Of a stretch of DNA of 64,000 nt, positions 1-64,000 are shown one piece after another. Position numbers and translations under genes: made by a program. The DNA is taken from assembly GCA_001899635.1 (NCBI GenBank), contig MKVQ01000048.1, positions 310,001 to 374,000 of the forward strand, given 5' to 3'. Positions within the stretch are counted from its first letter, which is position 1. The number at the start of each line of letters is the position of its first letter. Source of the stretch: Myxococcales bacterium 68-20 (GTDB taxonomy: Bacteria; Myxococcota_A; Polyangia; Polyangiales; Polyangiaceae). Under the pieces are notes generated by a model. The model did no database searches and was not told the DNA's origin. It saw only the letters and a program-made list of their open reading frames with translations.

Positions 1-1
1 G

Positions 2-1210
2 CTCGCGGTGTGGCGCTTCAAGGACGGCGCGCTCGACACGACCTTCGGCACCGACGGCGTGGTGGTGGCCGTTCTTCCCGGCAGCTGGAGCTCCTTCGAC
101 ATCGTCGAGGTCTCCGCCGGAAACTTCGTCGTGCACGCGGTCAGCAGCGGCAAGATCTACCTGCTGAAGCTGACGAAGGACAACGCCGGAGCGTTCTCGT
201 TCGGACCGGCGGTGTTCGTGAAGCTCGGCTACGACGAGGGCGAGGGCTGGCCCGCGGGCACCCCGAACGTGCCCGCCTCCGCGCCGAGCTACACCTCGTG
301 GGGCATCGGGCTCGACAAGAGCAACGCGGCCTCGCCGAAGATCGTCGTCTTCGCAGCCGGCGCGCCCGCGAAGGCCGCGAACGTCGCCGAACAGCGGGTC
401 GACAACGATCGCTGGATCACGCGCGTCGACGCCAACACCCTCGCGTTCGACACGACGTTCAACGGCGGCGCCCCGTACACCGCCGACGCCGACGGAAAGG
501 GCCTCGCCGACAACGGGCGCCGCGGCCTCGTCCTCGCGGACGGCAGCATCGTGTCGTCGGGCTACACCAACTTCGGGACGGGCCTCGGCAACCATGTCGT
601 GCTCATCCGCCTCCTCGCGAACGGCACGGTCGACCAGGCGTTCGGCTTCGGCACGACGGCGCCCGGCATCCCCGGCCAGACCAAGTTCAACCCGTTCGTC
701 GCTTCCGGCGGCTCCGCCGAGGCGTACGGCGTCGTGCACCAGTCGTCGGGCCGCTACGTCACGACCGGCTACGGCACGTCGAACTTCGAGATCGCGAGCA
801 AGAGCGTCGACCTCGTCTCGTTCGGCGTGAAAGCGGACAGCCTCGACACGACGTACGGCAAGCAGGGCTCGTTCGCGTGGCAGAGCGAGAACGACAAGGG
901 CGCCGGCCTCGGCGGCAACCCGTTCACGGATCGCGGTCGCGACATCGCCGTCCTCCCCGACGACCGCCTCGTGCACGTCGGCGTCTACGACGACTACGCC
1001 AGCGTCTTCGTCACCGACAAGGACGGCAAGCCCGATCCGAGCAGCGGCAACAACGGCCTCATCGAGTACTCGTACCCCGCCGGCTTCTTCAAGGTCGTCG
1101 TCTCGCCCGACGGCAAGCAGATCGCCGCCACAGCGCAGAGCTTGAACCAGACCACCGACGCGAACGCGCCCGTCGGCTCTGTCCTCGCGACGCTCAAGGT
1201 CGGCCAGTAG
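2..1210 (+). CDS. Delta-60 repeat protein, 3' part
   Basis: The frame is open to the left edge, so the gene starts outside the window and about 400 C-terminal residues are visible. Spaced LDTTFG-type motifs recur near residues 9, 149, 208, 279 and 341 (counted from the GTG at position 8): LDTTFGTDG, FDTTFNGG, VDQAFGFG, LDTTYGKQG and a degenerate PDPSSGNNG. They are separated by about 60-140 residues of beta-rich sequence. This matches the delta-60 repeat family, common in secreted proteins of Myxococcota and thought to form propeller-like folds; no enzymatic function is established. The imelysin-like gene starts only 15 bp downstream on the same strand, so they may share a transcript. The N-terminus and any signal peptide cannot be seen. 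Confidence 0.8.
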   Translation, partial: LAVWRFKDGALDTTFGTDGVVVAVLPGSWSSFDIVEVSAGNFVVHAVSSGKIYLLKLTKDNAGAFSFGPAVFVKLGYDEGEGWPAGTPNVPASAPSYTSWGIGLDKSNAASPKIVVFAAGAPAKAANVAEQRVDNDRWITRVDANTLAFDTTFNGGAPYTADADGKGLADNGRRGLVLADGSIVSSGYTNFGTGLGNHVVLIRLLANGTVDQAFGFGTTAPGIPGQTKFNPFVASGGSAEAYGVVHQSSGRYVTTGYGTSNFEIASKSVDLVSFGVKADSLDTTYGKQGSFAWQSENDKGAGLGGNPFTDRGRDIAVLPDDRLVHVGVYDDYASVFVTDKDGKPDPSSGNNGLIEYSYPAGFFKVVVSPDGKQIAATAQSLNQTTDANAPVGSVLATLKVGQ

Positions 1211-1225
1211 TAGTAGGGTACCGCC

Positions 1226-2542
1226 ATGGCAGTCGAACGTTCCTCCAAGACGCCCTTCTTCATCGCCGGCATCGCCGGAGCCGCGCTCGCCGCCGTCTCG
1301 GCAGTGGTCGCGTGCTCGACCGAGGATCCGCGCGCCGGGACACGCTCGGGCACGAGCAGCGGGGGAACGAGCTCATCTGGCGGTAGCAGCAGCGGCGGCA
1401 TCGACGCGACCGCCCCGGAAGGGCCCATCGAGTGTGGGCCCGCCCCGGGCGCGGCCGCGCCGTTCACCAAGCAGGCGCTCCTCTCCGCCGCGAGCGAGTG
1501 CGCGGCGTGGCACGCGTGCACGTTCCAGAACGCGGCCACCGCGCTCCGGACGAGCATCCGCGATCACGCCGCCGCGCCGGACGACGCGAAGCTGACCGCG
1601 GCGCGGACCGCATGGGCGACCGCGATGAACGAGTGGTCGAAGATGGAGCTCTTCCAGTTCGGCCCGGTCGCCAGCAAGGCGATCGACTCGTACCAGGGTC
1701 GTGGCCTCCGCAGCTTCGTGCACTCCTGGCCCGACCACAACCGCTGCCAGGTGGAGACACAGGTCGCGACGAAGGGCTGGGAGAAGGAGGGCATGGGGTC
1801 GGTGCTCCCGAGCGCCCGCGGCCTCTTCGCGCTCGAGTACCTCTTTCACTATTCGGGCCCCGACACGGCGTGCTTGCCCGCCTCCGCCACCGGCCAGGCA
1901 TGGAGCGCGCTCGCGCCAGCCGACCTCGCGAAGGCGAAGAACGACTACGCGGTCGCCGTCGCCGACAACGTCGTCGCGGTCGCGCTCGAGATCCGAAACG
2001 TCTGGCAGCCGAAGCCGGAGGGCGAAGACTTCAAGGCAAAGCTCCTCGCGTTCGACGGCTACGGAAACGAACAGGAGACGCTGAACGTCGTCGCGTGGTC
2101 GCTCTTCTACGCCGAGGACGACGTCAAGGATCAGAAGCTCGGCGGCCTCGCCGGCGCCCAGGCGCGTGCCTACGTGCCGGAGACGCCGTTTGCCGGGCGC
2201 GAGATCGAGAACATCCGCTCGAACCTCCGCGCGTTCCGGAGTCTCTACCAAGGCTGCGGCGCCGACGGCGCCGGGGTCGGCTTCGACGACTGGCTCGTCG
2301 CGGCGGGCCAGGAGCAACTCTCGAACGAGATCCTCGCTGCCCTCGCACAGGCACAGGCAGCGGCGGACGCGTTCCCGCCGTTCGCGCAGGTACAGGCGCA
2401 GCCGGATACATCGACGGCGAAGTTCCTCGAGCTCTACAACGCGCTCAAGCCTCTGACCGATCTCCTGAAGACGAGGTTCTTCGGCTCCGCGAGCCCGCTG
2501 AACCTGAAGCTGCCCGCCAGCGCCGCCAGTGACACCGACTGA
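1226..2542 (+). CDS. Imelysin-like lipoprotein
   Basis: 438 residues. An N-terminal hydrophobic stretch ends in a lipobox (VSAVVAC, about residue 30), followed by a Ser/Gly/Thr-rich linker and a helical domain. The domain has the imelysin-type segment AWATAMNEWSKMELFQFGP. Imelysin-like proteins (peptidase M75/EfeO-related) are surface or periplasmic proteins tied to iron acquisition, usually not proven peptidases. The family's GxHxxE motif appears here as GLFALE near residue 199, with Phe in place of His, which could change metal binding. The stop overlaps the start of the HTTM gene by 14 bp, and a TonB-dependent receptor follows, supporting a metal-uptake role. Family call is fairly firm; substrate is inferred. 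Confidence 0.75.
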   Translation: MAVERSSKTPFFIAGIAGAALAAVSAVVACSTEDPRAGTRSGTSSGGTSSSGGSSSGGIDATAPEGPIECGPAPGAAAPFTKQALLSAASECAAWHACTFQNAATALRTSIRDHAAAPDDAKLTAARTAWATAMNEWSKMELFQFGPVASKAIDSYQGRGLRSFVHSWPDHNRCQVETQVATKGWEKEGMGSVLPSARGLFALEYLFHYSGPDTACLPASATGQAWSALAPADLAKAKNDYAVAVADNVVAVALEIRNVWQPKPEGEDFKAKLLAFDGYGNEQETLNVVAWSLFYAEDDVKDQKLGGLAGAQARAYVPETPFAGREIENIRSNLRAFRSLYQGCGADGAGVGFDDWLVAAGQEQLSNEILAALAQAQAAADAFPPFAQVQAQPDTSTAKFLELYNALKPLTDLLKTRFFGSASPLNLKLPASAASDTD

Positions 2543-4076
2543 TCCAGCCGCCGCCCTCTCCGTACTCGAGGGCGTGCCGCGCGGGTCCGCCGTGATGCAC
2601 TCGAGCGAGGCGCGCGCAGCCGCGGCGCCTCGCAGCTCGTCGGGCCCGCTCGCGCTCCTTCGCCGCCTCGAGCAGGCGCTCCTTCGTCCCGTCGACGTCG
2701 CGTGGCTCGCGGCGTATCGCGTGCTCTTCGGGCTCGCGCTCTCGGTGTCGATGGAGCGCTTCCTCGCGTATGGATGGGTGGACAGCCTGCTCGTCGGCCC
2801 GCGCGTCCGCTTCCACTACTGGGGCTTCGGCTGGGTGGAGCCGCTCTCACGCGGCTCGATGTACGCGCTCTTCTGGATCCTCGCAGGGCTGGCGCTCGCG
2901 ATGGCCGCGGGGCTCGCGTTCCGCGTGACCGCGCCCCTGTTCGCGGCGGGGCTGACGTACATCCAGCTGATCGACGTCTCGACGTACCTGAACCACTACT
3001 ACCTCGCGGGGCTGATCGCATGGCTGCTCGCGATCTCGCCGGCGAATCGGGCGTGGTCGGTCGACGCCTGGATCCGATCGCGGCTGAGGCGACGAAGCCC
3101 GGAGCGCGCGGCTCGTCACGAGAGCACGGTCGCCGCCGCGTGGCTCGTCCTGTTCCGCGTGCAGATCGGCGTCGTCTACGTCTTCGCCGGTCTCGCCAAG
3201 GCGCAGAGCGACTGGCTGTTCCACGGGCAGCCGCTCGGGATCTGGCTCGGCGCCAGCACGTCGATCCCCCTCCTCGGCAAGCTGTTCACCGTTCCCGGCA
3301 TCCCGCTCGCGATGAGCTGGTTCGGGTTCCTCTTCGACACGTCGATCGTGTTCTGGCTCTCGTGGAAGAAGACGCGACCGTGGGCCTACACGGTCGTGAT
3401 CGTCTTCCACGTGCTGACGCGGCTGCTCTTCGACATCGGCATGTTCCCGATCATCATGAGCGCCTCCGCCCTCGTGTTCTTCGGGGCGAGCTGGCCGCGA
3501 AGCCTCGTCACGCGCCTCCGCAGCGCGCAGGTCAAAGCCCACGTCGCGCCGGAGTCGTCGTCGAGCGCTCCGCCGTCGCGCTGGCGTTCCCTCGTCTATC
3601 GCGCAGCGCTCGTCCTCGGCGGGCTCTACTGCGCGGTCCAGATCCTCGCCCCTCTCAGGTGCCATCTCTATGGCGGCGACGTCCTCTGGCACGAGCAAGG
3701 AATGCGCTTCTCGTGGCGCGTGATGGTCCGGGCGAAGGGCGGAGCAACGACGTTCCTCGTTCGCCGGAAGGACACCGGGCGCGTCTTCCACGTCGGCCCG
3801 CGCGATTATCTCAACGCGTACCAGGAGAATGAGATGTCGAGTCAACCCGACCTCATCCTCCAGCTCGCCCATCACATCCGTCGCGACTTCGAGGGGAGAG
3901 GCTTTGGCCCCGTCGAGGTGCGCGTCGAATCGAAGGTCTCGCTCAACGGCCGCAGTGGAGCGCTCCTCATCGATCCCGACGTCGACCTGACGACGATCGA
4001 GGACGGGCTCGGACGCGCGACCTGGATCCTCCCCGCACCGAGCGAACCGCCCCCTCCCACCCGGCCCGTGTCGTGA
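2529..4076 (+). CDS. HTTM (vitamin K-dependent carboxylase-like) membrane protein
   Basis: 515 residues from a GTG start inside the 3' end of the imelysin-like gene. After a ~50-residue Ala/Arg-rich N-terminus there are several strongly hydrophobic segments: RVLFGLALSVS, ALFWILAGLALAMAAGLAF, YLAGLIAWLLAI and VYVFAGLAKAQ. The central pattern (LNHYYLAG, then VYVFAGLAKAQSDWL) matches the horizontally transferred transmembrane (HTTM) domain related to gamma-glutamyl carboxylase. A non-membrane C-terminal domain of about 150 residues follows. Bacterial HTTM proteins are poorly characterised. It lies between imelysin-like and TonB-receptor genes with overlaps of 14 and 4 bp, a combination I recall from iron-related loci of other bacteria. 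A role in uptake or modification of a metal-binding factor is inferred. Confidence 0.72.
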   Translation: MTPTDPAAALSVLEGVPRGSAVMHSSEARAAAAPRSSSGPLALLRRLEQALLRPVDVAWLAAYRVLFGLALSVSMERFLAYGWVDSLLVGPRVRFHYWGFGWVEPLSRGSMYALFWILAGLALAMAAGLAFRVTAPLFAAGLTYIQLIDVSTYLNHYYLAGLIAWLLAISPANRAWSVDAWIRSRLRRRSPERAARHESTVAAAWLVLFRVQIGVVYVFAGLAKAQSDWLFHGQPLGIWLGASTSIPLLGKLFTVPGIPLAMSWFGFLFDTSIVFWLSWKKTRPWAYTVVIVFHVLTRLLFDIGMFPIIMSASALVFFGASWPRSLVTRLRSAQVKAHVAPESSSSAPPSRWRSLVYRAALVLGGLYCAVQILAPLRCHLYGGDVLWHEQGMRFSWRVMVRAKGGATTFLVRRKDTGRVFHVGPRDYLNAYQENEMSSQPDLILQLAHHIRRDFEGRGFGPVEVRVESKVSLNGRSGALLIDPDVDLTTIEDGLGRATWILPAPSEPPPPTRPVS

Positions 4077-6343
4077 ATCAACAACTCCCCCGCCTTCGCA
4101 CGCTCTCCTGTCTCCTCGCCGTCGGTGCAGTCCTCGCGTCTTCGCGACGCGCCGGCGCAGAGCCGACCCCGCCGGCCGGATCGGAGCCCGCACCCGCAGC
4201 CGCGCCGGCGAACGCGACTCCTCCTGCACCGCCGCCGCCGCCGCCGAAGGAGGTCGACGAGGTCTACATCGGCGGGACCGCGCTCTCGCGCACGGCCGGC
4301 TCGGCGCAGGTCATCAAGAAGGACCAGCTCGAGCGCTTCGAATACGACGACCCCGCCGCGACGCTGATGCAGGTACCCGGCGTGTATGTCCGTGGAGAGG
4401 ACGGCGTCGGCCTCCGCCCCAACCTCGGCATTCGCGGAGCCAACCCGGATCGGAGCAAGAAGCTCACGCTGATGGAGGACGGGATCCTCTTCGGTCCCGC
4501 GCCGTACTCCGCGCCCGCGGCCTACTACTTCCCGCTCGTCACGCGCATGACGCAGATGCGCGTGATCAAGGGTCCAGGCGCGATCGCCTACGGTCCGCAG
4601 ACCGTCGGCGGCGCGGTCGACTTCATCTCGCGCCCGGTCCCGACGCGCACGAGCGGCGCGGCCGACCTCGCCGCGGGCCAGTACGGCTACAACAAGGTCC
4701 ACGCGTGGTTCGGGAGCGGCGACGACCGCCTCGGCTTCCTCGTCGAGGGCGTGCGGATCCAGAACACCGGCTTCGCCGAGCTGCCGAACGGCGCCGACAC
4801 CGGCTCGACCCGCAACGACTGGATGGTCAAGGCCGCGTACACGATCGATCCGGACGCGAAGACGAAGCACCGCCTCCAGCTCAAGCTCGCGTACGCCGAC
4901 GAGGTCTCGAACGAGACCTACCTCGGACAGACCGACGCCGACTTCCGCACGAACCCGTATCGCCGCTATGCCGCGAGCGCGCTCGACCAGATGAAGAACC
5001 ATCGGACGGGCATCGTGGCGACGCACACGATCGAAGGGCCGGAGTCTTCCTACCAGCTCAAGACGAGCGCCTACCGCTTCGACTACCAGCGGACCTGGAA
5101 CAAGTTGAACCGCCTCGGCGGCGCCGGCGCCGCGACGGTGCTCGCCAACGCGGACGATCCCGGGTACGCCGGCTACTACGGCGTCATGACCGGCCGCATC
5201 GACAGCAGCGGCAACGGCGCCGACACCCTGTACGTCGGCCCGAACAACCGCTCGTTCGTCAGTCAGGGCATCCAGAGCGTCCTCTCGACGCAGACGAAGA
5301 CCGGACCTCTGGAGCACAAGCTCGAGACCGGGATCCGATTCCACTACGACCACATCAAGCGGCTGCACACCGAGTCCGGCTACCTCATGCAGGGCGGCCA
5401 GCTCGTTCCCTCCGGCGAGGCGCCGCTCACCACGTCGGACAACTTCGCCGGTACGCACGCGGTCGCGCTCCACATGACCGACGCGATGACGTGGCGCAAT
5501 CTCACGATCACTCCGGGCGCGCGCGTCGAGCTGATCAACTCCCGGACGGAGGACTACCAGACCAAGGAGAACAAGGACGCGCTCGTCGCCGCGGTGATGC
5601 CCGGTATCGGCGCGTACTACGCGCTCCTTCCCAGCCTCGGTGTCCTCGCCGGCGCCTACCGCGGCTTCAGCCCGCCCGCCCCCGGCAGCGACTCGAGCGT
5701 CAAGCCGGAGTACAGCGTCAACTACGAGGCCGGCGCTCGCTACACGCGCGGCTCGTCGCGCGCGGAGCTGATCGGCTTCTACAACGACTATTCGAATCTC
5801 ACCGACGTCTGCACACTCGCGAGCGGCTGCGTCAGCACGAACCTCGATCGCCAGTTCGACGCAGGCAAGGCCCGCATCTACGGCCTCGAGGCCTTCGTCG
5901 CGCACGAACAGCGCGTCGGTGCGTTCCGTGTGCCCGTCAGCGCGGCGTACACGCTCACGTACGGCGAGTTCCTGAACGACTTCACCTCGCAGGATCCGAT
6001 CTACGGCGTCGTCCGCAAAGGCGACGAGCTCCCGTACATCCCGCTGAACCAGCTCAACGTCACGCTCGCCGTCGAGCACCGGCGGGCGGGGATCAACGGC
6101 GCCTTCAACTACGTCGCGCCGATGCGCGAGCAAGCCGGCAACGTCGCGATCGAGCGCGCGGTCGCGACGGACGAGCAGGTCTGGCTCGATCTCGGCGGCT
6201 ACGTGAACGTGTCCCGCTGGCTCCGCGTCTACACGAACCTCCGCAACGCATTCGGCGCCGAGAACATCGTCGGCCGGCGCCCGTACGGAGCGCGCGTGAA
6301 CGCGCCTCGCTGGCTCCAGGTCGGTCTCAAGTTCCAGTTCTGA
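4073..6343 (+). CDS. TonB-dependent receptor, FecA-like
   Basis: 756 residues, starting at a GTG in a 4-bp GTGA overlap with the HTTM gene. It has a signal peptide (about residues 1-29, ending ASSRRAGAEP) and a Pro-rich linker (PAPPPPPPKE). The plug domain follows at about 65-190 with GLRPNLGIRGANPDRSKK, LMEDG and YGPQTVGGAVDF, typical of the ferric-citrate/FecA branch. The remaining ~550 residues are barrel-like and end in aromatic LKFQF, as expected for an outer-membrane barrel. It would import a ferric chelate or similar ligand using TonB-ExbBD energy; no tonB or exbB gene is in the window. Neighbours (imelysin-like, HTTM) support metal uptake; the ligand is unknown. Confidence 0.88.
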   Translation: MNQQLPRLRTLSCLLAVGAVLASSRRAGAEPTPPAGSEPAPAAAPANATPPAPPPPPPKEVDEVYIGGTALSRTAGSAQVIKKDQLERFEYDDPAATLMQVPGVYVRGEDGVGLRPNLGIRGANPDRSKKLTLMEDGILFGPAPYSAPAAYYFPLVTRMTQMRVIKGPGAIAYGPQTVGGAVDFISRPVPTRTSGAADLAAGQYGYNKVHAWFGSGDDRLGFLVEGVRIQNTGFAELPNGADTGSTRNDWMVKAAYTIDPDAKTKHRLQLKLAYADEVSNETYLGQTDADFRTNPYRRYAASALDQMKNHRTGIVATHTIEGPESSYQLKTSAYRFDYQRTWNKLNRLGGAGAATVLANADDPGYAGYYGVMTGRIDSSGNGADTLYVGPNNRSFVSQGIQSVLSTQTKTGPLEHKLETGIRFHYDHIKRLHTESGYLMQGGQLVPSGEAPLTTSDNFAGTHAVALHMTDAMTWRNLTITPGARVELINSRTEDYQTKENKDALVAAVMPGIGAYYALLPSLGVLAGAYRGFSPPAPGSDSSVKPEYSVNYEAGARYTRGSSRAELIGFYNDYSNLTDVCTLASGCVSTNLDRQFDAGKARIYGLEAFVAHEQRVGAFRVPVSAAYTLTYGEFLNDFTSQDPIYGVVRKGDELPYIPLNQLNVTLAVEHRRAGINGAFNYVAPMREQAGNVAIERAVATDEQVWLDLGGYVNVSRWLRVYTNLRNAFGAENIVGRRPYGARVNAPRWLQVGLKFQF

Positions 6344-6684
6344 TCGAGCGCCGCGACGCTGCCGCGCTTCTCGTCCGAGACGTAGCTACCGGCAGACGCG
6401 AGCCTTCCTCGCTCGATCCCGTCCGCCACGAGCCGTCCGCATCTACAACCGCATCCTGACCGCCGTGGAGCTCTTCGAGCTCGCTCGGTGAAGGCGATCG
6501 GCGGCACGGCGATCCGCTACGCGAGGGAGCCTCTCGCTCGCAGCTGGCAACGGACGACACGATGCGAACCGCGGTGTTGATGCCGAACGCAACGTCCGGG
6601 GAGCTTCACGTGGAATACAAGCCCGGCAACGACTTTCGTCCCGTGGGCGAAGAAGATCCGCGCCGGTGATCTACACTGGCGGCG
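6344..6684. other. Intergenic region, 341 bp
   Basis: It lies between the TonB-receptor stop and the first plus-strand gene of module copy 1. No convincing reading frame was found. GAGCTC-TTC-GAGCTC near 6471-6485 is a small palindromic pair but not an obvious terminator. TACACT, 10-15 bp before the ATG at 6685, could be a -10 element, though I see no matching -35. Confidence 0.5.
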
Positions 6685-7716
6685 ATGTTCCGACGAATCA
6701 GCGCGGCCGTATCGACCGCCGCGCTCGCGTTCCTCGCTGCGGCGCGCGTCGCCGAGGCGGCGCCAGTGATTCGGATCGAATGGCCTACCGTACCGGGTTG
6801 CCCTGCCGCCTCCGTCGTGGAGCAACGCGCACGCGCGGCGATCGCGCAAGCGAAGGAGGTCGACGACGTGCTCGCGATCGCCGAGGTCACGCCTCCGACC
6901 GTGGACCGCGGCCCATGGCAACTGCACATCCGCACGCGGACGGCACGTGGCGCGGGGGAGCGAACCCTCGAGGCGGCGAGCTGCGATGCCGTCGCGCGAG
7001 CGGCAGGCCTCCTCGTGGCGCTCGCAGCGCTTCGCACGCGAGCCCCGTCCACAGACGAGGCTCTCGACGAGATCCACCCACGACCCGAGCGTACGGAAGA
7101 GCCGGAAGTGCACTTGGCGCCCTTCGCGCCGTTGGCGCTCCCGAGCGTGCCGCCACCGCGCGAACCATCCGAGGCGCCGCGCGTGAAGACGAACGACACG
7201 TTCTTCGCGCCGAGCGCCGGCATCGGGTTCGCCGCCGGGCTCTTGCCTCGTATCGGTGTGGGAGCGAACGCCGCGCTCGGCTACGAAGCGAGCTGGCTTC
7301 GTACGAGCATCGGGTTCCGCGCGTTTCTCCCGCAAGAGACGATCCGTTCGGGGCTCGGCGCCGAGCTCTCGGCCCTGGGCGCGAGCCTCGACGTATGCGC
7401 TCGACTCCCGCTCCCGGCGCTTCTTCGCGCGAAACCGCGCGCGTGCGCGGGCGCGACGGTCGACGACATCCATGCCAGCGGCCGTGGGGGCACACGGACG
7501 TTCGATGCCCGCCGCACTGCAATCATGGCTTTTGCCGGCCTCGGAGCCGAATGGGAGATCGGCCGCTCGTTTCGAATCGGTGCCGACGTTCGCGTTGGAG
7601 GCTCGCTCGTCCGTCCGAGATTCGTGGTCAACTCCGCCTCGGCAGGCGAACGCGAGCTCCATCGTCCCGCCGCCGTCAGAGCAGAGACGACGCTGACGTT
7701 CGGCCTCGTGTTCTGA
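6685..7716 (+). CDS. Exported barrel-like protein of module copy 1
   Basis: 343 residues. A cleavable signal peptide (about 1-25, ending VAEAAP) precedes a ~110-residue domain with SCDAVARAAGLLVALAAL. A Pro-rich linker follows, then a ~190-residue C-terminal half of alternating hydrophobic strands ending TTLTFGLVF, which suggests a small outer-membrane barrel. The same layout is seen at 32330-33442 and 45932-46969, the equivalents in the other module copies. Sequence similarity is low by eye, so family membership rests on layout, length and context. Here the gene converges on the IgGFc-domain gene rather than sitting beside sigma. Function unknown. Confidence 0.6.
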   Translation: MFRRISAAVSTAALAFLAAARVAEAAPVIRIEWPTVPGCPAASVVEQRARAAIAQAKEVDDVLAIAEVTPPTVDRGPWQLHIRTRTARGAGERTLEAASCDAVARAAGLLVALAALRTRAPSTDEALDEIHPRPERTEEPEVHLAPFAPLALPSVPPPREPSEAPRVKTNDTFFAPSAGIGFAAGLLPRIGVGANAALGYEASWLRTSIGFRAFLPQETIRSGLGAELSALGASLDVCARLPLPALLRAKPRACAGATVDDIHASGRGGTRTFDARRTAIMAFAGLGAEWEIGRSFRIGADVRVGGSLVRPRFVVNSASAGERELHRPAAVRAETTLTFGLVF

Positions 7717-7747
7717 TGCGCGGCGGACGAGCTCCACCAGACCGAGA

Positions 7748-7767
7748 GTGGCGGGGCGCCCCACCAC
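7748..7767. terminator. Candidate bidirectional terminator hairpin
   Basis: GTGGCGGGGC/GCCCCACCAC forms a near-perfect inverted repeat with one internal mismatch between two convergent genes (stops at 7716 and 7782). There is no T-run, so intrinsic termination is only inferred from position and stem strength. Confidence 0.35.
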
Positions 7768-7781
7768 CCGATACGCGCTCA

Positions 7782-9584
7782 CTACCTGAGGATGCCCGAT
7801 GGCGCGTCGTTGATCGGACGCGAGCCGGTGCCAGCCGGATATCCGTAGCTCGCGTCCTTGCCGATGCCCCAGACGCTGAGGGTGAAGGGCCCGGCGCTCT
7901 CGGCGACGTGACGTCCGTAACCACATTCGCCGCCAGGGAGCTGCAGGGGCTTGAAGCCGGTCGTGAGCTGAACCCACGCGTACTCGTACTCGCTGCCGTC
8001 ACCGAGCGGCATCCAGTCGCCAATCTCTCCACCGCACTCGAGCACCACCGGACTGAACGTCCCCAGGTGCTTCTTCCGCACGATGGTGAGCGAAGTCTCC
8101 GGATACGTGTAGTCCGCAAAGAAGACGTAGCGATCGAGGTACTGATTCGCTGGAACGACGTTCACGAAATCCGGGTCCCCGAGGGTGAGACCTGGGCCTC
8201 CACCGCCGAACGTCGCCCCCGTCATGTAGACGGCCGCGTGGAATGGATGCTTCGCGTCCTGGCTCTTCACGCTCACGATCGCGTCGGTCAGGTAGGTCAC
8301 CGTCTGGCCGGCCGCGAGCGTCTCCGGCGCGCCGGGTGGCTTCGACGGCGACCACGTCAGCACCGTCCCGTCGACGGCTCCGACGAAGCTCCAGGCAACG
8401 GTCTCGCGAAGAGGCGCGGAGATGGTCTCGAGCCGGGAACGGTACGGCACGAGCGCGTACTCCGTTCCCCATTGCGAGAGTGGCGCGATCTGCTGACCGA
8501 AGACATCGCAGTACCCCTTCTCTCCCGGGAGGAACGCGCAGGGCGAGGCGCCGAAGAGCCCGATCGGCCTGTCCGCCTCGATCGGGCTGCCTGAGATCAA
8601 GCCGTCCTGCGTGAACTGAAGAACCTCTCCTCGAGCGAGCGACCAGGTCTTCACCTCGCCGGCGACGCCCGGCTCGATGCCTTCGGCTCCGCTGATGTCG
8701 AAGTTCGGCTTCATCGACACCTTTGTTCCGTCCTCGGTGCCGATGATTTGAAACGTGCGCTTTTCGCCGAACGTGCGCCCGGGATCACCGAACCGAGCGA
8801 CGGTCACGCCGATGTACGCCTTCTCCCATGACGTCTCCGGCAAGAGCAGCGTCGCCGAGGGGACCTCGCTCGCGGCACCTCCGTAGGGAAAGATCGAATA
8901 GGCCGACACGGGAGCATCCATCTCGAGGTGAAAGGCCTTCGTTCGCGCGGTGCCGTGCTTGATCGGGTCGGCGTCGACCGCAGGCGTGGTGCCGGCAGGA
9001 CACGCGATGAACTTGTCGCTCCCGATGGGCGCCTTCTTCTGCGAGAGGAAGACGATCGCGACTTGCCCCGGCGGAAGAGGCCCTTCGAGCAGCGTGTACT
9101 CCGGCTCTCCCGAGAGCCGGCTCGCCGTGTAGACCGAGCGCGAAATGTCGAGCGGGTCGGCCCCCCACTCCGCCGAGATCGTCACCGGCCGATCCCACGT
9201 GTTCGCGACCATCGCCGCAAAGCAGGAGCCGGCGCCATACACGGCATCGTCGGGCGGAAGCGTCCAGAACCCACACCCCGCCGAGCCCTTCGACAGCGCG
9301 GCCGCGTCGCATGCGCTTACGCACCTGTCGATCCCACAGCCTTCGTCGGCCGAGCAGACTTCCTTGACGGTCTCCGACTCCCCCTCGCACGTCGAGAGGA
9401 CCTTCTTGAGATCGGGGGAACAACGGTAACCGCACTGCGGAGCGTCGGGAGCGCCGGCCTCCGGGAACGACGGAGCGTCACCCCCGAGGTTTCGCTCCTC
9501 GCCGCAGGCAAGCGGCACGAGCGACGCGAAGACGAGGATGGAGACGACCGCTGCAGCGCTCGGTTTCTTGGCTTCGTGGGGCAT
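7782..9584 (-). CDS. IgGFc-binding-domain lipoprotein, copy 1
   Basis: 600 residues from the ATG at 9584; upstream in-frame sequence lacks a signal peptide. The lipobox is LVPLAC. A Cys-rich segment (about 45-110: CGYRCSPDLKKVL, then CGIDRCVSACD) is followed by a long domain with QWGTEYALVPYRSRLE and later VKSQDAKHPFHAAVYMTG and DFVNVVPANQYLDRYVFF. The end has CGYGRHVAES and VWGIGKDASYGYP. This matches the IgGFc-binding N-terminal domain found in predicted bacterial surface adhesins and named after an animal mucus protein; IgG binding in bacteria is not implied. It is the last gene of copy 1, 8 bp after the RCC1 gene, with orthologous partners at 23901-25712 and 38856-40655. A cell-surface binding role is inferred. 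Confidence 0.82.
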   Translation of the reverse strand: MPHEAKKPSAAAVVSILVFASLVPLACGEERNLGGDAPSFPEAGAPDAPQCGYRCSPDLKKVLSTCEGESETVKEVCSADEGCGIDRCVSACDAAALSKGSAGCGFWTLPPDDAVYGAGSCFAAMVANTWDRPVTISAEWGADPLDISRSVYTASRLSGEPEYTLLEGPLPPGQVAIVFLSQKKAPIGSDKFIACPAGTTPAVDADPIKHGTARTKAFHLEMDAPVSAYSIFPYGGAASEVPSATLLLPETSWEKAYIGVTVARFGDPGRTFGEKRTFQIIGTEDGTKVSMKPNFDISGAEGIEPGVAGEVKTWSLARGEVLQFTQDGLISGSPIEADRPIGLFGASPCAFLPGEKGYCDVFGQQIAPLSQWGTEYALVPYRSRLETISAPLRETVAWSFVGAVDGTVLTWSPSKPPGAPETLAAGQTVTYLTDAIVSVKSQDAKHPFHAAVYMTGATFGGGGPGLTLGDPDFVNVVPANQYLDRYVFFADYTYPETSLTIVRKKHLGTFSPVVLECGGEIGDWMPLGDGSEYEYAWVQLTTGFKPLQLPGGECGYGRHVAESAGPFTLSVWGIGKDASYGYPAGTGSRPINDAPSGILR

Positions 9585-9592
9585 CGGTTCTC

Positions 9593-11014
9593 TCAGAAGG
9601 AAACGAGCATCGGCTCGGGGTGATCGCTCTCGTCGGGGTCGGTGGTGCCGAGCTCTCCGTTCAGATTGCTCCCCCAGCAGTGGACGGTGCCTCCCTGGAC
9701 GAGAGCGCAAACGCTCGCGTCGCTCGTCGCGACCTGTACCGCTCGGCCTTTGAAGTTTGCCGCAGGCGTGAGCAGCGCCGAATGCGTCGTCTGGATCGGC
9801 AGCGCCATCCTCCCCTGCTCGTTGCTTCCGCAGCACTGCACCGTACCGTCGGTCATCCGAATGCACGTGATCTCGCGCGCGACGGCAACGCGCTGAGGCC
9901 ACGCCTTGCTATCGACGGGCGCGAGCGCCGGAACAATCTCGCGATCGGGCTTTCCCGTGCAGAGCGCGGTCTTGTCGCTCCGCCCCCAGCAATGGAGCTC
10001 TCCGTTCGCGATCGCGCAGGCGTGAGCCTGTGGGGGCGGCTCGAGAGGGAACGCCTCGGGCTGGAAGTGTTCGGAGATCGCGAAGCTCGTCACGTTCGAG
10101 AGCTCACGGATCTTTCGAGGCGTGATCGTCGGACTGATCGAGGCGATCACGCCGGAGCAGTAGCCCTCGCTCCCCGAGAGAGCGCCCCAGGCCCAGAGCT
10201 CCCCTGTCGTCGTGAGGCCGAGCATCGTGCTCGAGCCCGCCCGAGCCGACGCGATGACGAGCGAGCCGACCTCGGCCAACCCCGGGCTCCCGCTCAGCGA
10301 ATACATCGGGAGCGGCCGCGCGAGCTGTCCGCGATCGGCTTTGCCCCAGCACGAGAGCGTCCCGTCGGTGAGTCGGGCGCAGACGCTTCCATGCCCGACG
10401 TCCACGCGCGTCGCGCTACCAACGCCTGCAGGTTGCACGGGATCCGGATGAGGCTCCCAATCCTGAATCGGCGGGCTCTCCGCGGTGAGCGCGAGCTCGG
10501 AGCTCTTGTTGCCGCCCCAGCAGCGAATGCCGCCATCGTCGAGGCGCGCGCAGCTCGTGTCGGCACCTGCGCTGATCTGAGTGGCACCGGTAACGTCGGC
10601 TACGGGAGGGATCTTCCACGCCACGCCCGCGTCAACGCTCTCCGTCGGCGTCCCGCGTCCGAGGTTGCCGAGCTCGTCCGTGCCCCAGCAATGGACGGTG
10701 CCTTCCGCCATCCGCGCGCAGAAGTGATTGCGCCCCGCAACGATCTCCTTCACGCAAGGACCACCGTCGGTGGCGCAGACGACTTCCTCGTCCTCGGAAC
10801 TGTACGGATCCTTCTCCCGTGCATCAGCCGGAGGTGCCCCGTCGAAAGGCGCGCCGGCCTCGGGAAGGTTGGCTCGATCGCTAGCGTCCTCATCGAGCGC
10901 AGGACGCGAGGACGTGTCGTCGCTGCAGGCAACGATTAGAAGAGAGAGCGCCGTCCCGCACAGGACGAGTCCCTGGAGGGCACGAGAGCGGAAGAGAGCT
11001 CGATTCGATCGCAT
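9593..11014 (-). CDS. RCC1-repeat lipoprotein, copy 1
   Basis: 473 residues, with lipobox SLLIVAC near residue 30 and then an acidic linker. Seven RCC1-type repeats follow, with cores such as FCARMAEGTVHCWG, CARLDDGGIRCWG, CARLTDGTLSCWG, CAIANGELHCWG and CALVQGGTVHCWG. Seven repeats would close a seven-bladed propeller. Most blades carry paired Cys (CA...CWG), suggesting disulfides outside the cytoplasm. RCC1 propellers generally bind proteins or sugars; this one is a predicted lipid-anchored binder with unknown ligand. It sits 6 bp after propeller B and 8 bp before the IgGFc-domain gene. The paralogue at 25709-27067 holds the same place in copy 2; copy 3 lacks it. Confidence 0.82.
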   Translation of the reverse strand: MRSNRALFRSRALQGLVLCGTALSLLIVACSDDTSSRPALDEDASDRANLPEAGAPFDGAPPADAREKDPYSSEDEEVVCATDGGPCVKEIVAGRNHFCARMAEGTVHCWGTDELGNLGRGTPTESVDAGVAWKIPPVADVTGATQISAGADTSCARLDDGGIRCWGGNKSSELALTAESPPIQDWEPHPDPVQPAGVGSATRVDVGHGSVCARLTDGTLSCWGKADRGQLARPLPMYSLSGSPGLAEVGSLVIASARAGSSTMLGLTTTGELWAWGALSGSEGYCSGVIASISPTITPRKIRELSNVTSFAISEHFQPEAFPLEPPPQAHACAIANGELHCWGRSDKTALCTGKPDREIVPALAPVDSKAWPQRVAVAREITCIRMTDGTVQCCGSNEQGRMALPIQTTHSALLTPAANFKGRAVQVATSDASVCALVQGGTVHCWGSNLNGELGTTDPDESDHPEPMLVSF

Positions 11015-11020
11015 AGGAGA

Positions 11021-12229
11021 TCACTTCTTCGCGCGATGAAGCGCGATCCCTTTCCCTACGGCCCAGACCTCGCCGCCCGTCGCGGTCCATACATCGAAGA
11101 ACGGATCGATTACCGGCAACGGTTCGACCTCGGTCGACACCTGGGCGAACCTCTTGCCGTCCCACGTCGCGAGTCGTCCGAATCTGCCGGCCGCCCACAC
11201 ACCGGATGGAGACGCGGCGAGCGCCGTGAAGTCGAGCATCTCGTCGTTCTCGTACGGACTGACCGTCCACGTGAACGTCGCGCCGCCGTCGCTGCTGACC
11301 CCGTGATAGACGCCGCGTCGCGCCCAGGTGCTCATGAGTACGAGCCACACGCTCGTATCGCTCTCGACGGCAGCGCCGAGGATCTGCCCGATCGGGACGT
11401 CCGGAGAGCGCGGGTCGACCGCCGGCAGCACCACGGACTCGAACGTCGTCGACGAGGGCGGCCGTCGAAGGATGGCCTCCTGCGTCGCTCCCCATTCGCC
11501 GTACGGGAGCGTGGCAGCGATCCAGAGACCGCTGCCGGGGGAGCCCCAGACACGCCGATAGCCCGAGGTGTCCTCGAACGAGAGCGGGTCGAGCTCCCAC
11601 TCGGGAGCGCCGTCGCTCGTGGTCGCTCCCGTGAAGTGATAGACGCGTCCCGCAGGCGCCACGCCGTCCGTGCGTGCGCCGACGGCCCAGACGTCGTTCG
11701 CCGAGCTGCCCCATATCGAGGTGATGTGGACATCGCCATCGGCTTCGAGCGGAGCGTTGGCGAACATCACCGCCGCCGACGTCGTGCCGGTACCGCGGTA
11801 GACGCCCTTCGCTCCCGCGGCCCAGATCTCGGTGGGACTGCTCCCCCAGATGCTGCTTATTTCACCGAGCCCGCTGGCGTGGATCTTCCACTCCGTCCCG
11901 TCGAAGCGGAGGATTGCGCCGAACTTCGTTCCCGCCCAGGCGATGCCCGCACCATCCGACCACACCGCCTGGAGCGTCTGATCCTCGGGAAGGACGGTAT
12001 GACAGAAGTCGTCGTCCGAGCACGTGCGCGGTGGCGCATCGGTGGGTGCATCACTCGATGCATCCGGCACGGCTGGCGGACCGCTGTCGGGTCCGGGCGG
12101 AAGCGTCGTCGGCCCCTCCGGGTCGGAAACCGGCCCGTCGTCCCCGTCGGCATTCGCACAAGCCGCTGCGGCGAGGACGGTGATGATGGCAGCGCCGAGC
12201 ACGAGAAGCTGCTTCGACAAGAGGCTCAC
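11021..12229 (-). CDS. Propeller lipoprotein B, copy 1
   Basis: 402 residues from a GTG at 12229, chosen because it has a strong GGAGG-type site, directly precedes a signal peptide (lipobox LAAAAC), and overlaps the previous stop as GTGA. After a Pro/Asp-rich linker comes a CSDDDFCHTVLP motif also found in the other B proteins. About seven blades follow with cores such as IWGSSPTEIWAAG, IWGSSANDVWAVG, VWGSPGSGLWIAA and GEVWAVGKGIALH. The pattern resembles BNR/Kelch-like bacterial propellers. No enzymatic residues are recognisable; a lipid-anchored binding or scaffold role is inferred. Paralogues in the same slot are 27042-28349 and 40652-41905. Confidence 0.75.
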   Translation of the reverse strand: MSLLSKQLLVLGAAIITVLAAAACANADGDDGPVSDPEGPTTLPPGPDSGPPAVPDASSDAPTDAPPRTCSDDDFCHTVLPEDQTLQAVWSDGAGIAWAGTKFGAILRFDGTEWKIHASGLGEISSIWGSSPTEIWAAGAKGVYRGTGTTSAAVMFANAPLEADGDVHITSIWGSSANDVWAVGARTDGVAPAGRVYHFTGATTSDGAPEWELDPLSFEDTSGYRRVWGSPGSGLWIAATLPYGEWGATQEAILRRPPSSTTFESVVLPAVDPRSPDVPIGQILGAAVESDTSVWLVLMSTWARRGVYHGVSSDGGATFTWTVSPYENDEMLDFTALAASPSGVWAAGRFGRLATWDGKRFAQVSTEVEPLPVIDPFFDVWTATGGEVWAVGKGIALHRAKK

Positions 12230-13425
12230 TTCCTTCCTCCACTGACGTTCTTGCCGTCGTAGTGAAGGGCGACGTGGCCGCCGACGATCCAGACGTCGTC
12301 CGGCCCGCTGCCCCATATCCCCGTGAGGAGTGGCTTCTTCTTTCCGGCAGGGAACGCCGCTCGCTGCGGCGTCCACTCGTTGCCGTCGTAGTGGAGAATC
12401 GTCCCGTTCTCTCCCGCCACCCAGATGTTCGTCGCGCTCGTTCCCCAGATCGCATGGAGCGACTCGTTCGTCACCGGCGGGACCATCTCCCATTCCGTCT
12501 GTCCAGCGCGGAGCCGGCGCATCGTGCCTTGATCGCCGACCGCCCAGATGTCATCTGCGCTGCTTCCCCAGATCGCGTGGAGATTGACGAGCGAGTAGAC
12601 CTCGCTCTGCGTCCACTCGAAGCCACCGTCCGCCAGACGCCGGCCGTTCTGTACGAACGCGCGCTGCCAGTCGTTCCCATATCGGTTGTCGCCGATGAGC
12701 CAGAGATTGTCCGGCGTCCCGTAGTAGCCGAAGATCCAGGCCGTCCCCTCGTGAAACTCCCACTTTGGCTCGCCGACGGTCGATGTCGTGAGCTGATTCC
12801 CGGTGAGGAGATAGTTTTGGCCGTCGATCACGGCCTCGTATTGGTACGCGCGCGCACCGACCCGGACCCTGTCGGGCCCGTCGCCCCAAAGCGCCTTGAC
12901 GGGCAGCTCGTAGCGGAGAGGAGCCGGCTGATGCACCCAGCCCGAGCCCGTCTTGCGGTAGATCGTGGAGGTCGTGCTCGCGATCCAGACGTCATTCGGA
13001 CCGCGGCCCCAGATGCTGAGGAATGTATTCTTGACCTCGAGCGGATTCGGCAGCGCCGGGGGAACCGGCGTGCGCGTCCAATTGGCGCCGTCCCAATGAA
13101 TCACGGTCGCGCCGGCCCCGACGGCCCAGACGTCGTTCGGCGAGGCGCCCCAGACCTTCGTCAACGAATAGAGGCTCTCGACGTTCGTCTGCGTCGGGCA
13201 CCACGGGACCTCGCTGCACGGGATGACCTCGTCGACGCAGTTCGGATCACCGGCATCGCAGGTCCCGGGAAGAGAGGCGTCGCTCTGCGGGGCCGGCAGA
13301 GGATTCGACGTCGGAGGAGGACCCTCTCCGTTTTCCGTGCCGGCGCAGCTCGCGAGCACGAACGGAACGAGGAACGTGGCGAGCGCCCCCGTCGACAGGC
13401 CGAGAACAACGCGCGCGCGATTCAT
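12226..13425 (-). CDS. Propeller lipoprotein A, copy 1
   Basis: 399 residues, ATG at 13425 in an ATGA overlap with the Cys-rich gene. Lipobox FVLASC; a Pro-rich linker; a two-Cys motif CSEVPWCPTQT; then about six blades with VWGASPNDVWAVG, IWGRGPNDVWIAS, IWGSSADDIWAVG, IWGTSATNIWVAG and IWGSGPDDVWIVG. Several blades end in a short xxIHWDG or LHYDG turn. It is the tandem partner of propeller B but distinct from it, since each module carries exactly one A and one B. The fold is assigned from repeat pattern; function is unknown. Paralogues are 28346-29533 and 41902-43140. Confidence 0.76.
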   Translation of the reverse strand: MNRARVVLGLSTGALATFLVPFVLASCAGTENGEGPPPTSNPLPAPQSDASLPGTCDAGDPNCVDEVIPCSEVPWCPTQTNVESLYSLTKVWGASPNDVWAVGAGATVIHWDGANWTRTPVPPALPNPLEVKNTFLSIWGRGPNDVWIASTTSTIYRKTGSGWVHQPAPLRYELPVKALWGDGPDRVRVGARAYQYEAVIDGQNYLLTGNQLTTSTVGEPKWEFHEGTAWIFGYYGTPDNLWLIGDNRYGNDWQRAFVQNGRRLADGGFEWTQSEVYSLVNLHAIWGSSADDIWAVGDQGTMRRLRAGQTEWEMVPPVTNESLHAIWGTSATNIWVAGENGTILHYDGNEWTPQRAAFPAGKKKPLLTGIWGSGPDDVWIVGGHVALHYDGKNVSGGRK

Positions 13426-14621
13426 TTCGCCCCCGGATAGTCACAGTCGACCATCAAGCACTTACCGTCGATGCATGGCTGCCCCGCGCCGACGTCACAA
13501 CGCGTCCCGCAGGCGCCGCAGTGGTCCGGATTCATGCGAAGGTCGACTTCGCAGCCATCGGAAGGGTCGCCGTTGCAGTCGGCCCAGCCGTCGGCGCACT
13601 CGGAACCGCATACGCCCTTCGTGCACGTTCGCTTGCCGTGTGGTCCCGGACTCGGACATGAGATGCCGCACGCGCCACACGCATCGACGTCGTTCAAGAG
13701 ATCGACGCATTCGTCCTCGCACAGCACCTTCTTGTCTTTCACGCAGGGAATACCGCAGTACGACTCGTCCCCCTCCGTGATGCACACCTCGTCCTTTCCG
13801 CACTTCTTCCCGCAGGCACCGCAATTCTCCGGTCCGGCGGGGGCCTCGCAACCATCGGAGGCACACCCGAGCGTCGAGATGTCATCGTTGCAGTCGATCC
13901 ACCCCTCGTTGCAGCGAAGATTACCGCACGCGCCCTCACGACAATGGTAGGAGGTGTTGGGGGGCGGGGTGGCGCATTGGCCTGGAGCGGCGTTCGCGGA
14001 GCAGGCGTGATTGCAACTGCCGCAATGGTAGTCGTTGTTCTTCGGGTCGACGCACCCGCCGTTGCACTCGAGCCACCCTGGAGGGCATCCGCACTTGCCG
14101 CCGATGCACGAGACGCCGTCCGGGCAGGCGTTCCCGCAGCTGCCACAGTTCGCGTTGTCGTGGAGCACGTCGATCTCGCAGCCGTCCGCGATCTTGCCGT
14201 TGCAGTTGCGCCAGTCGTTCGGCTCGAAGGGCACCACCGGCGAGTAGCACTGGAGCTCGCAGCCGCCGTCCACGCAGCGCGAGGTCATGTGGAGCGGGAT
14301 GTAGTCGCCACACTTGTTCCCGCACGCGCCGCAGTTGTCGCGGTCACTCATGAGATCGGTCCCGCACTTGTAGGTCGCGGCGCCGACCGGGCCCGAGAGA
14401 CAGGTGCCCAAGCCTTCAGGGCACACGGTGCCGACGCATGCGAGCGGAGCGCTCGGGAGGCTCCCGCTGTCTCCGCCGTCGGGAGTGGGAGTGAAGCTCG
14501 GCGGCCCGCCCGTATCGGTGGCCACGAGCGCGTCGGACTGCGCGCAACTCGCGAGGCCGAAGACGACGATGAGGCCGACGGCGGCGATGGCCGTCATCGG
14601 TTGGAGGTCGGGTCGACGCAT
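13422..14621 (-). CDS. Cys-rich CGxCG-repeat lipoprotein, copy 1
   Basis: 399 residues from the ATG at 14621, the first start giving a signal peptide (lipobox FGLASC). Beyond a Pro-rich linker, Cys-dense units of about 35-50 residues recur with cores DNCGACGNKC, ANCGSCGNAC, ENCGACGKKC, DACGACGISC and DHCGACGTRC. They are interleaved with CNGxxxDGCExD segments that look acidic and possibly metal-binding. The end, GQPCIDGKCLMVDCD, is nearly the same in all three copies. Automated pipelines sometimes give such proteins unrelated enzyme names; nothing enzymatic is visible. The start overlaps the anti-sigma-like gene by 28 bp. An extracellular disulfide-rich stalk or scaffold is plausible but inferred. 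Confidence 0.78.
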   Translation of the reverse strand: MRRPDLQPMTAIAAVGLIVVFGLASCAQSDALVATDTGGPPSFTPTPDGGDSGSLPSAPLACVGTVCPEGLGTCLSGPVGAATYKCGTDLMSDRDNCGACGNKCGDYIPLHMTSRCVDGGCELQCYSPVVPFEPNDWRNCNGKIADGCEIDVLHDNANCGSCGNACPDGVSCIGGKCGCPPGWLECNGGCVDPKNNDYHCGSCNHACSANAAPGQCATPPPNTSYHCREGACGNLRCNEGWIDCNDDISTLGCASDGCEAPAGPENCGACGKKCGKDEVCITEGDESYCGIPCVKDKKVLCEDECVDLLNDVDACGACGISCPSPGPHGKRTCTKGVCGSECADGWADCNGDPSDGCEVDLRMNPDHCGACGTRCDVGAGQPCIDGKCLMVDCDYPGAK

Positions 14622-15391
14622 GAGGAGCGCACCTCGGGCACGAGAGAGGATTTCGGATACATCGCGAGGAACCGCGCCGAGTGCGCGCAGGCCTCGGCGT
14701 GACGCCCGAGCGCGGCGAGCGCGAGCACGCGCTGCGCGGCGAACTCGGGGACGAGCACCCCCTTGGGAAAGCGACGAGCGTGGGCTTCGACGAGCGCGAG
14801 CGCTTGACCAGGCCGACCGGCCTGCAACGCCGAGCTCACCTGCGCGAGCAACGCGAGCTCGGCTTCGAGCGTCCCATCGCTTGGATTGCTCCCATGGGAG
14901 GACGCCGGCTTCGAAGGACGATTCGGTGGCGCATCCGGCAGATCCCGGACGTCGGGCAAGTCCCCCGGCCGGGCGAGCACCGGCGGGTCTTCGTCCGACG
15001 CCACGCTCGGATCGACCACTACGGGTGTCGGCGTCGCGGAAACGACGGGACCGGACGGTGCAGGCGCTCGCGTCGTCGTGGCCGAGTAGGACAAGAACGC
15101 GAGCCCGACCACTGGCACGACGACCGCCAGCGCCTTCCCCCACGGTCCTCGTGCCGGCAGGCCACTCTTCGATGAGGTCGAGCCGGCTTCCCCTCCATCG
15201 TTGCGAGCCGCTGCGGCCCCCGTCGTCGTCGCGAGCGCAGCCGCGAGCCCGGCGGGCAGACGACGGCGCCACGACACGTGCGCCGCGACCGACGCGTCGA
15301 TGCGTTGCGTCGTTTCGGGGGGCAAGGAGCTCGCCACATGGTCGGCGCGCGCGCTCTCGAGGAACCGCGCGAAGTCGTCGTCTTCGCTCAT
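14594..15391 (-). CDS. Membrane TPR protein in anti-sigma position, copy 1
   Basis: 265 residues, ATG in an ATGA overlap with the sigma gene. The N-terminal ~95 residues look cytoplasmic, beginning MSEDDDFARFLESARADHV. One transmembrane helix follows (ALAVVVPVVGLAFLSY, about 98-115), then a Pro/Asp-rich linker containing DLPDAPP and a C-terminal TPR-like helical region (about 190-255: SALQAGRPGQALALVEAHARRF). The location right after an ECF sigma gene suggests an anti-sigma factor, but no HxxxCxxC zinc motif is present, so the sigma-binding mode is uncertain. The external TPR could sense or assemble lipoprotein partners. Paralogues: 30708-31589 and 44426-45238. Confidence 0.65.
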   Translation of the reverse strand: MSEDDDFARFLESARADHVASSLPPETTQRIDASVAAHVSWRRRLPAGLAAALATTTGAAAARNDGGEAGSTSSKSGLPARGPWGKALAVVVPVVGLAFLSYSATTTRAPAPSGPVVSATPTPVVVDPSVASDEDPPVLARPGDLPDVRDLPDAPPNRPSKPASSHGSNPSDGTLEAELALLAQVSSALQAGRPGQALALVEAHARRFPKGVLVPEFAAQRVLALAALGRHAEACAHSARFLAMYPKSSLVPEVRSSCVDPTSNR

Positions 15392-16020
15392 CGTAGTCTC
15401 CACTCGTCGCGCGCCTGCGCCCGCGCCCACGCGACTCGTACCTCTTCGCGCGCAAGACGGAGCCGAGAGGCGACCGTGTTGCTGCTGATCTCGAGGAGCG
15501 TCGCGATCTCCGGCGCGCTGAGCTGCTCGAGCTCGGCGAGGACGAAGACCTCGCGCTTCTCGACGTCGAGCTCGTTCAAGATCTGCTGGAGAAGGGTCAG
15601 GACCTCGGTCTGCTGGGCCGCAACCTCGGGGTTGGCTGCCGCATCGGCGACCACATCGACCTTCTCGTCTTCACCGGCGGGCCCCGCCGTCCGCTTGCGT
15701 CGGTAGTTGCGGGTCACTCGAATCGTGACACCGAACACCCACGACCTCAGTGACGACTCCGCCCGCTCCTCGAACTGATCGACCTTGCCGTAGATCGTGA
15801 GGAACACCTCCTGCACCACATCCTCGAGCGCGTGACGCGGGATGCCCAGGCGAGCGACCCATCGGCCGACCAGCGGGAGAAAGTGCTCATAGAGCGCGCG
15901 AAAGTCGCCTGTCTCCACGGAACCATCCGTGCTGGTAGACCAACCGCGCGACTGCGCAAGCGGGACAATGGCGCCGCCAATCACATCGAGGCTATGTGTT
16001 CCTCGGCGGACGCTCGTCAC
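15388..16020 (-). CDS. ECF-type sigma factor, copy 1
   Basis: 210 residues. Region 2 is near residues 40-110 (HALEDVVQEVFLTIY, then LRSWVFGVTIRVTRNYRR). Region 4 is near 140-195, with EKREVFVLAELEQLSAPEIA and NTVASRLRLAREE as the helix-turn-helix. No region 3 lies between them, as in ECF sigma factors. It leads the copy 1 operon and overlaps the anti-sigma-like gene by 4 bp, so it probably directs transcription of the module, possibly including its own promoter. The start is not certain: a shorter N-terminus beginning around residue 25 is possible. About 100 bp separate it from the kinase gene upstream. Confidence 0.85.
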   Translation of the reverse strand: MTSVRRGTHSLDVIGGAIVPLAQSRGWSTSTDGSVETGDFRALYEHFLPLVGRWVARLGIPRHALEDVVQEVFLTIYGKVDQFEERAESSLRSWVFGVTIRVTRNYRRKRTAGPAGEDEKVDVVADAAANPEVAAQQTEVLTLLQQILNELDVEKREVFVLAELEQLSAPEIATLLEISSNTVASRLRLAREEVRVAWARAQARDEWRLR

Positions 16021-16122
16021 GAATTCGTTCGGCGCGAGCCGATCGTTCGTTTGGCGCTCACGGCAGAGGTCGAGCGCGCGCTCGAGTTTCGGCTCGGGAG
16101 AACGAAGCGTAGCTCGTCGACG

Positions 16123-17628
16123 TCAGAAGACTTCGGAGCGGTCGATGCGCTTCGAGCGCGCAGGCGGCGACGGGATCGGCGCCGCGCCCGGCGACGTCAT
16201 CGCAGCAGGCGGCGGATCGACGGGGAGCGATGCAGTCGTGGTCAGCGACTGCGGTGCGTGCGACGCGGGCACCGGGGCGCCGACCGTCGGGAGGTCCACC
16301 GGGCGAACGGTGGGCGTCGCCGCGGCCGGATCGGGAGGAGGGATCTCGTCGCGGAGCACCGTCTTGCCCGATGCCGCGATGTCGATCGTCTTCGCGGTGG
16401 CGGCGAGCTCGCCGTGCCGGCCGGCCTCGCGCTCGAAGTACATCGAGAGGATCGACCCAGTGAGGAGCAGCACCGCGAGCACGACGCCCCCGGCGACGAG
16501 ACGCGGCCAGAGCCGTCGTTTCCGCGGGACCCCCGCGGCGACGATCGAGCTCTCGATCGTCGGACCGGGCGGAGCCGGCGGCGAGCTTGGCTTCGCCGTC
16601 TCGCTCGCATCCGTCGCCGTGCCATGTGCGCTCGGCGGAGGAAGCGAGATCGAGCCCATCGGCTGCGGTGCCCCCATCCGTTTCTGCAGGATCTCGATTT
16701 GCTCGAGCGCGGTGGCAAAGGCGACCGCCGACTGGAACCGCTCGTCGATCCGCTCCAAGAACGCCCATGAGAAGAGGTCGCTGAGCAGACTCGATGAATC
16801 CGAGCGCCGCGTCGAGAACGGAGTCGGCTCGAAGCGGCAGAGGCGCGCGAAGAGATCCTCGGGGGTATCGCCGTCGAACGGAAACTGACCGGTGAGCAGG
16901 TGGTACGCGATGACCACCAGCGCCCAGACGTCGGCGCGGTGATCGATCGTCTTTCCCCGCGCCTGCTCCGGACTCATGTACGCAGGCGTACCGAGGAGGA
17001 AACCACGAAGCGTGGTGTGCTTCGCGTCGCCCGTCGTGAGCGGAACGCGACGCATCGAGGCACGGAGCTTGGCGATCCCGAAGTCGAGGATCTTGATGAC
17101 CGCCTTGCCCTCCTCATCGACGGTGACGAACACGTTCGATGGCTTGAGGTCACGGTGCACGATGCCCTCGGCGTGGGCGACTTCGATCGCGCGCGCGATC
17201 TGGTGGATGATCGGGACCACCTTCGCGAGCGGCATCGGCCCCGTGCGTGCGAGCCGAGCATCGAGCGACTCTCCGGCGAGCAGCTCCATCACCAGATACG
17301 CGTAGGGGCCGTCCTCCCCGTGATCGGTCACGGAGACGACGTGTCGCGTCTTGCGAGAGAGCTGCGACGCGACCCGCGCCTCGAGGAGGAAGCGGCTGTC
17401 CGCCGACGAACCGTCGCCGTGGAAGACGTCTCGGAGCACGATCTTGATCGCGACTTCTTCTCCGAGCGAGACGTGCCGCGCCGCCCAGACGTCCCCCATC
17501 GCGCCGCTGCCGACCTTACGGCGGAGCTCGTATCGGCCAGCGATGCACATCCCGGGCGCGAGATCGGGCGGGACCGACGAGCGGGGCTCGGGAGCGGCAG
17601 GGCCGAAGATGTCCCTCTCCGTCTTCAT
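16123..17628 (-). CDS. Membrane-anchored Ser/Thr protein kinase
   Basis: 501 residues from the ATG at 17628 (an ATG at 17664 is also in frame). The Hanks-type kinase domain spans about 30-300: Gly-rich loop GSGAMG (40-45), VAIK lysine, catalytic HRDLKPSN, metal-binding DFG and GTPAYMSPEQ. A Pro-rich juxtamembrane stretch, one transmembrane helix (LVAGGVVLAVLLLTGSILS, about 390-410) and a Pro-rich external tail of about 90 residues follow. It lies just upstream of and co-oriented with the copy 1 sigma gene, about 100 bp away. Phosphorylation of the sigma or anti-sigma is conceivable but unproven. All catalytic residues are present, so it should be active. Confidence 0.85.
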   Translation of the reverse strand: MKTERDIFGPAAPEPRSSVPPDLAPGMCIAGRYELRRKVGSGAMGDVWAARHVSLGEEVAIKIVLRDVFHGDGSSADSRFLLEARVASQLSRKTRHVVSVTDHGEDGPYAYLVMELLAGESLDARLARTGPMPLAKVVPIIHQIARAIEVAHAEGIVHRDLKPSNVFVTVDEEGKAVIKILDFGIAKLRASMRRVPLTTGDAKHTTLRGFLLGTPAYMSPEQARGKTIDHRADVWALVVIAYHLLTGQFPFDGDTPEDLFARLCRFEPTPFSTRRSDSSSLLSDLFSWAFLERIDERFQSAVAFATALEQIEILQKRMGAPQPMGSISLPPPSAHGTATDASETAKPSSPPAPPGPTIESSIVAAGVPRKRRLWPRLVAGGVVLAVLLLTGSILSMYFEREAGRHGELAATAKTIDIAASGKTVLRDEIPPPDPAAATPTVRPVDLPTVGAPVPASHAPQSLTTTASLPVDPPPAAMTSPGAAPIPSPPARSKRIDRSEVF

Positions 17629-17724
17629 CCCGATCAGTATACCCAACGGGATGACTTGCACCACCGCACGCCGGTCGCGGCGCCATGGCTCAGGCGCCTA
17701 TCGCGCCGGGTCGTCCTCGAGCGC

Positions 17725-18111
17725 TCAGCGCGCCGCGATACGGAGAATCGCGCCGATCACGATCTGCGCCGCGAAGCCGATTCCTGCGCCCCGCTTCGTC
17801 TGCGGCCCCTTGGCGATGGCCATGACGAGAATGAGGCCGATGCATCCACCGAAGAAACCGGCGAGGAAACCAAGCGCGATATTTCCCTCGACCACCGGGG
17901 GCGCCGGCTGCATCCCGTAGGGCTGCACCGGTGGCCCTCCATAGCCACCAGGAGGCGATGCCCCGAAGCCACCCGGGGGCGGCGCTCCGTAGCCACCGGG
18001 TGGCGGCCCTCCGTAGCCACCTGGCGGCGGCCCTCCGTAGCCACCTGGCGGCGGCCCTCCGTAGCCCCCCGGAGGCGAGCCGCCCGGCGGCGGATTCCAG
18101 TTCTGTGACAT
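17725..18111 (-). CDS. GGYGGPPP-repeat small membrane protein
   Basis: 128 residues. The start at 18111 is set by an AGGAGG-like site. The first ~75 residues are PGGYGGPP repeats of about 8 residues. A C-terminal half follows with two hydrophobic helices (ALGFLAGFFGGCIGLILVMAI and IGFAAQIVIGAILRI). Similar Gly/Pro/Tyr-rich N-termini on small two-helix proteins are widespread in bacteria and usually uncharacterised; such tails can drive multimerisation. It ends about 100 bp from the kinase start on the same strand, so a shared transcript is possible. Function unknown. Confidence 0.7.
   Translation of the reverse strand: MSQNWNPPPGGSPPGGYGGPPPGGYGGPPPGGYGGPPPGGYGAPPPGGFGASPPGGYGGPPVQPYGMQPAPPVVEGNIALGFLAGFFGGCIGLILVMAIAKGPQTKRGAGIGFAAQIVIGAILRIAAR
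17932..18082. repeat. 24-bp tandem repeat coding for GGYGGPPP
   Basis: About five to six imperfect direct repeats of a 24-bp unit (core CCGTAGCCACCTGGCGGCGG) lie within the gene at 17725-18111. The unit length is a multiple of three, so changes in copy number would keep the reading frame. Confidence 0.75.
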
Positions 18112-18393
18112 GCGCGTCCTCCTCTCGAACGGTGTCTGCGAGCGTAGCGGCTCGCCGTCCGGTGACAAGCCAGCACGGCCCTACGCGGATGGGAGGATCT
18201 ACGATGCGTGACGCGCCACTCTTCCCCGCCCCGTGCGGAGCTCCGGTGCATCCAGCCGGCCATCGGCGATGCGAGAGAGGGCCATCGAAACGCAGCTCCT
18301 ATTCCATACCACCAGGGCATCCATCGCCTGTGACGCGACGCGCCGGAGACGTCTGTCTTCTCCACGCTTTCGCGCCCTGCTAAGCAGCACCCG

Positions 18394-19698
18394 ATGCCGT
18401 TCGACGGAGCTCTCAGCCGTGACCCGGAGCACGACCATCGAGCGCTCGGCGCCGTCCGTCGCGCGCTCGCCTCGGTGCCCTTCTACGCGAAGCAGAATCT
18501 GGCCGGCCTCGTCGCGGACGACGCTCCGCTCGACAGCGCGCTGGCGCGGTTGCCGCTCCTCACGCGGGACCGGATCCGTCCCACGCTCCCGAAGATGTGG
18601 TTCCCCGAAGGTCGCGACGCCAAGGCAGAGCTCGCGTCGGGCGCCGTCTCCGTGGTCGAAGCAGGCAGCGCCGATTCGCGCGTGCGGGTCCTCTTCGATG
18701 CTCGCTGGTGGCGGGCGCAGGAGCAGCGCGCTCTCGCGATCCATCCACGCGCCGCGAGCGCGCTCTCGGGTGAGCTCGGCACGTTCCGCGACGCCGTGCT
18801 CTGGGTGCCGGAGCGCGGTACAGGCTCATGTGGCTCGGGAGACCCCGGCTACGAGGAGCGCCTCGAAGGGACGCGGCTGCACCTCAACTCGCGCCAGGAC
18901 CCGACGTTCTGGACCGAGGCGGTGATGACGCGCATGCTCGACGAGCTCTCGACCCACGAGACGACGGCATTGCTCGCCGATCCGTTCTACCTCGACGTGC
19001 TCGCACGCCATGCTGCGGTCCTCGGACGTCGCCTCGACGTGCGCGGCTTCGTCGCGACGACGCGCGCGCGCGCAACGCGCGCCCATCGCGAGGCGCTCGC
19101 CCGAGTGTACCGAGGCACGCACATCGACGTGCTGGGCGCGCGCGAGGTCGGCACGCTGTTCGTCGAGAGCGACGACGGTTTGATGCATCATGCACCTTTC
19201 TCCACGCACGTGGAGCTCCTCCGCGCGAAGGTCGAGACGCCAGGAGCGGAAGACGTCGCCCTCGTCGTGGTGACGACACTCGAGCGCGACGTCCAGCCGC
19301 TCGTGCGCTACGTCCTCGGCGACCTCGTACAGGTCGCGCCGGGCAACGGCCGCTTCACGAGCGTGGCCCCGATCGCGTCGGTCGAGGGATCGATCGACGA
19401 CGCGATCGTCCGGCCGGACGGAGCGATCGTGACGCCGGGCGCGATCGATCGGGCGGTCGGCCCCGAGGTGCGCGCGTATCAGGTCGTCCAGTCCGATCCG
19501 ACGACGGTAGAGCTCGAGGTGGTCGGCGGCTCGCCCTCGCGCGTCTCCGAGGCAATCGCACCGCTGCTGTCTGGAATGACGATCACTGCCCGTAGCTCGA
19601 CCGCAATTGGCGCCGAGCCGAACGGAAAGTACCGAACGTCGCGGCGAAAGCTGCCCCTCTCTCTTTCCGCAGCGTTCGATGCGTGCGAAGGAGTTTGA
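18394..19698 (+). CDS. PaaK/CapK-like adenylate-forming protein
   Basis: 434 residues. Phenylacetate-CoA-ligase-like features include an N-terminal RRALASVPFYAKQNL segment, a central IDVLGAREVGTLFVE (the PaaK-type YGxxE region), VVVTTLERDVQPLVRYVLGD (acceptor-binding Arg/Asp) and a C-terminal GKYRTSRR, like the GKxRxV lysine region. The canonical glycine-rich P-loop of PaaK is not obvious; the region around TGSCGSGDPG is degenerate. Enzymatic activity is therefore uncertain. The gene ends 3 bp before the SufS-like gene, so they are co-translated, suggesting an acyl-adenylate activated next to a PLP enzyme. The substrate cannot be told. Confidence 0.65.
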   Translation: MPFDGALSRDPEHDHRALGAVRRALASVPFYAKQNLAGLVADDAPLDSALARLPLLTRDRIRPTLPKMWFPEGRDAKAELASGAVSVVEAGSADSRVRVLFDARWWRAQEQRALAIHPRAASALSGELGTFRDAVLWVPERGTGSCGSGDPGYEERLEGTRLHLNSRQDPTFWTEAVMTRMLDELSTHETTALLADPFYLDVLARHAAVLGRRLDVRGFVATTRARATRAHREALARVYRGTHIDVLGAREVGTLFVESDDGLMHHAPFSTHVELLRAKVETPGAEDVALVVVTTLERDVQPLVRYVLGDLVQVAPGNGRFTSVAPIASVEGSIDDAIVRPDGAIVTPGAIDRAVGPEVRAYQVVQSDPTTVELEVVGGSPSRVSEAIAPLLSGMTITARSSTAIGAEPNGKYRTSRRKLPLSLSAAFDACEGV

Positions 19699-19701
19699 CC
19701 G

Positions 19702-20925
19702 ATGAAGGACCATCTGAACGCCGTTGCCTCTCGCGTCCGGTCTCAGATCCCGCTGCTCGGACGAGAGCTGGGCGGGCGGCCGCTCGTCTTCCTCGACAAC
19801 GCGTCGACGACCCCGAAGCCGCAATCGGTGATCGACGCGGTCGTCGGCTACTACGAGACCGCGACCGCGAACGTTCATCGCGGCGTCCACACCCTCGGTG
19901 AGGAGGCGACGCGCCTCTTCGACGAAGCTCGCCGCGAGGTGGCCACGCTCATCGGAGCGGCGCCCGCGGAGATCGTCCTCGTGCGCGGGACGACGGAGGC
20001 AATCAACTTCGTCGCGAATGGCCTCGAGCTCGGTCCCGAGGACGAGGTCGTCTTCCCTGCCAGTGAGCATCACGCGAACTGGATCCCGTGGCGCGTCCAC
20101 GGCAAGCCGGTGCCGATGCCGATCGACGAGGACGGCGTCCCGCGCTGGGAGACGCTCGAGTCCTTGATCACGCCGAAGACGAAGCTCGTCTCCATCGGTC
20201 ACGTGTCCAACGTCACCGGTGCGATCGCGCCGGTCGAAGAGGTCGTCCGCATCGCGCATGCGCGCGGCGTCCCGGTGCTGCTCGACGCGGCGCAGTCGCT
20301 CTCGCACCTGCCGCTCGACGTCGCGCGCCTCGGCGTCGACTTCCTCGCCGCCTCGAGCCACAAGGCCTTCGGCCCCTCGGGTGTCGGCATCTTCTGGAGC
20401 AAGAAGGAGTTCCTCCAGAAGTGCCCGCTCTACCAGGTCGGCGGCGGGATGATCTCGCTCAACAACGACATCGACGTCGGCGGGTTCATCCCGCGCGACG
20501 CGCCGTTCAAGTTCGAGGCGGGCACGCCCGCGATCGAGGCGACGATCGGCTTCGGCGCCGCCGTGAAGTGGATGCGCGGCATCGGCATGGACGTGATCCG
20601 CGAGCACGACCTCGCGATGAGCCGCTACCTCATCGACGGCCTCTCCGACATCCCCGGCGTCCGCGTCCTCGCGAAGAAGCTGCCGCCCGAGAAGCGCATC
20701 GCGCTCGCGACGTTCGTCGTCGACGCTCCGGCGATGACCCAGGAGAGCGTCGCGCGCGCCCTCTGCGACATGTTCGCGGTCTGCGTGTCGGCCGGCTTCC
20801 ACTGCACGCACGTCCTCCATCACCGCGCGCACTTGCCGGGGACCGTGCGCGCGAGCCCGCACGTCTTCAACACGACCGACGAGATCGATCTTCTTCTCGA
20901 GGGCGTGCGCGAGATCGCGAGCTGA
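19702..20925 (+). CDS. SufS-like class V cysteine desulfurase
   Basis: 407 residues, with an AAGGAG site 8 bp before the ATG. Class V aminotransferase (SufS/CsdA) motifs: FLDNASTTPKP, NVHRGVHTL, GTTEAINFVANG, EHHANWIPW, PLP lysine in ASSHKAFGPSGVGIFW, and SAGFHCTHVL with the catalytic Cys in the position of the family's RxGHHC loop. The loop's Arg and first His are replaced (S, F), and no sufBCDU gene is nearby. It may therefore be a dedicated desulfurase or related PLP enzyme working with the adjacent PaaK-like protein rather than the housekeeping Fe-S enzyme. Family call firm, role inferred. Confidence 0.85.
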   Translation: MKDHLNAVASRVRSQIPLLGRELGGRPLVFLDNASTTPKPQSVIDAVVGYYETATANVHRGVHTLGEEATRLFDEARREVATLIGAAPAEIVLVRGTTEAINFVANGLELGPEDEVVFPASEHHANWIPWRVHGKPVPMPIDEDGVPRWETLESLITPKTKLVSIGHVSNVTGAIAPVEEVVRIAHARGVPVLLDAAQSLSHLPLDVARLGVDFLAASSHKAFGPSGVGIFWSKKEFLQKCPLYQVGGGMISLNNDIDVGGFIPRDAPFKFEAGTPAIEATIGFGAAVKWMRGIGMDVIREHDLAMSRYLIDGLSDIPGVRVLAKKLPPEKRIALATFVVDAPAMTQESVARALCDMFAVCVSAGFHCTHVLHHRAHLPGTVRASPHVFNTTDEIDLLLEGVREIAS

Positions 20926-20927
20926 CC

Positions 20928-20945
20928 GCTCGGCGCTGGCCGAGC
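20928..20945. terminator. Candidate terminator hairpin
   Basis: GCTCGGC-GCTG-GCCGAGC is a perfect 7-4-7 hairpin 2 bp after the SufS-like stop, between convergent genes (next stop at 20987). No T-run follows. Confidence 0.4.
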
Positions 20946-20986
20946 AGACACCGAACGTATCGCGCGCTCTGTCCCGGACCGTCGCG

Positions 20987-22153
20987 TCAGCCGCCGGGCA
21001 CGCGCGGCGCGACGGTCGCAGGGAGGAGATTGGTCGAGGTGGCCGGGCCGGTCCCGGTCGGAAAGGCCGCCTTCGCGGGACGATCGACGGGCCCCGTCGG
21101 CGGCGCGCCCAGCTGGTACTGGCGAGGCCAGAGGAACTGCGGAGCGCGCGACCAGTCACCGAGGAAGATCGTGGTGCCGTTTCCTCCGAGCTTACCGAGC
21201 GCCTCGTAGCCGGCGGCCTGGACGGTGTAGGCCGTGTGAGCGGACGCATCCGCGCGCATCTCCGCCGCCTTCGCGGAGGCGAGCAGCGTGCGCTCCCTGG
21301 TCTGGGCCGTCGCGCGGATGACCTTCTGCTCCGCCTCGAGCTTGTCGATCGCGATCTGTTGCTGGAGGACCTCCTTCTGGTTCTTGGCGTGGAGCAGGGC
21401 GAGCTCGGCCTCCCGCTTCGACTTCTCGGCGGCGATCTCGTTCTGGAGACGAGCCTGGTTCGCGTCGCTCTCGGCCTTGAGCTTCGCCTGCGCGGCCGCG
21501 AGCTCGAGGGCGGTCCTGTCGCGCGCGGCCTGGGCCTCGATCGCCGCCTTCTGCCGCGCGGCCTCCTGCTGCCCGATCAGCCGCTTCTCGACCGCGTTCG
21601 CGATCTCCGGCGAGGCGTACTTGATCTTCTCGAGCGTGATCGACGAGACCTCGACGTGCTTGTTGCGGATACGCCGGCGCACCTCCTCTTCGATCTCGTC
21701 CTCGACCTTGTCGAGGTTGCCGACGAGCGTGGTGTAGGAGTGGCGCGCGAGCACGTTGCGGGAAGCGCTCCGTGCCTCGGGGCCGATGATCTCCTCGTAG
21801 TAGTCCCTGCCGATCTCGCTATGGAGCTGGAACAGCTCCGACGTGATCGGCCGGTACGTCACGACGACGTTCACGTCCATCGCGAGGCCTTCGGACGAGG
21901 GCGTGAAGACGGACTCCTTCCGCGTCTGGTAGGTGACGTCGTAGCTCTCGATGTAGCCGCAGTCTCGGAAGAGGCACCATCCGAGGCTGTACGAGCCGGG
22001 CTGGAGGACCTCCGGCTTCACGCCTCCGTCGTGCGGGCTGTAGCGGAGTCCGCGCTGACCGGGCTCGACGGCCTGCCTTCCGCACCCGGTGCCGGATGTG
22101 ACGGCCAAAAGGCCGATCGCCAGTGCCAACACAGTCTGCTCGATTCGCTTCAT
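20987..22153 (-). CDS. Band-7/SPFH-domain lipoprotein
   Basis: 388 residues from the ATG at 22153 (GGAGG site 6 bp upstream). A signal peptide ends in a possible lipobox SGTGC near residue 24. An SPFH/Band-7 domain follows (about 30-200: EGLAMDVNVVVTYRPI, then KHVEVSSITLEKIKYASPEIA), then a long Ala/Glu/Lys coiled coil (about 200-320) and a Pro-rich tail. SPFH proteins scaffold membrane microdomains and regulate proteases, usually through a transmembrane anchor. A lipid anchor on the outside would be unusual, though a simple signal anchor is the alternative. The small lipoprotein gene at 22173-22832 lies 19 bp upstream and is likely co-transcribed. Confidence 0.78.
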   Translation of the reverse strand: MKRIEQTVLALAIGLLAVTSGTGCGRQAVEPGQRGLRYSPHDGGVKPEVLQPGSYSLGWCLFRDCGYIESYDVTYQTRKESVFTPSSEGLAMDVNVVVTYRPITSELFQLHSEIGRDYYEEIIGPEARSASRNVLARHSYTTLVGNLDKVEDEIEEEVRRRIRNKHVEVSSITLEKIKYASPEIANAVEKRLIGQQEAARQKAAIEAQAARDRTALELAAAQAKLKAESDANQARLQNEIAAEKSKREAELALLHAKNQKEVLQQQIAIDKLEAEQKVIRATAQTRERTLLASAKAAEMRADASAHTAYTVQAAGYEALGKLGGNGTTIFLGDWSRAPQFLWPRQYQLGAPPTGPVDRPAKAAFPTGTGPATSTNLLPATVAPRVPGG

Positions 22154-22172
22154 GAATCCTCCGTGTGAGCGA

Positions 22173-22832
22173 TCAGTCGGACTCCCCAGGCGCGTCGGAG
22201 TCACCGTCCTCGTCGGCATCGTCGTGCGAGCCCGAGTTCCCGACGACACCTCCGGGCACCACGAATGCAGGCCTCCCTCCGGACTTGCCCGGATGCTCGG
22301 GATCCGCGGCCGCGAGCCAACTCGTGAGGTCGCGTCCGATGCGCGTCATGCACGCATAGAGGACGGGCGCGCCGCTGCCCGGCGCGACGAGCCCGCCGTC
22401 ACGGCATGCCGTCTCCGTCTGTCCGATGTGGGCTCCGCCGATCCGCGCGCGTAGCGTCGCGCGCACGCCGATCGTGACGAGGAGACGGGCGCCGTCGTGC
22501 TCCGCCTCCGCCTGGATCACCTCGACGAAGAGCTGCCAGCCCCCGTCGCGCCGCCCGCGGTTCTTGTCGGCCCACGGCACCGCAGCGCTCGATATCGCGT
22601 GGCCGAGCGCGGCCTCGAAGTCGCCGTACACGACGCTGCTCCCGCTGACGGGGAGCGGATCGCGCACCGACGTGCTGCGCGTCACGACTTCGAGCGGCAC
22701 CGCGTTCGTAGGCGTGGCCGTGATGGGCACGCCTGCCGACGAGAGCAGCGGCACAATCTGACGCCCCCCGCATCCAATGGCGCCGAGAGAAGCGCTGAGG
22801 ACGACGAGGAGCGCCGGAGCAATCCGACGCAT
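22173..22832 (-). CDS. Small lipoprotein upstream of Band-7 gene
   Basis: 219 residues from the ATG at 22832. Lipobox LGAIGC at about residue 21. The mature part has no family I recognise: two Cys (TETACRD, LYACMTRIG) may form a disulfide, and the C-terminus is acidic (DDADEDGDSD). Close linkage to the Band-7 gene suggests a partner that assembles with it at the envelope. Function unknown. Confidence 0.65.
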   Translation of the reverse strand: MRRIAPALLVVLSASLGAIGCGGRQIVPLLSSAGVPITATPTNAVPLEVVTRSTSVRDPLPVSGSSVVYGDFEAALGHAISSAAVPWADKNRGRRDGGWQLFVEVIQAEAEHDGARLLVTIGVRATLRARIGGAHIGQTETACRDGGLVAPGSGAPVLYACMTRIGRDLTSWLAAADPEHPGKSGGRPAFVVPGGVVGNSGSHDDADEDGDSDAPGESD

Positions 22833-23162
22833 CGACCAGCCGCTCAAGCACGACGTGGGCCGAGCGCGTTCTCGCCGAGATCATGGGGGCCGCGCGTTGC
22901 GGTCGCTCAGCCGTTCACGTGGTGACTCGCGTCGCCGACGCGAGTCGCCACGGTCGTGCGAGACACCGGCCGAGGGGCTTCGGGGCAAGCCCCGGCCATC
23001 CGGGCGGGCGCGCCGGCGAGCGGAAGAAGCGATGACTGCGCCTCGAGCGCGGGCGCCCTCGAGGCGGACCGCTGCCCCGAACCTCGGCCTTGGTGTTCGG
23101 CCCGGCTCGAAGGCGAGGTTCGAAGATCCGCGCGCGGCATCGTTCGCGCTAAGGTTCGCCCC
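22833..23162. other. Intergenic region, 330 bp, with palindrome
   Basis: Divergent region between the lipoprotein genes at 22832 (minus) and 23163 (plus), so it should carry both promoters. Apart from the 23-bp palindrome at 22924-22946, annotated separately, I see no clear promoter motif or gene. Confidence 0.5.
22924..22946. promoter_or_regulatory. Perfect palindrome in divergent promoter region
   Basis: Arms GACTCGCGTCG and CGACGCGAGTC surround one central C: a perfect 11-bp inverted repeat. With no T-run and a position between divergent genes it looks more like a dimeric regulator's operator than a terminator. The regulator is unknown. Confidence 0.35.
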
Positions 23163-23702
23163 ATGCTCGTCGTGCGAAGAAGCCTGTGGATCGCCCTCGC
23201 CGCGTTCGTCCTGTTCCTCGTGGGGTGCCCAGGACCGACTTTCGTCGTTCAGCAATACGGCGGGCCCCAGAGAGCCCCCGAGACGATCGGCACCTTGCGC
23301 GTGAACGGGAACGAGCCGGTGCGCTTGCTCATGCTCGATCATCAGGACGCCGCCGCGCCGATCGTGGAAGACGGCCGACTCCACATCGAGTTGCTCCCGG
23401 GCCGCCATGACCTCATCGTCGGCGATGCGCGTGCGCCCGGCGTGCGTCATCTGCCCGTGGCATTCCAGGCCGAGGCGGGGCGATTCTATCGCGTCGTCTT
23501 CGTCCAAGAAGCCGGGGGGGAGCCGCACGTCTACGAGGTGAGTCGCGAGAAGGATACGTTGACTCGAGACGTGACCTTGCCTCCCGACAGTGGAATCGAG
23601 CGCGTGCCGCCGGGCCGCCAGCCCAAGCCAGCGCCGCCGGGCGAGGACGCCGGGGCACCTCACGAGCCGTCCAGCCCCGTGAGCGAAGCTGACGCTGGCT
23701 GA
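23163..23702 (+). CDS. Small lipoprotein, unknown
   Basis: 179 residues. The signal peptide ends in lipobox LFLVGC (about residue 22). The mature part has a ~110-residue compact domain with PETIGTLRVNGNEPVRLLML and IELLPGRHDLIVGDA, resembling PEGA-like or small beta-sandwich lipoproteins. A Pro-rich C-terminal tail follows. Not assigned to a family with confidence. It stands alone on the plus strand before module copy 2. Confidence 0.65.
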   Translation: MLVVRRSLWIALAAFVLFLVGCPGPTFVVQQYGGPQRAPETIGTLRVNGNEPVRLLMLDHQDAAAPIVEDGRLHIELLPGRHDLIVGDARAPGVRHLPVAFQAEAGRFYRVVFVQEAGGEPHVYEVSREKDTLTRDVTLPPDSGIERVPPGRQPKPAPPGEDAGAPHEPSSPVSEADAG

Positions 23703-23756
23703 GCGGCGGAGAACGGTCCGTCGCTGCGCGCTTCGTTCCTCCCGTAGCCACACGTG

Positions 23757-23880
23757 CCCCCGAGCGGCGGCACGCTGCTGGGGAGCGACACCGTCTCGAT
23801 CGGGGGCTCGTACACGCTCGGCGGGGGCGAGCTGCAGGGCGGCGGCGGCGGCCCGGTGGGCGATTGCGGCCCACGCGCGC
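23757..23880 (-). pseudogene. Orphan fragment of the 33580-34965 ATPase gene
   Basis: About 110 bp (23771-23880) align without gaps, at a constant offset of 10,850, to 34621-34730 inside the CpsD-like gene; I count about 14 mismatches (~87% identity). Both are in the same orientation. Translated on the minus strand the fragment still reads RGPQSPTGPPPP and SSVPP, like the intact gene. Similarity ends sharply on both sides and no start or ATPase domain is present. It sits immediately outside the 3' end of module copy 2, while the intact gene lies outside its other end, so copy 2 is bracketed by a direct repeat. Confidence 0.75.
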
Positions 23881-23900
23881 ATGAAGGGGCGGGCGCGACT

Positions 23901-25712
23901 TCATCGAATGGGCGGGAGCGGTGTCTCCACGAGCTTCCGCAGCGCCATGCCGCCCGGATACGCGTAGCTCGCGGAAGCCGCCCAGCCCCAGATGGTGGCT
24001 GTGAACGCGCCGTCGCTCCGCATCCGCTGGAGACCGCTCTGGCAGACCCCGACGTCGAAACTCTGTCCGGGACCGCCATCGCGCATGAGATCGACGCGCA
24101 CGTACTCGTAGTCGCCTCTCGTCCCGACGGGCTTCCATCCCGTCAGGTGGCCGGCGCACTCGAGCCAAACCTCCCTGAATTGGCCGTCCGTCTTCGCCCT
24201 CACTACGACGAGCGACGTCTCGTCGTACGTCGGGTCGGCGAAGAAGCTATACGAGCTCAAGTACTGTCCGGCAGGAACGACATTGACGAACTCGGGATCC
24301 CCTCGGCTCAGGAGAGTTTGCCTACCAAGGTAGTCCGGCCGCGAATCGCCCGCGGTGTTCTCCCCTGAGCCGGTCATGTACGCAGCGAGATAGACCGGAT
24401 GATCCACGTCCTGCGTGCGAACGACGAATGCGTCCCCTGTCCCCGCCCAGAACGTCACAACCTCGCCCGCCGACATCCTCGTGGGTGCGCCCGGCGGCGG
24501 GGCCGGATCATAGTCGAGTCGTGTCTCGTCCCGCGCAGCGACGATCCGGTACGGCATCGGTTCGTGCTCGTCGCCGAGACGTGGACGATAGCCGACGCCG
24601 ACATACTCGGATCCCCACTGCTCGAGCGAGGGGAGCTGCTGAAGTGCCGCATCGCACGCTCGGCGTGCTGACGGAATGAACATGCACTCGTGTCCGCCAA
24701 AGACGCTCGTTGGCTTGTTCGACGTGACGACGCTGCCCGAAAGCTCCTCCGCCTGATTGATCTGCAGGAGCTGCCCCTTGCCAAGACGATACGTCACGGG
24801 AACGCGCGCCGCGGTTCCGACGACGCCAGGGCCATCCTGGATGTCGTGCGTCGGAAGAATGGTGACCTCCGTGTCGTCCTCGGATGCAACGATTTGCGCG
24901 GCAGGCCCGCCCAAGGGCGGCACGTACGTCCTTCGCTCCCAAGCATTGACGATGATGTGCTGCTTGCCCCAGGTCGGAACGGGCAATAGGAGCGTCGCCG
25001 AGGGAATGAACGATCGAGCTCCACCGAACGGGTAGATCGCGGTAAGGCCCACCGGCACGTTCGTCGTGAGATGGAATGAGGAGGCAATTCCAGTACGACT
25101 CGGGAGTTGGTAATCAAGCGTCGCCGGGACGATCCCGCCCGGACAGGGCACTGGAAATTCACCGACAGCAGACCGGCCGTCGGAGACGAACAGAATCGCA
25201 CTCTCGCCCGCGGCGAGCGCGCCGACGTGTGGGGTCAACGTGGCGCTGCCCGGGGTCGTCCGATAGAGCGACTTCGAGACGTCGAGATGCTCTCCTTGGT
25301 ACTCGAGCGACACGTCGACCGGCAACTGCGAGGTGTTGACGATGTACGCGGCGTAACACGATACGCCCTGGCCCTTGTCGAACATCGGCGGCTGAAGATA
25401 GAACTCGCACCCGTTCGAGCTTCCATCGGCGGCCGCTGCCGCGCAGGGCTCCTGGCAAACGCCGGCACCACACGCAAGCTCCGGCGGGCACGTCTCGACG
25501 ATCTCGCCGGTGCACGTTTGAACGATCGACCGACCGTCCAGCGAGCATTGGACCAGACACTCGGGACCAGCGGAGGCGTCTTCGTCCTGGTCGAAGGGCA
25601 CCGGTTCGACAAAGCTCTCTCTCCGCTTTTCGCATGCGCCGACGGAGGCCATGACGAGCACGGAGCCGAGAAGGACGCATACGGTTCGGCGCGGGTTCAG
25701 CGTGCGCATCAT
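23901..25712 (-). CDS. IgGFc-binding-domain lipoprotein, copy 2
   Basis: 603 residues. ATG at 25712 in an ATGA overlap with the RCC1 gene. Lipobox ASVGAC about residue 27. Layout as in copy 1: Cys-rich start (CLVQCSLDGRSIVQTC, CGAGVCQEPC), LEQWGSEYVGVGYRPRL in the core, DPEFVNVVPAGQYLSSYSFF, then a terminal WGWAASASYAYPGG. Unlike copies 1 and 3 it lacks the CGYGRH tail motif (VGVCQSGLQRM there), hinting at a different terminal disulfide. Predicted surface-exposed lipoprotein with binding or adhesin function, by family inference. Confidence 0.8.
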   Translation of the reverse strand: MMRTLNPRRTVCVLLGSVLVMASVGACEKRRESFVEPVPFDQDEDASAGPECLVQCSLDGRSIVQTCTGEIVETCPPELACGAGVCQEPCAAAAADGSSNGCEFYLQPPMFDKGQGVSCYAAYIVNTSQLPVDVSLEYQGEHLDVSKSLYRTTPGSATLTPHVGALAAGESAILFVSDGRSAVGEFPVPCPGGIVPATLDYQLPSRTGIASSFHLTTNVPVGLTAIYPFGGARSFIPSATLLLPVPTWGKQHIIVNAWERRTYVPPLGGPAAQIVASEDDTEVTILPTHDIQDGPGVVGTAARVPVTYRLGKGQLLQINQAEELSGSVVTSNKPTSVFGGHECMFIPSARRACDAALQQLPSLEQWGSEYVGVGYRPRLGDEHEPMPYRIVAARDETRLDYDPAPPPGAPTRMSAGEVVTFWAGTGDAFVVRTQDVDHPVYLAAYMTGSGENTAGDSRPDYLGRQTLLSRGDPEFVNVVPAGQYLSSYSFFADPTYDETSLVVVRAKTDGQFREVWLECAGHLTGWKPVGTRGDYEYVRVDLMRDGGPGQSFDVGVCQSGLQRMRSDGAFTATIWGWAASASYAYPGGMALRKLVETPLPPIR

Positions 25713-27067
25713 GGCAAAACGATCTCCACCGGGACGAGGCTCTGCTGTCGACCACTGCCGAGCTGTCCATACATGTTGTCGCCCCAACAGAAGACTCTGC
25801 CGCTCGTCAGGAGCGCGCACGTCGACCGAGCCGATGTCTTCACTTGGGCAGCGGGCTCTGGCAGTCCAGCGACCCTGACCGGTGCGAGCGCGTAGGCCTT
25901 CGTTCCATCGCCGACCTGACCGCTCGCGTTGTTCCCCCAGCAATGAACGTCGCCCGACACCCCGCACGCGCAAGCGCGCTCCAAGAGCGCGGCGACGCTC
26001 CCGTCGCTCGCCGTCGCGATCTGAACCACAGGCTCCGGCGTCACGATCGGCCTGGGGAGGGCACGTTCGAGCAATACGCTCCCGAGCTGCCCGGCGCCCA
26101 CTTCAGCGCGCTCGCGGACCAGTCCCCAACAATAGGCGGTTCCGTCTGCCGTCGCGCATGCCGCCTTGCGGTCCACGCCCATGCTCGAAACGCTCGCGAG
26201 TTGGATGTCCCGTGGATACGGATCGGGGAACAACGACGAGACACGCGCGAGCGGAGGGTTCGCTCCCCAGCTGACGACGGTGCCGTCCGCGCGGAGAACG
26301 AAGGACGCGCTGCCGACGAATAGGCTCGTGATCGGCGCGCCGGGAGGGATCGTGATCGCGCGTGGCGAAAGCGCGGCGTTTGCGCCGAGCTCAGGCACCG
26401 CGATCTGACCATTGGAGTTCTCGCCCCAGCAGAGAACGCCTCCGTCGACCACGGCGCACGCGGTGCGCTCGGCGACGCCCACCTTCGTTGCCGGCGGGAT
26501 GGGGAGCTTGACGGGAGTGAGCTCGGTCGTCGTAGCGCTGAGCTCGCTACGAAGGAACGGGCCTGTTCCCCAGCACCATGTGGCTCCCGCGCTGTCGATC
26601 GCGCACGAACGGGCGAGCTCGACTACGCCTTCGACCCCGACGACGCGCTCGGCCGTCCGACCGTCGTTCGTCCCCGCGTGTTGGCCGCGTCCGAGCTGGC
26701 CCGCGTTGTTCTGGCCCCAGCATGCCACGGTACCGTCACGGAGAAGCGCGCAGAAGCCTTCGCCGAAGGTCGTCGTGAGCGACGTGGCACACCGCGCGGA
26801 CGCGCAGACCACGGGCCGGACGGCTCCCGCGTCCCACTTGGCCGCGTCGAGTCCGGGCGCCCCCGCGTCGAGCCCGGGCGGCTCGGCATCGAGGACGCCC
26901 CCGTCGACGAGTGGCTCATCGGGTAAGGAGGCGTCAGGGCCGACGGCGGGATGGGTGGAGTCTTCTACGCTCGAGCAGCTTGCGGTCAAGCTCCCAGCCG
27001 CCGCAATCGCCACGACGACGCGTGCGACCGGGACCTGAGCGTCAAGGAGACGTTTTGTGAAATGCAC
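25709..27067 (-). CDS. RCC1-repeat lipoprotein, copy 2
   Basis: 452 residues from a GTG at 27067, selected for its GGAG site and because it begins a proper signal peptide (lipobox SLTASC). A long Asp/Pro/Gly linker (DAEPPGLDAGAPGLDAA) precedes seven RCC1 repeats with cores FCALLRDGTVACWG, CAVVDGGVLCWG, CATADGTAYCWG and CALLTSGRVFCWG. Two blades are irregular: one has no Cys (FVLRADGTVVSWG) and one has an ACACGVSG insert. Overlaps the propeller B stop by 26 bp and the IgGFc-domain start by 4 bp. Confidence 0.8.
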   Translation of the reverse strand: MHFTKRLLDAQVPVARVVVAIAAAGSLTASCSSVEDSTHPAVGPDASLPDEPLVDGGVLDAEPPGLDAGAPGLDAAKWDAGAVRPVVCASARCATSLTTTFGEGFCALLRDGTVACWGQNNAGQLGRGQHAGTNDGRTAERVVGVEGVVELARSCAIDSAGATWCWGTGPFLRSELSATTTELTPVKLPIPPATKVGVAERTACAVVDGGVLCWGENSNGQIAVPELGANAALSPRAITIPPGAPITSLFVGSASFVLRADGTVVSWGANPPLARVSSLFPDPYPRDIQLASVSSMGVDRKAACATADGTAYCWGLVRERAEVGAGQLGSVLLERALPRPIVTPEPVVQIATASDGSVAALLERACACGVSGDVHCWGNNASGQVGDGTKAYALAPVRVAGLPEPAAQVKTSARSTCALLTSGRVFCWGDNMYGQLGSGRQQSLVPVEIVLP

Positions 27068-28349
27068 GATCGACTCCGACGGCCCAGAGGTTGTTGTTTG
27101 ACGTCCCGCGGATTGTGGAGAGGCGCTGAGTATTCGGCGCGCCATTCAGAACGAGCGTCGAGTACTGGAAGGTGCCACCGTCGTTCCAGATGTTGGCCCC
27201 TCGAACGACGACCCCGCTCTGGCCACGGCTCGCGAGGAACCACAGGTCGTCCTCGGACGCCCCCCACACTCCGGTGAAAGTCACCGGCATGGACGAATAT
27301 GAGCTGCCAACGAAGTCGATCGCGTAGTCACCGCCGTTGCTCGCGGCGATCTTCACGAGGTCATTGCTGACGCCGCCGAGGACGCCGGCGAGGACGGCGA
27401 CGAATCGGCCATTCGCCAATGCGCTCCACGCCGTGAATGTTGCCGCGATCCTCGGGAGTCCGGCCCTCGCTCCACAACCTCCTCGCTGCGGAACACCGTC
27501 GACGATCGGCTGGTATCCCGTGGAGGTTTTGCGGATGACCACGGCACACGGGCCCTGGCGCCCGCTGCCCCTGCGGCCGACGAACCAGACGTCGTCACCG
27601 CCGGTTCCGGTGGCGCCGTCGAACGTCACCGGATTCGTGAGATCGTTATCGATGTAGTCCGGAATCCAAGGGCTCGTACCACCATCCGATCCCGCGTCGC
27701 CGTCGTCGGCCTTCAAACGATAGATTTTCTTACAGAACGTGACGTAGACGTCATCGGCGCTCGTCCCCAAGACCCGCGGCAGGTCGACGACGTCACAATC
27801 GAAGCTGTGACGGGTCCATGACCAGGCCGTCTCCGGAGGCTGCGGACGCCTCCCGTGGTTGACGTATCCACGAAAGCCCCCCGCGTTGGGCGCTGCTCCG
27901 GAGTCCCGGAACGCGTAGTACACTTCATTCTCGTTCGGCGACCACACGTTGGACGCAAGCGGCACGCCGATTCGAGCGTCGTCGTCCACGTAGGACCACT
28001 GATTTCCACTCCTACGCCACTCGAGAATTTGCGTACCGCGCGAGTCACTGCTCGCGAGCGCGAAGGCATGATTCGGGAGCGGCCAAATGTCCTGAAGAGT
28101 GAGATCCGAGTCCGGCAATGGCGTGATGCACCAGCCTGCTTCGCTGCACGTTGGCCTGGCCGCGTCGACATCGGGCACATCGGGCACCGCGGGCGCATCG
28201 GTCATCACCGCCGCGTCCGAGACCGACGTTCCGCCGTCGCCGAGCTCGGTCGAGGGCGCGAGTGTCTCTTCATCCGGCGACGTCGCGCACGCGACGGCGG
28301 CGGCGATCACGGTCGACACACAAGCAACACGAAAGAGCTGACTGCTCAT
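27042..28349 (-). CDS. Propeller lipoprotein B, copy 2
   Basis: 435 residues. ATG at 28349 in an ATGA overlap. Lipobox AAAVAC about residue 21. After a Thr/Asp/Val-rich linker comes CSEAGWCITPLPDSDLTLQ, matching the B-type CxxxxxC-LP motif. Blades are more diverged than in copy 1: SNVWSPNENEVYYAF, TGGDDVWFVG, VWGASEDDLWFLA and a final NNLWAVGVDRAFHK. Slot, length and N-terminal motif mark it as the copy 2 equivalent of 11021-12229. Function unknown. Confidence 0.72.
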   Translation of the reverse strand: MSSQLFRVACVSTVIAAAVACATSPDEETLAPSTELGDGGTSVSDAAVMTDAPAVPDVPDVDAARPTCSEAGWCITPLPDSDLTLQDIWPLPNHAFALASSDSRGTQILEWRRSGNQWSYVDDDARIGVPLASNVWSPNENEVYYAFRDSGAAPNAGGFRGYVNHGRRPQPPETAWSWTRHSFDCDVVDLPRVLGTSADDVYVTFCKKIYRLKADDGDAGSDGGTSPWIPDYIDNDLTNPVTFDGATGTGGDDVWFVGRRGSGRQGPCAVVIRKTSTGYQPIVDGVPQRGGCGARAGLPRIAATFTAWSALANGRFVAVLAGVLGGVSNDLVKIAASNGGDYAIDFVGSSYSSMPVTFTGVWGASEDDLWFLASRGQSGVVVRGANIWNDGGTFQYSTLVLNGAPNTQRLSTIRGTSNNNLWAVGVDRAFHKTSP

Positions 28350-29533
28350 GGGTTCCCTCCGAGCGAAAGGAGGACTCCGTCACCGCCGACCCAGACATGC
28401 CCGGGGGCCGAGGTCCACACGGTGTAGAGATCCGGTCGACGATCGCCGAGCCCCGCGACCCTGACGCGCGACCAGCTCTTGCCGTCGTAATGAAGCACGA
28501 TGGCTCCGTCACCAACCGCCCAGACGTCGGACGGAGACGAGCCCCACACCGCCCGGAGGTTCTCGGTCGTCTGTACGTCCGCGACGATGTCCCACGAAGA
28601 TGGTTGACCCGTGTAGTGGCGAATGACGCCTGTTCCACCGACGGCCCAGGCCTCGTTTTCCGAAGCGGCCCAGACTCCATTGAGGCCTGCCCAGGTCTGG
28701 CTATCGAACGCCTTGATGCGCGGCGTGGCGCTCTGCGCATCGGTGACATGCACGATCGCGCCCGTGGATCCGACGGCCCAGAGATCGTCCGCCGAGATCC
28801 CGTGCACGCTCGACATATGCGCGCAGGGGAGCACGGTGCACGAGCCGGCCGGGGCTACGCTTCCGATCTCGACGGCATTCGTCGACGGAGCGACGCGCAC
28901 GCGCCACAGGCCGTTGGTGGGGCCGAGAACCGGCACCGACTCCAGAGCGCACCAGAGCCACTCGGCGTCCGGCGGGGCCCAACACGAGGTAAGTCGCCGC
29001 TGCGCCGCTGCGCCGGGGCCACCGGTAGCGGTGCGAGCCGTCCAGGCTCCCGCCGCGGAGGCGTCCATATCTGCCGCACCATGCGTGAAGACGGAGGCGA
29101 GCGAGGCCATCGCGAGCTCTCCCCCCTCGTGGAGCCAGAGGGCGTAGAGCGACTCATTGGCTCCTGTGTCCAATCGCGTCCACGAGGTGCCGTCGAAGTG
29201 GACGACCGTACCCACCGCGCCCACGGCCCAGACGTCGTCGCGCGAGCGACCACGCAGGACGTTGATACGCGTTCGCGGATCGAGAGGACCGCCGGGGAAC
29301 TCTGGATCGAAGGGGCCACTCGGGCAAAGAGCGTCAGGAGTACACGGGTCGGCGCCGGCGTCCTCCGCCGGCGAGGCGTCGCTTCCGCTGTCCGGCGGCG
29401 CCGGCAACACGGTCGGCCCTGCGTCCAACTCGATTGCAGTTGCGCTCTCGTCCGAGGCGCAGGCCGCAAGTGCTGACATCGATGGGAGATACGCCACGAT
29501 TCCCGCCGCGAGGACGCGCCAATGCTTCTTCAT
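28346..29533 (-). CDS. Propeller lipoprotein A, copy 2
   Basis: 395 residues, ATG at 29533 in an ATGA overlap with the Cys-rich gene. Lipobox SALAAC at about residue 24. A Pro/Asp-rich linker, then blades such as LRGRSRDDVWAVGAVGTV, VHGISADDLWAVGSTGAI, WAASENEAWAVGGTGVI, VWGSSPSDVWAVGDGAI and VWTSAPGHVWVGGDGVL. Each blade ends with a short VxHxDG-type turn. Same slot as 12226-13425 and 41902-43140. A binding or scaffold role outside the cell is inferred. Confidence 0.75.
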   Translation of the reverse strand: MKKHWRVLAAGIVAYLPSMSALAACASDESATAIELDAGPTVLPAPPDSGSDASPAEDAGADPCTPDALCPSGPFDPEFPGGPLDPRTRINVLRGRSRDDVWAVGAVGTVVHFDGTSWTRLDTGANESLYALWLHEGGELAMASLASVFTHGAADMDASAAGAWTARTATGGPGAAAQRRLTSCWAPPDAEWLWCALESVPVLGPTNGLWRVRVAPSTNAVEIGSVAPAGSCTVLPCAHMSSVHGISADDLWAVGSTGAIVHVTDAQSATPRIKAFDSQTWAGLNGVWAASENEAWAVGGTGVIRHYTGQPSSWDIVADVQTTENLRAVWGSSPSDVWAVGDGAIVLHYDGKSWSRVRVAGLGDRRPDLYTVWTSAPGHVWVGGDGVLLSLGGNP

Positions 29534-30705
29534 CGCGTTTCCCCCGCTTCATCGCACGGCACGACCGCGCAGCGCCCCGCCATGCACGGCTGCCCGGGCT
29601 CGCAGCTGTTCCCGCAAGCACCGCAGTTGCGCGGATCGGAGTCCAGGTTGGTCTCGCAACCATCTCTCAGATCCCCGTTGCAGTCACCGCGACCTTGAGC
29701 GCATTGGAAGCGGCACGAGCCATAGCTGCAGACGGCGACTCCGGTCGTCCAGCCGGACGCCTGCGAGCAAACCATGCCGCACGAACCGCAGTTCGCAGCG
29801 TCCGAGCGGAGGTCTGTGCAGCCACTGCCGCAGCGTGTCTGTCCGGGAGGACATAGACATTCCGGAACGCCGTTGGCGTTGCGAAGACAGGCCTGATTCG
29901 CATCACAAACGATGCCGCAGCCGCCGCAGCTCGTCGGCGAGAGAAGCGAGGCCTCACATCCATTCGTCACATCTTGATCACAATCCGCGTACAGGCTCTC
30001 GCATTTCAGATGTCCACAAGTGCCGCCGCTGCACCCGTAGTACGTGTGAGCACGACGCTCACCGCCGCCGCCGGAGGGATCGCACGCGTTTCCGCACCCT
30101 CCGCAGTGCACATCGGACGTATTCGGGTCGATGCAACCGCCACTTCCGCAGAACAGACTGCCTACGCCGCAACCACACTTTCCGACGCCCGTGCTGTAAT
30201 CGTAGATGCACGGTTTCGCGGGATCCGGGCATGTGTCGCCGCAGGCCGTGCAGTTGTCGTTGGTGCCGAGTATGACTTCGCAATCGTCGTCGAGAATGCC
30301 GTTGCAGTCGCGCGTCCGCGTCGGATGGATGCACTCCATCACGCACGTACCCGCGACGCACGTGAACGAGGCGCCCGGCCTGTCCGAGGGGCACCGAAAT
30401 CCACACGAGCCGCAGTTCTCGGGATCCGTCATCACGTTCACGTCGCACGCGAAGCGCGAGCCAGGGCACGTCGTGAACGGTGCCAAGCACGTGGTCGCCG
30501 GGCAGTAGGCGGTGAGGCCAGCCTCCGGCTCGGCGGCGGAGGCCGAGGCGTCGGCGTTCGTGAACGACGGAGGCTCCGGCGCGAGGAGCCCGATGCGGTC
30601 GTCGTACGACGAGCACCCGGACGCCCAGCACACCAGCAACGTGGTTGTGGCGAGCGCGACCGTGAGCGGACGCGAGACCGATTGGAAGCGGAGTCGTAGC
30701 TGCAT
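29530..30705 (-). CDS. Cys-rich CGxCG-repeat lipoprotein, copy 2
   Basis: 391 residues. Lipobox CWASGC about residue 31. Cys units recur: ENCGSCGFRC, DNCTACGDTC, VHCGGCGNAC, TSCGGCGIVC, ANCGSCGMVC and RNCGACGNSC, interleaved with DCNG...DDCE and DCDQDVTNGCE segments. The C-terminus GQPCMAGRCAVVPCD matches the copy 1 and copy 3 endings. Separated from the anti-sigma-like gene by 2 bp. Disulfide-rich, probably elongated and extracellular; function unknown. Confidence 0.78.
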   Translation of the reverse strand: MQLRLRFQSVSRPLTVALATTTLLVCWASGCSSYDDRIGLLAPEPPSFTNADASASAAEPEAGLTAYCPATTCLAPFTTCPGSRFACDVNVMTDPENCGSCGFRCPSDRPGASFTCVAGTCVMECIHPTRTRDCNGILDDDCEVILGTNDNCTACGDTCPDPAKPCIYDYSTGVGKCGCGVGSLFCGSGGCIDPNTSDVHCGGCGNACDPSGGGGERRAHTYYGCSGGTCGHLKCESLYADCDQDVTNGCEASLLSPTSCGGCGIVCDANQACLRNANGVPECLCPPGQTRCGSGCTDLRSDAANCGSCGMVCSQASGWTTGVAVCSYGSCRFQCAQGRGDCNGDLRDGCETNLDSDPRNCGACGNSCEPGQPCMAGRCAVVPCDEAGETR

Positions 30706-30707
30706 GC

Positions 30708-31589
30708 TCAGGGCCCGATCTCCGCGAGGCGCTGCGTGGCGGCGTGAGCGAGCGGACTCTCGGGATGGCGCGCGCGAAATTCTTCGAGCGCCACGCGCTC
30801 CTCGGCGTGTCGCCCGGCGGCGCGAAGCGCGCGAGCCTTGCCCCAGCGGGCTTCCTCCGACAGCGTGCCGGCCGGACGCGAAGTGAGGACATGCTCGTAG
30901 TGAGCGAGCGCGGCAGCGGAGCGTCCGAGCTGGAGCTCGAGATTCGCGAGGGCAATCTCGGCGGGATACGCCTCCACCGAGTCAGGACCGAGATCGATGA
31001 CCCGTTGGTAGGTCGCTCCGGCTTCCTGCCATCGTCCTTGGGCCCGAAGTCGATTGGCCTCGCGGAGGAGGTCAGCCGTGCGCGGGGCAGGCTCGTTCTC
31101 CCCGAGGGTCACGCTCTCGGGACGCGCTGCAGCGGCGATCGACCGGGCAGACGGCGCCCGTACGGACGGAGCGTCCGGCAGATCGGCGATCGAGGTCGTG
31201 GCGACGCTCTCCGTAACCGCGGTGGGCGCGATGGGCGCGTCGACCGCGGCGACGGACGCCCGATCCTCAATCGTCGTCGCGGGGCGAGCCGATACGTCGC
31301 GCCGCCCATCCGGCGCGTCTCCGCGAAGCTCGTTCGCGGCGAAGAAGGCGATCATCCCACCGGCGAGCAATGTGCCCGCGACGAGCGCGCTCCTGCTGCG
31401 GGCGAGGCCTCGTAGGGCGGGCTCGCCGCTCGATGTCGCCCCTGCGCTCGCCCGCGCGCTTTTGCTCGTGGCGGCGAGCGCGGCAACGACCATCCGCGCG
31501 GGGGGCTCGTCGGATCGCCCGCTCTCGAGCAATCGACGTGCGTGGCCGTCGCCAAGCTGTTCGATCAAGCGCCTCGGAAACCTGCTCAT
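30708..31589 (-). CDS. Membrane TPR protein in anti-sigma position, copy 2
   Basis: 293 residues. ATG at 31589 in an ATGA overlap with the sigma gene. A basic cytoplasmic N-terminus (MSRFPRRLIEQLGDG) contains RMVVAALAATSKSA; a transmembrane helix (SALVAGTLLAGGMIAFFAA, about 67-86) follows, then a linker with ADLPDAPSV. The C-terminal TPR array is clearer than in copy 1 (EANRLRAQGRWQEAGATYQRVIDL, then AALAHYEHVL). No zinc-finger motif. The DLPDAP linker shared with copy 1 supports homology despite low overall identity. Confidence 0.66.
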   Translation of the reverse strand: MSRFPRRLIEQLGDGHARRLLESGRSDEPPARMVVAALAATSKSARASAGATSSGEPALRGLARSRSALVAGTLLAGGMIAFFAANELRGDAPDGRRDVSARPATTIEDRASVAAVDAPIAPTAVTESVATTSIADLPDAPSVRAPSARSIAAAARPESVTLGENEPAPRTADLLREANRLRAQGRWQEAGATYQRVIDLGPDSVEAYPAEIALANLELQLGRSAAALAHYEHVLTSRPAGTLSEEARWGKARALRAAGRHAEERVALEEFRARHPESPLAHAATQRLAEIGP

Positions 31590-32152
31590 GGACGCGTTCT
31601 CCGTGATTTGGCTAGGGACCGCGCGACCGCGGCCTCGAAGTCCGCCCGCGCACGTCGTAGGCGCGAAGCGACCGTTCCGGCGGGTACACCGAGGAGCTCG
31701 GCAATCTCGGCTCCGGTGAGCCCTTCGAGCTCATAGAGGACGAACACCTCGCGGCGCTCGTCGGTCAACGTTGCGAGCACCGCATCGAGCTGCGCGCGCT
31801 CCTCGTTCTGCTCGGCGACGCTCTCCGGCGTTCCCCGCGCGACGAGATCGTCGGGGAGATCGTACGAGCCCCGCTCGGCGCGCTCACGGCTCCGCGCAGC
31901 GGCGCGGGCGACGCCGATCGCGACGGCGCACGCATACTTTCGGAGCTCCTCGACGGGCAGACGACCGAGCGTGTCCCAGCGCGCGTGCAGCTGGAGAAGG
32001 ACACTCTGGAAGCAGTCCTCCACGTCGTTCGACGGGACGCCGAAGCGGCGTAGACACCGCCAGATCGATCCGCTCACAGCCTCGATCCGCTCGCGGAAGA
32101 TCGATGACGACGGTTCGGCCATGCTCGTGCGGCTCATCGCCAGCGTTGCCAT
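31586..32152 (-). CDS. ECF-type sigma factor, copy 2
   Basis: 188 residues from the ATG at 32152; ATGs at 32137 and 32122 are alternatives, none with a strong ribosome site. Region 2: DVEDCFQSVLLQLHARWDTL; region 4: ERREVFVLYELEGLTGAEIA and GTVASRLRRARADFEAAVAR. Region 4 closely resembles that of copy 3. The AT-rich stretch just upstream (CAATTCCTATATG, minus strand) is a possible -10 region. The sigma gene is divergent from the barrel-like gene at 32330, so one intergenic region of about 180 bp may control both. Confidence 0.83.
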   Translation of the reverse strand: MATLAMSRTSMAEPSSSIFRERIEAVSGSIWRCLRRFGVPSNDVEDCFQSVLLQLHARWDTLGRLPVEELRKYACAVAIGVARAAARSRERAERGSYDLPDDLVARGTPESVAEQNEERAQLDAVLATLTDERREVFVLYELEGLTGAEIAELLGVPAGTVASRLRRARADFEAAVARSLAKSRRTRP

Positions 32153-32266
32153 CGTGGTCACATATAGGAATTGCTTTGCACCCGAAATTTGATCCCGAAA
32201 ACGTCGACAGGCTCTTCGTGCTCGAATCGCGCTCGAGCGCACCGCTCGCTTCACCGCGAGGGACGT

Positions 32267-32281
32267 GGACCAAGCTGGTCC
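32267..32281. promoter_or_regulatory. Inverted repeat in sigma/barrel divergent promoter
   Basis: GGACCA-AGC-TGGTCC, perfect 6-3-6, lies between divergent genes (sigma start near 32152, barrel-like start at 32330). Position suggests an operator or promoter element, but no binding protein is known. Confidence 0.3.
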
Positions 32282-32329
32282 GTGGTGTGCCATTGCCGCG
32301 CGTATGGGCCGGTGAGATGCTCGCAACGC

Positions 32330-33442
32330 ATGGCACGAGCGCGCGGCGGACCTCCCCGGACGTTCGGACGCGTGTTCGCACTGCTCGTCACCGTTCTCGT
32401 GTCTCGTGCGGCAGCAGCGGAGGTGCGCGTCGTCGTCCGGACGATCGAACCGGTCGACGAGGCGCTCTACGAGCGCACCGTCGGGCAGGTGAGCGATCTC
32501 GCAGTCGAAGTCCGGGCGGCCAGCGGAACGGCGCTCGAATCGACGATGGCCGAGCGCCTCGACCAAGCGCACGCGCTCGCGAACCGCTTCGACGCCACCA
32601 TGGTCGTCTGGTTCGAGCATCCGGCGAACGGCGGAACCATCGTCCTCGTCGCGCTACCTTCGAGCGGGCGTGTCCTCGTTCGACACGTCGCCGAGGAGAG
32701 GGCGGCGCTCGCGAGCTCCGACTCGGCATTGCTCGAGGCCTCGTCGCTCGTCGTTCGGACGGCCTTGCTCGCCCTCGAATCCGGCGCGCCGCTCGGGGTC
32801 CCGAGTGAGGAGCTCACGGGCCCCACGCTCCCCTCACCGCCGCCGCCGCGAGAGGTCGACGCGAAGCCGAAGACCAACGAACGACGGGCAGCACCACCTT
32901 CAGGCGTCCGCTGGTCACCGTTCGTGGCCGCTGGCTGGCAGCTGAACGTGGACGGTCGAAGTCCCGGCGGCGTGCGCGCCGCCACGCTCGAAGCGGGCGT
33001 CCATCCCGGCTCGTGGATCGCCTCCCTTCGCGGCGCGGTCGGACTGCCGAGCCGGTCCCACGATCGCTACGTCTCGCTCGAGGTCTCCCGGCACTTGGCA
33101 GGCGTATTCGTCGGCCGCACGGCGGCGCGCGGCGAGCTCTGGCAGCTCGACGTCATCGCCGGCGCCGGGCTCCTGGCCATTCGCCGCTCGGCATTTCCAC
33201 GCGACGCGCGCTTCGCGGCGTCGCCACCGGCCAGCCGCACCACGATTGCAGGTTCCCTCGAGGCCCGTGCCCTCTGGTCTCCGGAGCGAGCATCTCCGGT
33301 TCAGCTCGGGATTGCGTTGGGCGCCGACGTACACGGGAGCCCGACGTCTTTTTCGTACGAGACGGAGAACGGAATCGTCGCGCAGTCATCGTGGCTCGTC
33401 GAGCCACGCGCGGCGTTCTTCGCGGGGCTGCGCCTTCCTTGA
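32330..33442 (+). CDS. Exported barrel-like protein of module copy 2
   Basis: 370 residues from the ATG at 32330, giving a signal peptide that ends VSRAAAAEV (about 1-25). The N-terminal domain (about 30-165) has AERLDQAHALANRFDATMVVWF and LLEASSLVVRTALLALESG. A Pro linker (PSPPPPREVD) and a ~190-residue strand-rich C-terminus follow, ending AAFFAGLRLP. Same plan as the barrel-like proteins of copies 1 and 3. Function unknown. Confidence 0.6.
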   Translation: MARARGGPPRTFGRVFALLVTVLVSRAAAAEVRVVVRTIEPVDEALYERTVGQVSDLAVEVRAASGTALESTMAERLDQAHALANRFDATMVVWFEHPANGGTIVLVALPSSGRVLVRHVAEERAALASSDSALLEASSLVVRTALLALESGAPLGVPSEELTGPTLPSPPPPREVDAKPKTNERRAAPPSGVRWSPFVAAGWQLNVDGRSPGGVRAATLEAGVHPGSWIASLRGAVGLPSRSHDRYVSLEVSRHLAGVFVGRTAARGELWQLDVIAGAGLLAIRRSAFPRDARFAASPPASRTTIAGSLEARALWSPERASPVQLGIALGADVHGSPTSFSYETENGIVAQSSWLVEPRAAFFAGLRLP

Positions 33443-33564
33443 GCGTGCCGGCGTGGTACGCGTGCACGATCCGGTGCTGCGTCTAGAGCGATCAGCTCCC
33501 GAGCCCGTAGGCCAGCGCATCAACGTGCCCGGCCTGCTCGCCGGAGCGAGCGAGACCGATCCGT

Positions 33565-33590
33565 CGCTCCTCTACCCCTCTAGAGGAGCG
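33565..33590. terminator. Strong hairpin, candidate terminator
   Basis: CGCTCCTCTA-CCCCTC-TAGAGGAGCG, a perfect 10-6-10 stem-loop between convergent genes. It overlaps the last codons and stop of the CpsD-like gene (stop at 33580-33582) and follows the barrel-like stop by about 120 bp. No clear T-run. Confidence 0.45.
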
Positions 33591-34965
33591 CGTCCATCAG
33601 CGCGATCCCGAGCGCCTTCTTCGGCGGGAGCTGCTCGGCCGCGCGGCGGAGATCGCGCGTCGTCGTTCCACCGGAGCGCACGACGAGCAGCGCGCCATCG
33701 GCGGTGGAGAGGAGCTGCGTGACCGCTGGCGTACCGCGCAGCGCGGGGGTGTCGATGATGACGAAGTCGTAGCTGACCCGAACGAAGCGCTCGATCAACG
33801 CCTCGAAGCGATGGTGCTCGAAGCGCTTCGCTTCCTGCCTCGCGTTCTCGGGGATCCCGGCGACATGCACCGAAGGCATCACCTCGACGAGCTTGTACGG
33901 CGCAAGCCAGCCCATCGGGTCGGGTGGTGTGACCGGAGCGAGGCGATCGACCTCGAAGATCTTCGAGAGGTCGGGGGAGAAGAAGTTCGCGTCGACCAGG
34001 AGGACACGCGTGCCCGGTTGCTCGGCGAGCGCAAGCGCGAGGTTGGCCGCGCAGGTCGTCTTGCCGTCGTTCGGCACGGCGCTCGTCACGGCGACGACGC
34101 GCGGCATGCTCTTCGTGAGGAGGTTGTCGCGGAGCACACGGAAGCTGGCCGCCCGGGTCGAGTGGGGCTCGTTCAGGAGGACGAGCCGTTTGTCGATCGG
34201 TCCGGAGAACGTGAGCTTCCCGGGAGCCTGCGCGCGGCCGCCCGAAGGCTCGTACGGTCGGAGCGCAAGCGCGGCCGGAGGAGGAGCGCTGGGCGCGACG
34301 AGCTGCTGAGTCGTCGTCGTCTGCACGGTCGTCGCGGCCGCGTGCCCGAGCATGCGTGCCGTATTCGGTGCCGGCTCGCTCACCTCCGCATCGACGGCGC
34401 CGTGGACGTCCCAGCCGCTGGCGGCGGGGAGCTTGCCGTCCGACGAGATCGTTCGAGCGGGGACGAGCGGCCCCATCATGATCGCCGTCGTCTGACCGAA
34501 CGCGGGCGGGCCGATGTATGTGTCCTCGGCACTCTGCGCGTTCGAGCCGACCTGAACCGCGGGGGGCGGCTGCAATCTCGCATCGCCCGGCGGCGGCACG
34601 CTGCTTCCCCCCGGCGGCGGCACGCTGCTGTGGAGCGGAACCGGCTCGATCGGGCGCTCGAACAAGCTCGGCGGTGGCGAGCTGCCCGCCGGCGGGGGCG
34701 GCCCAGTGGGCGATTGCGGCCCACGCGCGTCCATCGCAGCGATGCGCGCGAGGACGCGTTGCTTGCGCGCCTCGGCTTCGGTGACCGCAGCCCGATTCGC
34801 TCCGCCGAGATGCGGGGCCGGGGCAAGCCCCATCGCCGTCCTGCGCGCCTTCAACCCTGACGGATTGAAGAGAGGGTCGGACTCACCCTTCGTCGGTGAC
34901 CCGGGCTTGGTCGGATCGCTCCCGTTCGGAGGATCACCACCACCCCAGGGCGGAGACTCACCCAT
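33580..34965 (-). CDS. CpsD/ParA-like P-loop ATPase with Pro-rich N-terminus
   Basis: 461 residues from the ATG at 34965. The first ~270 residues are Pro/Ser-rich and disordered-looking (SVPPPGGSSVPPPG). The C-terminal ~190 form a bacterial tyrosine kinase/MinD-type domain: Walker A in SAVPNDGKTTCAANLALAL, Walker A' VLLVDANFFSPDLSKIF and Walker B YDFVIIDTPALRG. There is no transmembrane Wzz-like part and no C-terminal Tyr cluster (ends MDALL). Such stand-alone domains normally partner with a polysaccharide co-polymerase; none is nearby. Kinase activity is unproven. An ~110-bp stretch of its N-terminal coding region is repeated at 23771-23880 on the far side of module copy 2. Confidence 0.78.
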   Translation of the reverse strand: MGESPPWGGGDPPNGSDPTKPGSPTKGESDPLFNPSGLKARRTAMGLAPAPHLGGANRAAVTEAEARKQRVLARIAAMDARGPQSPTGPPPPAGSSPPPSLFERPIEPVPLHSSVPPPGGSSVPPPGDARLQPPPAVQVGSNAQSAEDTYIGPPAFGQTTAIMMGPLVPARTISSDGKLPAASGWDVHGAVDAEVSEPAPNTARMLGHAAATTVQTTTTQQLVAPSAPPPAALALRPYEPSGGRAQAPGKLTFSGPIDKRLVLLNEPHSTRAASFRVLRDNLLTKSMPRVVAVTSAVPNDGKTTCAANLALALAEQPGTRVLLVDANFFSPDLSKIFEVDRLAPVTPPDPMGWLAPYKLVEVMPSVHVAGIPENARQEAKRFEHHRFEALIERFVRVSYDFVIIDTPALRGTPAVTQLLSTADGALLVVRSGGTTTRDLRRAAEQLPPKKALGIALMDALL

Positions 34966-35294
34966 CGCGGCAATTCCTATCACAACCACTTGACGGTGTC
35001 AGGTTGGGGCGGCCGTCTACCGCACGAGCTTTCTCGCGGAAGTGCGGGGCCACGAGCCGACGGGCCGCATGCCTCGAGCCCGGTCCGCTAACTGAACGTA
35101 GAACGGCTCGATGACCAACCTCCGACGATCGATGTCCGATCGCGGCGCCGTCACGATGAACGCCGTGCATTGGAGGAACGCTACGCTGGGATTCTCCTGG
35201 GCCTCGCCGCAAACGCTCGAGCTTCGTCGCGCACCTCGCGGCAGAGGCGTCGACACCGGATGCCGTGGACGCGGGGCCGCTGCAAGGACTTCAC
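34966..35294. other. Intergenic region, 329 bp
   Basis: Lies upstream of the ATPase gene and downstream of the membrane-protein gene. On the minus strand, 35017-35211 has coding-like codon use and would read VAFLQCTAFIVTAPR and RRLVIEPFYVQLADR, ending in TAG at 35017. It has no plausible start codon or ribosome site, so it is noted as a possible gene remnant rather than called. Confidence 0.35.
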
Positions 35295-35744
35295 TCAGTC
35301 CATGCCGAGACTGGAGATGATGAACACGACGACCTCTCCGGCAGTCAACAGGAGCACCGGAAGGAAGGCGAGCGCACCTCGGTTCCAGTGGACGGATTCG
35401 TCGCTGATGGGCGAGTGCCGGCCCGCGTGACGCATCCCGGAGACGAAGCCGAAGAGCGCCAGCGAAGCGCCGACGACACGAACCAACATCGCGTGGCGTC
35501 CGATGACGGTGGCCAGCGGGAGGTCCGCCGAGAGTCCGCCCATCGCGCTTGGTCCGAGGAGCAGCAACATCCATGCACCGTCGATGCCCCACTGCTCCGC
35601 CTCTCGGCCATGCAATCCGGTGAACACGAGGAACAGCCACACCGCGAGCGCCGCCACGGCACATCCGACTCCGCCGCCCCACCGCAGGCGCGCCGCGCTC
35701 AGGATGGCGCGCAGGGCGAAGATCACGATGGCCAGATCAACCAT
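35295..35744 (-). CDS. Small four-helix membrane protein
   Basis: 149 residues. About four hydrophobic segments: VDLAIVIFALRAILSAA, VGCAVAALAVWLFLVFTG, LVRVVGASLALFGFVSGM and LAFLPVLLLTAGEVVVFIIS. No recognisable family or catalytic motif. The ribosome site is weak, so the start is uncertain. The upstream coding remnant (35723-35878, same strand) overlaps its start by about 20 bp, as two genes in an operon would. Confidence 0.5.
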   Translation of the reverse strand: MVDLAIVIFALRAILSAARLRWGGGVGCAVAALAVWLFLVFTGLHGREAEQWGIDGAWMLLLLGPSAMGGLSADLPLATVIGRHAMLVRVVGASLALFGFVSGMRHAGRHSPISDESVHWNRGALAFLPVLLLTAGEVVVFIISSLGMD

Positions 35745-35878
35745 CGTCGCAAGCGCTCAGCCTGTCCCAGCGCCGGGTCCGCCCCGTGCCCGAAGAGCAT
35801 GCCGAACGAGAGATACCCGTCGCCTAACGCGGGCTGCAAGCGGCGCATCCATTCGACGAGCGGAAGCGCCTCGGACGT
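35723..35878 (-). pseudogene. 3' remnant of a truncated gene
   Basis: 52 codons with strongly GC-biased third positions read a plausible protein end: EALPLVEWMRRLQPALGDG and FGMLFGHGADPALGQ, then TGA at 35723. A TGA directly upstream in frame (35879-35881) and the lack of a start codon mean only the C-terminus survives. The kinase unit beginning at 35984 on the other strand occupies where its 5' part would be. Family not recognised. Confidence 0.35.
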
Positions 35879-35983
35879 TCACCACATCGGATAGCCGAGC
35901 CCGGCAAGCGAGCTCACCCCACCGGGATCGCACGGCTTTCGTGCGTCTATCTCGCGGTCGAGGGAGGCTGTAGAGTAGCGGTG

Positions 35984-36541
35984 ATGTCGCGTGCGACGAA
36001 CCCGTCGATGCGGAACGAGCTGGAGCAGCTCGAGCTCCTCGGCATCTTCCTCCAGTCGTTCGGCCATGCGTGCGTGAACCTGAAGCTGCTCCTCGGAGAT
36101 CAGGCCGACGCGCTGATCGGCTCGTCGCCGCAAGGTTGGTATCCCGCCACTCGCTTCCTCGAGGCGGTGTCCTCGATCGAGCGTCGCTTTCCGGATCCGG
36201 CACCGATCAAAGAGCGCCTCGGCGTCGAGATGATGAAGCTCTGGTACGAGCACGGCCCCGGCCGCAGCATCGTGAACCGCGGCGTCGACTTCCTCGTGTT
36301 CCAGACGGGGTCGAGCGGCTACCACAGCGTCGTGCGCGGCCCCGCGTCCGCGGTCGGTGAGTTCGCGCTCGAGACGCTCGACGAGCGCGCGGGCCGCGCG
36401 CAGGTGCGCAGCTCCACCGCCTTCGATCGCACGATCGAGCGTGGCGTGCTGATCGGCGGGCTGCAGCTCGCGGGGGACGTCGAATATGTCGACGTCGACA
36501 ACTCGGAAGATCCATCCGTCTACCGGATCCACTTCAAATGA
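35984..36541 (+). CDS. Possible sensor-domain protein paired with a kinase
   Basis: 185 residues from the ATG at 35984 (a GTG sits one codon upstream). It is a single soluble domain without signal or membrane segments. Sequence such as FLQSFGHACVNLKLLLGDQ, GWYPATRFLEAVSSIERRF and a beta-rich C-terminus VLIGGLQLAGDVEYVDVD recalls the DUF2378/heme-NO-binding-like group often seen in Myxococcota. That match is from memory and not firm. A single His (GHAC) could be functional. It overlaps the kinase start by 4 bp (ATGA), so it probably acts as its cytoplasmic input domain. Confidence 0.55.
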   Translation: MSRATNPSMRNELEQLELLGIFLQSFGHACVNLKLLLGDQADALIGSSPQGWYPATRFLEAVSSIERRFPDPAPIKERLGVEMMKLWYEHGPGRSIVNRGVDFLVFQTGSSGYHSVVRGPASAVGEFALETLDERAGRAQVRSSTAFDRTIERGVLIGGLQLAGDVEYVDVDNSEDPSVYRIHFK

Positions 36542-37923
36542 CCATGGACGGCACGAACGACGAAAAGGCGACGCTCGCATTGTCGGCCGATGCGCTCTTC
36601 TCGCAGGACGAGCCTCCTCCAGGAGCATCGCTCGAAGGCGAAGAGCTCTCACGCGCCTACTGGCGCATCCGTGGCCGAGAGCGCGATCTGGCGCGGCAGC
36701 AGGCGTTCTGGGCGTCGACGAACGAAGCGCTGTCGAAGGCCTACGACGAGCTCGAACGCAAGCGCGCCGAGCTCGATGCGACGCGGGACGAGCTCGTACG
36801 CCTCAACGCGGAGCTCGAGGCACGTGTCGCGGCGCAGGTGAACGAGATCGTCGCGCGAGCACGCGAGGTCGAGGTCCTGAACGCGCAGCTCCGTGTGCAG
36901 GTCCGTGAGCGTTCACGCGAGCTCGCCGGAGTGCTCGAGCGGCTCTCGGTGGCCGCCGGCAGCAATGCGCCGCTCGCGCCCGGCGTCGAGCTCGATGGTC
37001 GCGTCCGGATCGTGCGCGAGCTCGGACACGGCGGAATGGGCGCCGTCTTCCTCGCTCAGGATCTCGCGTCCGAGCAGCTCGTCGCGGTGAAGGTGATGCA
37101 CCCGCGCGCGGCGCCGACCCCTCAGCTGCTCCAGCGCTTCTTGAGCGAAGCGCGAGCCGCGGCGGCCGTCTCTCATCCGGCGGTCATCCGGAGCCTCGCG
37201 CTCGACCTGAGCCGGGACGGGCGCATCTACCAGATCCTCGAATACGTGCGGGGTCGGACGCTCGCCGCTCGACTCGACGACGGACGGGGCGATGCCGCGG
37301 AGGTCGCTCGCGTCGGTGCGATGATCGCCGACGCGCTCGCCGCGGCGCACGAGATCGGCGTCGTCCATCGCGACGTCAAACCCTCGAACATCCTGCTCTG
37401 TCGCGAGCCGCCGTCGGTGAAGATCTTCGACTTCGGGATCGCCAAGCTCCGCGACGAGGCCGACGTCGATCGCCCGCCCCCTGCCCTCACGGGCACCGGC
37501 GAGATCGTAGGTACGCCCGAGTACATCTCCCCGGAGCAAGCGTTCCACTCCGCATCGGTGGGCCCGCCGTCCGACGTGTACAGCTTCGGCGTCGTGCTGT
37601 TCGAGTGGCTCGCAGGGCGTCGTCCCTTCGAAGGGACGAACGTGACGAGCTACATCTTCATGCACACCACCGAGCAGGCGCCGCCGCTCCTGGCGCTCGC
37701 CCCCGCCACGCCTCCGGAGCTGGCCGCGCTCGTCGAGCGTTGCCTGGAGAAGACGCCGTATACGCGCCCCACCGCCGCCGAGCTCGGGCTGGCGCTCGCC
37801 GCGATCGCAGACGCGCTCGATGCACCGGCGGCCGAGACGCTGGTCGATCGGATCCTCACGGACGGCGACGGCGCACTCTCGACGGCCCCGACCGCGACCG
37901 GCCAGCGTCAGGCCGGCGGCTGA
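36538..37923 (+). CDS. Cytoplasmic coiled-coil Ser/Thr protein kinase
   Basis: 461 residues. Residues about 40-140 form a long coiled coil (DELERKRAELDATRDELV and similar heptads). The Hanks-type kinase domain spans about 155-420: GHGGMG loop, VAVKVM lysine, HRDVKPSN, DFGIAK and GTPEYISPEQ. No transmembrane helix, unlike the other two kinases here. It is translationally coupled to the upstream soluble domain gene. The coiled coil could dimerise it and relay that partner's signal. It lies between module copies 2 and 3. Confidence 0.87.
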   Translation: MTMDGTNDEKATLALSADALFSQDEPPPGASLEGEELSRAYWRIRGRERDLARQQAFWASTNEALSKAYDELERKRAELDATRDELVRLNAELEARVAAQVNEIVARAREVEVLNAQLRVQVRERSRELAGVLERLSVAAGSNAPLAPGVELDGRVRIVRELGHGGMGAVFLAQDLASEQLVAVKVMHPRAAPTPQLLQRFLSEARAAAAVSHPAVIRSLALDLSRDGRIYQILEYVRGRTLAARLDDGRGDAAEVARVGAMIADALAAAHEIGVVHRDVKPSNILLCREPPSVKIFDFGIAKLRDEADVDRPPPALTGTGEIVGTPEYISPEQAFHSASVGPPSDVYSFGVVLFEWLAGRRPFEGTNVTSYIFMHTTEQAPPLLALAPATPPELAALVERCLEKTPYTRPTAAELGLALAAIADALDAPAAETLVDRILTDGDGALSTAPTATGQRQAGG

Positions 37924-37949
37924 AGATCACCGGTCCATGTCCGATGGAT

Positions 37950-37966
37950 CTGGATCGGAGATCCAG
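37950..37966. terminator. Candidate terminator hairpin
   Basis: CTGGATC-GGA-GATCCAG, a perfect 7-3-7 hairpin between convergent stops at 37923 and 37999. No T-run. Confidence 0.38.
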
Positions 37967-37998
37967 TCCGACGCGGCCGGGCTTCGCCAGGCGTTCCA

Positions 37999-38808
37999 TC
38001 AGTGCGTCGGCAGACTCCGCGACGAGGAGGCGTCATCACGCGCGCTCGGCTTCGGAATGGCTTGAGAGCCCGCCGCGCTCCGCGCCTTCCTCGCCTGCCC
38101 GGGTTCAGCCGCCGTCGTGGCCGCCGCTCCACAGAGCCGCTTGATTCCCTCGAGAACGTTTTGGCATCTGTGCTCGATGCTCGAATTCATGCAATCTGCT
38201 TTCCGTTGCGCAGCCACGGCTTCGCATTGCGACGCAAGGGCATCCGGAATGCACTGCTCGCGACCGGCAGTACCTTCGACGCAGCCTTTGCATGCGGTGT
38301 TGATACAGAGCTCGAGATACTGGGTGGCCTTGCCGCACACCGACATATCGAACGAGCCGTAGCATGCACCGAAGTTGAAGAAGCCGTCCGTGCCGCGTTC
38401 ATTGAGCACCACGATCGGTCCCCAGCTCGAAGACTCCTTCGGGGTTACCACGCACGCCTTGCAGGTCTCGCTCGTTTCCTTCACGAAATCGAGGAGCGAT
38501 GAGGCTCCACGCTCGAGTCTCTCCTGGATCTTGGCGATCTCGGCCGGCGTGCAGGCGCTCTGACGGGCCGCCGGAGCCTTCCAACCGTACTCGCTCTCCA
38601 AGGCCTCCATGGTGATCGGGCCGCCCTGGGGTCCACATGCCTTGGCTTCGGAGTCCTTGCCGCCGTCGACCGGAGTGTCTTTGGCATCTTCTCCGCCATC
38701 AATGGCTGCAGATGTTGCCGGATCCGACGAACAACCGCCGACGCCCAGCGCGCCCCCGAATCCAGCCATCGTGAAGACGCTCGTAAAGGCAAGCAGCCTT
38801 CCGCTCAT
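37999..38808 (-). CDS. Cys-rich lipoprotein downstream of module copy 3
   Basis: 269 residues from the ATG at 38808 (GGAG 5 bp upstream). Lipobox GVGGC about residue 26, an Asp/Lys/Gly linker, then about 14 Cys in pairs: CKACVV, VCGKATQYLELCINTACKGC and RCQNVLEGIKRLCG. A basic Ser/Ala tail closes the protein. The middle part matches the lipoprotein at 60381-61136 (SWGPIVVLNE against TWAPIVEKDG, and LCINTACKGC against LCLSKACSKC), so they are paralogues. It starts 47 bp after the copy 3 IgGFc-domain gene on the same strand and may be the last gene of that operon. Confidence 0.68.
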   Translation of the reverse strand: MSGRLLAFTSVFTMAGFGGALGVGGCSSDPATSAAIDGGEDAKDTPVDGGKDSEAKACGPQGGPITMEALESEYGWKAPAARQSACTPAEIAKIQERLERGASSLLDFVKETSETCKACVVTPKESSSWGPIVVLNERGTDGFFNFGACYGSFDMSVCGKATQYLELCINTACKGCVEGTAGREQCIPDALASQCEAVAAQRKADCMNSSIEHRCQNVLEGIKRLCGAAATTAAEPGQARKARSAAGSQAIPKPSARDDASSSRSLPTH

Positions 38809-38855
38809 CGCGACTCCGATCCATGTTTTCAACACGTTGCACACTTCAATCCAGA

Positions 38856-40655
38856 TCAGTTCGGGACCGAGACTTTGACTTCGTTGACGGGCCGAAGGCC
38901 CATCCCGCCCGGATAGCCGTAGCTCGCGGTCTGACCAATGCCCCAGACGGTCACCGAGAACGGGCCGTCGCTCTTTGCCTCGTGGCGACCATAGCCACAG
39001 GAAGACGTCCCGAACGTCTGCGGCATGAACCCTTGGGTCAGCCGGAGGAAGACGTACTCATAGGCGCCCTCCGAGCCGAGCGGCTGCCACCCCGTGACTT
39101 CACCGGCGCACTCGACGGTGACGGGCCTGAAACCGGTCGCCGTCTTCTTCCGCACGAGCGTGAGGGACGTGTCGGGGTACGTGTAGTCGATGGAGAAGAC
39201 GTACCGATCGAGGAACTGATCGGACGGCACGATGTTCACGAAGTCCGGATCGCCGAGGACTTGCGTACCGTAGGCCAGCGAGCCGGTCATGAAGACCGCT
39301 GCATAGAATGGATGATCGTTATCTTGGCTTTTCACCGTCAGGAAGCGACTCGTCGTGAACTCGACGACTTCGCCAGCCGAAAGCCTCTCCGGCGCGCCGT
39401 CCGGCGTGAAAGGGTCGTACGTGAGCTTGGTGCCGTTCACCGCGCCTACGATGCGGTAGGGGACCGATTCGTAGGCGATGACAGAACCGCCTCCTCCGCT
39501 CCCGTCATCGAGTCGCGAGCGGTACGGCACGAGCGCATATTCACTGCCCCATTGTGCGAGCGGCGGAATCTGCTGATGGAGCGTGTCACAGAACCCGACA
39601 TCGTCGTTCGGCACCGTGGTGCATTGCGTGCCTCCGAACAAGCCAATCGGCTTCGTCGACTCGATGGGGCTGCCCGCCAGAGAAATGAACTGGGTGAACT
39701 GGAGCACCTCGCCGCGCGAGAGCTTCCAAGCTCGCGTCTGGCCGGCTCCGCCGCCGAGAAAGTCCGTTCCGTCCTCGACGTTGGCGACGGGGCGCATTCG
39801 CACCTCGGTATCGTCCTCCTGTGCCACGACCTGCAGAAAGGGCTTCTGGTTGACGGACTTGCCATGCCAACCGTCGACGGCCAGGTAGTTCGTCGTCCAT
39901 GCCGACGTGGGCAACAGCAACGTCGCCGATGGAATCCAGGTATCCGCACCCCCGTACGGGTAAATCGAGTACGCACTGACAGGCAGACTCGTGTTCAGGC
40001 GAAACGCCTGCGTGTATCCCGTGAATGCGGGAATCGGATTCTCATCGAACGCCGGGACGACGCCCTTGGGACACAGGCCCGCCGCGTCCGGGGCCGGCCC
40101 CTGCGACAGGACGACGATCGCGACTGCCCCCGGAGGGATCGGCCCCTCGAGCGGCTTATGGACGGTGCCGAGACCATCCTTCTCGGCCGTGTAGATCGAC
40201 TTCGAGATGTCGAGCGGTTGCGAGCCGAGCTCGGCGGTCACGGTCACGGGGAGGTCCCACGTGTTGGCAATGATCGCGGCGAAGCACTGATCGCTGCCGT
40301 AGAGGCGCTCGACCGGAGGGAGCGTGTAGAACGAGCAGCCTACAGAGCCTTTCGCGAGCTCGGCGCTACGGCAGGCGTCCTCGATGCACACCCCCTCGGC
40401 GCATCCGAGCCCCTTCTCGCACTCCTTCACGGTGACCGAGTCGTCACATCCACTCACGACTCGCTTGAGGTCGCGCGAGCATTTGACCGTCGAGCACGAG
40501 GGGTCTTCCGTCGCTCCGGCGTCCTGCGTGAATTCCTTGTGAGTATCGGGCGTGAAGCCGCTCCGGTCCGTCGAGCACGCGTTGGCGAGGAGCGCCGCGA
40601 GCAACGTCGCGCCACATGGCACCAGCGTACGAATCAGTCGATCCATCGTCCTCAT
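38856..40655 (-). CDS. IgGFc-binding-domain lipoprotein, copy 3
   Basis: 599 residues from the ATG at 40655 in an ATGA overlap with propeller B. Lipobox LLANAC about residue 27. Cys-rich segment CSTVKCSRDLKRVVSGC; core LAQWGSEYALVPYRSRLD; VKSQDNDHPFYAAVFMTG; DFVNIVPSDQFLDRYVFS; ending CGYGRHEAKS and VWGIGQTASYGYPGG. It is much closer to copy 1 than to copy 2 by eye. A predicted surface lipoprotein in the bacterial IgGFc-binding-domain group. Because copy 3 has no RCC1 gene, this gene directly follows propeller B. Confidence 0.82.
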   Translation of the reverse strand: MRTMDRLIRTLVPCGATLLAALLANACSTDRSGFTPDTHKEFTQDAGATEDPSCSTVKCSRDLKRVVSGCDDSVTVKECEKGLGCAEGVCIEDACRSAELAKGSVGCSFYTLPPVERLYGSDQCFAAIIANTWDLPVTVTAELGSQPLDISKSIYTAEKDGLGTVHKPLEGPIPPGAVAIVVLSQGPAPDAAGLCPKGVVPAFDENPIPAFTGYTQAFRLNTSLPVSAYSIYPYGGADTWIPSATLLLPTSAWTTNYLAVDGWHGKSVNQKPFLQVVAQEDDTEVRMRPVANVEDGTDFLGGGAGQTRAWKLSRGEVLQFTQFISLAGSPIESTKPIGLFGGTQCTTVPNDDVGFCDTLHQQIPPLAQWGSEYALVPYRSRLDDGSGGGGSVIAYESVPYRIVGAVNGTKLTYDPFTPDGAPERLSAGEVVEFTTSRFLTVKSQDNDHPFYAAVFMTGSLAYGTQVLGDPDFVNIVPSDQFLDRYVFSIDYTYPDTSLTLVRKKTATGFRPVTVECAGEVTGWQPLGSEGAYEYVFLRLTQGFMPQTFGTSSCGYGRHEAKSDGPFSVTVWGIGQTASYGYPGGMGLRPVNEVKVSVPN

Positions 40656-41905
40656 GGCCTGCTCGTTGGCTGCTTGCGAATCGCGACCCCCTGCCCGACC
40701 ACCCACATTTGACTCGCGTCTCCGGCTGGTGCCCAGGCGTCCCAGAAAACGTTTTCGAGTGGAACGTTCTCGATCGAAACGGCGGCGAGGTCCCAGCGCG
40801 TGCCGTCGAAGTGGCAGAGTCGTCCGAACTCTCCGTAGGTCCAGACGTCGTTCGGCGCGAACGCGAGGACGCCGTTGTGGACCTCCGATCCGCACGACCA
40901 GTGACCCGGAATGCGCCAGCTGAAGGCGTCGTTCCACTCGTACGGCTCCGAGCTGTCGGCTCGGCGCCCCCAATACAGGTACGGGGCGCCTCCCCCGTAC
41001 TTGCCGAACCAGAGGATGTTGTTCGGATCTGCCGTGAAGCCGCCGTAAACGGCGTTCTCGAAGAAGTAATCGAACGAGGTGTCCTCGATGAACGCGGGGA
41101 TGCCGTCGCCATCGGGCGCTCGGTGCCAGATGACGGGCGTGGCCTGCCCCCATGAGCCCCTGGTGGAGCCTACGGTCCAGATGTCGGTCGGGCTGTTGCC
41201 CCAGATCTTCACGAGCTTGCCGACGACCTTGGTCGAGACGGGATCGACGGTCCATCCGGACGCCGTTGGATCTCCAGGCGGTCCGGCGTAGTGAAACACG
41301 CGGCTCTTGGTCCCGTCGTTTCCGACGGCCCAGAAGTCGTTCGCGGCGCTTCCCCAGACGGAGAGCACGGGCATGTTTCCATCGGTCGTGAACTTCGTCC
41401 ACGAGAGTGTGGCGGAGGTCGTGCCGGTTCCGTGGAAGAGACCGTTCGTCCCGCCAACCCAGATGTCCGTCGGCCCACTGCCCCAGATCGTGAAGAGCTT
41501 GCCGGGGTCGGTATAGACCGTCGACCACTTCGCCCCATCCCAGCGAAGAATGTTGCCTTGTTCACTCACCGTCCACACGACGCCGGTGCCGTCACCCCAC
41601 ACGGCGCGGAGCGTCTGCTCCCGCGGGACCTCGGTGTGGCACCAACCATGGACCGTGCAAAGGCTCTTCGGGCCGTCGTCTCCGGCATCTCGAAGGCTGG
41701 AGCCATCGCCATCCGCCCCGCCGTCGTCCATCGGAGAAGGCGAGTCCGTCGAGCCTGCGTCGGCATCGCCGGCGTCACCGGTTTCGTTCACCGGATCCGG
41801 TCCGTCGTTCTCGACGGTGGCATCGGCGCAAGCGACCGCCGCGCCACATATCGCGGCAAGAGCAAACACCGCGGTCGTCCGTTTGTCTCTGACGAAGAGA
41901 TTCAT
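40652..41905 (-). CDS. Propeller lipoprotein B, copy 3
   Basis: 417 residues from the ATG at 41905 (ATGA overlap). Lipobox GAAVAC about residue 26. A long acidic linker (Asp/Gly/Ser), then CTVHGWCHTEVPREQTLR, the B-type motif. Blades: VWGDGTGVVWTVS, IWGSGPTDIWVGG, VWGSAANDFWAVG, IWGNSPTDIWTVG, LAFAPNDVWTYG and SQMWVVGQGVAIRK. The last blade matches copy 1's WAVGKGIALHR. Directly followed by the IgGFc-domain gene because RCC1 is absent. Confidence 0.75.
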   Translation of the reverse strand: MNLFVRDKRTTAVFALAAICGAAVACADATVENDGPDPVNETGDAGDADAGSTDSPSPMDDGGADGDGSSLRDAGDDGPKSLCTVHGWCHTEVPREQTLRAVWGDGTGVVWTVSEQGNILRWDGAKWSTVYTDPGKLFTIWGSGPTDIWVGGTNGLFHGTGTTSATLSWTKFTTDGNMPVLSVWGSAANDFWAVGNDGTKSRVFHYAGPPGDPTASGWTVDPVSTKVVGKLVKIWGNSPTDIWTVGSTRGSWGQATPVIWHRAPDGDGIPAFIEDTSFDYFFENAVYGGFTADPNNILWFGKYGGGAPYLYWGRRADSSEPYEWNDAFSWRIPGHWSCGSEVHNGVLAFAPNDVWTYGEFGRLCHFDGTRWDLAAVSIENVPLENVFWDAWAPAGDASQMWVVGQGVAIRKQPTSRP

Positions 41906-43140
41906 TTCTTCGCTCCCGTGAAGTGCAGGACGATGCCTTCCCCGACGACCCACACGTCGTCCTCGGCGCTGCCCCAGACGCCGTAGAGATGCGGCTTGCG
42001 ACCGACGGGCAACGATGCCGTCGAGCGTTGCCAGCTCGTGCCGTCGAAGTGGAGAATGGTTCCGTAATCACCAACCGCCCAGACGTCGTTCGGAGCGCTG
42101 CCCCACACGGCGTGGAGGTCCTCCGTCGTTCCCGCCGCTACGACCTCCGCTTGGGTGGCTTCATCGCGATACCGACGCACGGTGCCACGCCGTCCGACTG
42201 CCCAGACGTCGTCCTTGCTGCTGCCCCACACCGCGCGCAGGTCCTCCGTGGATTGACTGTCGACGTCGGTCCAAACCGGCGCCGCAGCCGCGGCATCTCC
42301 GACTCCGCCGTCGCCGGGCTGAGGCTCGACCGTGCGGAACGCCTTTCCCTTCTGGCCCACCGACCAGATGTTGGTCGGACTCGTTCCCCAGACCCTGGCC
42401 ATGACGGTGCACGACGGGCACGGCGAGATGGCCTGCCATTTGGTCCCGCCGTCCGCGACGCTCCCTCGGTACTGTGTCGCCGCCCTACTCTGCCCCGGGA
42501 TCCTGAGCGATTCGCCCGTGATCCAGACCTGGTCCGGCGACGGACTCCACACGCTGGAGAGCAACTTCTCTTCCGCACCCGAATACGGAACAATCGGCAC
42601 CGACTCCCAGTGGGCAGTACCATTGACGAGCCCGGGGCCGTGATAAAGCGTCCCATAAGTGCCGACGATCCACACATCGTCGGGCCCGCTTCCGCCCACG
42701 GAGAAGAGCGTGCGTGTCGTGGGCAGGGACGAATCCTTCCACTCGGTTCCGTCGAAGTGGATGACGGCTCCGCCGGAGCCTACTGCCCAAACGTCGTTCT
42801 TGCCGGTTCCCCAGACTGACGTAAAAGCTCGCCGTGTATCCGCTGGATTCTGCACTGGACACCAGTCGACCCCCTCGCACGTCGGCGGCGCGCAAAGCGA
42901 AGAGTCGATGGCGCCGCATCCGGCGTCCACGTCGGCATCCGACTCGGACTCCTGCGCGCCCGTGTCCGCCACCTCGATGAGATGAGCGTCGGGCTCATCG
43001 GTCTGCGGAGGCTCGCCGCTGGACTCCGCGCAGGCAACCGCAAGCGAAGTCCCCGCGACAGTGGCCAGTGTCGCTGCGAGCATCGCACGCGAAGCGCTCA
43101 CGGATCGAACCTTGTTCGACATCTCTCGTTCGTCGGCCAT
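41902..43140 (-). CDS. Propeller lipoprotein A, copy 3
   Basis: 412 residues. The ATG at 43140 is preferred because GGAGG lies about 9 bp before it and it overlaps the previous stop as TAATG; an ATG at 43122 is the alternative. Lipobox SLAVAC; A-type motif CEGVDWCPVQNP; blades VWGTGKNDVWAVG, VGGSGPDDVWIVG, VWGTSPTNIWSVG, VWGSSKDDVWAVG, VWGSAPNDVWAVG and VWGSAEDDVWVVG. This is the most regular propeller of the six in the window. Ligand unknown. Confidence 0.78.
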   Translation of the reverse strand: MADEREMSNKVRSVSASRAMLAATLATVAGTSLAVACAESSGEPPQTDEPDAHLIEVADTGAQESESDADVDAGCGAIDSSLCAPPTCEGVDWCPVQNPADTRRAFTSVWGTGKNDVWAVGSGGAVIHFDGTEWKDSSLPTTRTLFSVGGSGPDDVWIVGTYGTLYHGPGLVNGTAHWESVPIVPYSGAEEKLLSSVWSPSPDQVWITGESLRIPGQSRAATQYRGSVADGGTKWQAISPCPSCTVMARVWGTSPTNIWSVGQKGKAFRTVEPQPGDGGVGDAAAAAPVWTDVDSQSTEDLRAVWGSSKDDVWAVGRRGTVRRYRDEATQAEVVAAGTTEDLHAVWGSAPNDVWAVGDYGTILHFDGTSWQRSTASLPVGRKPHLYGVWGSAEDDVWVVGEGIVLHFTGAKK

Positions 43141-44357
43141 TAGTGCGGACCTCCGCCGGCGTCACATTCGACCATCAGACACGATCCATTGATGCATGGC
43201 TGTCCTGCATCCGCTTCACATGCTTGGCCGCACGCTCCGCAATTTCTCATGTCCGAAAGCAAATCGATCTCGCAGCCATCGGCCCAGCTACCGTTGCAGT
43301 CAGCCCTGTTCGGGGGACACTCGAGCCCACAAATTCCGCTTCGGCAGACGGCATTGGCGTTCGGAGCGGTCGGACACGCATGGCCGCAAGCGCCACAGTT
43401 CTTCGGATCGTTGGCGACGTCGATACACTCGATGTCTCCATCTGGATTGGCGAGATCGCCGCAAGCCGTCTCGCCGGGCCCGCACACGCATTGGGGCGGA
43501 GCACCCAGGATCGACCGGCAGTACTGGCCCGGCGCGCACTTGTTCCCGCACCGCCCGCAGTTATTCGAGTCGTGATAGACGTCGGTCTCGCAGCCGTCGG
43601 TCGAGTCGCAGCCGAACTTCAGGTCGCCGTTGCAATCTTTGTAGATGATGGACGAACAGACGAACTGGCCACATTGACCCTGCGAGCACCATTGCATGGT
43701 GTTCGGAGGAAGCTCCTTTGGCTCACATGGTTCCGAGACCCACTGACACGCGTTCCCGCATGCTCCGCAGTTGTCGTTGTCTTTCGAGATGTCGACGCAA
43801 TTGCCGTCGCAGTTGACGGTGCCGGACGGACAGCCGCATGTGCCGTTGTTGCAAGGGACGCCATCTGGGCACTTGTTGCCACAAAGGCCGCAATTGTTCG
43901 TGTCGCTCCCCACGTCCGATTCGCAGCCATCATCGACGAGCCCGTTACAGTCTTGTAGGCGCGCCGACATGCAAAAAGGCTGGCACCTGCCATTCGTGCA
44001 TTGGGTGGCGAGCTGGACGATCGGATATTCCTTGCACTTGTTGCCGCATTCACCGCAATTGTCATTGTCACTGAGGAGGTCAACGTTGCACCGCGCGGTC
44101 GAACCGTCGCCACATGTCGCACGTGGCCAGGTGCACTCGGTGCCAATGCACTCCTTCAATGTCTCGGGCAGAGTTGCGGTTGCGTCTGCGTCTCCGGCAT
44201 CGTCCGCGGGCGACGGAAGGAAGCCACTCGAGCTCGCCCCCGAATCCGTCCCCGCCTCGTCGAGGCCAGGCCCGAGCGACACGTTCGTCGCGCACGCTTG
44301 CAAGGCAAAGCCCACGACGGTCAACGCGCAGGTGAGTCCAAGGAGTCGAGTTTTCAC
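43140..44357 (-). CDS. Cys-rich CGxCG-repeat lipoprotein, copy 3
   Basis: 405 residues from the GTG at 44357, which has GGAG upstream and begins a compact signal peptide (lipobox FALQAC). A GTG at 44429, overlapping the anti-sigma-like stop as GTGA, is an alternative that would add 24 residues. Cys units: DNCGECGNKC, NNCGLCGNKC, DNCGACGNAC, NNCGRCGNKC, KNCGACGHAC and RNCGACGQAC, interleaved with DCNGLVDDGCESD-type segments. C-terminus GQPCINGSCLMVECD as in copy 1. Confidence 0.78.
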   Translation of the reverse strand: MKTRLLGLTCALTVVGFALQACATNVSLGPGLDEAGTDSGASSSGFLPSPADDAGDADATATLPETLKECIGTECTWPRATCGDGSTARCNVDLLSDNDNCGECGNKCKEYPIVQLATQCTNGRCQPFCMSARLQDCNGLVDDGCESDVGSDTNNCGLCGNKCPDGVPCNNGTCGCPSGTVNCDGNCVDISKDNDNCGACGNACQWVSEPCEPKELPPNTMQWCSQGQCGQFVCSSIIYKDCNGDLKFGCDSTDGCETDVYHDSNNCGRCGNKCAPGQYCRSILGAPPQCVCGPGETACGDLANPDGDIECIDVANDPKNCGACGHACPTAPNANAVCRSGICGLECPPNRADCNGSWADGCEIDLLSDMRNCGACGQACEADAGQPCINGSCLMVECDAGGGPH

Positions 44358-44425
44358 GACTTGAAGGCTCCTTCGGTGCGATTCGGACGACGCGTGTCGG
44401 CCGATTTGACGCGAGTGAATGTCGT

Positions 44426-45238
44426 TCACTCGCTGTCGGAGTTGGAAGCGGGTGCCGCTCGATGGGTGTTCGCGTTTTCGAGAGCGATCGTCACCCGTCG
44501 GGCGAAGGCGCCCATACGATGCTCCGAAAGAAATCGAGTGCCGAGCCGACGAGCTTCGTCGGTGCGCCCTGCGCGTGCGAGCGCTTCGATGCGAAGCACC
44601 GCGACTTCGACTGCGAAGGCGCCCGTCGGGAACTCGCGATCGTACTGGTCGAGCAGCGCGAGCGTCCTCGTTGCATCGCCTGCTGCGAGGGCGGCACGCG
44701 TCGCTTCGACTTGGGCGATCTCGAGAGAGAGTGTCGAGACGCGAGACTCGGGCGGACTGAGCGGGGCCTGCGTGGCGTGCTTGACCCGCTTCGGCGGAGC
44801 GACCTTCGCGCCGGCGTTGGTTTGGGCGACGGGGGCGCTGGGCAGCGCGTGCGGCGTCACGATCGGGATCGCAGAGGCCGTGCCATCCCCCAGCGGCGCC
44901 GGTTCCGGTGGCGCGATCGCGGCATCCGCCGGGCTGCGCGCAGGCGCATCGCTCTGACCGCGCGCCGGAGGTGCGTCGAACGACGTTGCGACGACGAGCG
45001 TTGCGGCGCCCGAGAGGACGAGCACGGCTCCGGCGCCGTGGAGGTAGTGGCCACTCCTCCGAAGGAGCTGGCTCAGGCGTCCGCCACCATCCGGGCTCGC
45101 GGGAGCGCCGGCGAGCGCCGAGAGCATCCGAGCACGTGCGTTCGGATCGGGCGCATCGTCTTTGGTGGACTCCAGCAACGTGCGCGCCGTCTCGTCGAGC
45201 GAGCCACGGAGGAGCGGTTCGAAATCGGAAGATGACAC
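44426..45238 (-). CDS. Membrane TPR protein in anti-sigma position, copy 3
   Basis: 270 residues from a GTG at 45238 (GGGAG site, 1 bp after the sigma stop). Cytoplasmic N-terminus about 1-60 (DFEPLLRGSLDETARTLLE), transmembrane helix GAGAVLVLSGAATLVVAT (about 65-83), Pro/Ala linker, then a C-terminal helical region EATRAALAAGDATRTLALLDQYDREF and EALARAGRTDEARRLG resembling the copy 1 TPR part. No zinc-binding motif. Proposed regulator of the preceding sigma factor by position and topology. Confidence 0.65.
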   Translation of the reverse strand: MSSSDFEPLLRGSLDETARTLLESTKDDAPDPNARARMLSALAGAPASPDGGGRLSQLLRRSGHYLHGAGAVLVLSGAATLVVATSFDAPPARGQSDAPARSPADAAIAPPEPAPLGDGTASAIPIVTPHALPSAPVAQTNAGAKVAPPKRVKHATQAPLSPPESRVSTLSLEIAQVEATRAALAAGDATRTLALLDQYDREFPTGAFAVEVAVLRIEALARAGRTDEARRLGTRFLSEHRMGAFARRVTIALENANTHRAAPASNSDSE

Positions 45239-45239
45239 G

Positions 45240-45884
45240 CTAGACTCCCTGCCTTTTCGCGCGAATTCGCGCGACCGCCGCTTCAAAGTCTTCGCGCGCT
45301 CGCCGGAGACGGGAGGCCACGGTTCCGATCGGAACGTCGAGAAGCTCTGCTATCTCGGGCTGAGAAAGCTCTTCCAGCTCGAAGAGCACGAAGACGATCC
45401 GCCGCTCTTCCGACATCTTCGCGAGGATGTCGTCGATCATGGCACGCGCTTGCGCGCGGCTGAGCGACGTCTCCGCGGTCGGGCTCGGGGAGAGCGACTC
45501 CGGCGCGTCGCCCTCCGACACTTCTCGTTTGCGCGCGGTTGCATAATTACGCCGTACGCGCGCGGCCACGCGCATGACGATGCCGAAGATGTAGCTGCGC
45601 TCTTCGCCCTCCCTCACGCTCGAGAGCTTGAGAGACAGCGTCAGGAAGACCTGCTGGGTGGCGTCGTCGGTTTCGGGGGGCGTGATGCCCAGGCGACGAA
45701 GCGAGCGCCAGACGAAGTCGTAATGCTCGAGCGCGAGCGCTTGTAGGCGCGGGTCGAGCGTGCGCACCGCGGGAGCCTCCCGCTTGTCGTCTGCCGTCAG
45801 ATCTGCAGCACGTACCGCGAACATCACGACCTTGTGCGCGCTATGCCGGATGGGGGCTCGAGCGATCCCAAAATCGTCACGCAT
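45240..45884 (-). CDS. ECF-type sigma factor, copy 3
   Basis: 214 residues from the ATG at 45884 (an ATG at 45824 is also possible). Region 2: TDDATQQVFLTLSLKLSSV then RSYIFGIVMRVAARVRRNYA; region 4: ERRIVFVLFELEELSQPEIA and GTVASRLRRAREDFEAAVAR. It starts 48 bp after the barrel-like gene, so in this copy the barrel-like gene could lead the operon. Region 4 closely matches copy 2, meaning the two may recognise similar promoters. Confidence 0.84.
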   Translation of the reverse strand: MRDDFGIARAPIRHSAHKVVMFAVRAADLTADDKREAPAVRTLDPRLQALALEHYDFVWRSLRRLGITPPETDDATQQVFLTLSLKLSSVREGEERSYIFGIVMRVAARVRRNYATARKREVSEGDAPESLSPSPTAETSLSRAQARAMIDDILAKMSEERRIVFVLFELEELSQPEIAELLDVPIGTVASRLRRAREDFEAAVARIRAKRQGV

Positions 45885-45931
45885 GAGGCTCGGCCTCGAG
45901 CTCGACCGCGCTCGGGAGTCGGGAGCGGGTC

Positions 45932-46969
45932 TCAGTGAAGGTGTGCGACGAAGGCTGCGCCCGCGAACGGGATGACAGCGGGGGCGTCGTAGACCACGGT
46001 GGCAGGCTCGAAGAAGAGCTGATAGCGGAGGACGGGGACGCGCGCGCCCCCGCTCACCTCGAAGGAGAACGCGGGATGGGCTTGCCAGGAGAGTCTGGCG
46101 GAGGCGCCGGCGGCGACCCACGATCTCGATTCCGAGCGAAATCGTAGAGGGGCGTCGACGGCGGCGTCGAGCCTGCCTACCTCACCTTCGGCGCAAGCGC
46201 CGACCCCCAGCGCACGCACACGAAGGACTTCGGCGCAGGCTCCCAAAAGCAGCTCGCTCCACTGCACGTTTGCAGTTCCGTCGGGCGTCACGAACCGCTC
46301 CTGAAAGCTGCGCCCCACCCCGAGCCGGACGGCCGGCGCAAGGGCACCTCGAAATCGGACCTCTCCGAAGAGCATGGGCATGACGATCAGCGAGCGATTG
46401 GCAGAAGCCTCGATGCCCGTGGCGAGAGAGAGCTCGAGAGATCGGCCGCTGCGAGCGGTCGAGGGCGCCGGAGAAGCCTCGACGACGGCGCGAGCCTCGG
46501 GTTGAGACCGAGCAGGCGGAAGGAGCGGCGTGAGCGATGGTGCAGGAGGCGCGGGGGTACGCAAAGCGCCTTCGTCGAGGCCGATCGCGGCCATGACCGC
46601 GAGCGCAGCCAGGACCTCTTCGCACGATGGCGATGACGCCTCGCGCTCGGCTCGTTCGTCTCCGACATCGAGCGCCAGCGTTCCATGGCTGAGGTCGCCG
46701 CGGCGTTCGACTCGGATCTCGACGCGCACGGCCGGCTCGCTGTCGGCCGCCTCGCGGATGCGCTCGAGCCTGGCCGTGAGGCGCTCCGCGAGCGGCGGAC
46801 TCTTCGGGCAGCCCTCGTGGAGTCTCTCGACGGTGCGGACCGCGATGGGCCGTGGCGTCTCTGCTCGCGCGTGGCCGCCCGGGGCGAGCAACGACGAAAG
46901 CATCACACCCGCAAGGAACGCGACGAAGCCAGGGCGATGTCGGCTTCGAACGCCGCTCGGACTCACCAT
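45932..46969 (-). CDS. Exported barrel-like protein of module copy 3
   Basis: 345 residues from the ATG at 46969. A signal peptide follows a basic start (ending GGHARAE). The N-terminal domain has SPSCEEVLAALAVMAAIGL, matching SCDAVARAAGLLVALAAL of copy 1. A Pro linker leads to a strand-rich half ending AGAAFVAHLH. Co-oriented with and just upstream of the sigma gene, unlike copies 1 and 2. Function unknown. Confidence 0.6.
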   Translation of the reverse strand: MVSPSGVRSRHRPGFVAFLAGVMLSSLLAPGGHARAETPRPIAVRTVERLHEGCPKSPPLAERLTARLERIREAADSEPAVRVEIRVERRGDLSHGTLALDVGDERAEREASSPSCEEVLAALAVMAAIGLDEGALRTPAPPAPSLTPLLPPARSQPEARAVVEASPAPSTARSGRSLELSLATGIEASANRSLIVMPMLFGEVRFRGALAPAVRLGVGRSFQERFVTPDGTANVQWSELLLGACAEVLRVRALGVGACAEGEVGRLDAAVDAPLRFRSESRSWVAAGASARLSWQAHPAFSFEVSGGARVPVLRYQLFFEPATVVYDAPAVIPFAGAAFVAHLH

Positions 46970-47232
46970 CGTTCGTTTCAACTCGCTCGCGTCGCCCGGC
47001 CCGCCTCACGGCCGTCGTGCGGCAGCGGCACGAGTCGAGCGGCGCCTCGACCGCACGTCGTCAGGGTAAGCGAAAGCCATCGTGCGGCCAAGGGCTGCAC
47101 ACGCCCACGGAAGAGCGGAGACGGGTGCACGATGCTCGAGCTCATACGTCCCCTCGCGCCCCTCGAGATTTGGGTTCTCGTCGTGGGCGGATGCCGCTCG
47201 GCAGCCGGACGCTCGGCCGCGCGCACGCGCAG

Positions 47233-48387
47233 CTACTTCAGCGCCTTCGCCATGCGTCTCACGGCTTCCTCGAGCAACGTCCGCGTCGTCGCGAAGTTGA
47301 GCCGCGCGTAGCCCTCGCCGCCGGTTCCGAAGATCGGTCCGGACGAGAGCGCGACTCGACCGCGATCGAGGAACGCCTTGGCGGGATCGCGTCCGAGGCC
47401 GAGATCGGTGCAGTCGATCCACGCGAGGTAGCTTGCTTGCGGGACGACGTAGCGCGCACGCGGGAGATGCTCGGCGAGGAGATCCGTGACGAGCCGCCGG
47501 TTGCGATCGAGGATCCGGAGCGTCGCGGCGAGCCACTCGCTGCCTTGCTCGAAGGCAGCGCGAGCGCCGAGCACGCCGAGATGGCCAGAGTGGTACGGCA
47601 GCTCGATCGGGAGCCGGTCGAGGACCGCGCGCGGTGCATCGTGACACGCGACCGTCATCGCGGCTTTGAGCCCGGCGAGGTTCCACGTCTTCGACGCGGA
47701 CGTCAGGACGATCGACGTGCGCGCTGCGTCTGATGACACGGTCGGGAACGGCGCGTGGGTCGCCCCGGCGTGGGTCAGCGGGGCATGGATCTCATCGCTC
47801 AGGACGAGCACGTCGTGGTGCGCAGCGAGCTCCGCGATGCGCGCGAGCGTGGCCTTCGGGTGGACGACGCCGGCCGGATTGTGCGGCGAGCAGAGGATGT
47901 GAACGCGTGCTCCCGCGGCATACGCGCGCTCGATCGCGTCGAGATCGAGCTGCAGGCTCCCGCTCTCGGACCGGGTCAGAGGTGTCTCCACGACCGTGCG
48001 GTGGAGGCGCCGAATCGTCCACGCGAACGGATGGTAGACGGGCGGATCGATCACGACGCCGTCCCCCGGCTTCGTCGCGACGAGAAGGAGCTCTCCGATC
48101 GCGGTCACGACATCGGGAGCGACACGCACGTCGCTCGGAGCGACCTCCCATCCCCACGTCTTCCGCGCCCAGGGTGCGAACGCCTCACCGAGCCCTCGCG
48201 GGTCCGCGTAGCCGGTGTCGTCGTCCTCGACGGCGGCACGGAGAACGCGCTTGATGGGCTCGGCGACGGGGAAATCCATCTCCGCCACCCACGCCGGCAG
48301 GACGTCGCCGGGATAGACGCGCCACTTCGCGCTCTGGCGCCTGCGGAGATCGGCTTCGGTCACGAGGTCGAACGGGTGCTCGCTCAC
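47233..48387 (-). CDS. MalY/PatB-type PLP aminotransferase (C-S lyase)
   Basis: 384 residues. Fold-type I aminotransferase with MalY/PatB hallmarks: WVAEMDFPVAEPI, VVIDPPVYHPF, CSPHNPAGVVHP, LSDEIHAPL, PLP lysine in TSASKTWNLAGLKAAM and a C-terminal RLNFAT arginine. Family members cleave cystathionine or other C-S bonds (beta-lyase), some also acting as regulators. No Met-biosynthesis gene adjoins it. The RelA/SpoT-domain gene lies upstream on the same strand, 9 bp apart, so they may be co-transcribed. Confidence 0.87.
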   Translation of the reverse strand: MSEHPFDLVTEADLRRRQSAKWRVYPGDVLPAWVAEMDFPVAEPIKRVLRAAVEDDDTGYADPRGLGEAFAPWARKTWGWEVAPSDVRVAPDVVTAIGELLLVATKPGDGVVIDPPVYHPFAWTIRRLHRTVVETPLTRSESGSLQLDLDAIERAYAAGARVHILCSPHNPAGVVHPKATLARIAELAAHHDVLVLSDEIHAPLTHAGATHAPFPTVSSDAARTSIVLTSASKTWNLAGLKAAMTVACHDAPRAVLDRLPIELPYHSGHLGVLGARAAFEQGSEWLAATLRILDRNRRLVTDLLAEHLPRARYVVPQASYLAWIDCTDLGLGRDPAKAFLDRGRVALSSGPIFGTGGEGYARLNFATTRTLLEEAVRRMAKALK

Positions 48388-48396
48388 GACCGAAGC

Positions 48397-49527
48397 TTAG
48401 CCTGATACGAGCGGCGCCACGTCCGGATGCACACCGACGTCCCCGAGAACATCGACGAGCATGCTCGCGACCTGGTGTGCCATCCGGGCATCGTCGGGGT
48501 AGTCGAGCTCGCGATAGAGACGGGCGAGCCGCTCGACCTTGTCGATCCGCAGCGTCGACGTGCGGAGGACCTCGACGTGCGCGAGGAAGAAGAGCGAATA
48601 ACCTCGGAAGATGCGCGCCATCCGGTCCGGCGAGAGTCGCCAGGTCTGCCAGGCGAAGGCGAAGTAAGGCTTCACCATGGCGGCAATGACGTCCTGGTGC
48701 TCCAGGATGCCCGCGCGCGCGTCCGCCACGTTACGGACGCCGCTCGAAGCGAGCATCTTGAGGAGGTAGTCGGGATAGAACGCCTCCTCCCCGAGCTCCT
48801 TGTCGAGGACGAGCGCGATCTTGCGATCGAGCAACCGTACCTCGGCACAATCGAGGAGTGCGTCGAGCGAGACACGATCGAGCGGCACCGGCGCCCCGCC
48901 CGCCTCGATCCGTGCGGGCAGCGCGCGTGCGTAGCTCTCGAGGTCGCGACGGATCGCCCCGAACTCCTGGTCCGCGAGCTCGAGGAGCCCCGCGAGGCGG
49001 TTCAGTCGTCGCCGGGCGACCGCCGGCACCTCATCCGTCGCCTTGTAGCCGAGGTCGTGCTCGATCTCCGCCCAGGCGTGCTCGAGGACCGTTCGCACCT
49101 GGACCTCGAAGCGAGCGCTCTCCGGGAGGCCGCCGCCGATCCGGCACACGTAGTGGAGGGATCGATAGCCGAACTCGGTCGGCTCTCTTCGCCGCTTGTC
49201 GGTCGAATGCCCGAAGTCGACGGGCAGTCGCGTCTCGACCAGCTTCCCGACACGATCGACGGCGTCCTCGAAGTACGTGATGACGCGAAGGCCGATCAGA
49301 TCCGTGATCGTCCAGAGATCGGTGTAGCTCCGATCGGGTCGGGCGATCTTGCGCGCCAGGCTCTCTCGGCTCTTGAGCCGCAAAGAGACCGAGTGCGCCT
49401 TCAGCGCAGGGTCGGACGCAAGCAGGGCCTCGAGCTCCGTACAGAGCGCCTCGCCGCGGGCTCGCAAGGCTGGGAGGACGTCGTCGTAGTGTTCGAGGAG
49501 CGCCTCGCACTGCATGCAGCCGCTCAT
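48397..49527 (-). CDS. Stand-alone RelA/SpoT-domain protein
   Basis: 376 residues from the ATG at 49527 (ATG at 49515 alternative). A nucleotidyltransferase domain at about 25-190 has LRLKSRESLARKI, TDLWTITDLIGLRVITYF, PTEFGYRSLHYVCRI and FEVQVRTVLEHAWAEIEHDLGY, all typical of (p)ppGpp synthetase domains. No HD hydrolase, TGS or ACT domain. The extra ~180 C-terminal residues are helical and unassigned, longer than classic small alarmone synthetases. It probably makes (p)ppGpp or a related nucleotide, possibly under a local signal sensed by the C-terminus. Activity inferred from motifs. Confidence 0.82.
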   Translation of the reverse strand: MSGCMQCEALLEHYDDVLPALRARGEALCTELEALLASDPALKAHSVSLRLKSRESLARKIARPDRSYTDLWTITDLIGLRVITYFEDAVDRVGKLVETRLPVDFGHSTDKRRREPTEFGYRSLHYVCRIGGGLPESARFEVQVRTVLEHAWAEIEHDLGYKATDEVPAVARRRLNRLAGLLELADQEFGAIRRDLESYARALPARIEAGGAPVPLDRVSLDALLDCAEVRLLDRKIALVLDKELGEEAFYPDYLLKMLASSGVRNVADARAGILEHQDVIAAMVKPYFAFAWQTWRLSPDRMARIFRGYSLFFLAHVEVLRTSTLRIDKVERLARLYRELDYPDDARMAHQVASMLVDVLGDVGVHPDVAPLVSG

Positions 49528-49773
49528 CTTCGCCGAACGCGCGCACAGCGTCGAGCACGAGGCACGAATGCGGATCGAGCACAGCCGTCGGCCTCGACCT
49601 TGGCTCGGGCGAATGCCCTTCGTTGCGCGCGGCAGCACCGATCCTCGCACGACGCGGCGGTGCGAGCTGCACAGCTCCGTGGAGCGGCGTGCTCACATGC
49701 TCGCTGCGATCGTCGGCGGACACGGCCTCACGTGTTGAAAAACGCGCTCTCAGCAAGCAGACTGCCCGGGCGT

Positions 49774-51486
49774 ATGAGCCGCAACGTCGACGATGGCGCC
49801 GCAGCCCGCATCGGGTCAACCCTGCGAGGCAAGTGGGTGCTCGAAGAGCTCATCGGTGTCGGCGGCATGGCGAGCGTCTACGCGGCCCGGCACAAGATTG
49901 GCCGGCGCGACGCGATCAAGATCCTCCATCAGAAGGTCGCCGAGTCCGAGCAGCTCAGGGCGCGTTTCGAGCAAGAAGCACACGCGGTCAACGCGTTCCG
50001 ACATCCAGGCGTCGTCGAGATCCGCGACGTCGACACGGCCGAGGATGGTGCGCCCTTCCTCGTGATGGAGCTGCTCGAGGGCGAATCGCTCGCGCAGCGG
50101 GTCAAGCGGGAGCACTCGCTCGACTCGCGCGTGATGCTCGACATCGCCGGTCAGGTGCTCGATGTGCTCGCCGCCGCGCACGCGCGCGGGATCGTTCATC
50201 GCGACATCAAGCCCGACAACATCTTCCTGTCGAAGGACGGGAAGGTGAAGGTGCTCGACTTCGGGATCGCGCGCGTTCGTTCGGCGGACAAGCGAGCCCT
50301 GACGACGAAGGCCGGCGTCACGCTCGGGACGATGGCGTACATGGCGCCGGAGCAGGCGCGCGGCGAAGAGATCGACGGCCGGGCGGACGTCTATGCCGTC
50401 GGCGCAACGATGTTCCGCTGCCTCGCGGGGCGCATCGTGCACGATGCCGACTCGCAGTCCTCGCTCGTCATGCGCGTCATCGCGCACGGCGCTCCGCGGC
50501 TCCGCACGATCGTTCGCGACATCGATCCGAACATCGCCGCCGTGGTCGATCGCGCGCTCGCCTTCGATCGCGAGGACCGATACCCGGACGCCGGGACGAT
50601 GCTCTCCGATCTCCGGCTCGTCCAGGCGGGCATGGCGCCGCCCTACGCGACGACGGCGCCGGAGATCCCGGCGCAGCCGCGCGACTCACTCTTCGGCCGG
50701 GCGTCGAGCGAGGCGCAGGGCAAGCCGACGGTCATGCCGGCCAAGCTCCAGCAACAGCGCGAGCCCGTCGCGTTCGGGACGCAGGTCGGGCGCGTCGCTC
50801 TCGATCGATTCGCCGACGCAGCGAGACTGGCCCCCGAAGCCGGACCGCCGTCGGCGGCGACTCGCATGGGAGGCGCCGACGTCCCGGCCGATGCGTTGCC
50901 GTCGCTCGCCCGACCGAGCGCGTCGCCCACGCGGGTCACGCACGAGGCGCAGCCGGTGTCCGCGCCCACACGCATCTCGCACGAGGACGCGCTGCCGTCC
51001 GCGGCGCTTCCCTCGATGCCGCTGCCACCGCCGGTCGTCGATCGCGTCGTGATCGTCCCGTCTCGACAGGGCGGCGTGACCGTTCAGTCCGCGTCTGCCG
51101 GGGCACCGACCAAACAAAACCCGGCGAACGCCGGCAGCGACATCGCCACGCTCTACGGGCACGCTCCGCCACCGATGATGCCGCCACCTCCGGCTCCGGC
51201 GCCTTCACCGCCGGGCGCATCACCGGTCCTCACGCCGTTCGGCGAGCTGTCCGCGTTCATCCAGAAGCGCCCCTCCGCCACCTTGCTCGCGATCGGCGGC
51301 GGCGTCGCCGTAGTCGCCCTCTTGCTGATGGTCGTCGCAATCGCCTGGGTCGCGACCGCGACGAGCAAGCGTGCGGACGAGGCCGCCGCCCCGTCCGACG
51401 TCGCTCCGGCGCCCACGACGCCGCAGACGGAGCGCACCCGGGAGCTTCCCCCGCCACCTCCCGCTCCCCGCAAATCGCGCAAGTAG
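49774..51486 (+). CDS. Membrane-anchored Ser/Thr protein kinase
   Basis: 570 residues from the ATG at 49774. Kinase domain about 20-290: GVGGMAS loop, DAIKIL lysine, HRDIKPDN, DFGIAR and GTMAYMAPEQ. A ~200-residue Pro/Ala/Ser linker with repeated AATRMGG, SPTRVTHE and APTRISHE-like elements follows. A transmembrane helix lies near 500-527 (TLLAIGGGVAVVALLLMVVA), with a short Pro-rich external tail. The repeated xxTRxxHE elements may be phosphorylation or FHA-docking sites; that is speculation. Divergent from the RelA/SpoT gene. Confidence 0.87.
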   Translation: MSRNVDDGAAARIGSTLRGKWVLEELIGVGGMASVYAARHKIGRRDAIKILHQKVAESEQLRARFEQEAHAVNAFRHPGVVEIRDVDTAEDGAPFLVMELLEGESLAQRVKREHSLDSRVMLDIAGQVLDVLAAAHARGIVHRDIKPDNIFLSKDGKVKVLDFGIARVRSADKRALTTKAGVTLGTMAYMAPEQARGEEIDGRADVYAVGATMFRCLAGRIVHDADSQSSLVMRVIAHGAPRLRTIVRDIDPNIAAVVDRALAFDREDRYPDAGTMLSDLRLVQAGMAPPYATTAPEIPAQPRDSLFGRASSEAQGKPTVMPAKLQQQREPVAFGTQVGRVALDRFADAARLAPEAGPPSAATRMGGADVPADALPSLARPSASPTRVTHEAQPVSAPTRISHEDALPSAALPSMPLPPPVVDRVVIVPSRQGGVTVQSASAGAPTKQNPANAGSDIATLYGHAPPPMMPPPPAPAPSPPGASPVLTPFGELSAFIQKRPSATLLAIGGGVAVVALLLMVVAIAWVATATSKRADEAAAPSDVAPAPTTPQTERTRELPPPPPAPRKSRK

Positions 51487-51796
51487 CCCGTCGAATCCGA
51501 TCACTCCGCGGAGCAGTCGATCCGGCAGGCCACGATCGCGCGATGTAGACGAGCGGCGGATCGAGCGCTGCTCGGAGCGGCGCATCCCCAGAACGAGAAA
51601 GGAACGGCGCCCACCCTCACACCTTGGCGCCGTGAAAACTCTTGTCGGGACCGCAGAAGTTGCAGACCTCCGGCGGACCGACCACCCTCCTCGCGCGAGA
51701 AAAGGCATTGCTGCCGCAGGCACGATAAATGCTTAGTATTCTCTGGCTCTTCCCCTGACCGTCGCCGACGGCCCGGGAACGAGCGCAGGAGGATGT
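51487..51796. other. Intergenic region, 310 bp
   Basis: Leader of the large lipoprotein gene. An AT-rich stretch around 51726-51743 (GATAAATGCTTAGTATTC) may carry its -10 element; no clear -35 was seen. On the minus strand, 51617-51685 could encode a 22-residue GTG-started peptide with a CNFCG motif right after a GGAGG, too short to call. Otherwise nothing recognised. Confidence 0.45.
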
Positions 51797-54700
51797 ATGG
51801 CCTTGGTCGGACCGCTTGGACGTTACCTGCTGCCGCTGGCGGTCGTGGCCGTCCTCATCGCGTCCTTTGCGTCGTGTGGAACCGACGCGCTCGACGCGGC
51901 CGGTGACGGAACGAACCTCGGACAGCCCACCCCCGAAGCGTGCGCCACGCCGAACGAGGGCTGCCCCTGCCCGACGGCCGGAGCCACGGCCGAGTGCGGT
52001 CACGTCAAGCAGCAGTCGGGCGACTACGTCGCCTGCTCGATGGGGACGCGCACGTGCAACGGCGGCAGCTGGGGCCCGTGCGTCGGGAGCAACATCGTCA
52101 CGAAGACGATCTCGCCGAGCTTCGGCGGCGGAGGCGTCGGCACGCAGGCGGTGACGCAGGGCCCGTGTCCGACGACCGGTCCGAACGCCAACCCGTGCGA
52201 CCCCTACTGCAACCAGGTCATCGACGACTCCGGCATCTCCATCACTCCGTCGGCGACCAACTGCCAGTACTACGAGCCCGCCGACCGCTCGGCGTCGTAC
52301 GCGGCGATCGCGAGTACCCACAGGGCGAACCCGGGCAACCCTGGACCGCCGGCGACGTGCACGGGAGGCACGAACGACAACTGTGGGCACGACGCGCGAT
52401 GCGTGGGCACCGCCTGCCAGTTCTACGTGGCCGGAGAGACCGGAGCCTGCACCAGCGGGTGGGATCTGACGTTCGCGACGCCTTGCGACCAGGGCGGCGT
52501 CGACACCCTCGTCGTTTGCAATCGCGGCGCCTATCCGGCCAACACGGGCACCGTCTCCGGCGTGATGACGGCCGCCTCACTCCAGGGCCGATCCACGAGC
52601 GTGAGCCTCTACAAGGCGCCCGTGAGCTCACCGCGGCTCGGCACCTGCTCGATCAACCTGACCGCCACCCCGATCGCGCCCGGCACCTGCCGGAGCATCC
52701 CGATGGCGACGGCATGCCCGGGCGCGAACCTCACCACCGCGCCGCTCTCGCGCACCATCCAGTGGAACATGCCGGACTGGACCGCCACCGGAGACCCGGC
52801 GCGGGTCGCCGGAGAGTGCAACACGGCGAACAACTTCACGGTGTGGACGCAGGGCGCGCTCCTCGCGTGTCAGGGCGTCGGCTGCGGGACGGGCAGCGGC
52901 GTCACGCTCCAGACCACGGCCAACGGCGACTCGACCTGCCCGCCGGGACCCCAGATGCACGCGACGGGCACCAATGTCTGCACCAACGCCAACCGGTACA
53001 CGGTCTGCCAGCAGGACTTCCGCTGCGAGAATCCCGGCGCGACGTCGAGCCAGTGCGTGTGGAACGGCGGACAGGGCTACTACGATCCGAACGTGGCCGG
53101 CATCGACCTCACCGTCGGCCATCCCTGCACCTCCCCTGCAGACGTGTTCCCGGTCTGCAACCGTGGTTCCGGGATGGTTCCGCCGGGCACGCCGATCAAC
53201 ATCCACGTTGGAGGCTCTTCTCCGCTCGCCAACAGCTGCGCGCCCGGCCCCATCACGTGCACGATGCCTGCGCCGTCGACGGGCATCGGCCCCGGCAAGT
53301 GCTTCAACGTCACCTGCAACGTATCCGGCAACACGTACGCCGCCGTCTCGATGACGGGCGTTGCGGAGGCGCCGGGCCTCTGCGCCAACAACCAGACCTA
53401 CGCCAAGACGAACAGCTCGCCCGGATGCGCGAGCTGCACCGCGTGCGACACCCGGATCAGCGGCAAGGTCTTCGATCCGAGCGCGGGCACGCCGGCCGTC
53501 ACGTACGTGAACAACCTTCCGCTCGCAGGGATCACGGTCTTCCAGCCGTCAGGGGCGCTCACCCCGCTCGACGACGGCGTCGCTTGCGATACGTGCGATC
53601 GCGTCACGTCGCCGTCGGTCACGAAGGCCGTCACCAACGCGGCCGGCTCCTTCACGCTCAGCGGGGTCACTCCCGGACCGGCCACACGGGTGGTCGTCCA
53701 GTCGGGACGATGGCGGCGCGAGATCACCGTGCCCGTCACCGCGTGCGTGAACAACACGCCCGTGGACGGCACCTTCCGCATGCCGCGTAACCGCACCGAC
53801 GGCCTCGGCAACGTCGCCAACATCCCGAAGACGGCGATCGCGACCGGAAACCAGGAGTCGCTCGAGTGCATGCTCCTCCGACTCGGTATCAGCCAGAGCG
53901 AGATCCAGCGCCGGATCGGCTCCACCGATGCCCACCGCTTCCAGCTCTACCGAGCGACCAACGGGATGGTGACGTCGCCTGCCCAGCCGAACATCTCGGA
54001 TCTGCTCAACCAGACGAGGATCAACGAGTACAGCGCCGTGATCCTCGACTGCGACGGCGGCGATCCAGGAGGCGGATTCAGCCAGAACGCGACGGCAGCG
54101 CAGCGCACCGTGCTTCGCAACTACGTCGACCTCGGCGGCCGACTCTTCGTTGATCACTTCTCCGGCTATTACGCGCTTCGAAGCTCACAGTTCCCGGTCA
54201 CGGCGACCGACAATGGCACCGCCGGCACGACCACGCCTACCAACGGGCGCGTGAACGTGGGGACCTACCCGCAGCAGCTCTTCAGCGACTGGCTCACCAA
54301 TGTTGGCGCAACGTTCTCTCCCCAGTGGATCCAGATCACCGAGGCGCGAAAGAACTTCGCCTCGCCGAGACCTGGCACCGTCGAGTGGATCGCCGGCAAG
54401 GACAACAACAACTGGGGTTCGGGCACGCCGACGACGCCTCCGGCGCCTCCCCGAAACGCCTCGGACTACACGCTGAGCTACTCGTTCGAGACGCCGTTCG
54501 GCGGAACGTGCGGCGGCGGAGGCACCGGCCGGACGATCTACAACAACATGCACGTGTCTCCCGGACGTTGCCGCAACGGCACGTCAGGGCTGCCGTGCAC
54601 GAAGACCTTCCCCAACGACTGCCGACTCGACACCGCGCTGAACTCGGAAGAGAAGGCGCTCATCTACCAGTTCTACCAGCTGAGCGCGTGCCAGCTCGGT

Positions 54701-55132
54701 GGTGAGCCGCCGCCCCCTCCCCCCACCGCCGTCGACGTGACCGAGATCACGCGCGACTTCGAGGGCACCTGCCCGACGGGGACCGAGCCGGTCTGGCAGT
54801 TCTGGCGCTGGCAGTCGGTCACGCCGCCCGGCACGTCGATCGCCTTCCGCGCGGCCACGGCGGATACCCAGGCCGGCCTCCCGGCGGGCCCCGGCGCGCC
54901 AGCAGCGCCGATCTCGGTGGGCGCTGGCAACGCATCGGGCGCGACGGTCGCCGCGCCGAACTGGGCGAGCGACGCCAACACGATCGAATGGCACCTCGCC
55001 AACGATCCGGCGGGGCGCGGCGGCTCCTCGAAGCGCTGGCTCCGCATCTACATGCGCTTCAATCCGATCGGCGCGGTGGCTCCGTCGTTGACGGGCTTCC
55101 GCCAGGACTACAGCTGCGTTCCCGCGGAGTGA
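51797..55132 (+). CDS. Very large Cys-rich lipoprotein
   Basis: 1111 residues. Lipobox ASFASC near residue 27. A Cys-rich half follows with CPCPTAG..., CNGGSWGPC and repeated adhesion-like modules of about 200 residues (VDTLVVCNRGAYPANTGTV and FPVCNRGSGMVPPGTPINI are homologous segments, showing an internal duplication). A carboxypeptidase-regulatory-like domain is near 560-660 (GITVFQPSG, AGSFTLSGVTPGPATRVVV). Then a domain with VILDCDGGDPGGGF and YVDLGGRLFVDHFSGYYAL, resembling a Rossmann/glutamine-amidotransferase-like fold. C-terminal beta-rich WQFWRWQSV region. Large multi-domain surface protein, role unknown; the small lipoprotein at 55141 follows 8 bp later. Confidence 0.72.
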   Translation: MALVGPLGRYLLPLAVVAVLIASFASCGTDALDAAGDGTNLGQPTPEACATPNEGCPCPTAGATAECGHVKQQSGDYVACSMGTRTCNGGSWGPCVGSNIVTKTISPSFGGGGVGTQAVTQGPCPTTGPNANPCDPYCNQVIDDSGISITPSATNCQYYEPADRSASYAAIASTHRANPGNPGPPATCTGGTNDNCGHDARCVGTACQFYVAGETGACTSGWDLTFATPCDQGGVDTLVVCNRGAYPANTGTVSGVMTAASLQGRSTSVSLYKAPVSSPRLGTCSINLTATPIAPGTCRSIPMATACPGANLTTAPLSRTIQWNMPDWTATGDPARVAGECNTANNFTVWTQGALLACQGVGCGTGSGVTLQTTANGDSTCPPGPQMHATGTNVCTNANRYTVCQQDFRCENPGATSSQCVWNGGQGYYDPNVAGIDLTVGHPCTSPADVFPVCNRGSGMVPPGTPINIHVGGSSPLANSCAPGPITCTMPAPSTGIGPGKCFNVTCNVSGNTYAAVSMTGVAEAPGLCANNQTYAKTNSSPGCASCTACDTRISGKVFDPSAGTPAVTYVNNLPLAGITVFQPSGALTPLDDGVACDTCDRVTSPSVTKAVTNAAGSFTLSGVTPGPATRVVVQSGRWRREITVPVTACVNNTPVDGTFRMPRNRTDGLGNVANIPKTAIATGNQESLECMLLRLGISQSEIQRRIGSTDAHRFQLYRATNGMVTSPAQPNISDLLNQTRINEYSAVILDCDGGDPGGGFSQNATAAQRTVLRNYVDLGGRLFVDHFSGYYALRSSQFPVTATDNGTAGTTTPTNGRVNVGTYPQQLFSDWLTNVGATFSPQWIQITEARKNFASPRPGTVEWIAGKDNNNWGSGTPTTPPAPPRNASDYTLSYSFETPFGGTCGGGGTGRTIYNNMHVSPGRCRNGTSGLPCTKTFPNDCRLDTALNSEEKALIYQFYQLSACQLGGEPPPPPPTAVDVTEITRDFEGTCPTGTEPVWQFWRWQSVTPPGTSIAFRAATADTQAGLPAGPGAPAAPISVGAGNASGATVAAPNWASDANTIEWHLANDPAGRGGSSKRWLRIYMRFNPIGAVAPSLTGFRQDYSCVPAE

Positions 55133-55140
55133 TCGAACCG

Positions 55141-55794
55141 ATGCGAATCGCCGTCGTTGGTCTCTTGATGCTCGGTCTCGCCATCAACGCCTCTGCCTGC
55201 AGTGACGAGGCACCGCCCGTCACCGAGGGCGGCGGCTCGTCATCGTCCGGCTCTTCGGGCAGCAGCAGCGGCAACGGCGTCGACGCAGGCAGTCTCGTCG
55301 ACGGGCCGACCGGGCGCCCGGACCCTGCGCGTCTTTGCGATCCGCTCGCCCAGCGAGGCCAGGACGTCGAGGCGACGGTCTACTCCGGTGCGCCGCCGCC
55401 GGCGATCGGCGGGACGATCACTCCCGGCACCTACGAGCTCGTCCTCCTCGAGCGGTACACGGGCACATCCAGCGGGCCTCCAGCCGAAGATCCCGAAGGG
55501 GGAGAGCCGCGCCCGCCCACGTCGGACCCGGGGGGCGGCCGCGCCACCATCTACATCCTCGGCAACGCGCTCCGCTTCGTCGAGTCGTGGGGCACGTACG
55601 GCTCACTCCCGCCGGACAGCACTCGCGGCGTGTCCTACGTGGCGAAGGAGACCGCGCTCGAAACGATCGAGGAGTGCCCTTCCGCAGGGAAAACGAAGAG
55701 CATCCAGTACACGGTCCAAGGGAACAGCATCACGCTGATCACCGATACCTATCGTCAGATCTACCAGCGCTCGCTCGAACAGGGCGCCGAGTGA
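55141..55794 (+). CDS. Small lipoprotein partner of the large lipoprotein
   Basis: 217 residues. Lipobox INASAC about residue 20, a Ser/Gly-rich linker, then a beta-rich domain (GGTITPGTYELVLLERYTG, ATIYILGNALRFVESWG, QYTVQGNSITLITDTY). Two Cys are visible outside the lipobox (RLCDP, EECPS). No family recognised. Eight bp downstream of the 1111-residue gene, so co-transcribed and probably a partner. Confidence 0.68.
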   Translation: MRIAVVGLLMLGLAINASACSDEAPPVTEGGGSSSSGSSGSSSGNGVDAGSLVDGPTGRPDPARLCDPLAQRGQDVEATVYSGAPPPAIGGTITPGTYELVLLERYTGTSSGPPAEDPEGGEPRPPTSDPGGGRATIYILGNALRFVESWGTYGSLPPDSTRGVSYVAKETALETIEECPSAGKTKSIQYTVQGNSITLITDTYRQIYQRSLEQGAE

Positions 55795-55829
55795 TCCGGT
55801 AGAAAAGCGCCGCCTGCTGCCAGCGTGAA

Positions 55830-55861
55830 ACGAGGGACGGCTCCTGCGGGTCGTCCCTCGT
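55830..55861. terminator. Candidate terminator hairpin
   Basis: ACGAGGGACG and CGTCCCTCGT are perfect 10-bp arms around a 12-nt loop, between convergent stops at 55794 and 55883. No T-run. Confidence 0.42.
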
Positions 55862-55882
55862 GCCGTCACGTCACCTGCTGCG

Positions 55883-56443
55883 TCACAGGCACTCGACGAT
55901 GCCCTGAGGGTCGCAGCTCTTGCCACCCTTCGAGCACCCCCTCGCCACGAGGCACTGGCACAGCCCGTCGTTGCAGTCGGTCGGGAGAGCGACGCAGCCA
56001 ACCTCGCCCGCGACCGACGAGCTCTTCACGCAGAACTGGCTCGAGTTGCAGCTCTTGCAGATGTCGCCGCTCGAGCCGCTGCTGCCGCTCGTCCCGCTCG
56101 TCCCGCTCGAACCGCTCGAACCGCTGGAGCCGCTGCTGCCGCTCGTCCCGCTCGAGCCATTGCTCGACTCACCGCAGGCGTCGATGGCCGAGCACGAGCT
56201 CGCGCCCGTGATGCAGGACTTCGTGCTGTCCGCGAACGACGAGCAGACGTCGCTGCAGTTCTCCGGCGTCGCCCCGCACTGTTTCGCGATGGCAGCGCAG
56301 ACGTCGGAGCAAGACGGGGTGCCCGCCGAGCGCCCCGACGAGGCACCGCTCGACGAGCCCGACGCGTCGCTCGAGTCCGAGCTGCATGCGCCGAGAATTC
56401 CAACGACGACCAAGAACCCAAACGCCGAAACGCGAACGAGCAT
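55883..56443 (-). CDS. Ser/Gly-repeat Cys-rich lipoprotein
   Basis: 186 residues; GGAAGG precedes the ATG. Lipobox GILGAC about residue 20. Two Cys clusters (CSDVCAAIAKQC, CSDVC; later CKSCNSSQFC, CQCLVARGC) flank a low-complexity SGTSGSSG stretch of about 30 residues. Probably a disulfide-bonded surface protein with a flexible middle. Unknown family. Confidence 0.65.
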   Translation of the reverse strand: MLVRVSAFGFLVVVGILGACSSDSSDASGSSSGASSGRSAGTPSCSDVCAAIAKQCGATPENCSDVCSSFADSTKSCITGASSCSAIDACGESSNGSSGTSGSSGSSGSSGSSGTSGTSGSSGSSGDICKSCNSSQFCVKSSSVAGEVGCVALPTDCNDGLCQCLVARGCSKGGKSCDPQGIVECL

Positions 56444-56451
56444 CGCCTTCC

Positions 56452-56464
56452 TTTACACTGTAAA
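56452..56464. promoter_or_regulatory. Palindrome before the Ser/Gly lipoprotein gene
   Basis: TTTACA-C-TGTAAA, a perfect 6-1-6 palindrome 9 bp before the start codon on the minus strand. It could be part of the promoter or an operator. Only one such site was noticed in this intergenic stretch. Confidence 0.3.
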
Positions 56465-56587
56465 TCTCCAAAGTCCAGGACCATACGGTAGAGCTCCGGG
56501 CGCGCGGTCCCCCGAAGCGATTCCGCGCGACACGAACGTCGGCGCTGCCCCGACGAGAGCGGTGGACGTGTCCGTCCGAGTGCGGCT

Positions 56588-56743
56588 TCAGCGACCGAGG
56601 AGCGCCGCGTGCAGCGCTACGGCGCCCCCGATCGATCCTTCGAGCGAGCTGCTCGCGCATAGCGGATCGGCCAGCGCCGGGGCGACGCCCCCCGCGAGCA
56701 TTGCCCCGACGACCACGCGGCGATCGAGCGGTGCGCTCGCCAT
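56588..56743 (-). CDS. Possible small exported protein
   Basis: 51 residues from the ATG at 56743 (GGGG-like site nearby). LDRRVVVGAMLAGGVAPALADP looks like a Tat-style or plain signal peptide, but what follows is only about 25 residues (EGSIGGAVALHAALLGR). It could be a small secreted peptide or the truncated start of a lost gene. Weak support. Confidence 0.3.
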   Translation of the reverse strand: MASAPLDRRVVVGAMLAGGVAPALADPLCASSSLEGSIGGAVALHAALLGR

Positions 56744-56816
56744 CGAGGCATCCCCGCCACGAGCGCACGGACGGGAGTTGAGGAGCTTACGGTCGAGTTT
56801 GCGGTAGCATCGGGCC

Positions 56817-58070
56817 ATGAGCACGCCCCCTGCGCCCTCGAAGCTCCTCGTCAACGGTGACCGCCTCTGGACCTCCCTGATGGAGCTCGCGCGCATAGGC
56901 GGCACCGCGAAGGGCGGCGTGTGTCGTCTCGCGCTCACCGACCTCGATCGTCAGGGCCGCGACCTCGTCGTCTCGTGGGCAAAGAAGGCGGGCATGACCG
57001 TGACCGTCGACAAGATCGGCAACGTCTTCATGCGACGCGCGGGCAAGAACCCCAACCTCCCGCCGATCGCGTGCGGCAGCCACATCGACACGCAGCCCAC
57101 GGGCGGCAAGTTCGACGGCAACTACGGCGTGCTCGCCGGGCTCGAGGTCGTTCGTACGCTGAACGACCACGGCATCGAGACCGACGCTCCCATCGAGGTC
57201 ATCTTCTGGACGAACGAGGAGGGCTCCCGCTTCGTGCCGGTCATGATGGGCTCGGGTGTCTTCGCTGGCGCGTTCAGCCTCGAGTCGGTCTACGCCGCGA
57301 AGGACGTCGACGGGAAGACGGTGAAGGAGGAGCTCGAGCGCATCGGCTACGTCGGTGACGAGGAGCCCGGCAAGCACCCGCTCGGCGCGTACTTCGAGGC
57401 TCACATCGAGCAGGGCCCCGTGCTCGAAGACGCGAACGTCACGATCGGCGTCGTCACGGGCGTGCTCGGCCTACGCTGGTACGACTGCGAGGTCACCGGG
57501 ATGGAGGCGCACGCGGGGCCGACGCCGATGGCGCTCCGCAAGGACGCCCTCCAGGTGGCGACGCGCATCATGCAGGAGACCGTCGCCATCGCGCACCGCT
57601 ACCCGCCCTATGGCCGCGGCACCGTCGGCTTCGTCCAGAACTTCCCGAACAGCCGCAACGTCATCCCCGGGCGCGTGAAGTTCTCGATCGATCTGCGCAA
57701 CGTCGACAACGAGCGCCTCGACACGATGGACAAGGAGATCCGCGCCTTCATCGAGAAGACCGCGGCCGAGTCGGGCCTGAAGATCACGATCGAGCAGGTC
57801 TCCTACTTCCCGCCCTGCCCCTTCGAGAAGGGCTGCGTCGAGGCCGTCGAGAGCGGAGCGAAGACGCTCGGCTACTCGTACATGAACGCGGTCTCGGGCG
57901 CGGGGCACGACGCGGTCTACATGGCTCGACTCGCCCCCGCCGGCATGATCTTCGTGCCGTGCAAGGACGGCATCAGCCACAACGAGATCGAGGACGCGAA
58001 GCCCGAGCACCTCGAGGCGGGCTGCAACGTGCTCCTCCACGCCATGCTCGATCGCGCCCGCACCGCCTGA
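56817..58070 (+). CDS. M20-family N-carbamoyl-L-amino-acid/allantoate amidohydrolase
   Basis: 417 residues. Motifs of the hydantoinase/carbamoylase branch of M20 metallopeptidases: CGSHIDTQPTGGKFDGNYGV (metal His/Asp), TNEEGSRF (catalytic Glu), EAHIEQGPVLE, AHAGPTPMALRKDA (dimer-domain substrate His), SGAGHDA and CKDGISHNEIE. It would hydrolyse N-carbamoyl-L-amino acids, beta-ureidopropionate or allantoate, releasing NH3 and CO2. The substrate cannot be told from sequence. No other purine or hydantoin gene is adjacent. Confidence 0.9.
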   Translation: MSTPPAPSKLLVNGDRLWTSLMELARIGGTAKGGVCRLALTDLDRQGRDLVVSWAKKAGMTVTVDKIGNVFMRRAGKNPNLPPIACGSHIDTQPTGGKFDGNYGVLAGLEVVRTLNDHGIETDAPIEVIFWTNEEGSRFVPVMMGSGVFAGAFSLESVYAAKDVDGKTVKEELERIGYVGDEEPGKHPLGAYFEAHIEQGPVLEDANVTIGVVTGVLGLRWYDCEVTGMEAHAGPTPMALRKDALQVATRIMQETVAIAHRYPPYGRGTVGFVQNFPNSRNVIPGRVKFSIDLRNVDNERLDTMDKEIRAFIEKTAAESGLKITIEQVSYFPPCPFEKGCVEAVESGAKTLGYSYMNAVSGAGHDAVYMARLAPAGMIFVPCKDGISHNEIEDAKPEHLEAGCNVLLHAMLDRARTA

Positions 58071-58079
58071 TGCGGCACG

Positions 58080-58109
58080 GCTCGCGCTTCCTTCGCGGGG
58101 AGCGCGAGC
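58080..58109. terminator. Candidate terminator hairpin
   Basis: GCTCGCGCT and AGCGCGAGC, 9-bp arms with a 12-nt loop, between convergent stops at 58070 and 58125. No T-run. Confidence 0.42.
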
Positions 58110-58124
58110 GCCGCGCGCGTGGCA

Positions 58125-58649
58125 CTAAGGTGATGCCACCACGCACGCGCCGGCCTGGCAGCGGGCGACCTTCTTCGTGCACGGGTAGACCAGGCAGTTC
58201 ACGGCGGGCTTCGTGCACTTCCGCCCCTCCTCGGACGTGCCGAGCGCGAGACACGCGCACGGGGCGTCGGGGCAATAGCTCGCGTGAAGGCGGCAGTCGG
58301 CGTCCGTCGTGCACGCCGACTCGAGCGGTACGCTGAGCCGCCGAGGAGCCGCCGCGTCCCCCTTCGGCTCGCAGACCATCTGGATGCACGCACCGTCCGG
58401 CGGCGTGCAGATCCCGCAGCTCGCGTTGCAGCACACCATGCCGGGCGCGCACGTCGCCTCCCCGCACTTCACTCCGGCAGGCGCGCTCGCAGACGGAGCG
58501 GCGCTCGCCGAAGGCGCCGTCGCCACGGGCTCGATCGTGGCGGACGCCGTCGTCGCCGGCGCCGGTTCGCGCCCCACCTCCTTCGGCGCGCTCCGAGTGG
58601 TGCACGCAACGAGAAGAAGCAGCGACGACGCGATGACGAGGGTCTTCAT
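58125..58649 (-). CDS. Small Cys-rich lipoprotein
   Basis: 174 residues. Lipobox LLLVAC about residue 16, Ala/Ser/Pro linker, then about 16 Cys in clusters: KCGEATCAPGMVCCNASCGICTP, CTTDADCRLHASYCPDAPCAC and CLVYPCTKKVARCQ. The DADCxxxxxYCxxxxCAC pattern is common in myxobacterial secreted proteins. Likely a disulfide knot on the surface; function unknown. Confidence 0.68.
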   Translation of the reverse strand: MKTLVIASSLLLLVACTTRSAPKEVGREPAPATTASATIEPVATAPSASAAPSASAPAGVKCGEATCAPGMVCCNASCGICTPPDGACIQMVCEPKGDAAAPRRLSVPLESACTTDADCRLHASYCPDAPCACLALGTSEEGRKCTKPAVNCLVYPCTKKVARCQAGACVVASP

Positions 58650-58869
58650 GCAAGCTCCGAAAGTGCCGCGAGCAGTATGGCCGGGGTCGTCGTGAGTCTA
58701 CGACAATCGACTGACGCAGCGATGCGGAGCGCGCTCCCGTGGCGGGCGCGTCGACGCGCTTCGAGAGCTGCGCATCGACATCGAGCGAACGTCGTTGCCG
58801 TGACCGCGAACCCCGCCCCTTGTTCTTGTAGCGGCTGCCAAGCTCGGAGCGAGCGATCCCCGTCGCCAG

Positions 58870-60117
58870 CTACCAGAGCGGATGCTCGCCGACGGGGCCG
58901 GACGATGCCGATGCGTCGCCGACCGCGCGGACCACGAGCTTGCCTTGCGGTGAGATCGACCAGGTGAGCGCCGACGAGGTCGACGACCATCCGGCCTTCC
59001 GCTCGGCGAGGAGCTCCTTCATCGCATCATCGAGCTCCGAAGGACCGGGGGCGACGCCTTGGCCGCAGCCGCTCTTCGTCGAGACAGGGACCACGATGCA
59101 GCGGGTCGGCTTCTTCTCATCGCCGAGCGCGCAGACGGTCTCCCGGTCAATGTCCTCGAAGCACTCCTCGAGCCCGGCGAGGTTCATGTCGGTGTTGCGC
59201 ACCTCGGACTTCACGACGAACACCTCGCGATCGCCGAGCTTCCGCTTCTCACCGCCGGGCACCGTGGAGGCGTTATGGACGCCGAATGCGCCGGGCTCGA
59301 AGTCGCGCCCCAGCTCGGCGACAGGACGGAAGGTCGGCCCGTCGTGCGCGACCAGCAGGTACTGCGCCTCGTTGGTCGAGCCCCATCGCACGACCGATAG
59401 ACGCGGCGTGCCCAGCGTCAAGGACACCGGAAGCGAACGGCAGGTGACCTCGTCACCTTCCATGACGAGCAGGTCCGCCTTCCGCTTGCTGAGGCAGCCA
59501 CAGAGCGTCTCGATGCTGGCCGCTCCCTCCGCGCATACGAGCTCTCCGGCCAGGCTGCCGCCCAGCGCATCCAACCGTCGCTTGACCTCGGCGTTGTCGC
59601 GGAGCGCAAGCGACTCTCCGTACGCCCTGCGCGCGGCGTCGCTCTCGTTCTTTGCTTCGGCTATGCGGCCCGCGGTGTAGAGGATCTGCGCGCGAAGGTT
59701 CGGTCGCTTCGCGACGGCGAGGCCACGGCGCACCGCGGACTCCGCCTTCGCGAGATCGCTGGTGTTGAACGCGGCCCAGGCCGTCTCGGCGAGCAAGGTC
59801 GGATCGCTCGGCGCCGCGGCGAGACCGCGTTCGAACGAGGCGAGCGCCCCTGCCCAGTCCTTGGCGCGTGCCTTGGTTCGGCCTTCGTGGAGCGCGTGCG
59901 CGACCCGCGCGCGGTCATCGGAGGTCGGCCTCGAAGCGCCGGCATCTCGTGTGCCCACGGCGGCGTCGCTCGAGAGAGGAGCGACGGCCGCCGCCGCACC
60001 ATCGGCAGGAGAAGCACCAGCGTCGGAGGTGGCCGCTGGCGTCTTCGAGCATGCTGCGAGGAGGAACGTGGTGATGGCGAGCGGTAAGAACGACGGTCGA
60101 GACATCGCGCGGACCAT
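58870..60117 (-). CDS. TPR lipoprotein
   Basis: 415 residues (an ATG four codons in is an equal alternative). Lipobox FLLAAC about residue 22. Ala/Asp-rich linker, then TPR-like repeats about 75-190 (KARAKDWAGALASFERGLAA, NTSDLAKAESAVRRGLAVA, KNESDAARRAYGESLAL). The C-terminal half is beta-rich with several Cys (CAEGAASIETLCGCL, KSGCGQGV). No recognised family for that half. Stands alone between the small Cys-rich lipoproteins. Confidence 0.68.
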   Translation of the reverse strand: MVRAMSRPSFLPLAITTFLLAACSKTPAATSDAGASPADGAAAAVAPLSSDAAVGTRDAGASRPTSDDRARVAHALHEGRTKARAKDWAGALASFERGLAAAPSDPTLLAETAWAAFNTSDLAKAESAVRRGLAVAKRPNLRAQILYTAGRIAEAKNESDAARRAYGESLALRDNAEVKRRLDALGGSLAGELVCAEGAASIETLCGCLSKRKADLLVMEGDEVTCRSLPVSLTLGTPRLSVVRWGSTNEAQYLLVAHDGPTFRPVAELGRDFEPGAFGVHNASTVPGGEKRKLGDREVFVVKSEVRNTDMNLAGLEECFEDIDRETVCALGDEKKPTRCIVVPVSTKSGCGQGVAPGPSELDDAMKELLAERKAGWSSTSSALTWSISPQGKLVVRAVGDASASSGPVGEHPLW

Positions 60118-60380
60118 ATCGCATCCGAACGCCTCCCGGGTCGCTGCGCTTCCACGCGCGCCGCTACCTCATGACTCGATCGCTCGAACGATCAGACGTC
60201 GTACGGACGGCCGTTGAAACCGGCGGCCGCCAGCTCGTCGGGCGTTCGCAGGTAGGAGTTACTGGCGGGTGAGAGCGTCCGGAGGAAGGCACGCAAGCCG
60301 TTCTCGACCGCCGTGTCACTCCAGGCGAAGTCGGGGCCAGAAGATCTCCCGAGGGACGAGGACGTCCTGCAGCGTCGCCG

Positions 60381-61136
60381 TCAGTCGGTCGAAGCGTCCT
60401 TATCGACGCCCTTGATGCACTGCTCGCGAATGGGCCCCTTGACGGAAACTTCCCCGGCTTTGAAGCACGCGCCCAGGTGCTTGTTCACCTCGGCCTCGGT
60501 TCCGCCGCATGCAGCCACGAGTGCCTCGGAGGCGCCCTTGCATGCTGTCAACTGCGCATCCTGGGCGCACGACTTGGCCTCGCTCCCGGTGCATTTGCTG
60601 CACGCCTTACTGAGACACAGATCCCAATGGAAATAGGCCTTACCGCAATCAGCCTTCTCGCTCACGAGCTCGACACAGCCGCCCCCGTTCAGGACAATGA
60701 CCTGTCCGTCCTTCTCGACGATTGGCGCCCAGGTGTCGCCGTCCTCTCCGAAGACGCACTCGGCACAGACGGTGGACTCCTTGGCCACGATCGCCGCCTT
60801 CAGCTCGTCGAAGGTAGCGCTCTGCTTCGAGGCAATGAGGTCATCGATGACCTCGAGGACGTTCTCCTTGCAGGCACCAGGCTTGGTCCGCGGCGGCTGG
60901 TACTTCTCCGCACTCACGTCGAGAGGCTTCTCGTCGTAGCACTTGCCGTCGCCCCCATCGTCATCGTCATCATCGTCACCGTCAGGATTCGGAGGCGGCG
61001 TCCTGACATCCGGCTCGCTACCGCCATCCTCGACCGGGGTGACTCCGTCGTTGCTCGCACAGCCCGCCGCCGCAATGGCAACCACCATTCCCGTCAGTGC
61101 CGCAATGCTCGCAATCGCGAATGCCTTCTTGACCAT
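60381..61136 (-). CDS. Cys-rich lipoprotein, paralogue of 37999-38808
   Basis: 251 residues from the ATG at 61136 (GGAGG 7 bp upstream). Lipobox AAAGC about residue 26 followed by an acidic DGDDDDDDDGGDG linker. Mature domain with paired Cys: CAECVFGEDGDTWAPIV, KADCGKAYFHWDLCLSKACSKC and CGGTEAEVNKHLGAC. Same domain plan as the lipoprotein after module copy 3, though unlinked to any module here. Poly-Asp might bind cations. Function unknown. Confidence 0.68.
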   Translation of the reverse strand: MVKKAFAIASIAALTGMVVAIAAAGCASNDGVTPVEDGGSEPDVRTPPPNPDGDDDDDDDGGDGKCYDEKPLDVSAEKYQPPRTKPGACKENVLEVIDDLIASKQSATFDELKAAIVAKESTVCAECVFGEDGDTWAPIVEKDGQVIVLNGGGCVELVSEKADCGKAYFHWDLCLSKACSKCTGSEAKSCAQDAQLTACKGASEALVAACGGTEAEVNKHLGACFKAGEVSVKGPIREQCIKGVDKDASTD

Positions 61137-61517
61137 CCCGGTGCCTCCTTCGCTTCCCGGACAGATGCGGGACAGTCCTGCCACAGCAAGAGCTTTGCCA
61201 TGCGCGAGCGTTAGAGCTTGCACGCCCTCCACCACGCATCCTCGAAGGTCGACGACTCGGTATTGCCGGTTCCTCGTCACGGATCGCGAGAACGCACCAC
61301 CACGCACTCGCTTCGATCTCGGGAGCAAGCCGACGCGCCACCGTCAATGGCGTCACACCACGCAGCACTTTCAACGGGTGTCACGAATTGCACGCGTTCG
61401 AGTCCTGACGGCCGATTTCCGACAGCGCGTCTCACTCGGAGAGAGAGACCCTGCAATCGTGCTCTGCTCTCCGACAGCGACCGAGGAGCGGGCGAACCTG
61501 CGCGTGAGCCGATGGTG
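61137..61517. other. Intergenic region, 381 bp
   Basis: Lies upstream of the Cys-rich lipoprotein gene and downstream of the rhodanese gene, both minus strand. No coding-like frame and no clear promoter seen beyond the ribosome site next to 61136. Confidence 0.45.
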
Positions 61518-61538
61518 ACGAGACGTCGCGTGTCTCGT
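61518..61538 (-). terminator. Candidate terminator of rhodanese gene
   Basis: ACGAGAC-GTCGCGT-GTCTCGT, perfect 7-bp arms with a 7-nt loop, 6 bp past the rhodanese stop. No T-run. Confidence 0.38.
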
Positions 61539-61544
61539 TCAGTC

Positions 61545-61934
61545 CTACCAGTTCGACATCCCGCCGAGGTCGTAGACGCGCGTGTAGCCGCGCGCACGGA
61601 GGGATGCCGCGGCGCGGGCGGAGCGTTTGCCGGAGTGGCAGTAGAGGACGATCGCTCCGTCCTTCGGCCCGAGATCGTGCTCGGCGATTGCGTCGACGGG
61701 CACGTTGTCCGCGCCGTCGACGTGCTTCTCCGCGTATTCGGCCGGGCTGCGCACGTCGACGAGCTTCGCCCCCTCGCCCACGAGCTTCCTCGCCTGCGCG
61801 CCATCGATGGTGCCGCCCGAGCTTGCGCTCGGCGCCGCCGACGCCGCCTGCTCGGCCGCCGCCGGCGGCGCCGAACGGTCACATGCCGCCAGGAAACAGA
61901 GGATCGCGAGCGTCATCGTGCACGGTCGGAACAT
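61545..61934 (-). CDS. Rhodanese-domain lipoprotein
   Basis: 129 residues from the ATG at 61934. Signal peptide with lipobox CFLAAC (about residue 18), an Ala/Ser linker, then a single rhodanese domain (about 42-129): KLVDVRSPAEYAEKHVDGADNVPV and active loop YCHSGKRSA with catalytic Cys. The domain ends at the C-terminus (GGMSNW). It would transfer sulfane sulfur, e.g. to cyanide or a thiol, outside the cytoplasm. A PspE-like role is a reasonable analogue. Confidence 0.82.
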   Translation of the reverse strand: MFRPCTMTLAILCFLAACDRSAPPAAAEQAASAAPSASSGGTIDGAQARKLVGEGAKLVDVRSPAEYAEKHVDGADNVPVDAIAEHDLGPKDGAIVLYCHSGKRSARAAASLRARGYTRVYDLGGMSNW

Positions 61935-62179
61935 GACGCGCAAAGTAGCATGCAGCGTCGCTCGCACGCGTGAAGCTCCGAAGGAGGTGTGACGCGCGCG
62001 GATGAAGCGCCGACAGCCTCCGACGCGGGGGCGGACTTCGTGTGACCGGCAAGGGCATGGCCTCACCACACGCATCGTCAAGACGGGACCGGACATGGAT
62101 GTGCTCGACACGTTCGACGGCGAGCCCGTTCTCGTCCGCCGACTCCGGATCGCACGCTCGACGCATTCTCACGACACGG

Positions 62180-63136
62180 ATGGAACGCCGCGAGCATCCA
62201 ACCGGCTCCATGGCGCTCTCCTTCGGTCCCTTCGTTCTCGGTGGCAACGTCTTCGGCTGGACCGTCGGGCGTGAGGAAGCGTTTCGCCTGCTCGACGCGT
62301 TCGTCGAGCGTGGCGGGAAGGCGATCGATACGGCAGACGTCTACTCGAGCTGGGCGCCCGGAGCGCAAGGCGGTGAGTCGGAGCAGCTCATCGGTGAGTG
62401 GCTCGCCGCGCGGAAGAACCGCGGCCAGGTCCTCATCGCGACGAAGGTCGCCAAGTGGAAGGCGCAGCCGGGCCTTTCGCCCGAGAACATCCGTACCGCG
62501 ATCGAGGGCTCGCTCCGTCGCCTCGGGACCGACCACGTCGACCTGTACTACGCGCACGAAGACGACCTGAACGTTCCTCAGCTCGAGTACCTCACGGCCT
62601 TCGACGCCCTCGTGAAGGAAGGAAAGGTCCGCGCCCTCGGTGCCTCGAACTTCACGCCGGACCGCCTCGCGTCGGCGCTCGCGCTCGCGCGCCAGAATGG
62701 GCTCCGAGCCTTCGAGGTCTCCCAAGACCACTGGAACCTCGTCGAGCGGGGCATCGAACGGAGCCTCGTGCCGCTGCTCGAGAAGGAGGGCCTGAAGGAG
62801 CTGCCCTACTGGTCGCTCGCATCCGGCTTCCTCACGGGCAAATACCGCTCCGGCGCCCACGTCGAGTCCGCGCGCGCCGGCAGCGCGTCGAAGTACCTCG
62901 ACGATCCGAAGAACGTCGCGCTGCTCGGGTTGATGGACGAGCTGGCCTCGGCGCACGGCGTGTCGGTCACCGCGATCGCGCTCGCATGGCTGAAGGCCCA
63001 GCCCGTCGTCGCGGCGCCGATCGCGAGCGCGCGCACCGTCGACCAGCTCGACGCGCTCTTCGAGTGCGCCAAGGCCACGCTCTCGCCGAGCGACGTCGAG
63101 AAGCTGTCCGCCGCGACGGCTCCTCCGCGTGCGTGA
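62180..63136 (+). CDS. Aldo/keto reductase
   Basis: 318 residues from the ATG at 62180; an ATG at 62210 is equally possible. (beta/alpha)8 AKR motifs: FVLGGNVFGWT, Asp/Tyr of DTADVYSSW, Lys of IATKVAKW and His of LYYAHEDD, forming the catalytic tetrad. RALGASNFTPDRL and a C-terminal VAAPIASARTVDQLD (NADPH binding) follow. An NAD(P)H-dependent reductase of aldehydes or ketones; substrate unknown. Divergent from the rhodanese gene. Confidence 0.85.
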   Translation: MERREHPTGSMALSFGPFVLGGNVFGWTVGREEAFRLLDAFVERGGKAIDTADVYSSWAPGAQGGESEQLIGEWLAARKNRGQVLIATKVAKWKAQPGLSPENIRTAIEGSLRRLGTDHVDLYYAHEDDLNVPQLEYLTAFDALVKEGKVRALGASNFTPDRLASALALARQNGLRAFEVSQDHWNLVERGIERSLVPLLEKEGLKELPYWSLASGFLTGKYRSGAHVESARAGSASKYLDDPKNVALLGLMDELASAHGVSVTAIALAWLKAQPVVAAPIASARTVDQLDALFECAKATLSPSDVEKLSAATAPPRA

Positions 63137-63165
63137 GGAGCGTTCGTGGACGCCGTCCGACCGCT

Positions 63166-63705
63166 TCAATGCGGACGGGCTGCCGCGAGCGTGCCTCCGG
63201 TGAGGCGGTTTGCGTACGTGCTCATCGTGTACGCACCGCAGCCAATCATGATCTCCAGCGCCTGCGCCCGCGTATAGCCCGCGCCGAGGAACGCATCCCA
63301 GATCTCCACTCCGACGTCGCCGCGAGTCACGAGGAGCTCACGAGTGAAGGCGGCGAGCGCGTCCAGACGCGTGTCTCCGAGCGCGACGCCCTCGACAAGC
63401 TTCTCGGCGAGCGCACTCTGGTCGATCCGACGAAGCAGGCGTGAGTGCATCGTGATGCACACCTCGCACCCCACATCGCGTGCGATGACGAGGATGACGA
63501 GCTCGCGCTCGACCGGCGAAAGCGACGTCCGCTCGAAGGCCTGCGCCGCGGCACGGAACGCCTCGAACAGCGCCGGTGCGGTGACCATGCGCGCGACGAC
63601 CGACGGAACGATGCCGAACTCGGCGCGCGTAGCCTCGAGAATGGGGCGCGCCGCTTCGGGAGCGGAGCTCTCGTCGAGATCACTAAATCCACGGTCGATG
63701 GTCAT
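63166..63705 (-). CDS. AhpD/carboxymuconolactone-decarboxylase-like protein
   Basis: 179 residues from the ATG at 63705 (GGAG about 9 bp upstream). All-helical CMD family: LSPVERELVILVIARDVGCEVC, with CEVCITMH giving the CxxCxxxH redox/proton-relay motif of AhpD-like peroxidases. A C-terminal helix pair (GYTRAQALEIMIGCGAY) follows. Likely a small alkylhydroperoxidase or thiol-based oxidoreductase. The upstream MarR-type regulator on the same strand, about 75 bp away, is the probable regulator. Confidence 0.83.
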   Translation of the reverse strand: MTIDRGFSDLDESSAPEAARPILEATRAEFGIVPSVVARMVTAPALFEAFRAAAQAFERTSLSPVERELVILVIARDVGCEVCITMHSRLLRRIDQSALAEKLVEGVALGDTRLDALAAFTRELLVTRGDVGVEIWDAFLGAGYTRAQALEIMIGCGAYTMSTYANRLTGGTLAAARPH

Positions 63706-63720
63706 CGGATGAGCTCCTCT

Positions 63721-63757
63721 CAATTATTGTCAATGCAACTATTTACCCGACGGCTAG
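63721..63757. promoter_or_regulatory. Candidate MarR operator/promoter
   Basis: AT-rich spacer between the AhpD-like and MarR-type genes. It contains ATTG/CAAT half-sites (CAATTATTG and ATTGTCAAT, each 4-1-4 palindromes) in an otherwise GC-rich window. It may be the operator bound by the MarR-type protein and the promoter of the AhpD-like gene. Binding is inferred from position. Confidence 0.45.
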
Positions 63758-63778
63758 CACGAGCTTCGCGCTCCGCGC

Positions 63779-64000
63779 TCAGTCGAGGCGTTCGGCGATG
63801 CGGCGCAACGTCCGACGCGTGATCTCGAGGTCGCGCTCTGGAATGTCCCGTTCGAGCTCGGCGACCAGCTTGCGGACGACGGGCACGAGGGTCTTCTTGG
63901 CCTCGCGTCCCTTCGGCGTGAGCACGACGAGACGAGAGCGCGCGTCTCCGTCATCGACGGCCCGCGCAACCAGACCCGCCTTGCTCATGGAATCCACGAT
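63779..64000 (-). CDS. MarR-family regulator, 3' part
   Basis: The C-terminal ~72 residues are visible and the frame is open at the right edge. SKAGLVARAVDD (recognition helix end), the wing GDARSRLVVLTPKGREA and the long C-terminal dimerisation helix (LVPVVRKLVAELERDIPE) are typical of MarR. It probably represses the adjacent AhpD-like gene and responds to an oxidant or phenolic ligand; that is family inference. The sensing Cys or ligand pocket lies outside the window. Confidence 0.8.
   Translation of the reverse strand: MVDSMSKAGLVARAVDDGDARSRLVVLTPKGREAKKTLVPVVRKLVAELERDIPERDLEITRRTLRRIAERLD

Follow-up and report, generated by a model that had tools for sequence, protein, structure and literature searches.

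What is the group of genes led by an ECF sigma factor that recurs at three places in the window analysed here (64,000 nucleotides from Myxococcales bacterium 68-20), and does it behave as the single envelope machine that the initial annotation had proposed? All three loci carry the claimed genes in the claimed order. The slot list itself needed two corrections, since module 3 is without RCC1 and the barrel gene normally lies upstream of the sigma gene, a place that is typical in module 3 and atypical in modules 1 (convergent) and 2 (divergent). After start correction, neighbouring genes in the three modules abut or overlap, often by 4 bp. The genes are as follows, with "lipoprotein" standing for putative lipoprotein throughout.

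6685..7716, plus strand: module 1 barrel protein, convergent to the module, an unusual place; family by profile
7782..9584, minus strand: module 1 IgGFc-domain lipoprotein (PF17517)
9593..11014, minus strand: module 1 RCC1-repeat lipoprotein (RCC1_2, E 2.9e-38)
11021..12229, minus strand: module 1 propeller-like lipoprotein B
12226..13425, minus strand: module 1 propeller-like lipoprotein A
13422..14621, minus strand: module 1 Cys-rich (MXAN_6577-like) lipoprotein; matches below the curated cut-off
14594..15391, minus strand: module 1 predicted single-span TPR protein, putative anti-sigma factor
15388..16020, minus strand: module 1 ECF sigma factor (Sigma70_r2 over the cut-off)
23901..25712, minus strand: module 2 IgGFc-domain lipoprotein
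25709..27145, minus strand: module 2 RCC1-repeat lipoprotein; start uncertain
27042..28349, minus strand: module 2 propeller-like lipoprotein B
28346..29533, minus strand: module 2 propeller-like lipoprotein A
29530..30705, minus strand: module 2 Cys-rich lipoprotein
30708..31589, minus strand: module 2 predicted single-span TPR protein, putative anti-sigma factor (TPR_14, E 3.1e-9)
31586..32152, minus strand: module 2 ECF sigma factor
32330..33442, plus strand: module 2 barrel protein, divergent from sigma; family by profile
38856..40655, minus strand: module 3 IgGFc-domain lipoprotein (PF17517, E 4.6e-100)
40652..41905, minus strand: module 3 propeller-like lipoprotein B
41902..43140, minus strand: module 3 propeller-like lipoprotein A (weak Ycf48 match, E 0.099)
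43140..44429, minus strand: module 3 Cys-rich lipoprotein (NF041328, 127.6 bits, cut-off 100)
44426..45238, minus strand: module 3 predicted single-span TPR protein, putative anti-sigma factor; TPR part with pLDDT mostly >95
45240..45824, minus strand: module 3 ECF sigma factor (Sigma70_r4_2, E 1.1e-16)
45932..46969, minus strand: module 3 predicted outer-membrane barrel protein with N-terminal alpha/beta domain, the usual first gene

Slot by slot, the proteins are homologous beyond shared motifs, as expected from the claim that they are diverged yet related. The IgGFc proteins share 37-50% identity (E 1e-107 or better), the sigma factors 34-42%, the Cys-rich proteins 34-39%, the propeller A proteins 32-37% and the two RCC1 copies 29%. 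Propeller B reaches 31% between modules 1 and 3 and only E 0.004 between modules 1 and 2, and the pair of modules 2 and 3 is not among the matches listed. Homology of the TPR proteins is weak and was found for two of the three pairs (E 1e-5 and 0.008). BLASTP revealed no similarity between the three barrels, which were united by profile search only (E 9e-72, 1e-48 and 1.9e-89), using a profile seeded from these same three window barrels.

The number of three copies did not hold. The 11.9-Mb Labilithrix-like Myxococcota genome contains 128 dispersed cassettes of one operon type, the window loci among them, and the operon copies cover 1.16 Mb (9.8%), so that one operon type takes up roughly one tenth of this bacterium's DNA. 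The order is barrel-sigma-TPR-Cys-propeller A-propeller B-RCC1-IgGFc, and it was found as an exact eight-gene order in 77 chains, which is more than chance adjacency. For the analysis the operon was split into a head (barrel, ECF sigma factor, TPR protein) and a cassette (Cys-rich protein, propellers A and B, RCC1, IgGFc). A sigma gene on the same strand leads 121 of the 128 cassettes (118 in the first count, before three sigmas were restored), in 98 of 128 chains the barrel gene occupies its usual same-strand place ahead of sigma, and an RCC1 gene could be recognised in 125 of the 128 cassettes. No head lies within 4.5 kb of four of the 128 cassettes, and in two the head is divergent. Packing is tight, with a median of 3 nt from the TPR stop codon to the start of the Cys-rich core (n=121). 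Truncated genes are nearly absent (cores <70% of median length: 0-2 per slot), and the 30 pairs closest in IgGFc reveal a median dN/dS of 0.30-0.42 and a median dS of 0.39-0.62 per gene. IgGFc candidates range from 0 to 47 per genome in eleven congeners and from 0 to 144 genus-wide. Neither non-homologous slots nor scattered, unordered genes were found within the genus, and the view of a sigma-led operon of exported proteins in diverged paralogous versions is upheld.

The cassette would supply five lipoproteins. Rule-based searching found a lipobox-like site in 63/128 Cys-rich and 59/125 RCC1 proteins, and in 102/128, 97/124 and 101/128 proteins of the remaining three slots. The IgGFc protein has a full PF17517 domain (IgGFc_binding), and alignment against PDB sequences gave no match up to E 1. 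An IgG-related role was considered and rejected, because it rests on the family name only and nothing points to IgG as ligand. Propeller A matched only Ycf48-like proteins among PDB sequences (best E 0.099), and most NF041328 matches of the genome score below the curated cut-off. Transporter, SusC/SusD and hydrolase families had no match in the module proteins scanned. At the loci inspected outside the genus, no cassette accompanies the IgGFc gene.

In the head, the module 3 sigma factor (sig3) exceeds the Pfam cut-off for Sigma70_r4_2; Sigma70_r2 is below the cut-off in sig3 and over it in module 1 (sig1). The stretch before the best membrane span of the TPR protein holds more K/R in 88 of 121 cases, fewer in 6 and equally many in 27, a charge pattern in favour of the predicted topology with a cytoplasmic N-terminus. 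The Pfam scan gave no anti-sigma or FecR family match for it, and in its predicted structure the N-terminal 40 residues reach a pLDDT of only 54-87. The barrel model (pLDDT 84.1) comprises an N-domain (42-137) and, from residue 178 on, a small barrel of about eight long strands; its best-ranked PDB structural matches are Ail, OmpA and NspA, and no TonB-dependent receptor plug or STN domain appeared in the Pfam scan. Domain-level coupling over 98 heads (effective number 89) was strongest between sigma region 4 and the TPR C-terminus, which disagrees with a simple cytoplasmic contact; the pair of sigma and TPR N-terminus was not singled out, and the signal is mostly shared history. The TPR protein is present in 51 of the 58 genomes searched (own included), and genome G030 has it without any IgGFc match. 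In other genomes 13 places were examined, and 10 of them carry all three head genes. Heads without the cassette occur in other Polyangiales, sometimes ahead of other secreted proteins; some precede secreted hydrolase or adhesin-like proteins, and at two places in other genera GH8 and GH5 proteins with a lipoprotein-like start follow. In Polyangiales the barrel-ECF-TPR unit gives the appearance of a general switch controlling secreted proteins, and its occurrence without the cassette in other genera speaks against a single envelope machine.

Within the genome, head and cassette have largely independent histories. Rank correlations amount to 0.35-0.45 within the head and 0.70-0.83 within the cassette, and to 0.02-0.10 between the parts. 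Nearest neighbours among 92 modules agree in 44-50/92 cases within the head, 46-63/92 within the cassette and 2-5/92 between them. Some Mantel tests between the parts reach nominal significance with small coefficients (tpr-igg r 0.09, cysN-igg 0.12, sig-cys 0.07). Fifty-five pairs have an IgGFc identity of at least 0.72; sigma was measurable in 46 of these, with a median identity of 0.31 compared to 0.32 for all pairs, and reached at least 0.5 in 3 of 46. Most close cassette pairs have DNA in common that starts within the Cys-rich gene and runs to the IgGFc stop codon, and their heads are unrelated. Homology of close copies mostly ends within about 15 nt of this stop codon, without common flanking ends, and the DNA match runs beyond the usual borders in 8 of 55 pairs. 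The family-wide boundary falls within the Cys-rich gene, where a motif search matched only 26 of 128 genes and conservation looked codon-driven. Its signal-peptide part sides with the head by nearest neighbour (14-17/92, cassette 2-3/92) and is no closer to the head by rank correlation (0.04-0.07, cassette 0.06-0.12), so that nearest neighbours and the DNA boundary are the grounds for assigning it to the head. With part histories this uncorrelated, one machine inherited as a unit was rejected.

Comparison between species showed that sigma and IgGFc indicate the same own module in 12 of 24 cases, with 70-92% identity for sigma and 67-92% for IgGFc; heads therefore do not evolve fast enough to explain the mismatch. 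Among 13 strong head orthologues, 11 retain the same cassette partner. Since the two exceptions are a near tie (L238) and ambiguous (L214), the sole clean cross-species re-pairing is L184, whose cassette is 86-90% identical to C16_404402, with sigma at 38%, TPR at 32% and barrel at 26% over 66 aa. For the 20 closest head pairs the cassette percentile averages 0.72, and for the 20 closest cassette pairs the head percentile averages 0.58, indicating that some whole-module duplication exists.

We consider it fairly probable that the modules are two-part operons, in which a trans-envelope sensor head is joined to a surface-lipoprotein output, kept in about 128 copies and re-paired by recombination. 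The small outer-membrane barrel with its periplasmic N-domain would sense a cue from outside. The TPR protein of the inner membrane, predicted to have two cytoplasmic N-terminal helices, one span and a periplasmic TPR domain, would hold the sigma factor until the signal arrives, and the released sigma would transcribe its own operon. The cassette would be the output, probably a cell-surface lipoprotein set whose presumed function is ligand binding or contact. The operon would have expanded to about 128 dispersed copies in this lineage, and recombination, by conversion or replacement, would repeatedly have re-paired heads and cassettes, so that many sensors drive variants of one output. More tentatively, the operons may form a combinatorial repertoire of more than 100 sigma circuits per cell, each inducing its own five-lipoprotein complex and evolving by cassette exchange between heads, usually just past the signal peptide of the cassette's first protein.

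The dedicated sigma switch claimed initially is putative: gene order and overlaps agree with it, but no promoter motif common to the modules was found. The regions upstream of heads and those separating barrel from sigma were searched for gapped dyads and EM motifs, and nothing convincing recurred; the best dyad upstream of the head (7.75) is near the shuffled maximum (6.94). A strong motif before sigma was discarded, as by reading it is mostly barrel C-terminus and stop codon. A later EM run reached likelihoods above shuffles (116 vs 89-102; 153 vs 118-123), and its motif was not taken as a promoter because it is GC-rich and evenly spread. Nine orthologous pairs were tried, and a block immediately before the barrel gene was more conserved than the rest at L168, L178, L174 and L176, a weak hint of head-specific promoters. 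Sigma control of the own operon is thus a presumption.

Similar sigmas in 3 of 46 close pairs indicate that whole-module duplicates exist, and among the closest head pairs the cassettes are alike to some degree. Both would be expected if whole modules had been duplicated as units and the heads alone had diverged very fast, with no recombination. This is largely contradicted already and extremely improbable: heads diverge between species about as slowly as IgGFc (12 modules), paralogous cassettes that are 80-90% alike follow heads at background identity, and at L184 a cassette at 90% identity goes with an unrelated head in another species. Phase or antigenic variation, with few expressed loci, silent donor cassettes and programmed surface-lipoprotein switching, could draw on the recombination of cassettes between loci, the four cassettes without a nearby head and the two with a divergent one. 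We regard it as quite unlikely, because 121 of 128 cassettes lie behind a same-strand sigma, the median dS of 0.39-0.62 in the 30 closest pairs means that freshly copied cassettes are not seen, and across species the cassette partner is unchanged for 11 of the 13 strong head orthologues.

Against selfish or mobile units spread by transposition, homology of close copies mostly ends near the IgGFc stop codon and inside the Cys-rich gene, without common flanking ends; few genes are truncated and dN/dS is <1. We judge this improbable, even though IgGFc candidates range from 0 to 144 within the genus and flanks of 1.6-3.9 kb mostly find no match beside the orthologous module at eight loci (L168, L174, L176, L178, L182, L185, L186, L188), where matches are limited to downstream at L185 and L188, 71 nt upstream at L168 and a stretch beyond the tandem neighbour at L176. 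The GH8 and GH5 lipoprotein-like proteins after heads at two places in other genera suggest substrate acquisition as in Bacteroides polysaccharide-utilisation loci, the head sensing one glycan and the cassette binding it, and ligand binding by propeller-like and Cys-rich proteins of the surface is conceivable. Given that no transporter, SusC/SusD or hydrolase family was found in the module proteins scanned, this is unlikely.

The sigmas of this one family, leading 121 of 128 cassettes, outnumber all 109 sigma factors that PMC3696898 gives for the whole 14.8-Mb genome of Sorangium So0157-2. If the switches of the two-part operons work as inferred, they constitute a natural experiment, replicated about 128 times, on the number of sigma circuits that can operate side by side without cross-talk, and input and output modules of signalling operons are being re-paired. 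Were the combinatorial reading true, a bacterial recognition or sensing repertoire would be evolving through swaps of input and output parts.

In agreement with the initial annotation, no described system of such composition was found in the open-licence literature searched. Bacteroides polysaccharide-utilisation loci with ECF/anti-sigma pairs are paralogues dispersed by the dozen that combine sigma switches and surface lipoproteins. The modules resemble them in dispersed paralogues, sigma switches and putative surface lipoproteins, and differ in having one fixed cassette, re-paired heads and cassettes, and no SusC/SusD, transporter or hydrolase match. PF17517 IgGFc-binding proteins and lone bacterial homologues have the same full domain, which here lies inside a cassette. 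FCGBP has further mucin-type repeats, which are absent from the module 3 protein (igg3), where PF17517 is the sole Pfam match at E 0.1. The module 3 Cys-rich protein (cys3) is MXAN_6577-like, above the NF041328 cut-off (127.6 vs 100 bits), and is here an operon member; no paper naming MXAN_6577 was found in the open-licence literature searched. According to PMC9239204, FecI-FecR-FecA cell-surface signalling represents the ECF242 group. The likeness extends to one locus with an ECF sigma factor, a predicted single-span inner-membrane protein and a predicted outer-membrane barrel with an N-domain, and to putative control of surface proteins. Unlike that system, the modules have a small OmpA-like barrel instead of a TonB-dependent receptor, a TPR domain without a FecR or anti-sigma Pfam match, and five putative lipoproteins downstream. 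An ECF sigma factor linked to TPR is also known from ECF42, whose members carry a C-terminal TPR extension according to PMC8103513 and PMC8999054. In contrast to this fusion, the TPR domain here belongs to a separate, putative membrane protein encoded by an adjoining or overlapping gene.

The three loci described in the initial annotation are present with the gene order given there, as read in the window sequence:

6685-16020, minus strand except the barrel gene: module M1, with genes for ECF sigma, single-span TPR protein, Cys-rich protein, propeller A, propeller B, RCC1 and IgGFc, and a convergent barrel gene (plus strand) beyond IgGFc
23901-33442, minus strand except the barrel gene: module M2, same order from sigma to IgGFc, with the barrel gene (plus strand) divergent from sigma
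38856-46969, minus strand: module M3, same order without RCC1, with the barrel gene ahead of sigma
16123-17664, minus strand: putative Ser/Thr protein kinase gene, directly upstream of the M1 sigma gene

We refer to the barrel, sigma and TPR genes as the head and to the remaining genes, encoding putative lipoproteins, as the cassette. Neighbouring genes abut or overlap once starts are corrected. The proposed homology of proteins in the same slot was borne out for IgGFc (37-50% identity), Cys-rich (34-39%), sigma (34-42%) and RCC1 proteins (29%, two copies in the window), and propellers A and B are mutually related. The TPR proteins gave weak mutual BLASTP matches; the barrels gave none and are united by a profile seeded from the same three barrels. 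Pfam recognized IgGFc_binding (E 4.6e-100), RCC1 repeats, TPR and ECF sigma, and NCBIfam assigned the Cys-rich protein to the MXAN_6577-like family (127.6 bits, cut-off 100). The M3 propellers had no match in either database and the barrels none over cut-off. The label "propeller" was that of the initial annotation and is kept as a name, its basis here being one weak Ycf48 match (E 0.099).

The genome holding the window (11,892,454 bases, 52 contigs, 98.4% complete, 4.2% contamination) contains 141 PF17517 matches, including three fragments. Profiles built up from M1, M2 and M3 served to scan the DNA around these matches in all frames; gene calls were mechanical, slot counts vary with thresholds, and head counts cover the stretches around IgGFc matches. 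Chains that join IgGFc to Cys-rich and propeller A genes account for 128 of the 139 IgGFc genes or pieces; 77 of these chains have the exact eight-gene order, and the chains total 1.16 Mb or 9.8% of the genome. Outside the chains are ten lone IgGFc genes and one behind a head without cassette. At first count 118 of the 128 chains had a sigma gene. Re-inspection of the other ten recovered three sigmas lost to the overlap filter (121/128); of the remaining seven, one is at a contig end, two have divergent heads and four lack any head within 4.5 kb. Modules occur on 35 contigs, with 12 of 93 neighbouring pairs in tandem. Each slot has 0-2 cores below 70% of median length, and median dN/dS across the 30 closest cassette pairs is 0.30-0.42 per gene. 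Sigma region 2 has at least 150 matches in this genome (150 of 250 candidates scored). Rows of several same-strand modules with related cassettes were seen on contigs C17 (~52-98 kb) and C12 (~176-217 kb). A module on C48 has beside it two stop-containing IgGFc fragments (255528-256006, L153), probably a decayed copy.

Comparison of the paralogues, in 90 modules and then in 92 with every slot filled, revealed that head and cassette have largely separate histories. In the 92 modules, pairwise identities correlated within the head (0.35-0.45) and within the cassette (0.70-0.83), while head-cassette correlations were 0.02-0.10, some nominally significant though small; the 90 modules gave the same pattern. 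Nearest paralogues agreed in 44-50 of 92 modules within the head, 46-63 within the cassette, and 2-5 between them. Likewise, M1, M2 and M3 each have nearest sigma paralogues that differ from their nearest IgGFc paralogues, and sigma identity in close cassette pairs (median 0.31; at least 0.5 in 3/46) resembles that in all pairs (0.32). Ten close pairs share a DNA block reaching from ~150 nt inside the Cys-rich gene to or near the IgGFc stop codon; in eight it is continuous over ~6.8 kb, and in the other two it is split into two or three segments. Across 55 pairs the block starts 140-255 nt into the Cys-rich core (25th-90th percentile) and ends -11 to +15 nt from the IgGFc stop codon (10th-90th percentile); in eight the DNA match is longer. 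The first ~50 residues of the Cys-rich protein share their nearest neighbour with the head in 14-17 of 92 modules and with the cassette in 2-3, and by rank correlation follow neither (head 0.04-0.07, cassette 0.06-0.12). Five loci (L171, L190, L266, own C23_247078 and C44_191790) have inverted sigma and TPR genes reading away from the cassette.

Faster evolution of the head alone could in principle explain this discordance, and modules of other species served as calibration. In 12 of 24, sigma (70-92% identity) and IgGFc (67-92%) both point to one module of our genome. Where sigma identity is at least 75% the cassette partner is kept in 11 of 13 cases, and where IgGFc identity is at least 80% the partner is kept in 9 of 11. 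Locus L184 is a direct re-pairing: its cassette proteins are 86-90% identical to those of own module C16_404402, its head differing (sigma 38%, TPR 32%, barrel 26% over 66 residues). L214 is less clear, as a related cassette (66-80% across the five proteins) also accompanies its head partner in our genome; L238 is nearly tied. Taken together, these counts and cases indicate that re-pairing has happened repeatedly but slowly, at about the pace at which species diverge; median dS of the closest paralogous cassettes is 0.39-0.62. Beside orthologous modules, 1.6-3.9 kb of flanking sequence was compared. Upstream of L176 this sequence matches own contig C4 (~260-286 kb) beyond a second, tandem module, and this locus probably has one module versus two in our genome.

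In a first survey of 58 genomes, our genome had 144 IgGFc candidates, eleven congeners 47, 17, 10 and 9 in four and 0-4 in the other seven, and other genera 0-22. This survey and the locus scans that follow used IgGFc as query, so that genomes with only other module parts would escape it, and several contigs were short. Among the best 80 of 112 IgGFc loci in named genomes, 34 carried two or more other cassette genes; these were confined to Labilithrix-type MAGs (ACE_MYX5, 7, 8, RYN_370), Myxococcales MAG ACE_MYX12 of the same series as ACE_MYX5, 7 and 8, and Polyangiaceae MAG bin.255. A truncated Labilithrix locus (L226) had RCC1 and IgGFc only. The cassette was missing at the other 45 of these 80, including Minicystis, Nannocystis, Polyangium and Enhygromyxa; three (L207, L230, L235) had a single Cys-rich or propeller-type gene nearby. 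Of twenty more loci from 15 genomes, four had cassette genes, and these four belong to the same genus (G004, G009, G011). Judged by these relatives, the host of the window is a Labilithrix-like member of the Polyangiales. An additional RCC1-type gene lies 3' of the IgGFc gene at L185, L187 and L188. In Nannocystis, a TPR-sigma-barrel head diverges from a lone IgGFc gene (L223:7033-9453, its sigma slightly under the length filter; L233:7114-9519). Lying outside the cassette-bearing genus, these heads hint that the head-IgGFc association may be older.

The TPR protein is present in 51 of the 58 genomes, among them G030, which has no IgGFc match. At 13 places in other genomes, chosen from the list of TPR matches, all three head genes occurred at ten and the full cassette at none; an isolated cassette-type gene lay near four (Cys-rich at L264, RCC1 at L259, L261 and L263). 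Ten downstream or nearby proteins were scanned, giving GH8, a GH5 cellulase, an adhesive-type domain, a phosphoesterase and two metabolic enzymes, with no match for the other four; several start lipoprotein-like by reading. These findings make the head look like a general unit that is coupled to secreted proteins, with one head-cargo pairing apparently amplified in our genome. On own contig C9 (49170-59442; L062, L063) the gene after a head codes for a secreted protein of 456 residues; two IgGFc genes come next, and a third is on the opposite strand. Here the same type of head has a cargo that is reduced or different.

A single membrane span is likely in the TPR protein (best-window hydropathy at least 1.6 in 108/121). 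In 88 of the 121 proteins positive residues are more numerous before the span than after it, in 6 they are fewer and in 27 the numbers are equal, a bias that implies a predicted N-in, C-out topology. The model of the TPR protein shows two helices at the N-terminus, predicted with moderate confidence, and a TPR domain (169-260) predicted confidently. In the barrel model (mean pLDDT 84.1) the N-terminus is signal-like and is followed by an alpha/beta domain (42-137), which a linker joins to a small barrel; Ail, OmpA, NspA and OpcA are the best of 21 PDB matches at E <=0.001, some to larger barrels. Our observations are of anatomy; the working that gene order, packing and models make most likely is that the barrel would act as sensor, the TPR protein would restrain the sigma factor and relay the signal, the sigma factor would switch the operon, and the lipoproteins would be displayed as output. 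Motif searches found no promoter common to the modules, which fits many head-specific promoters and equally a failed search. Coupling analysis of the head domains gave no clear contact signal.

Searches of an open-licence library turned up no description of this system. In working, the module resembles FecIRA signalling, but its parts do not include a receptor of the FecIRA kind. In number and logic the modules are like the Bacteroides loci, yet without SusC/SusD. On these likenesses we class the modules as a variant of sigma-switched surface-protein operons, unusual among them in parts, scale and recombination.
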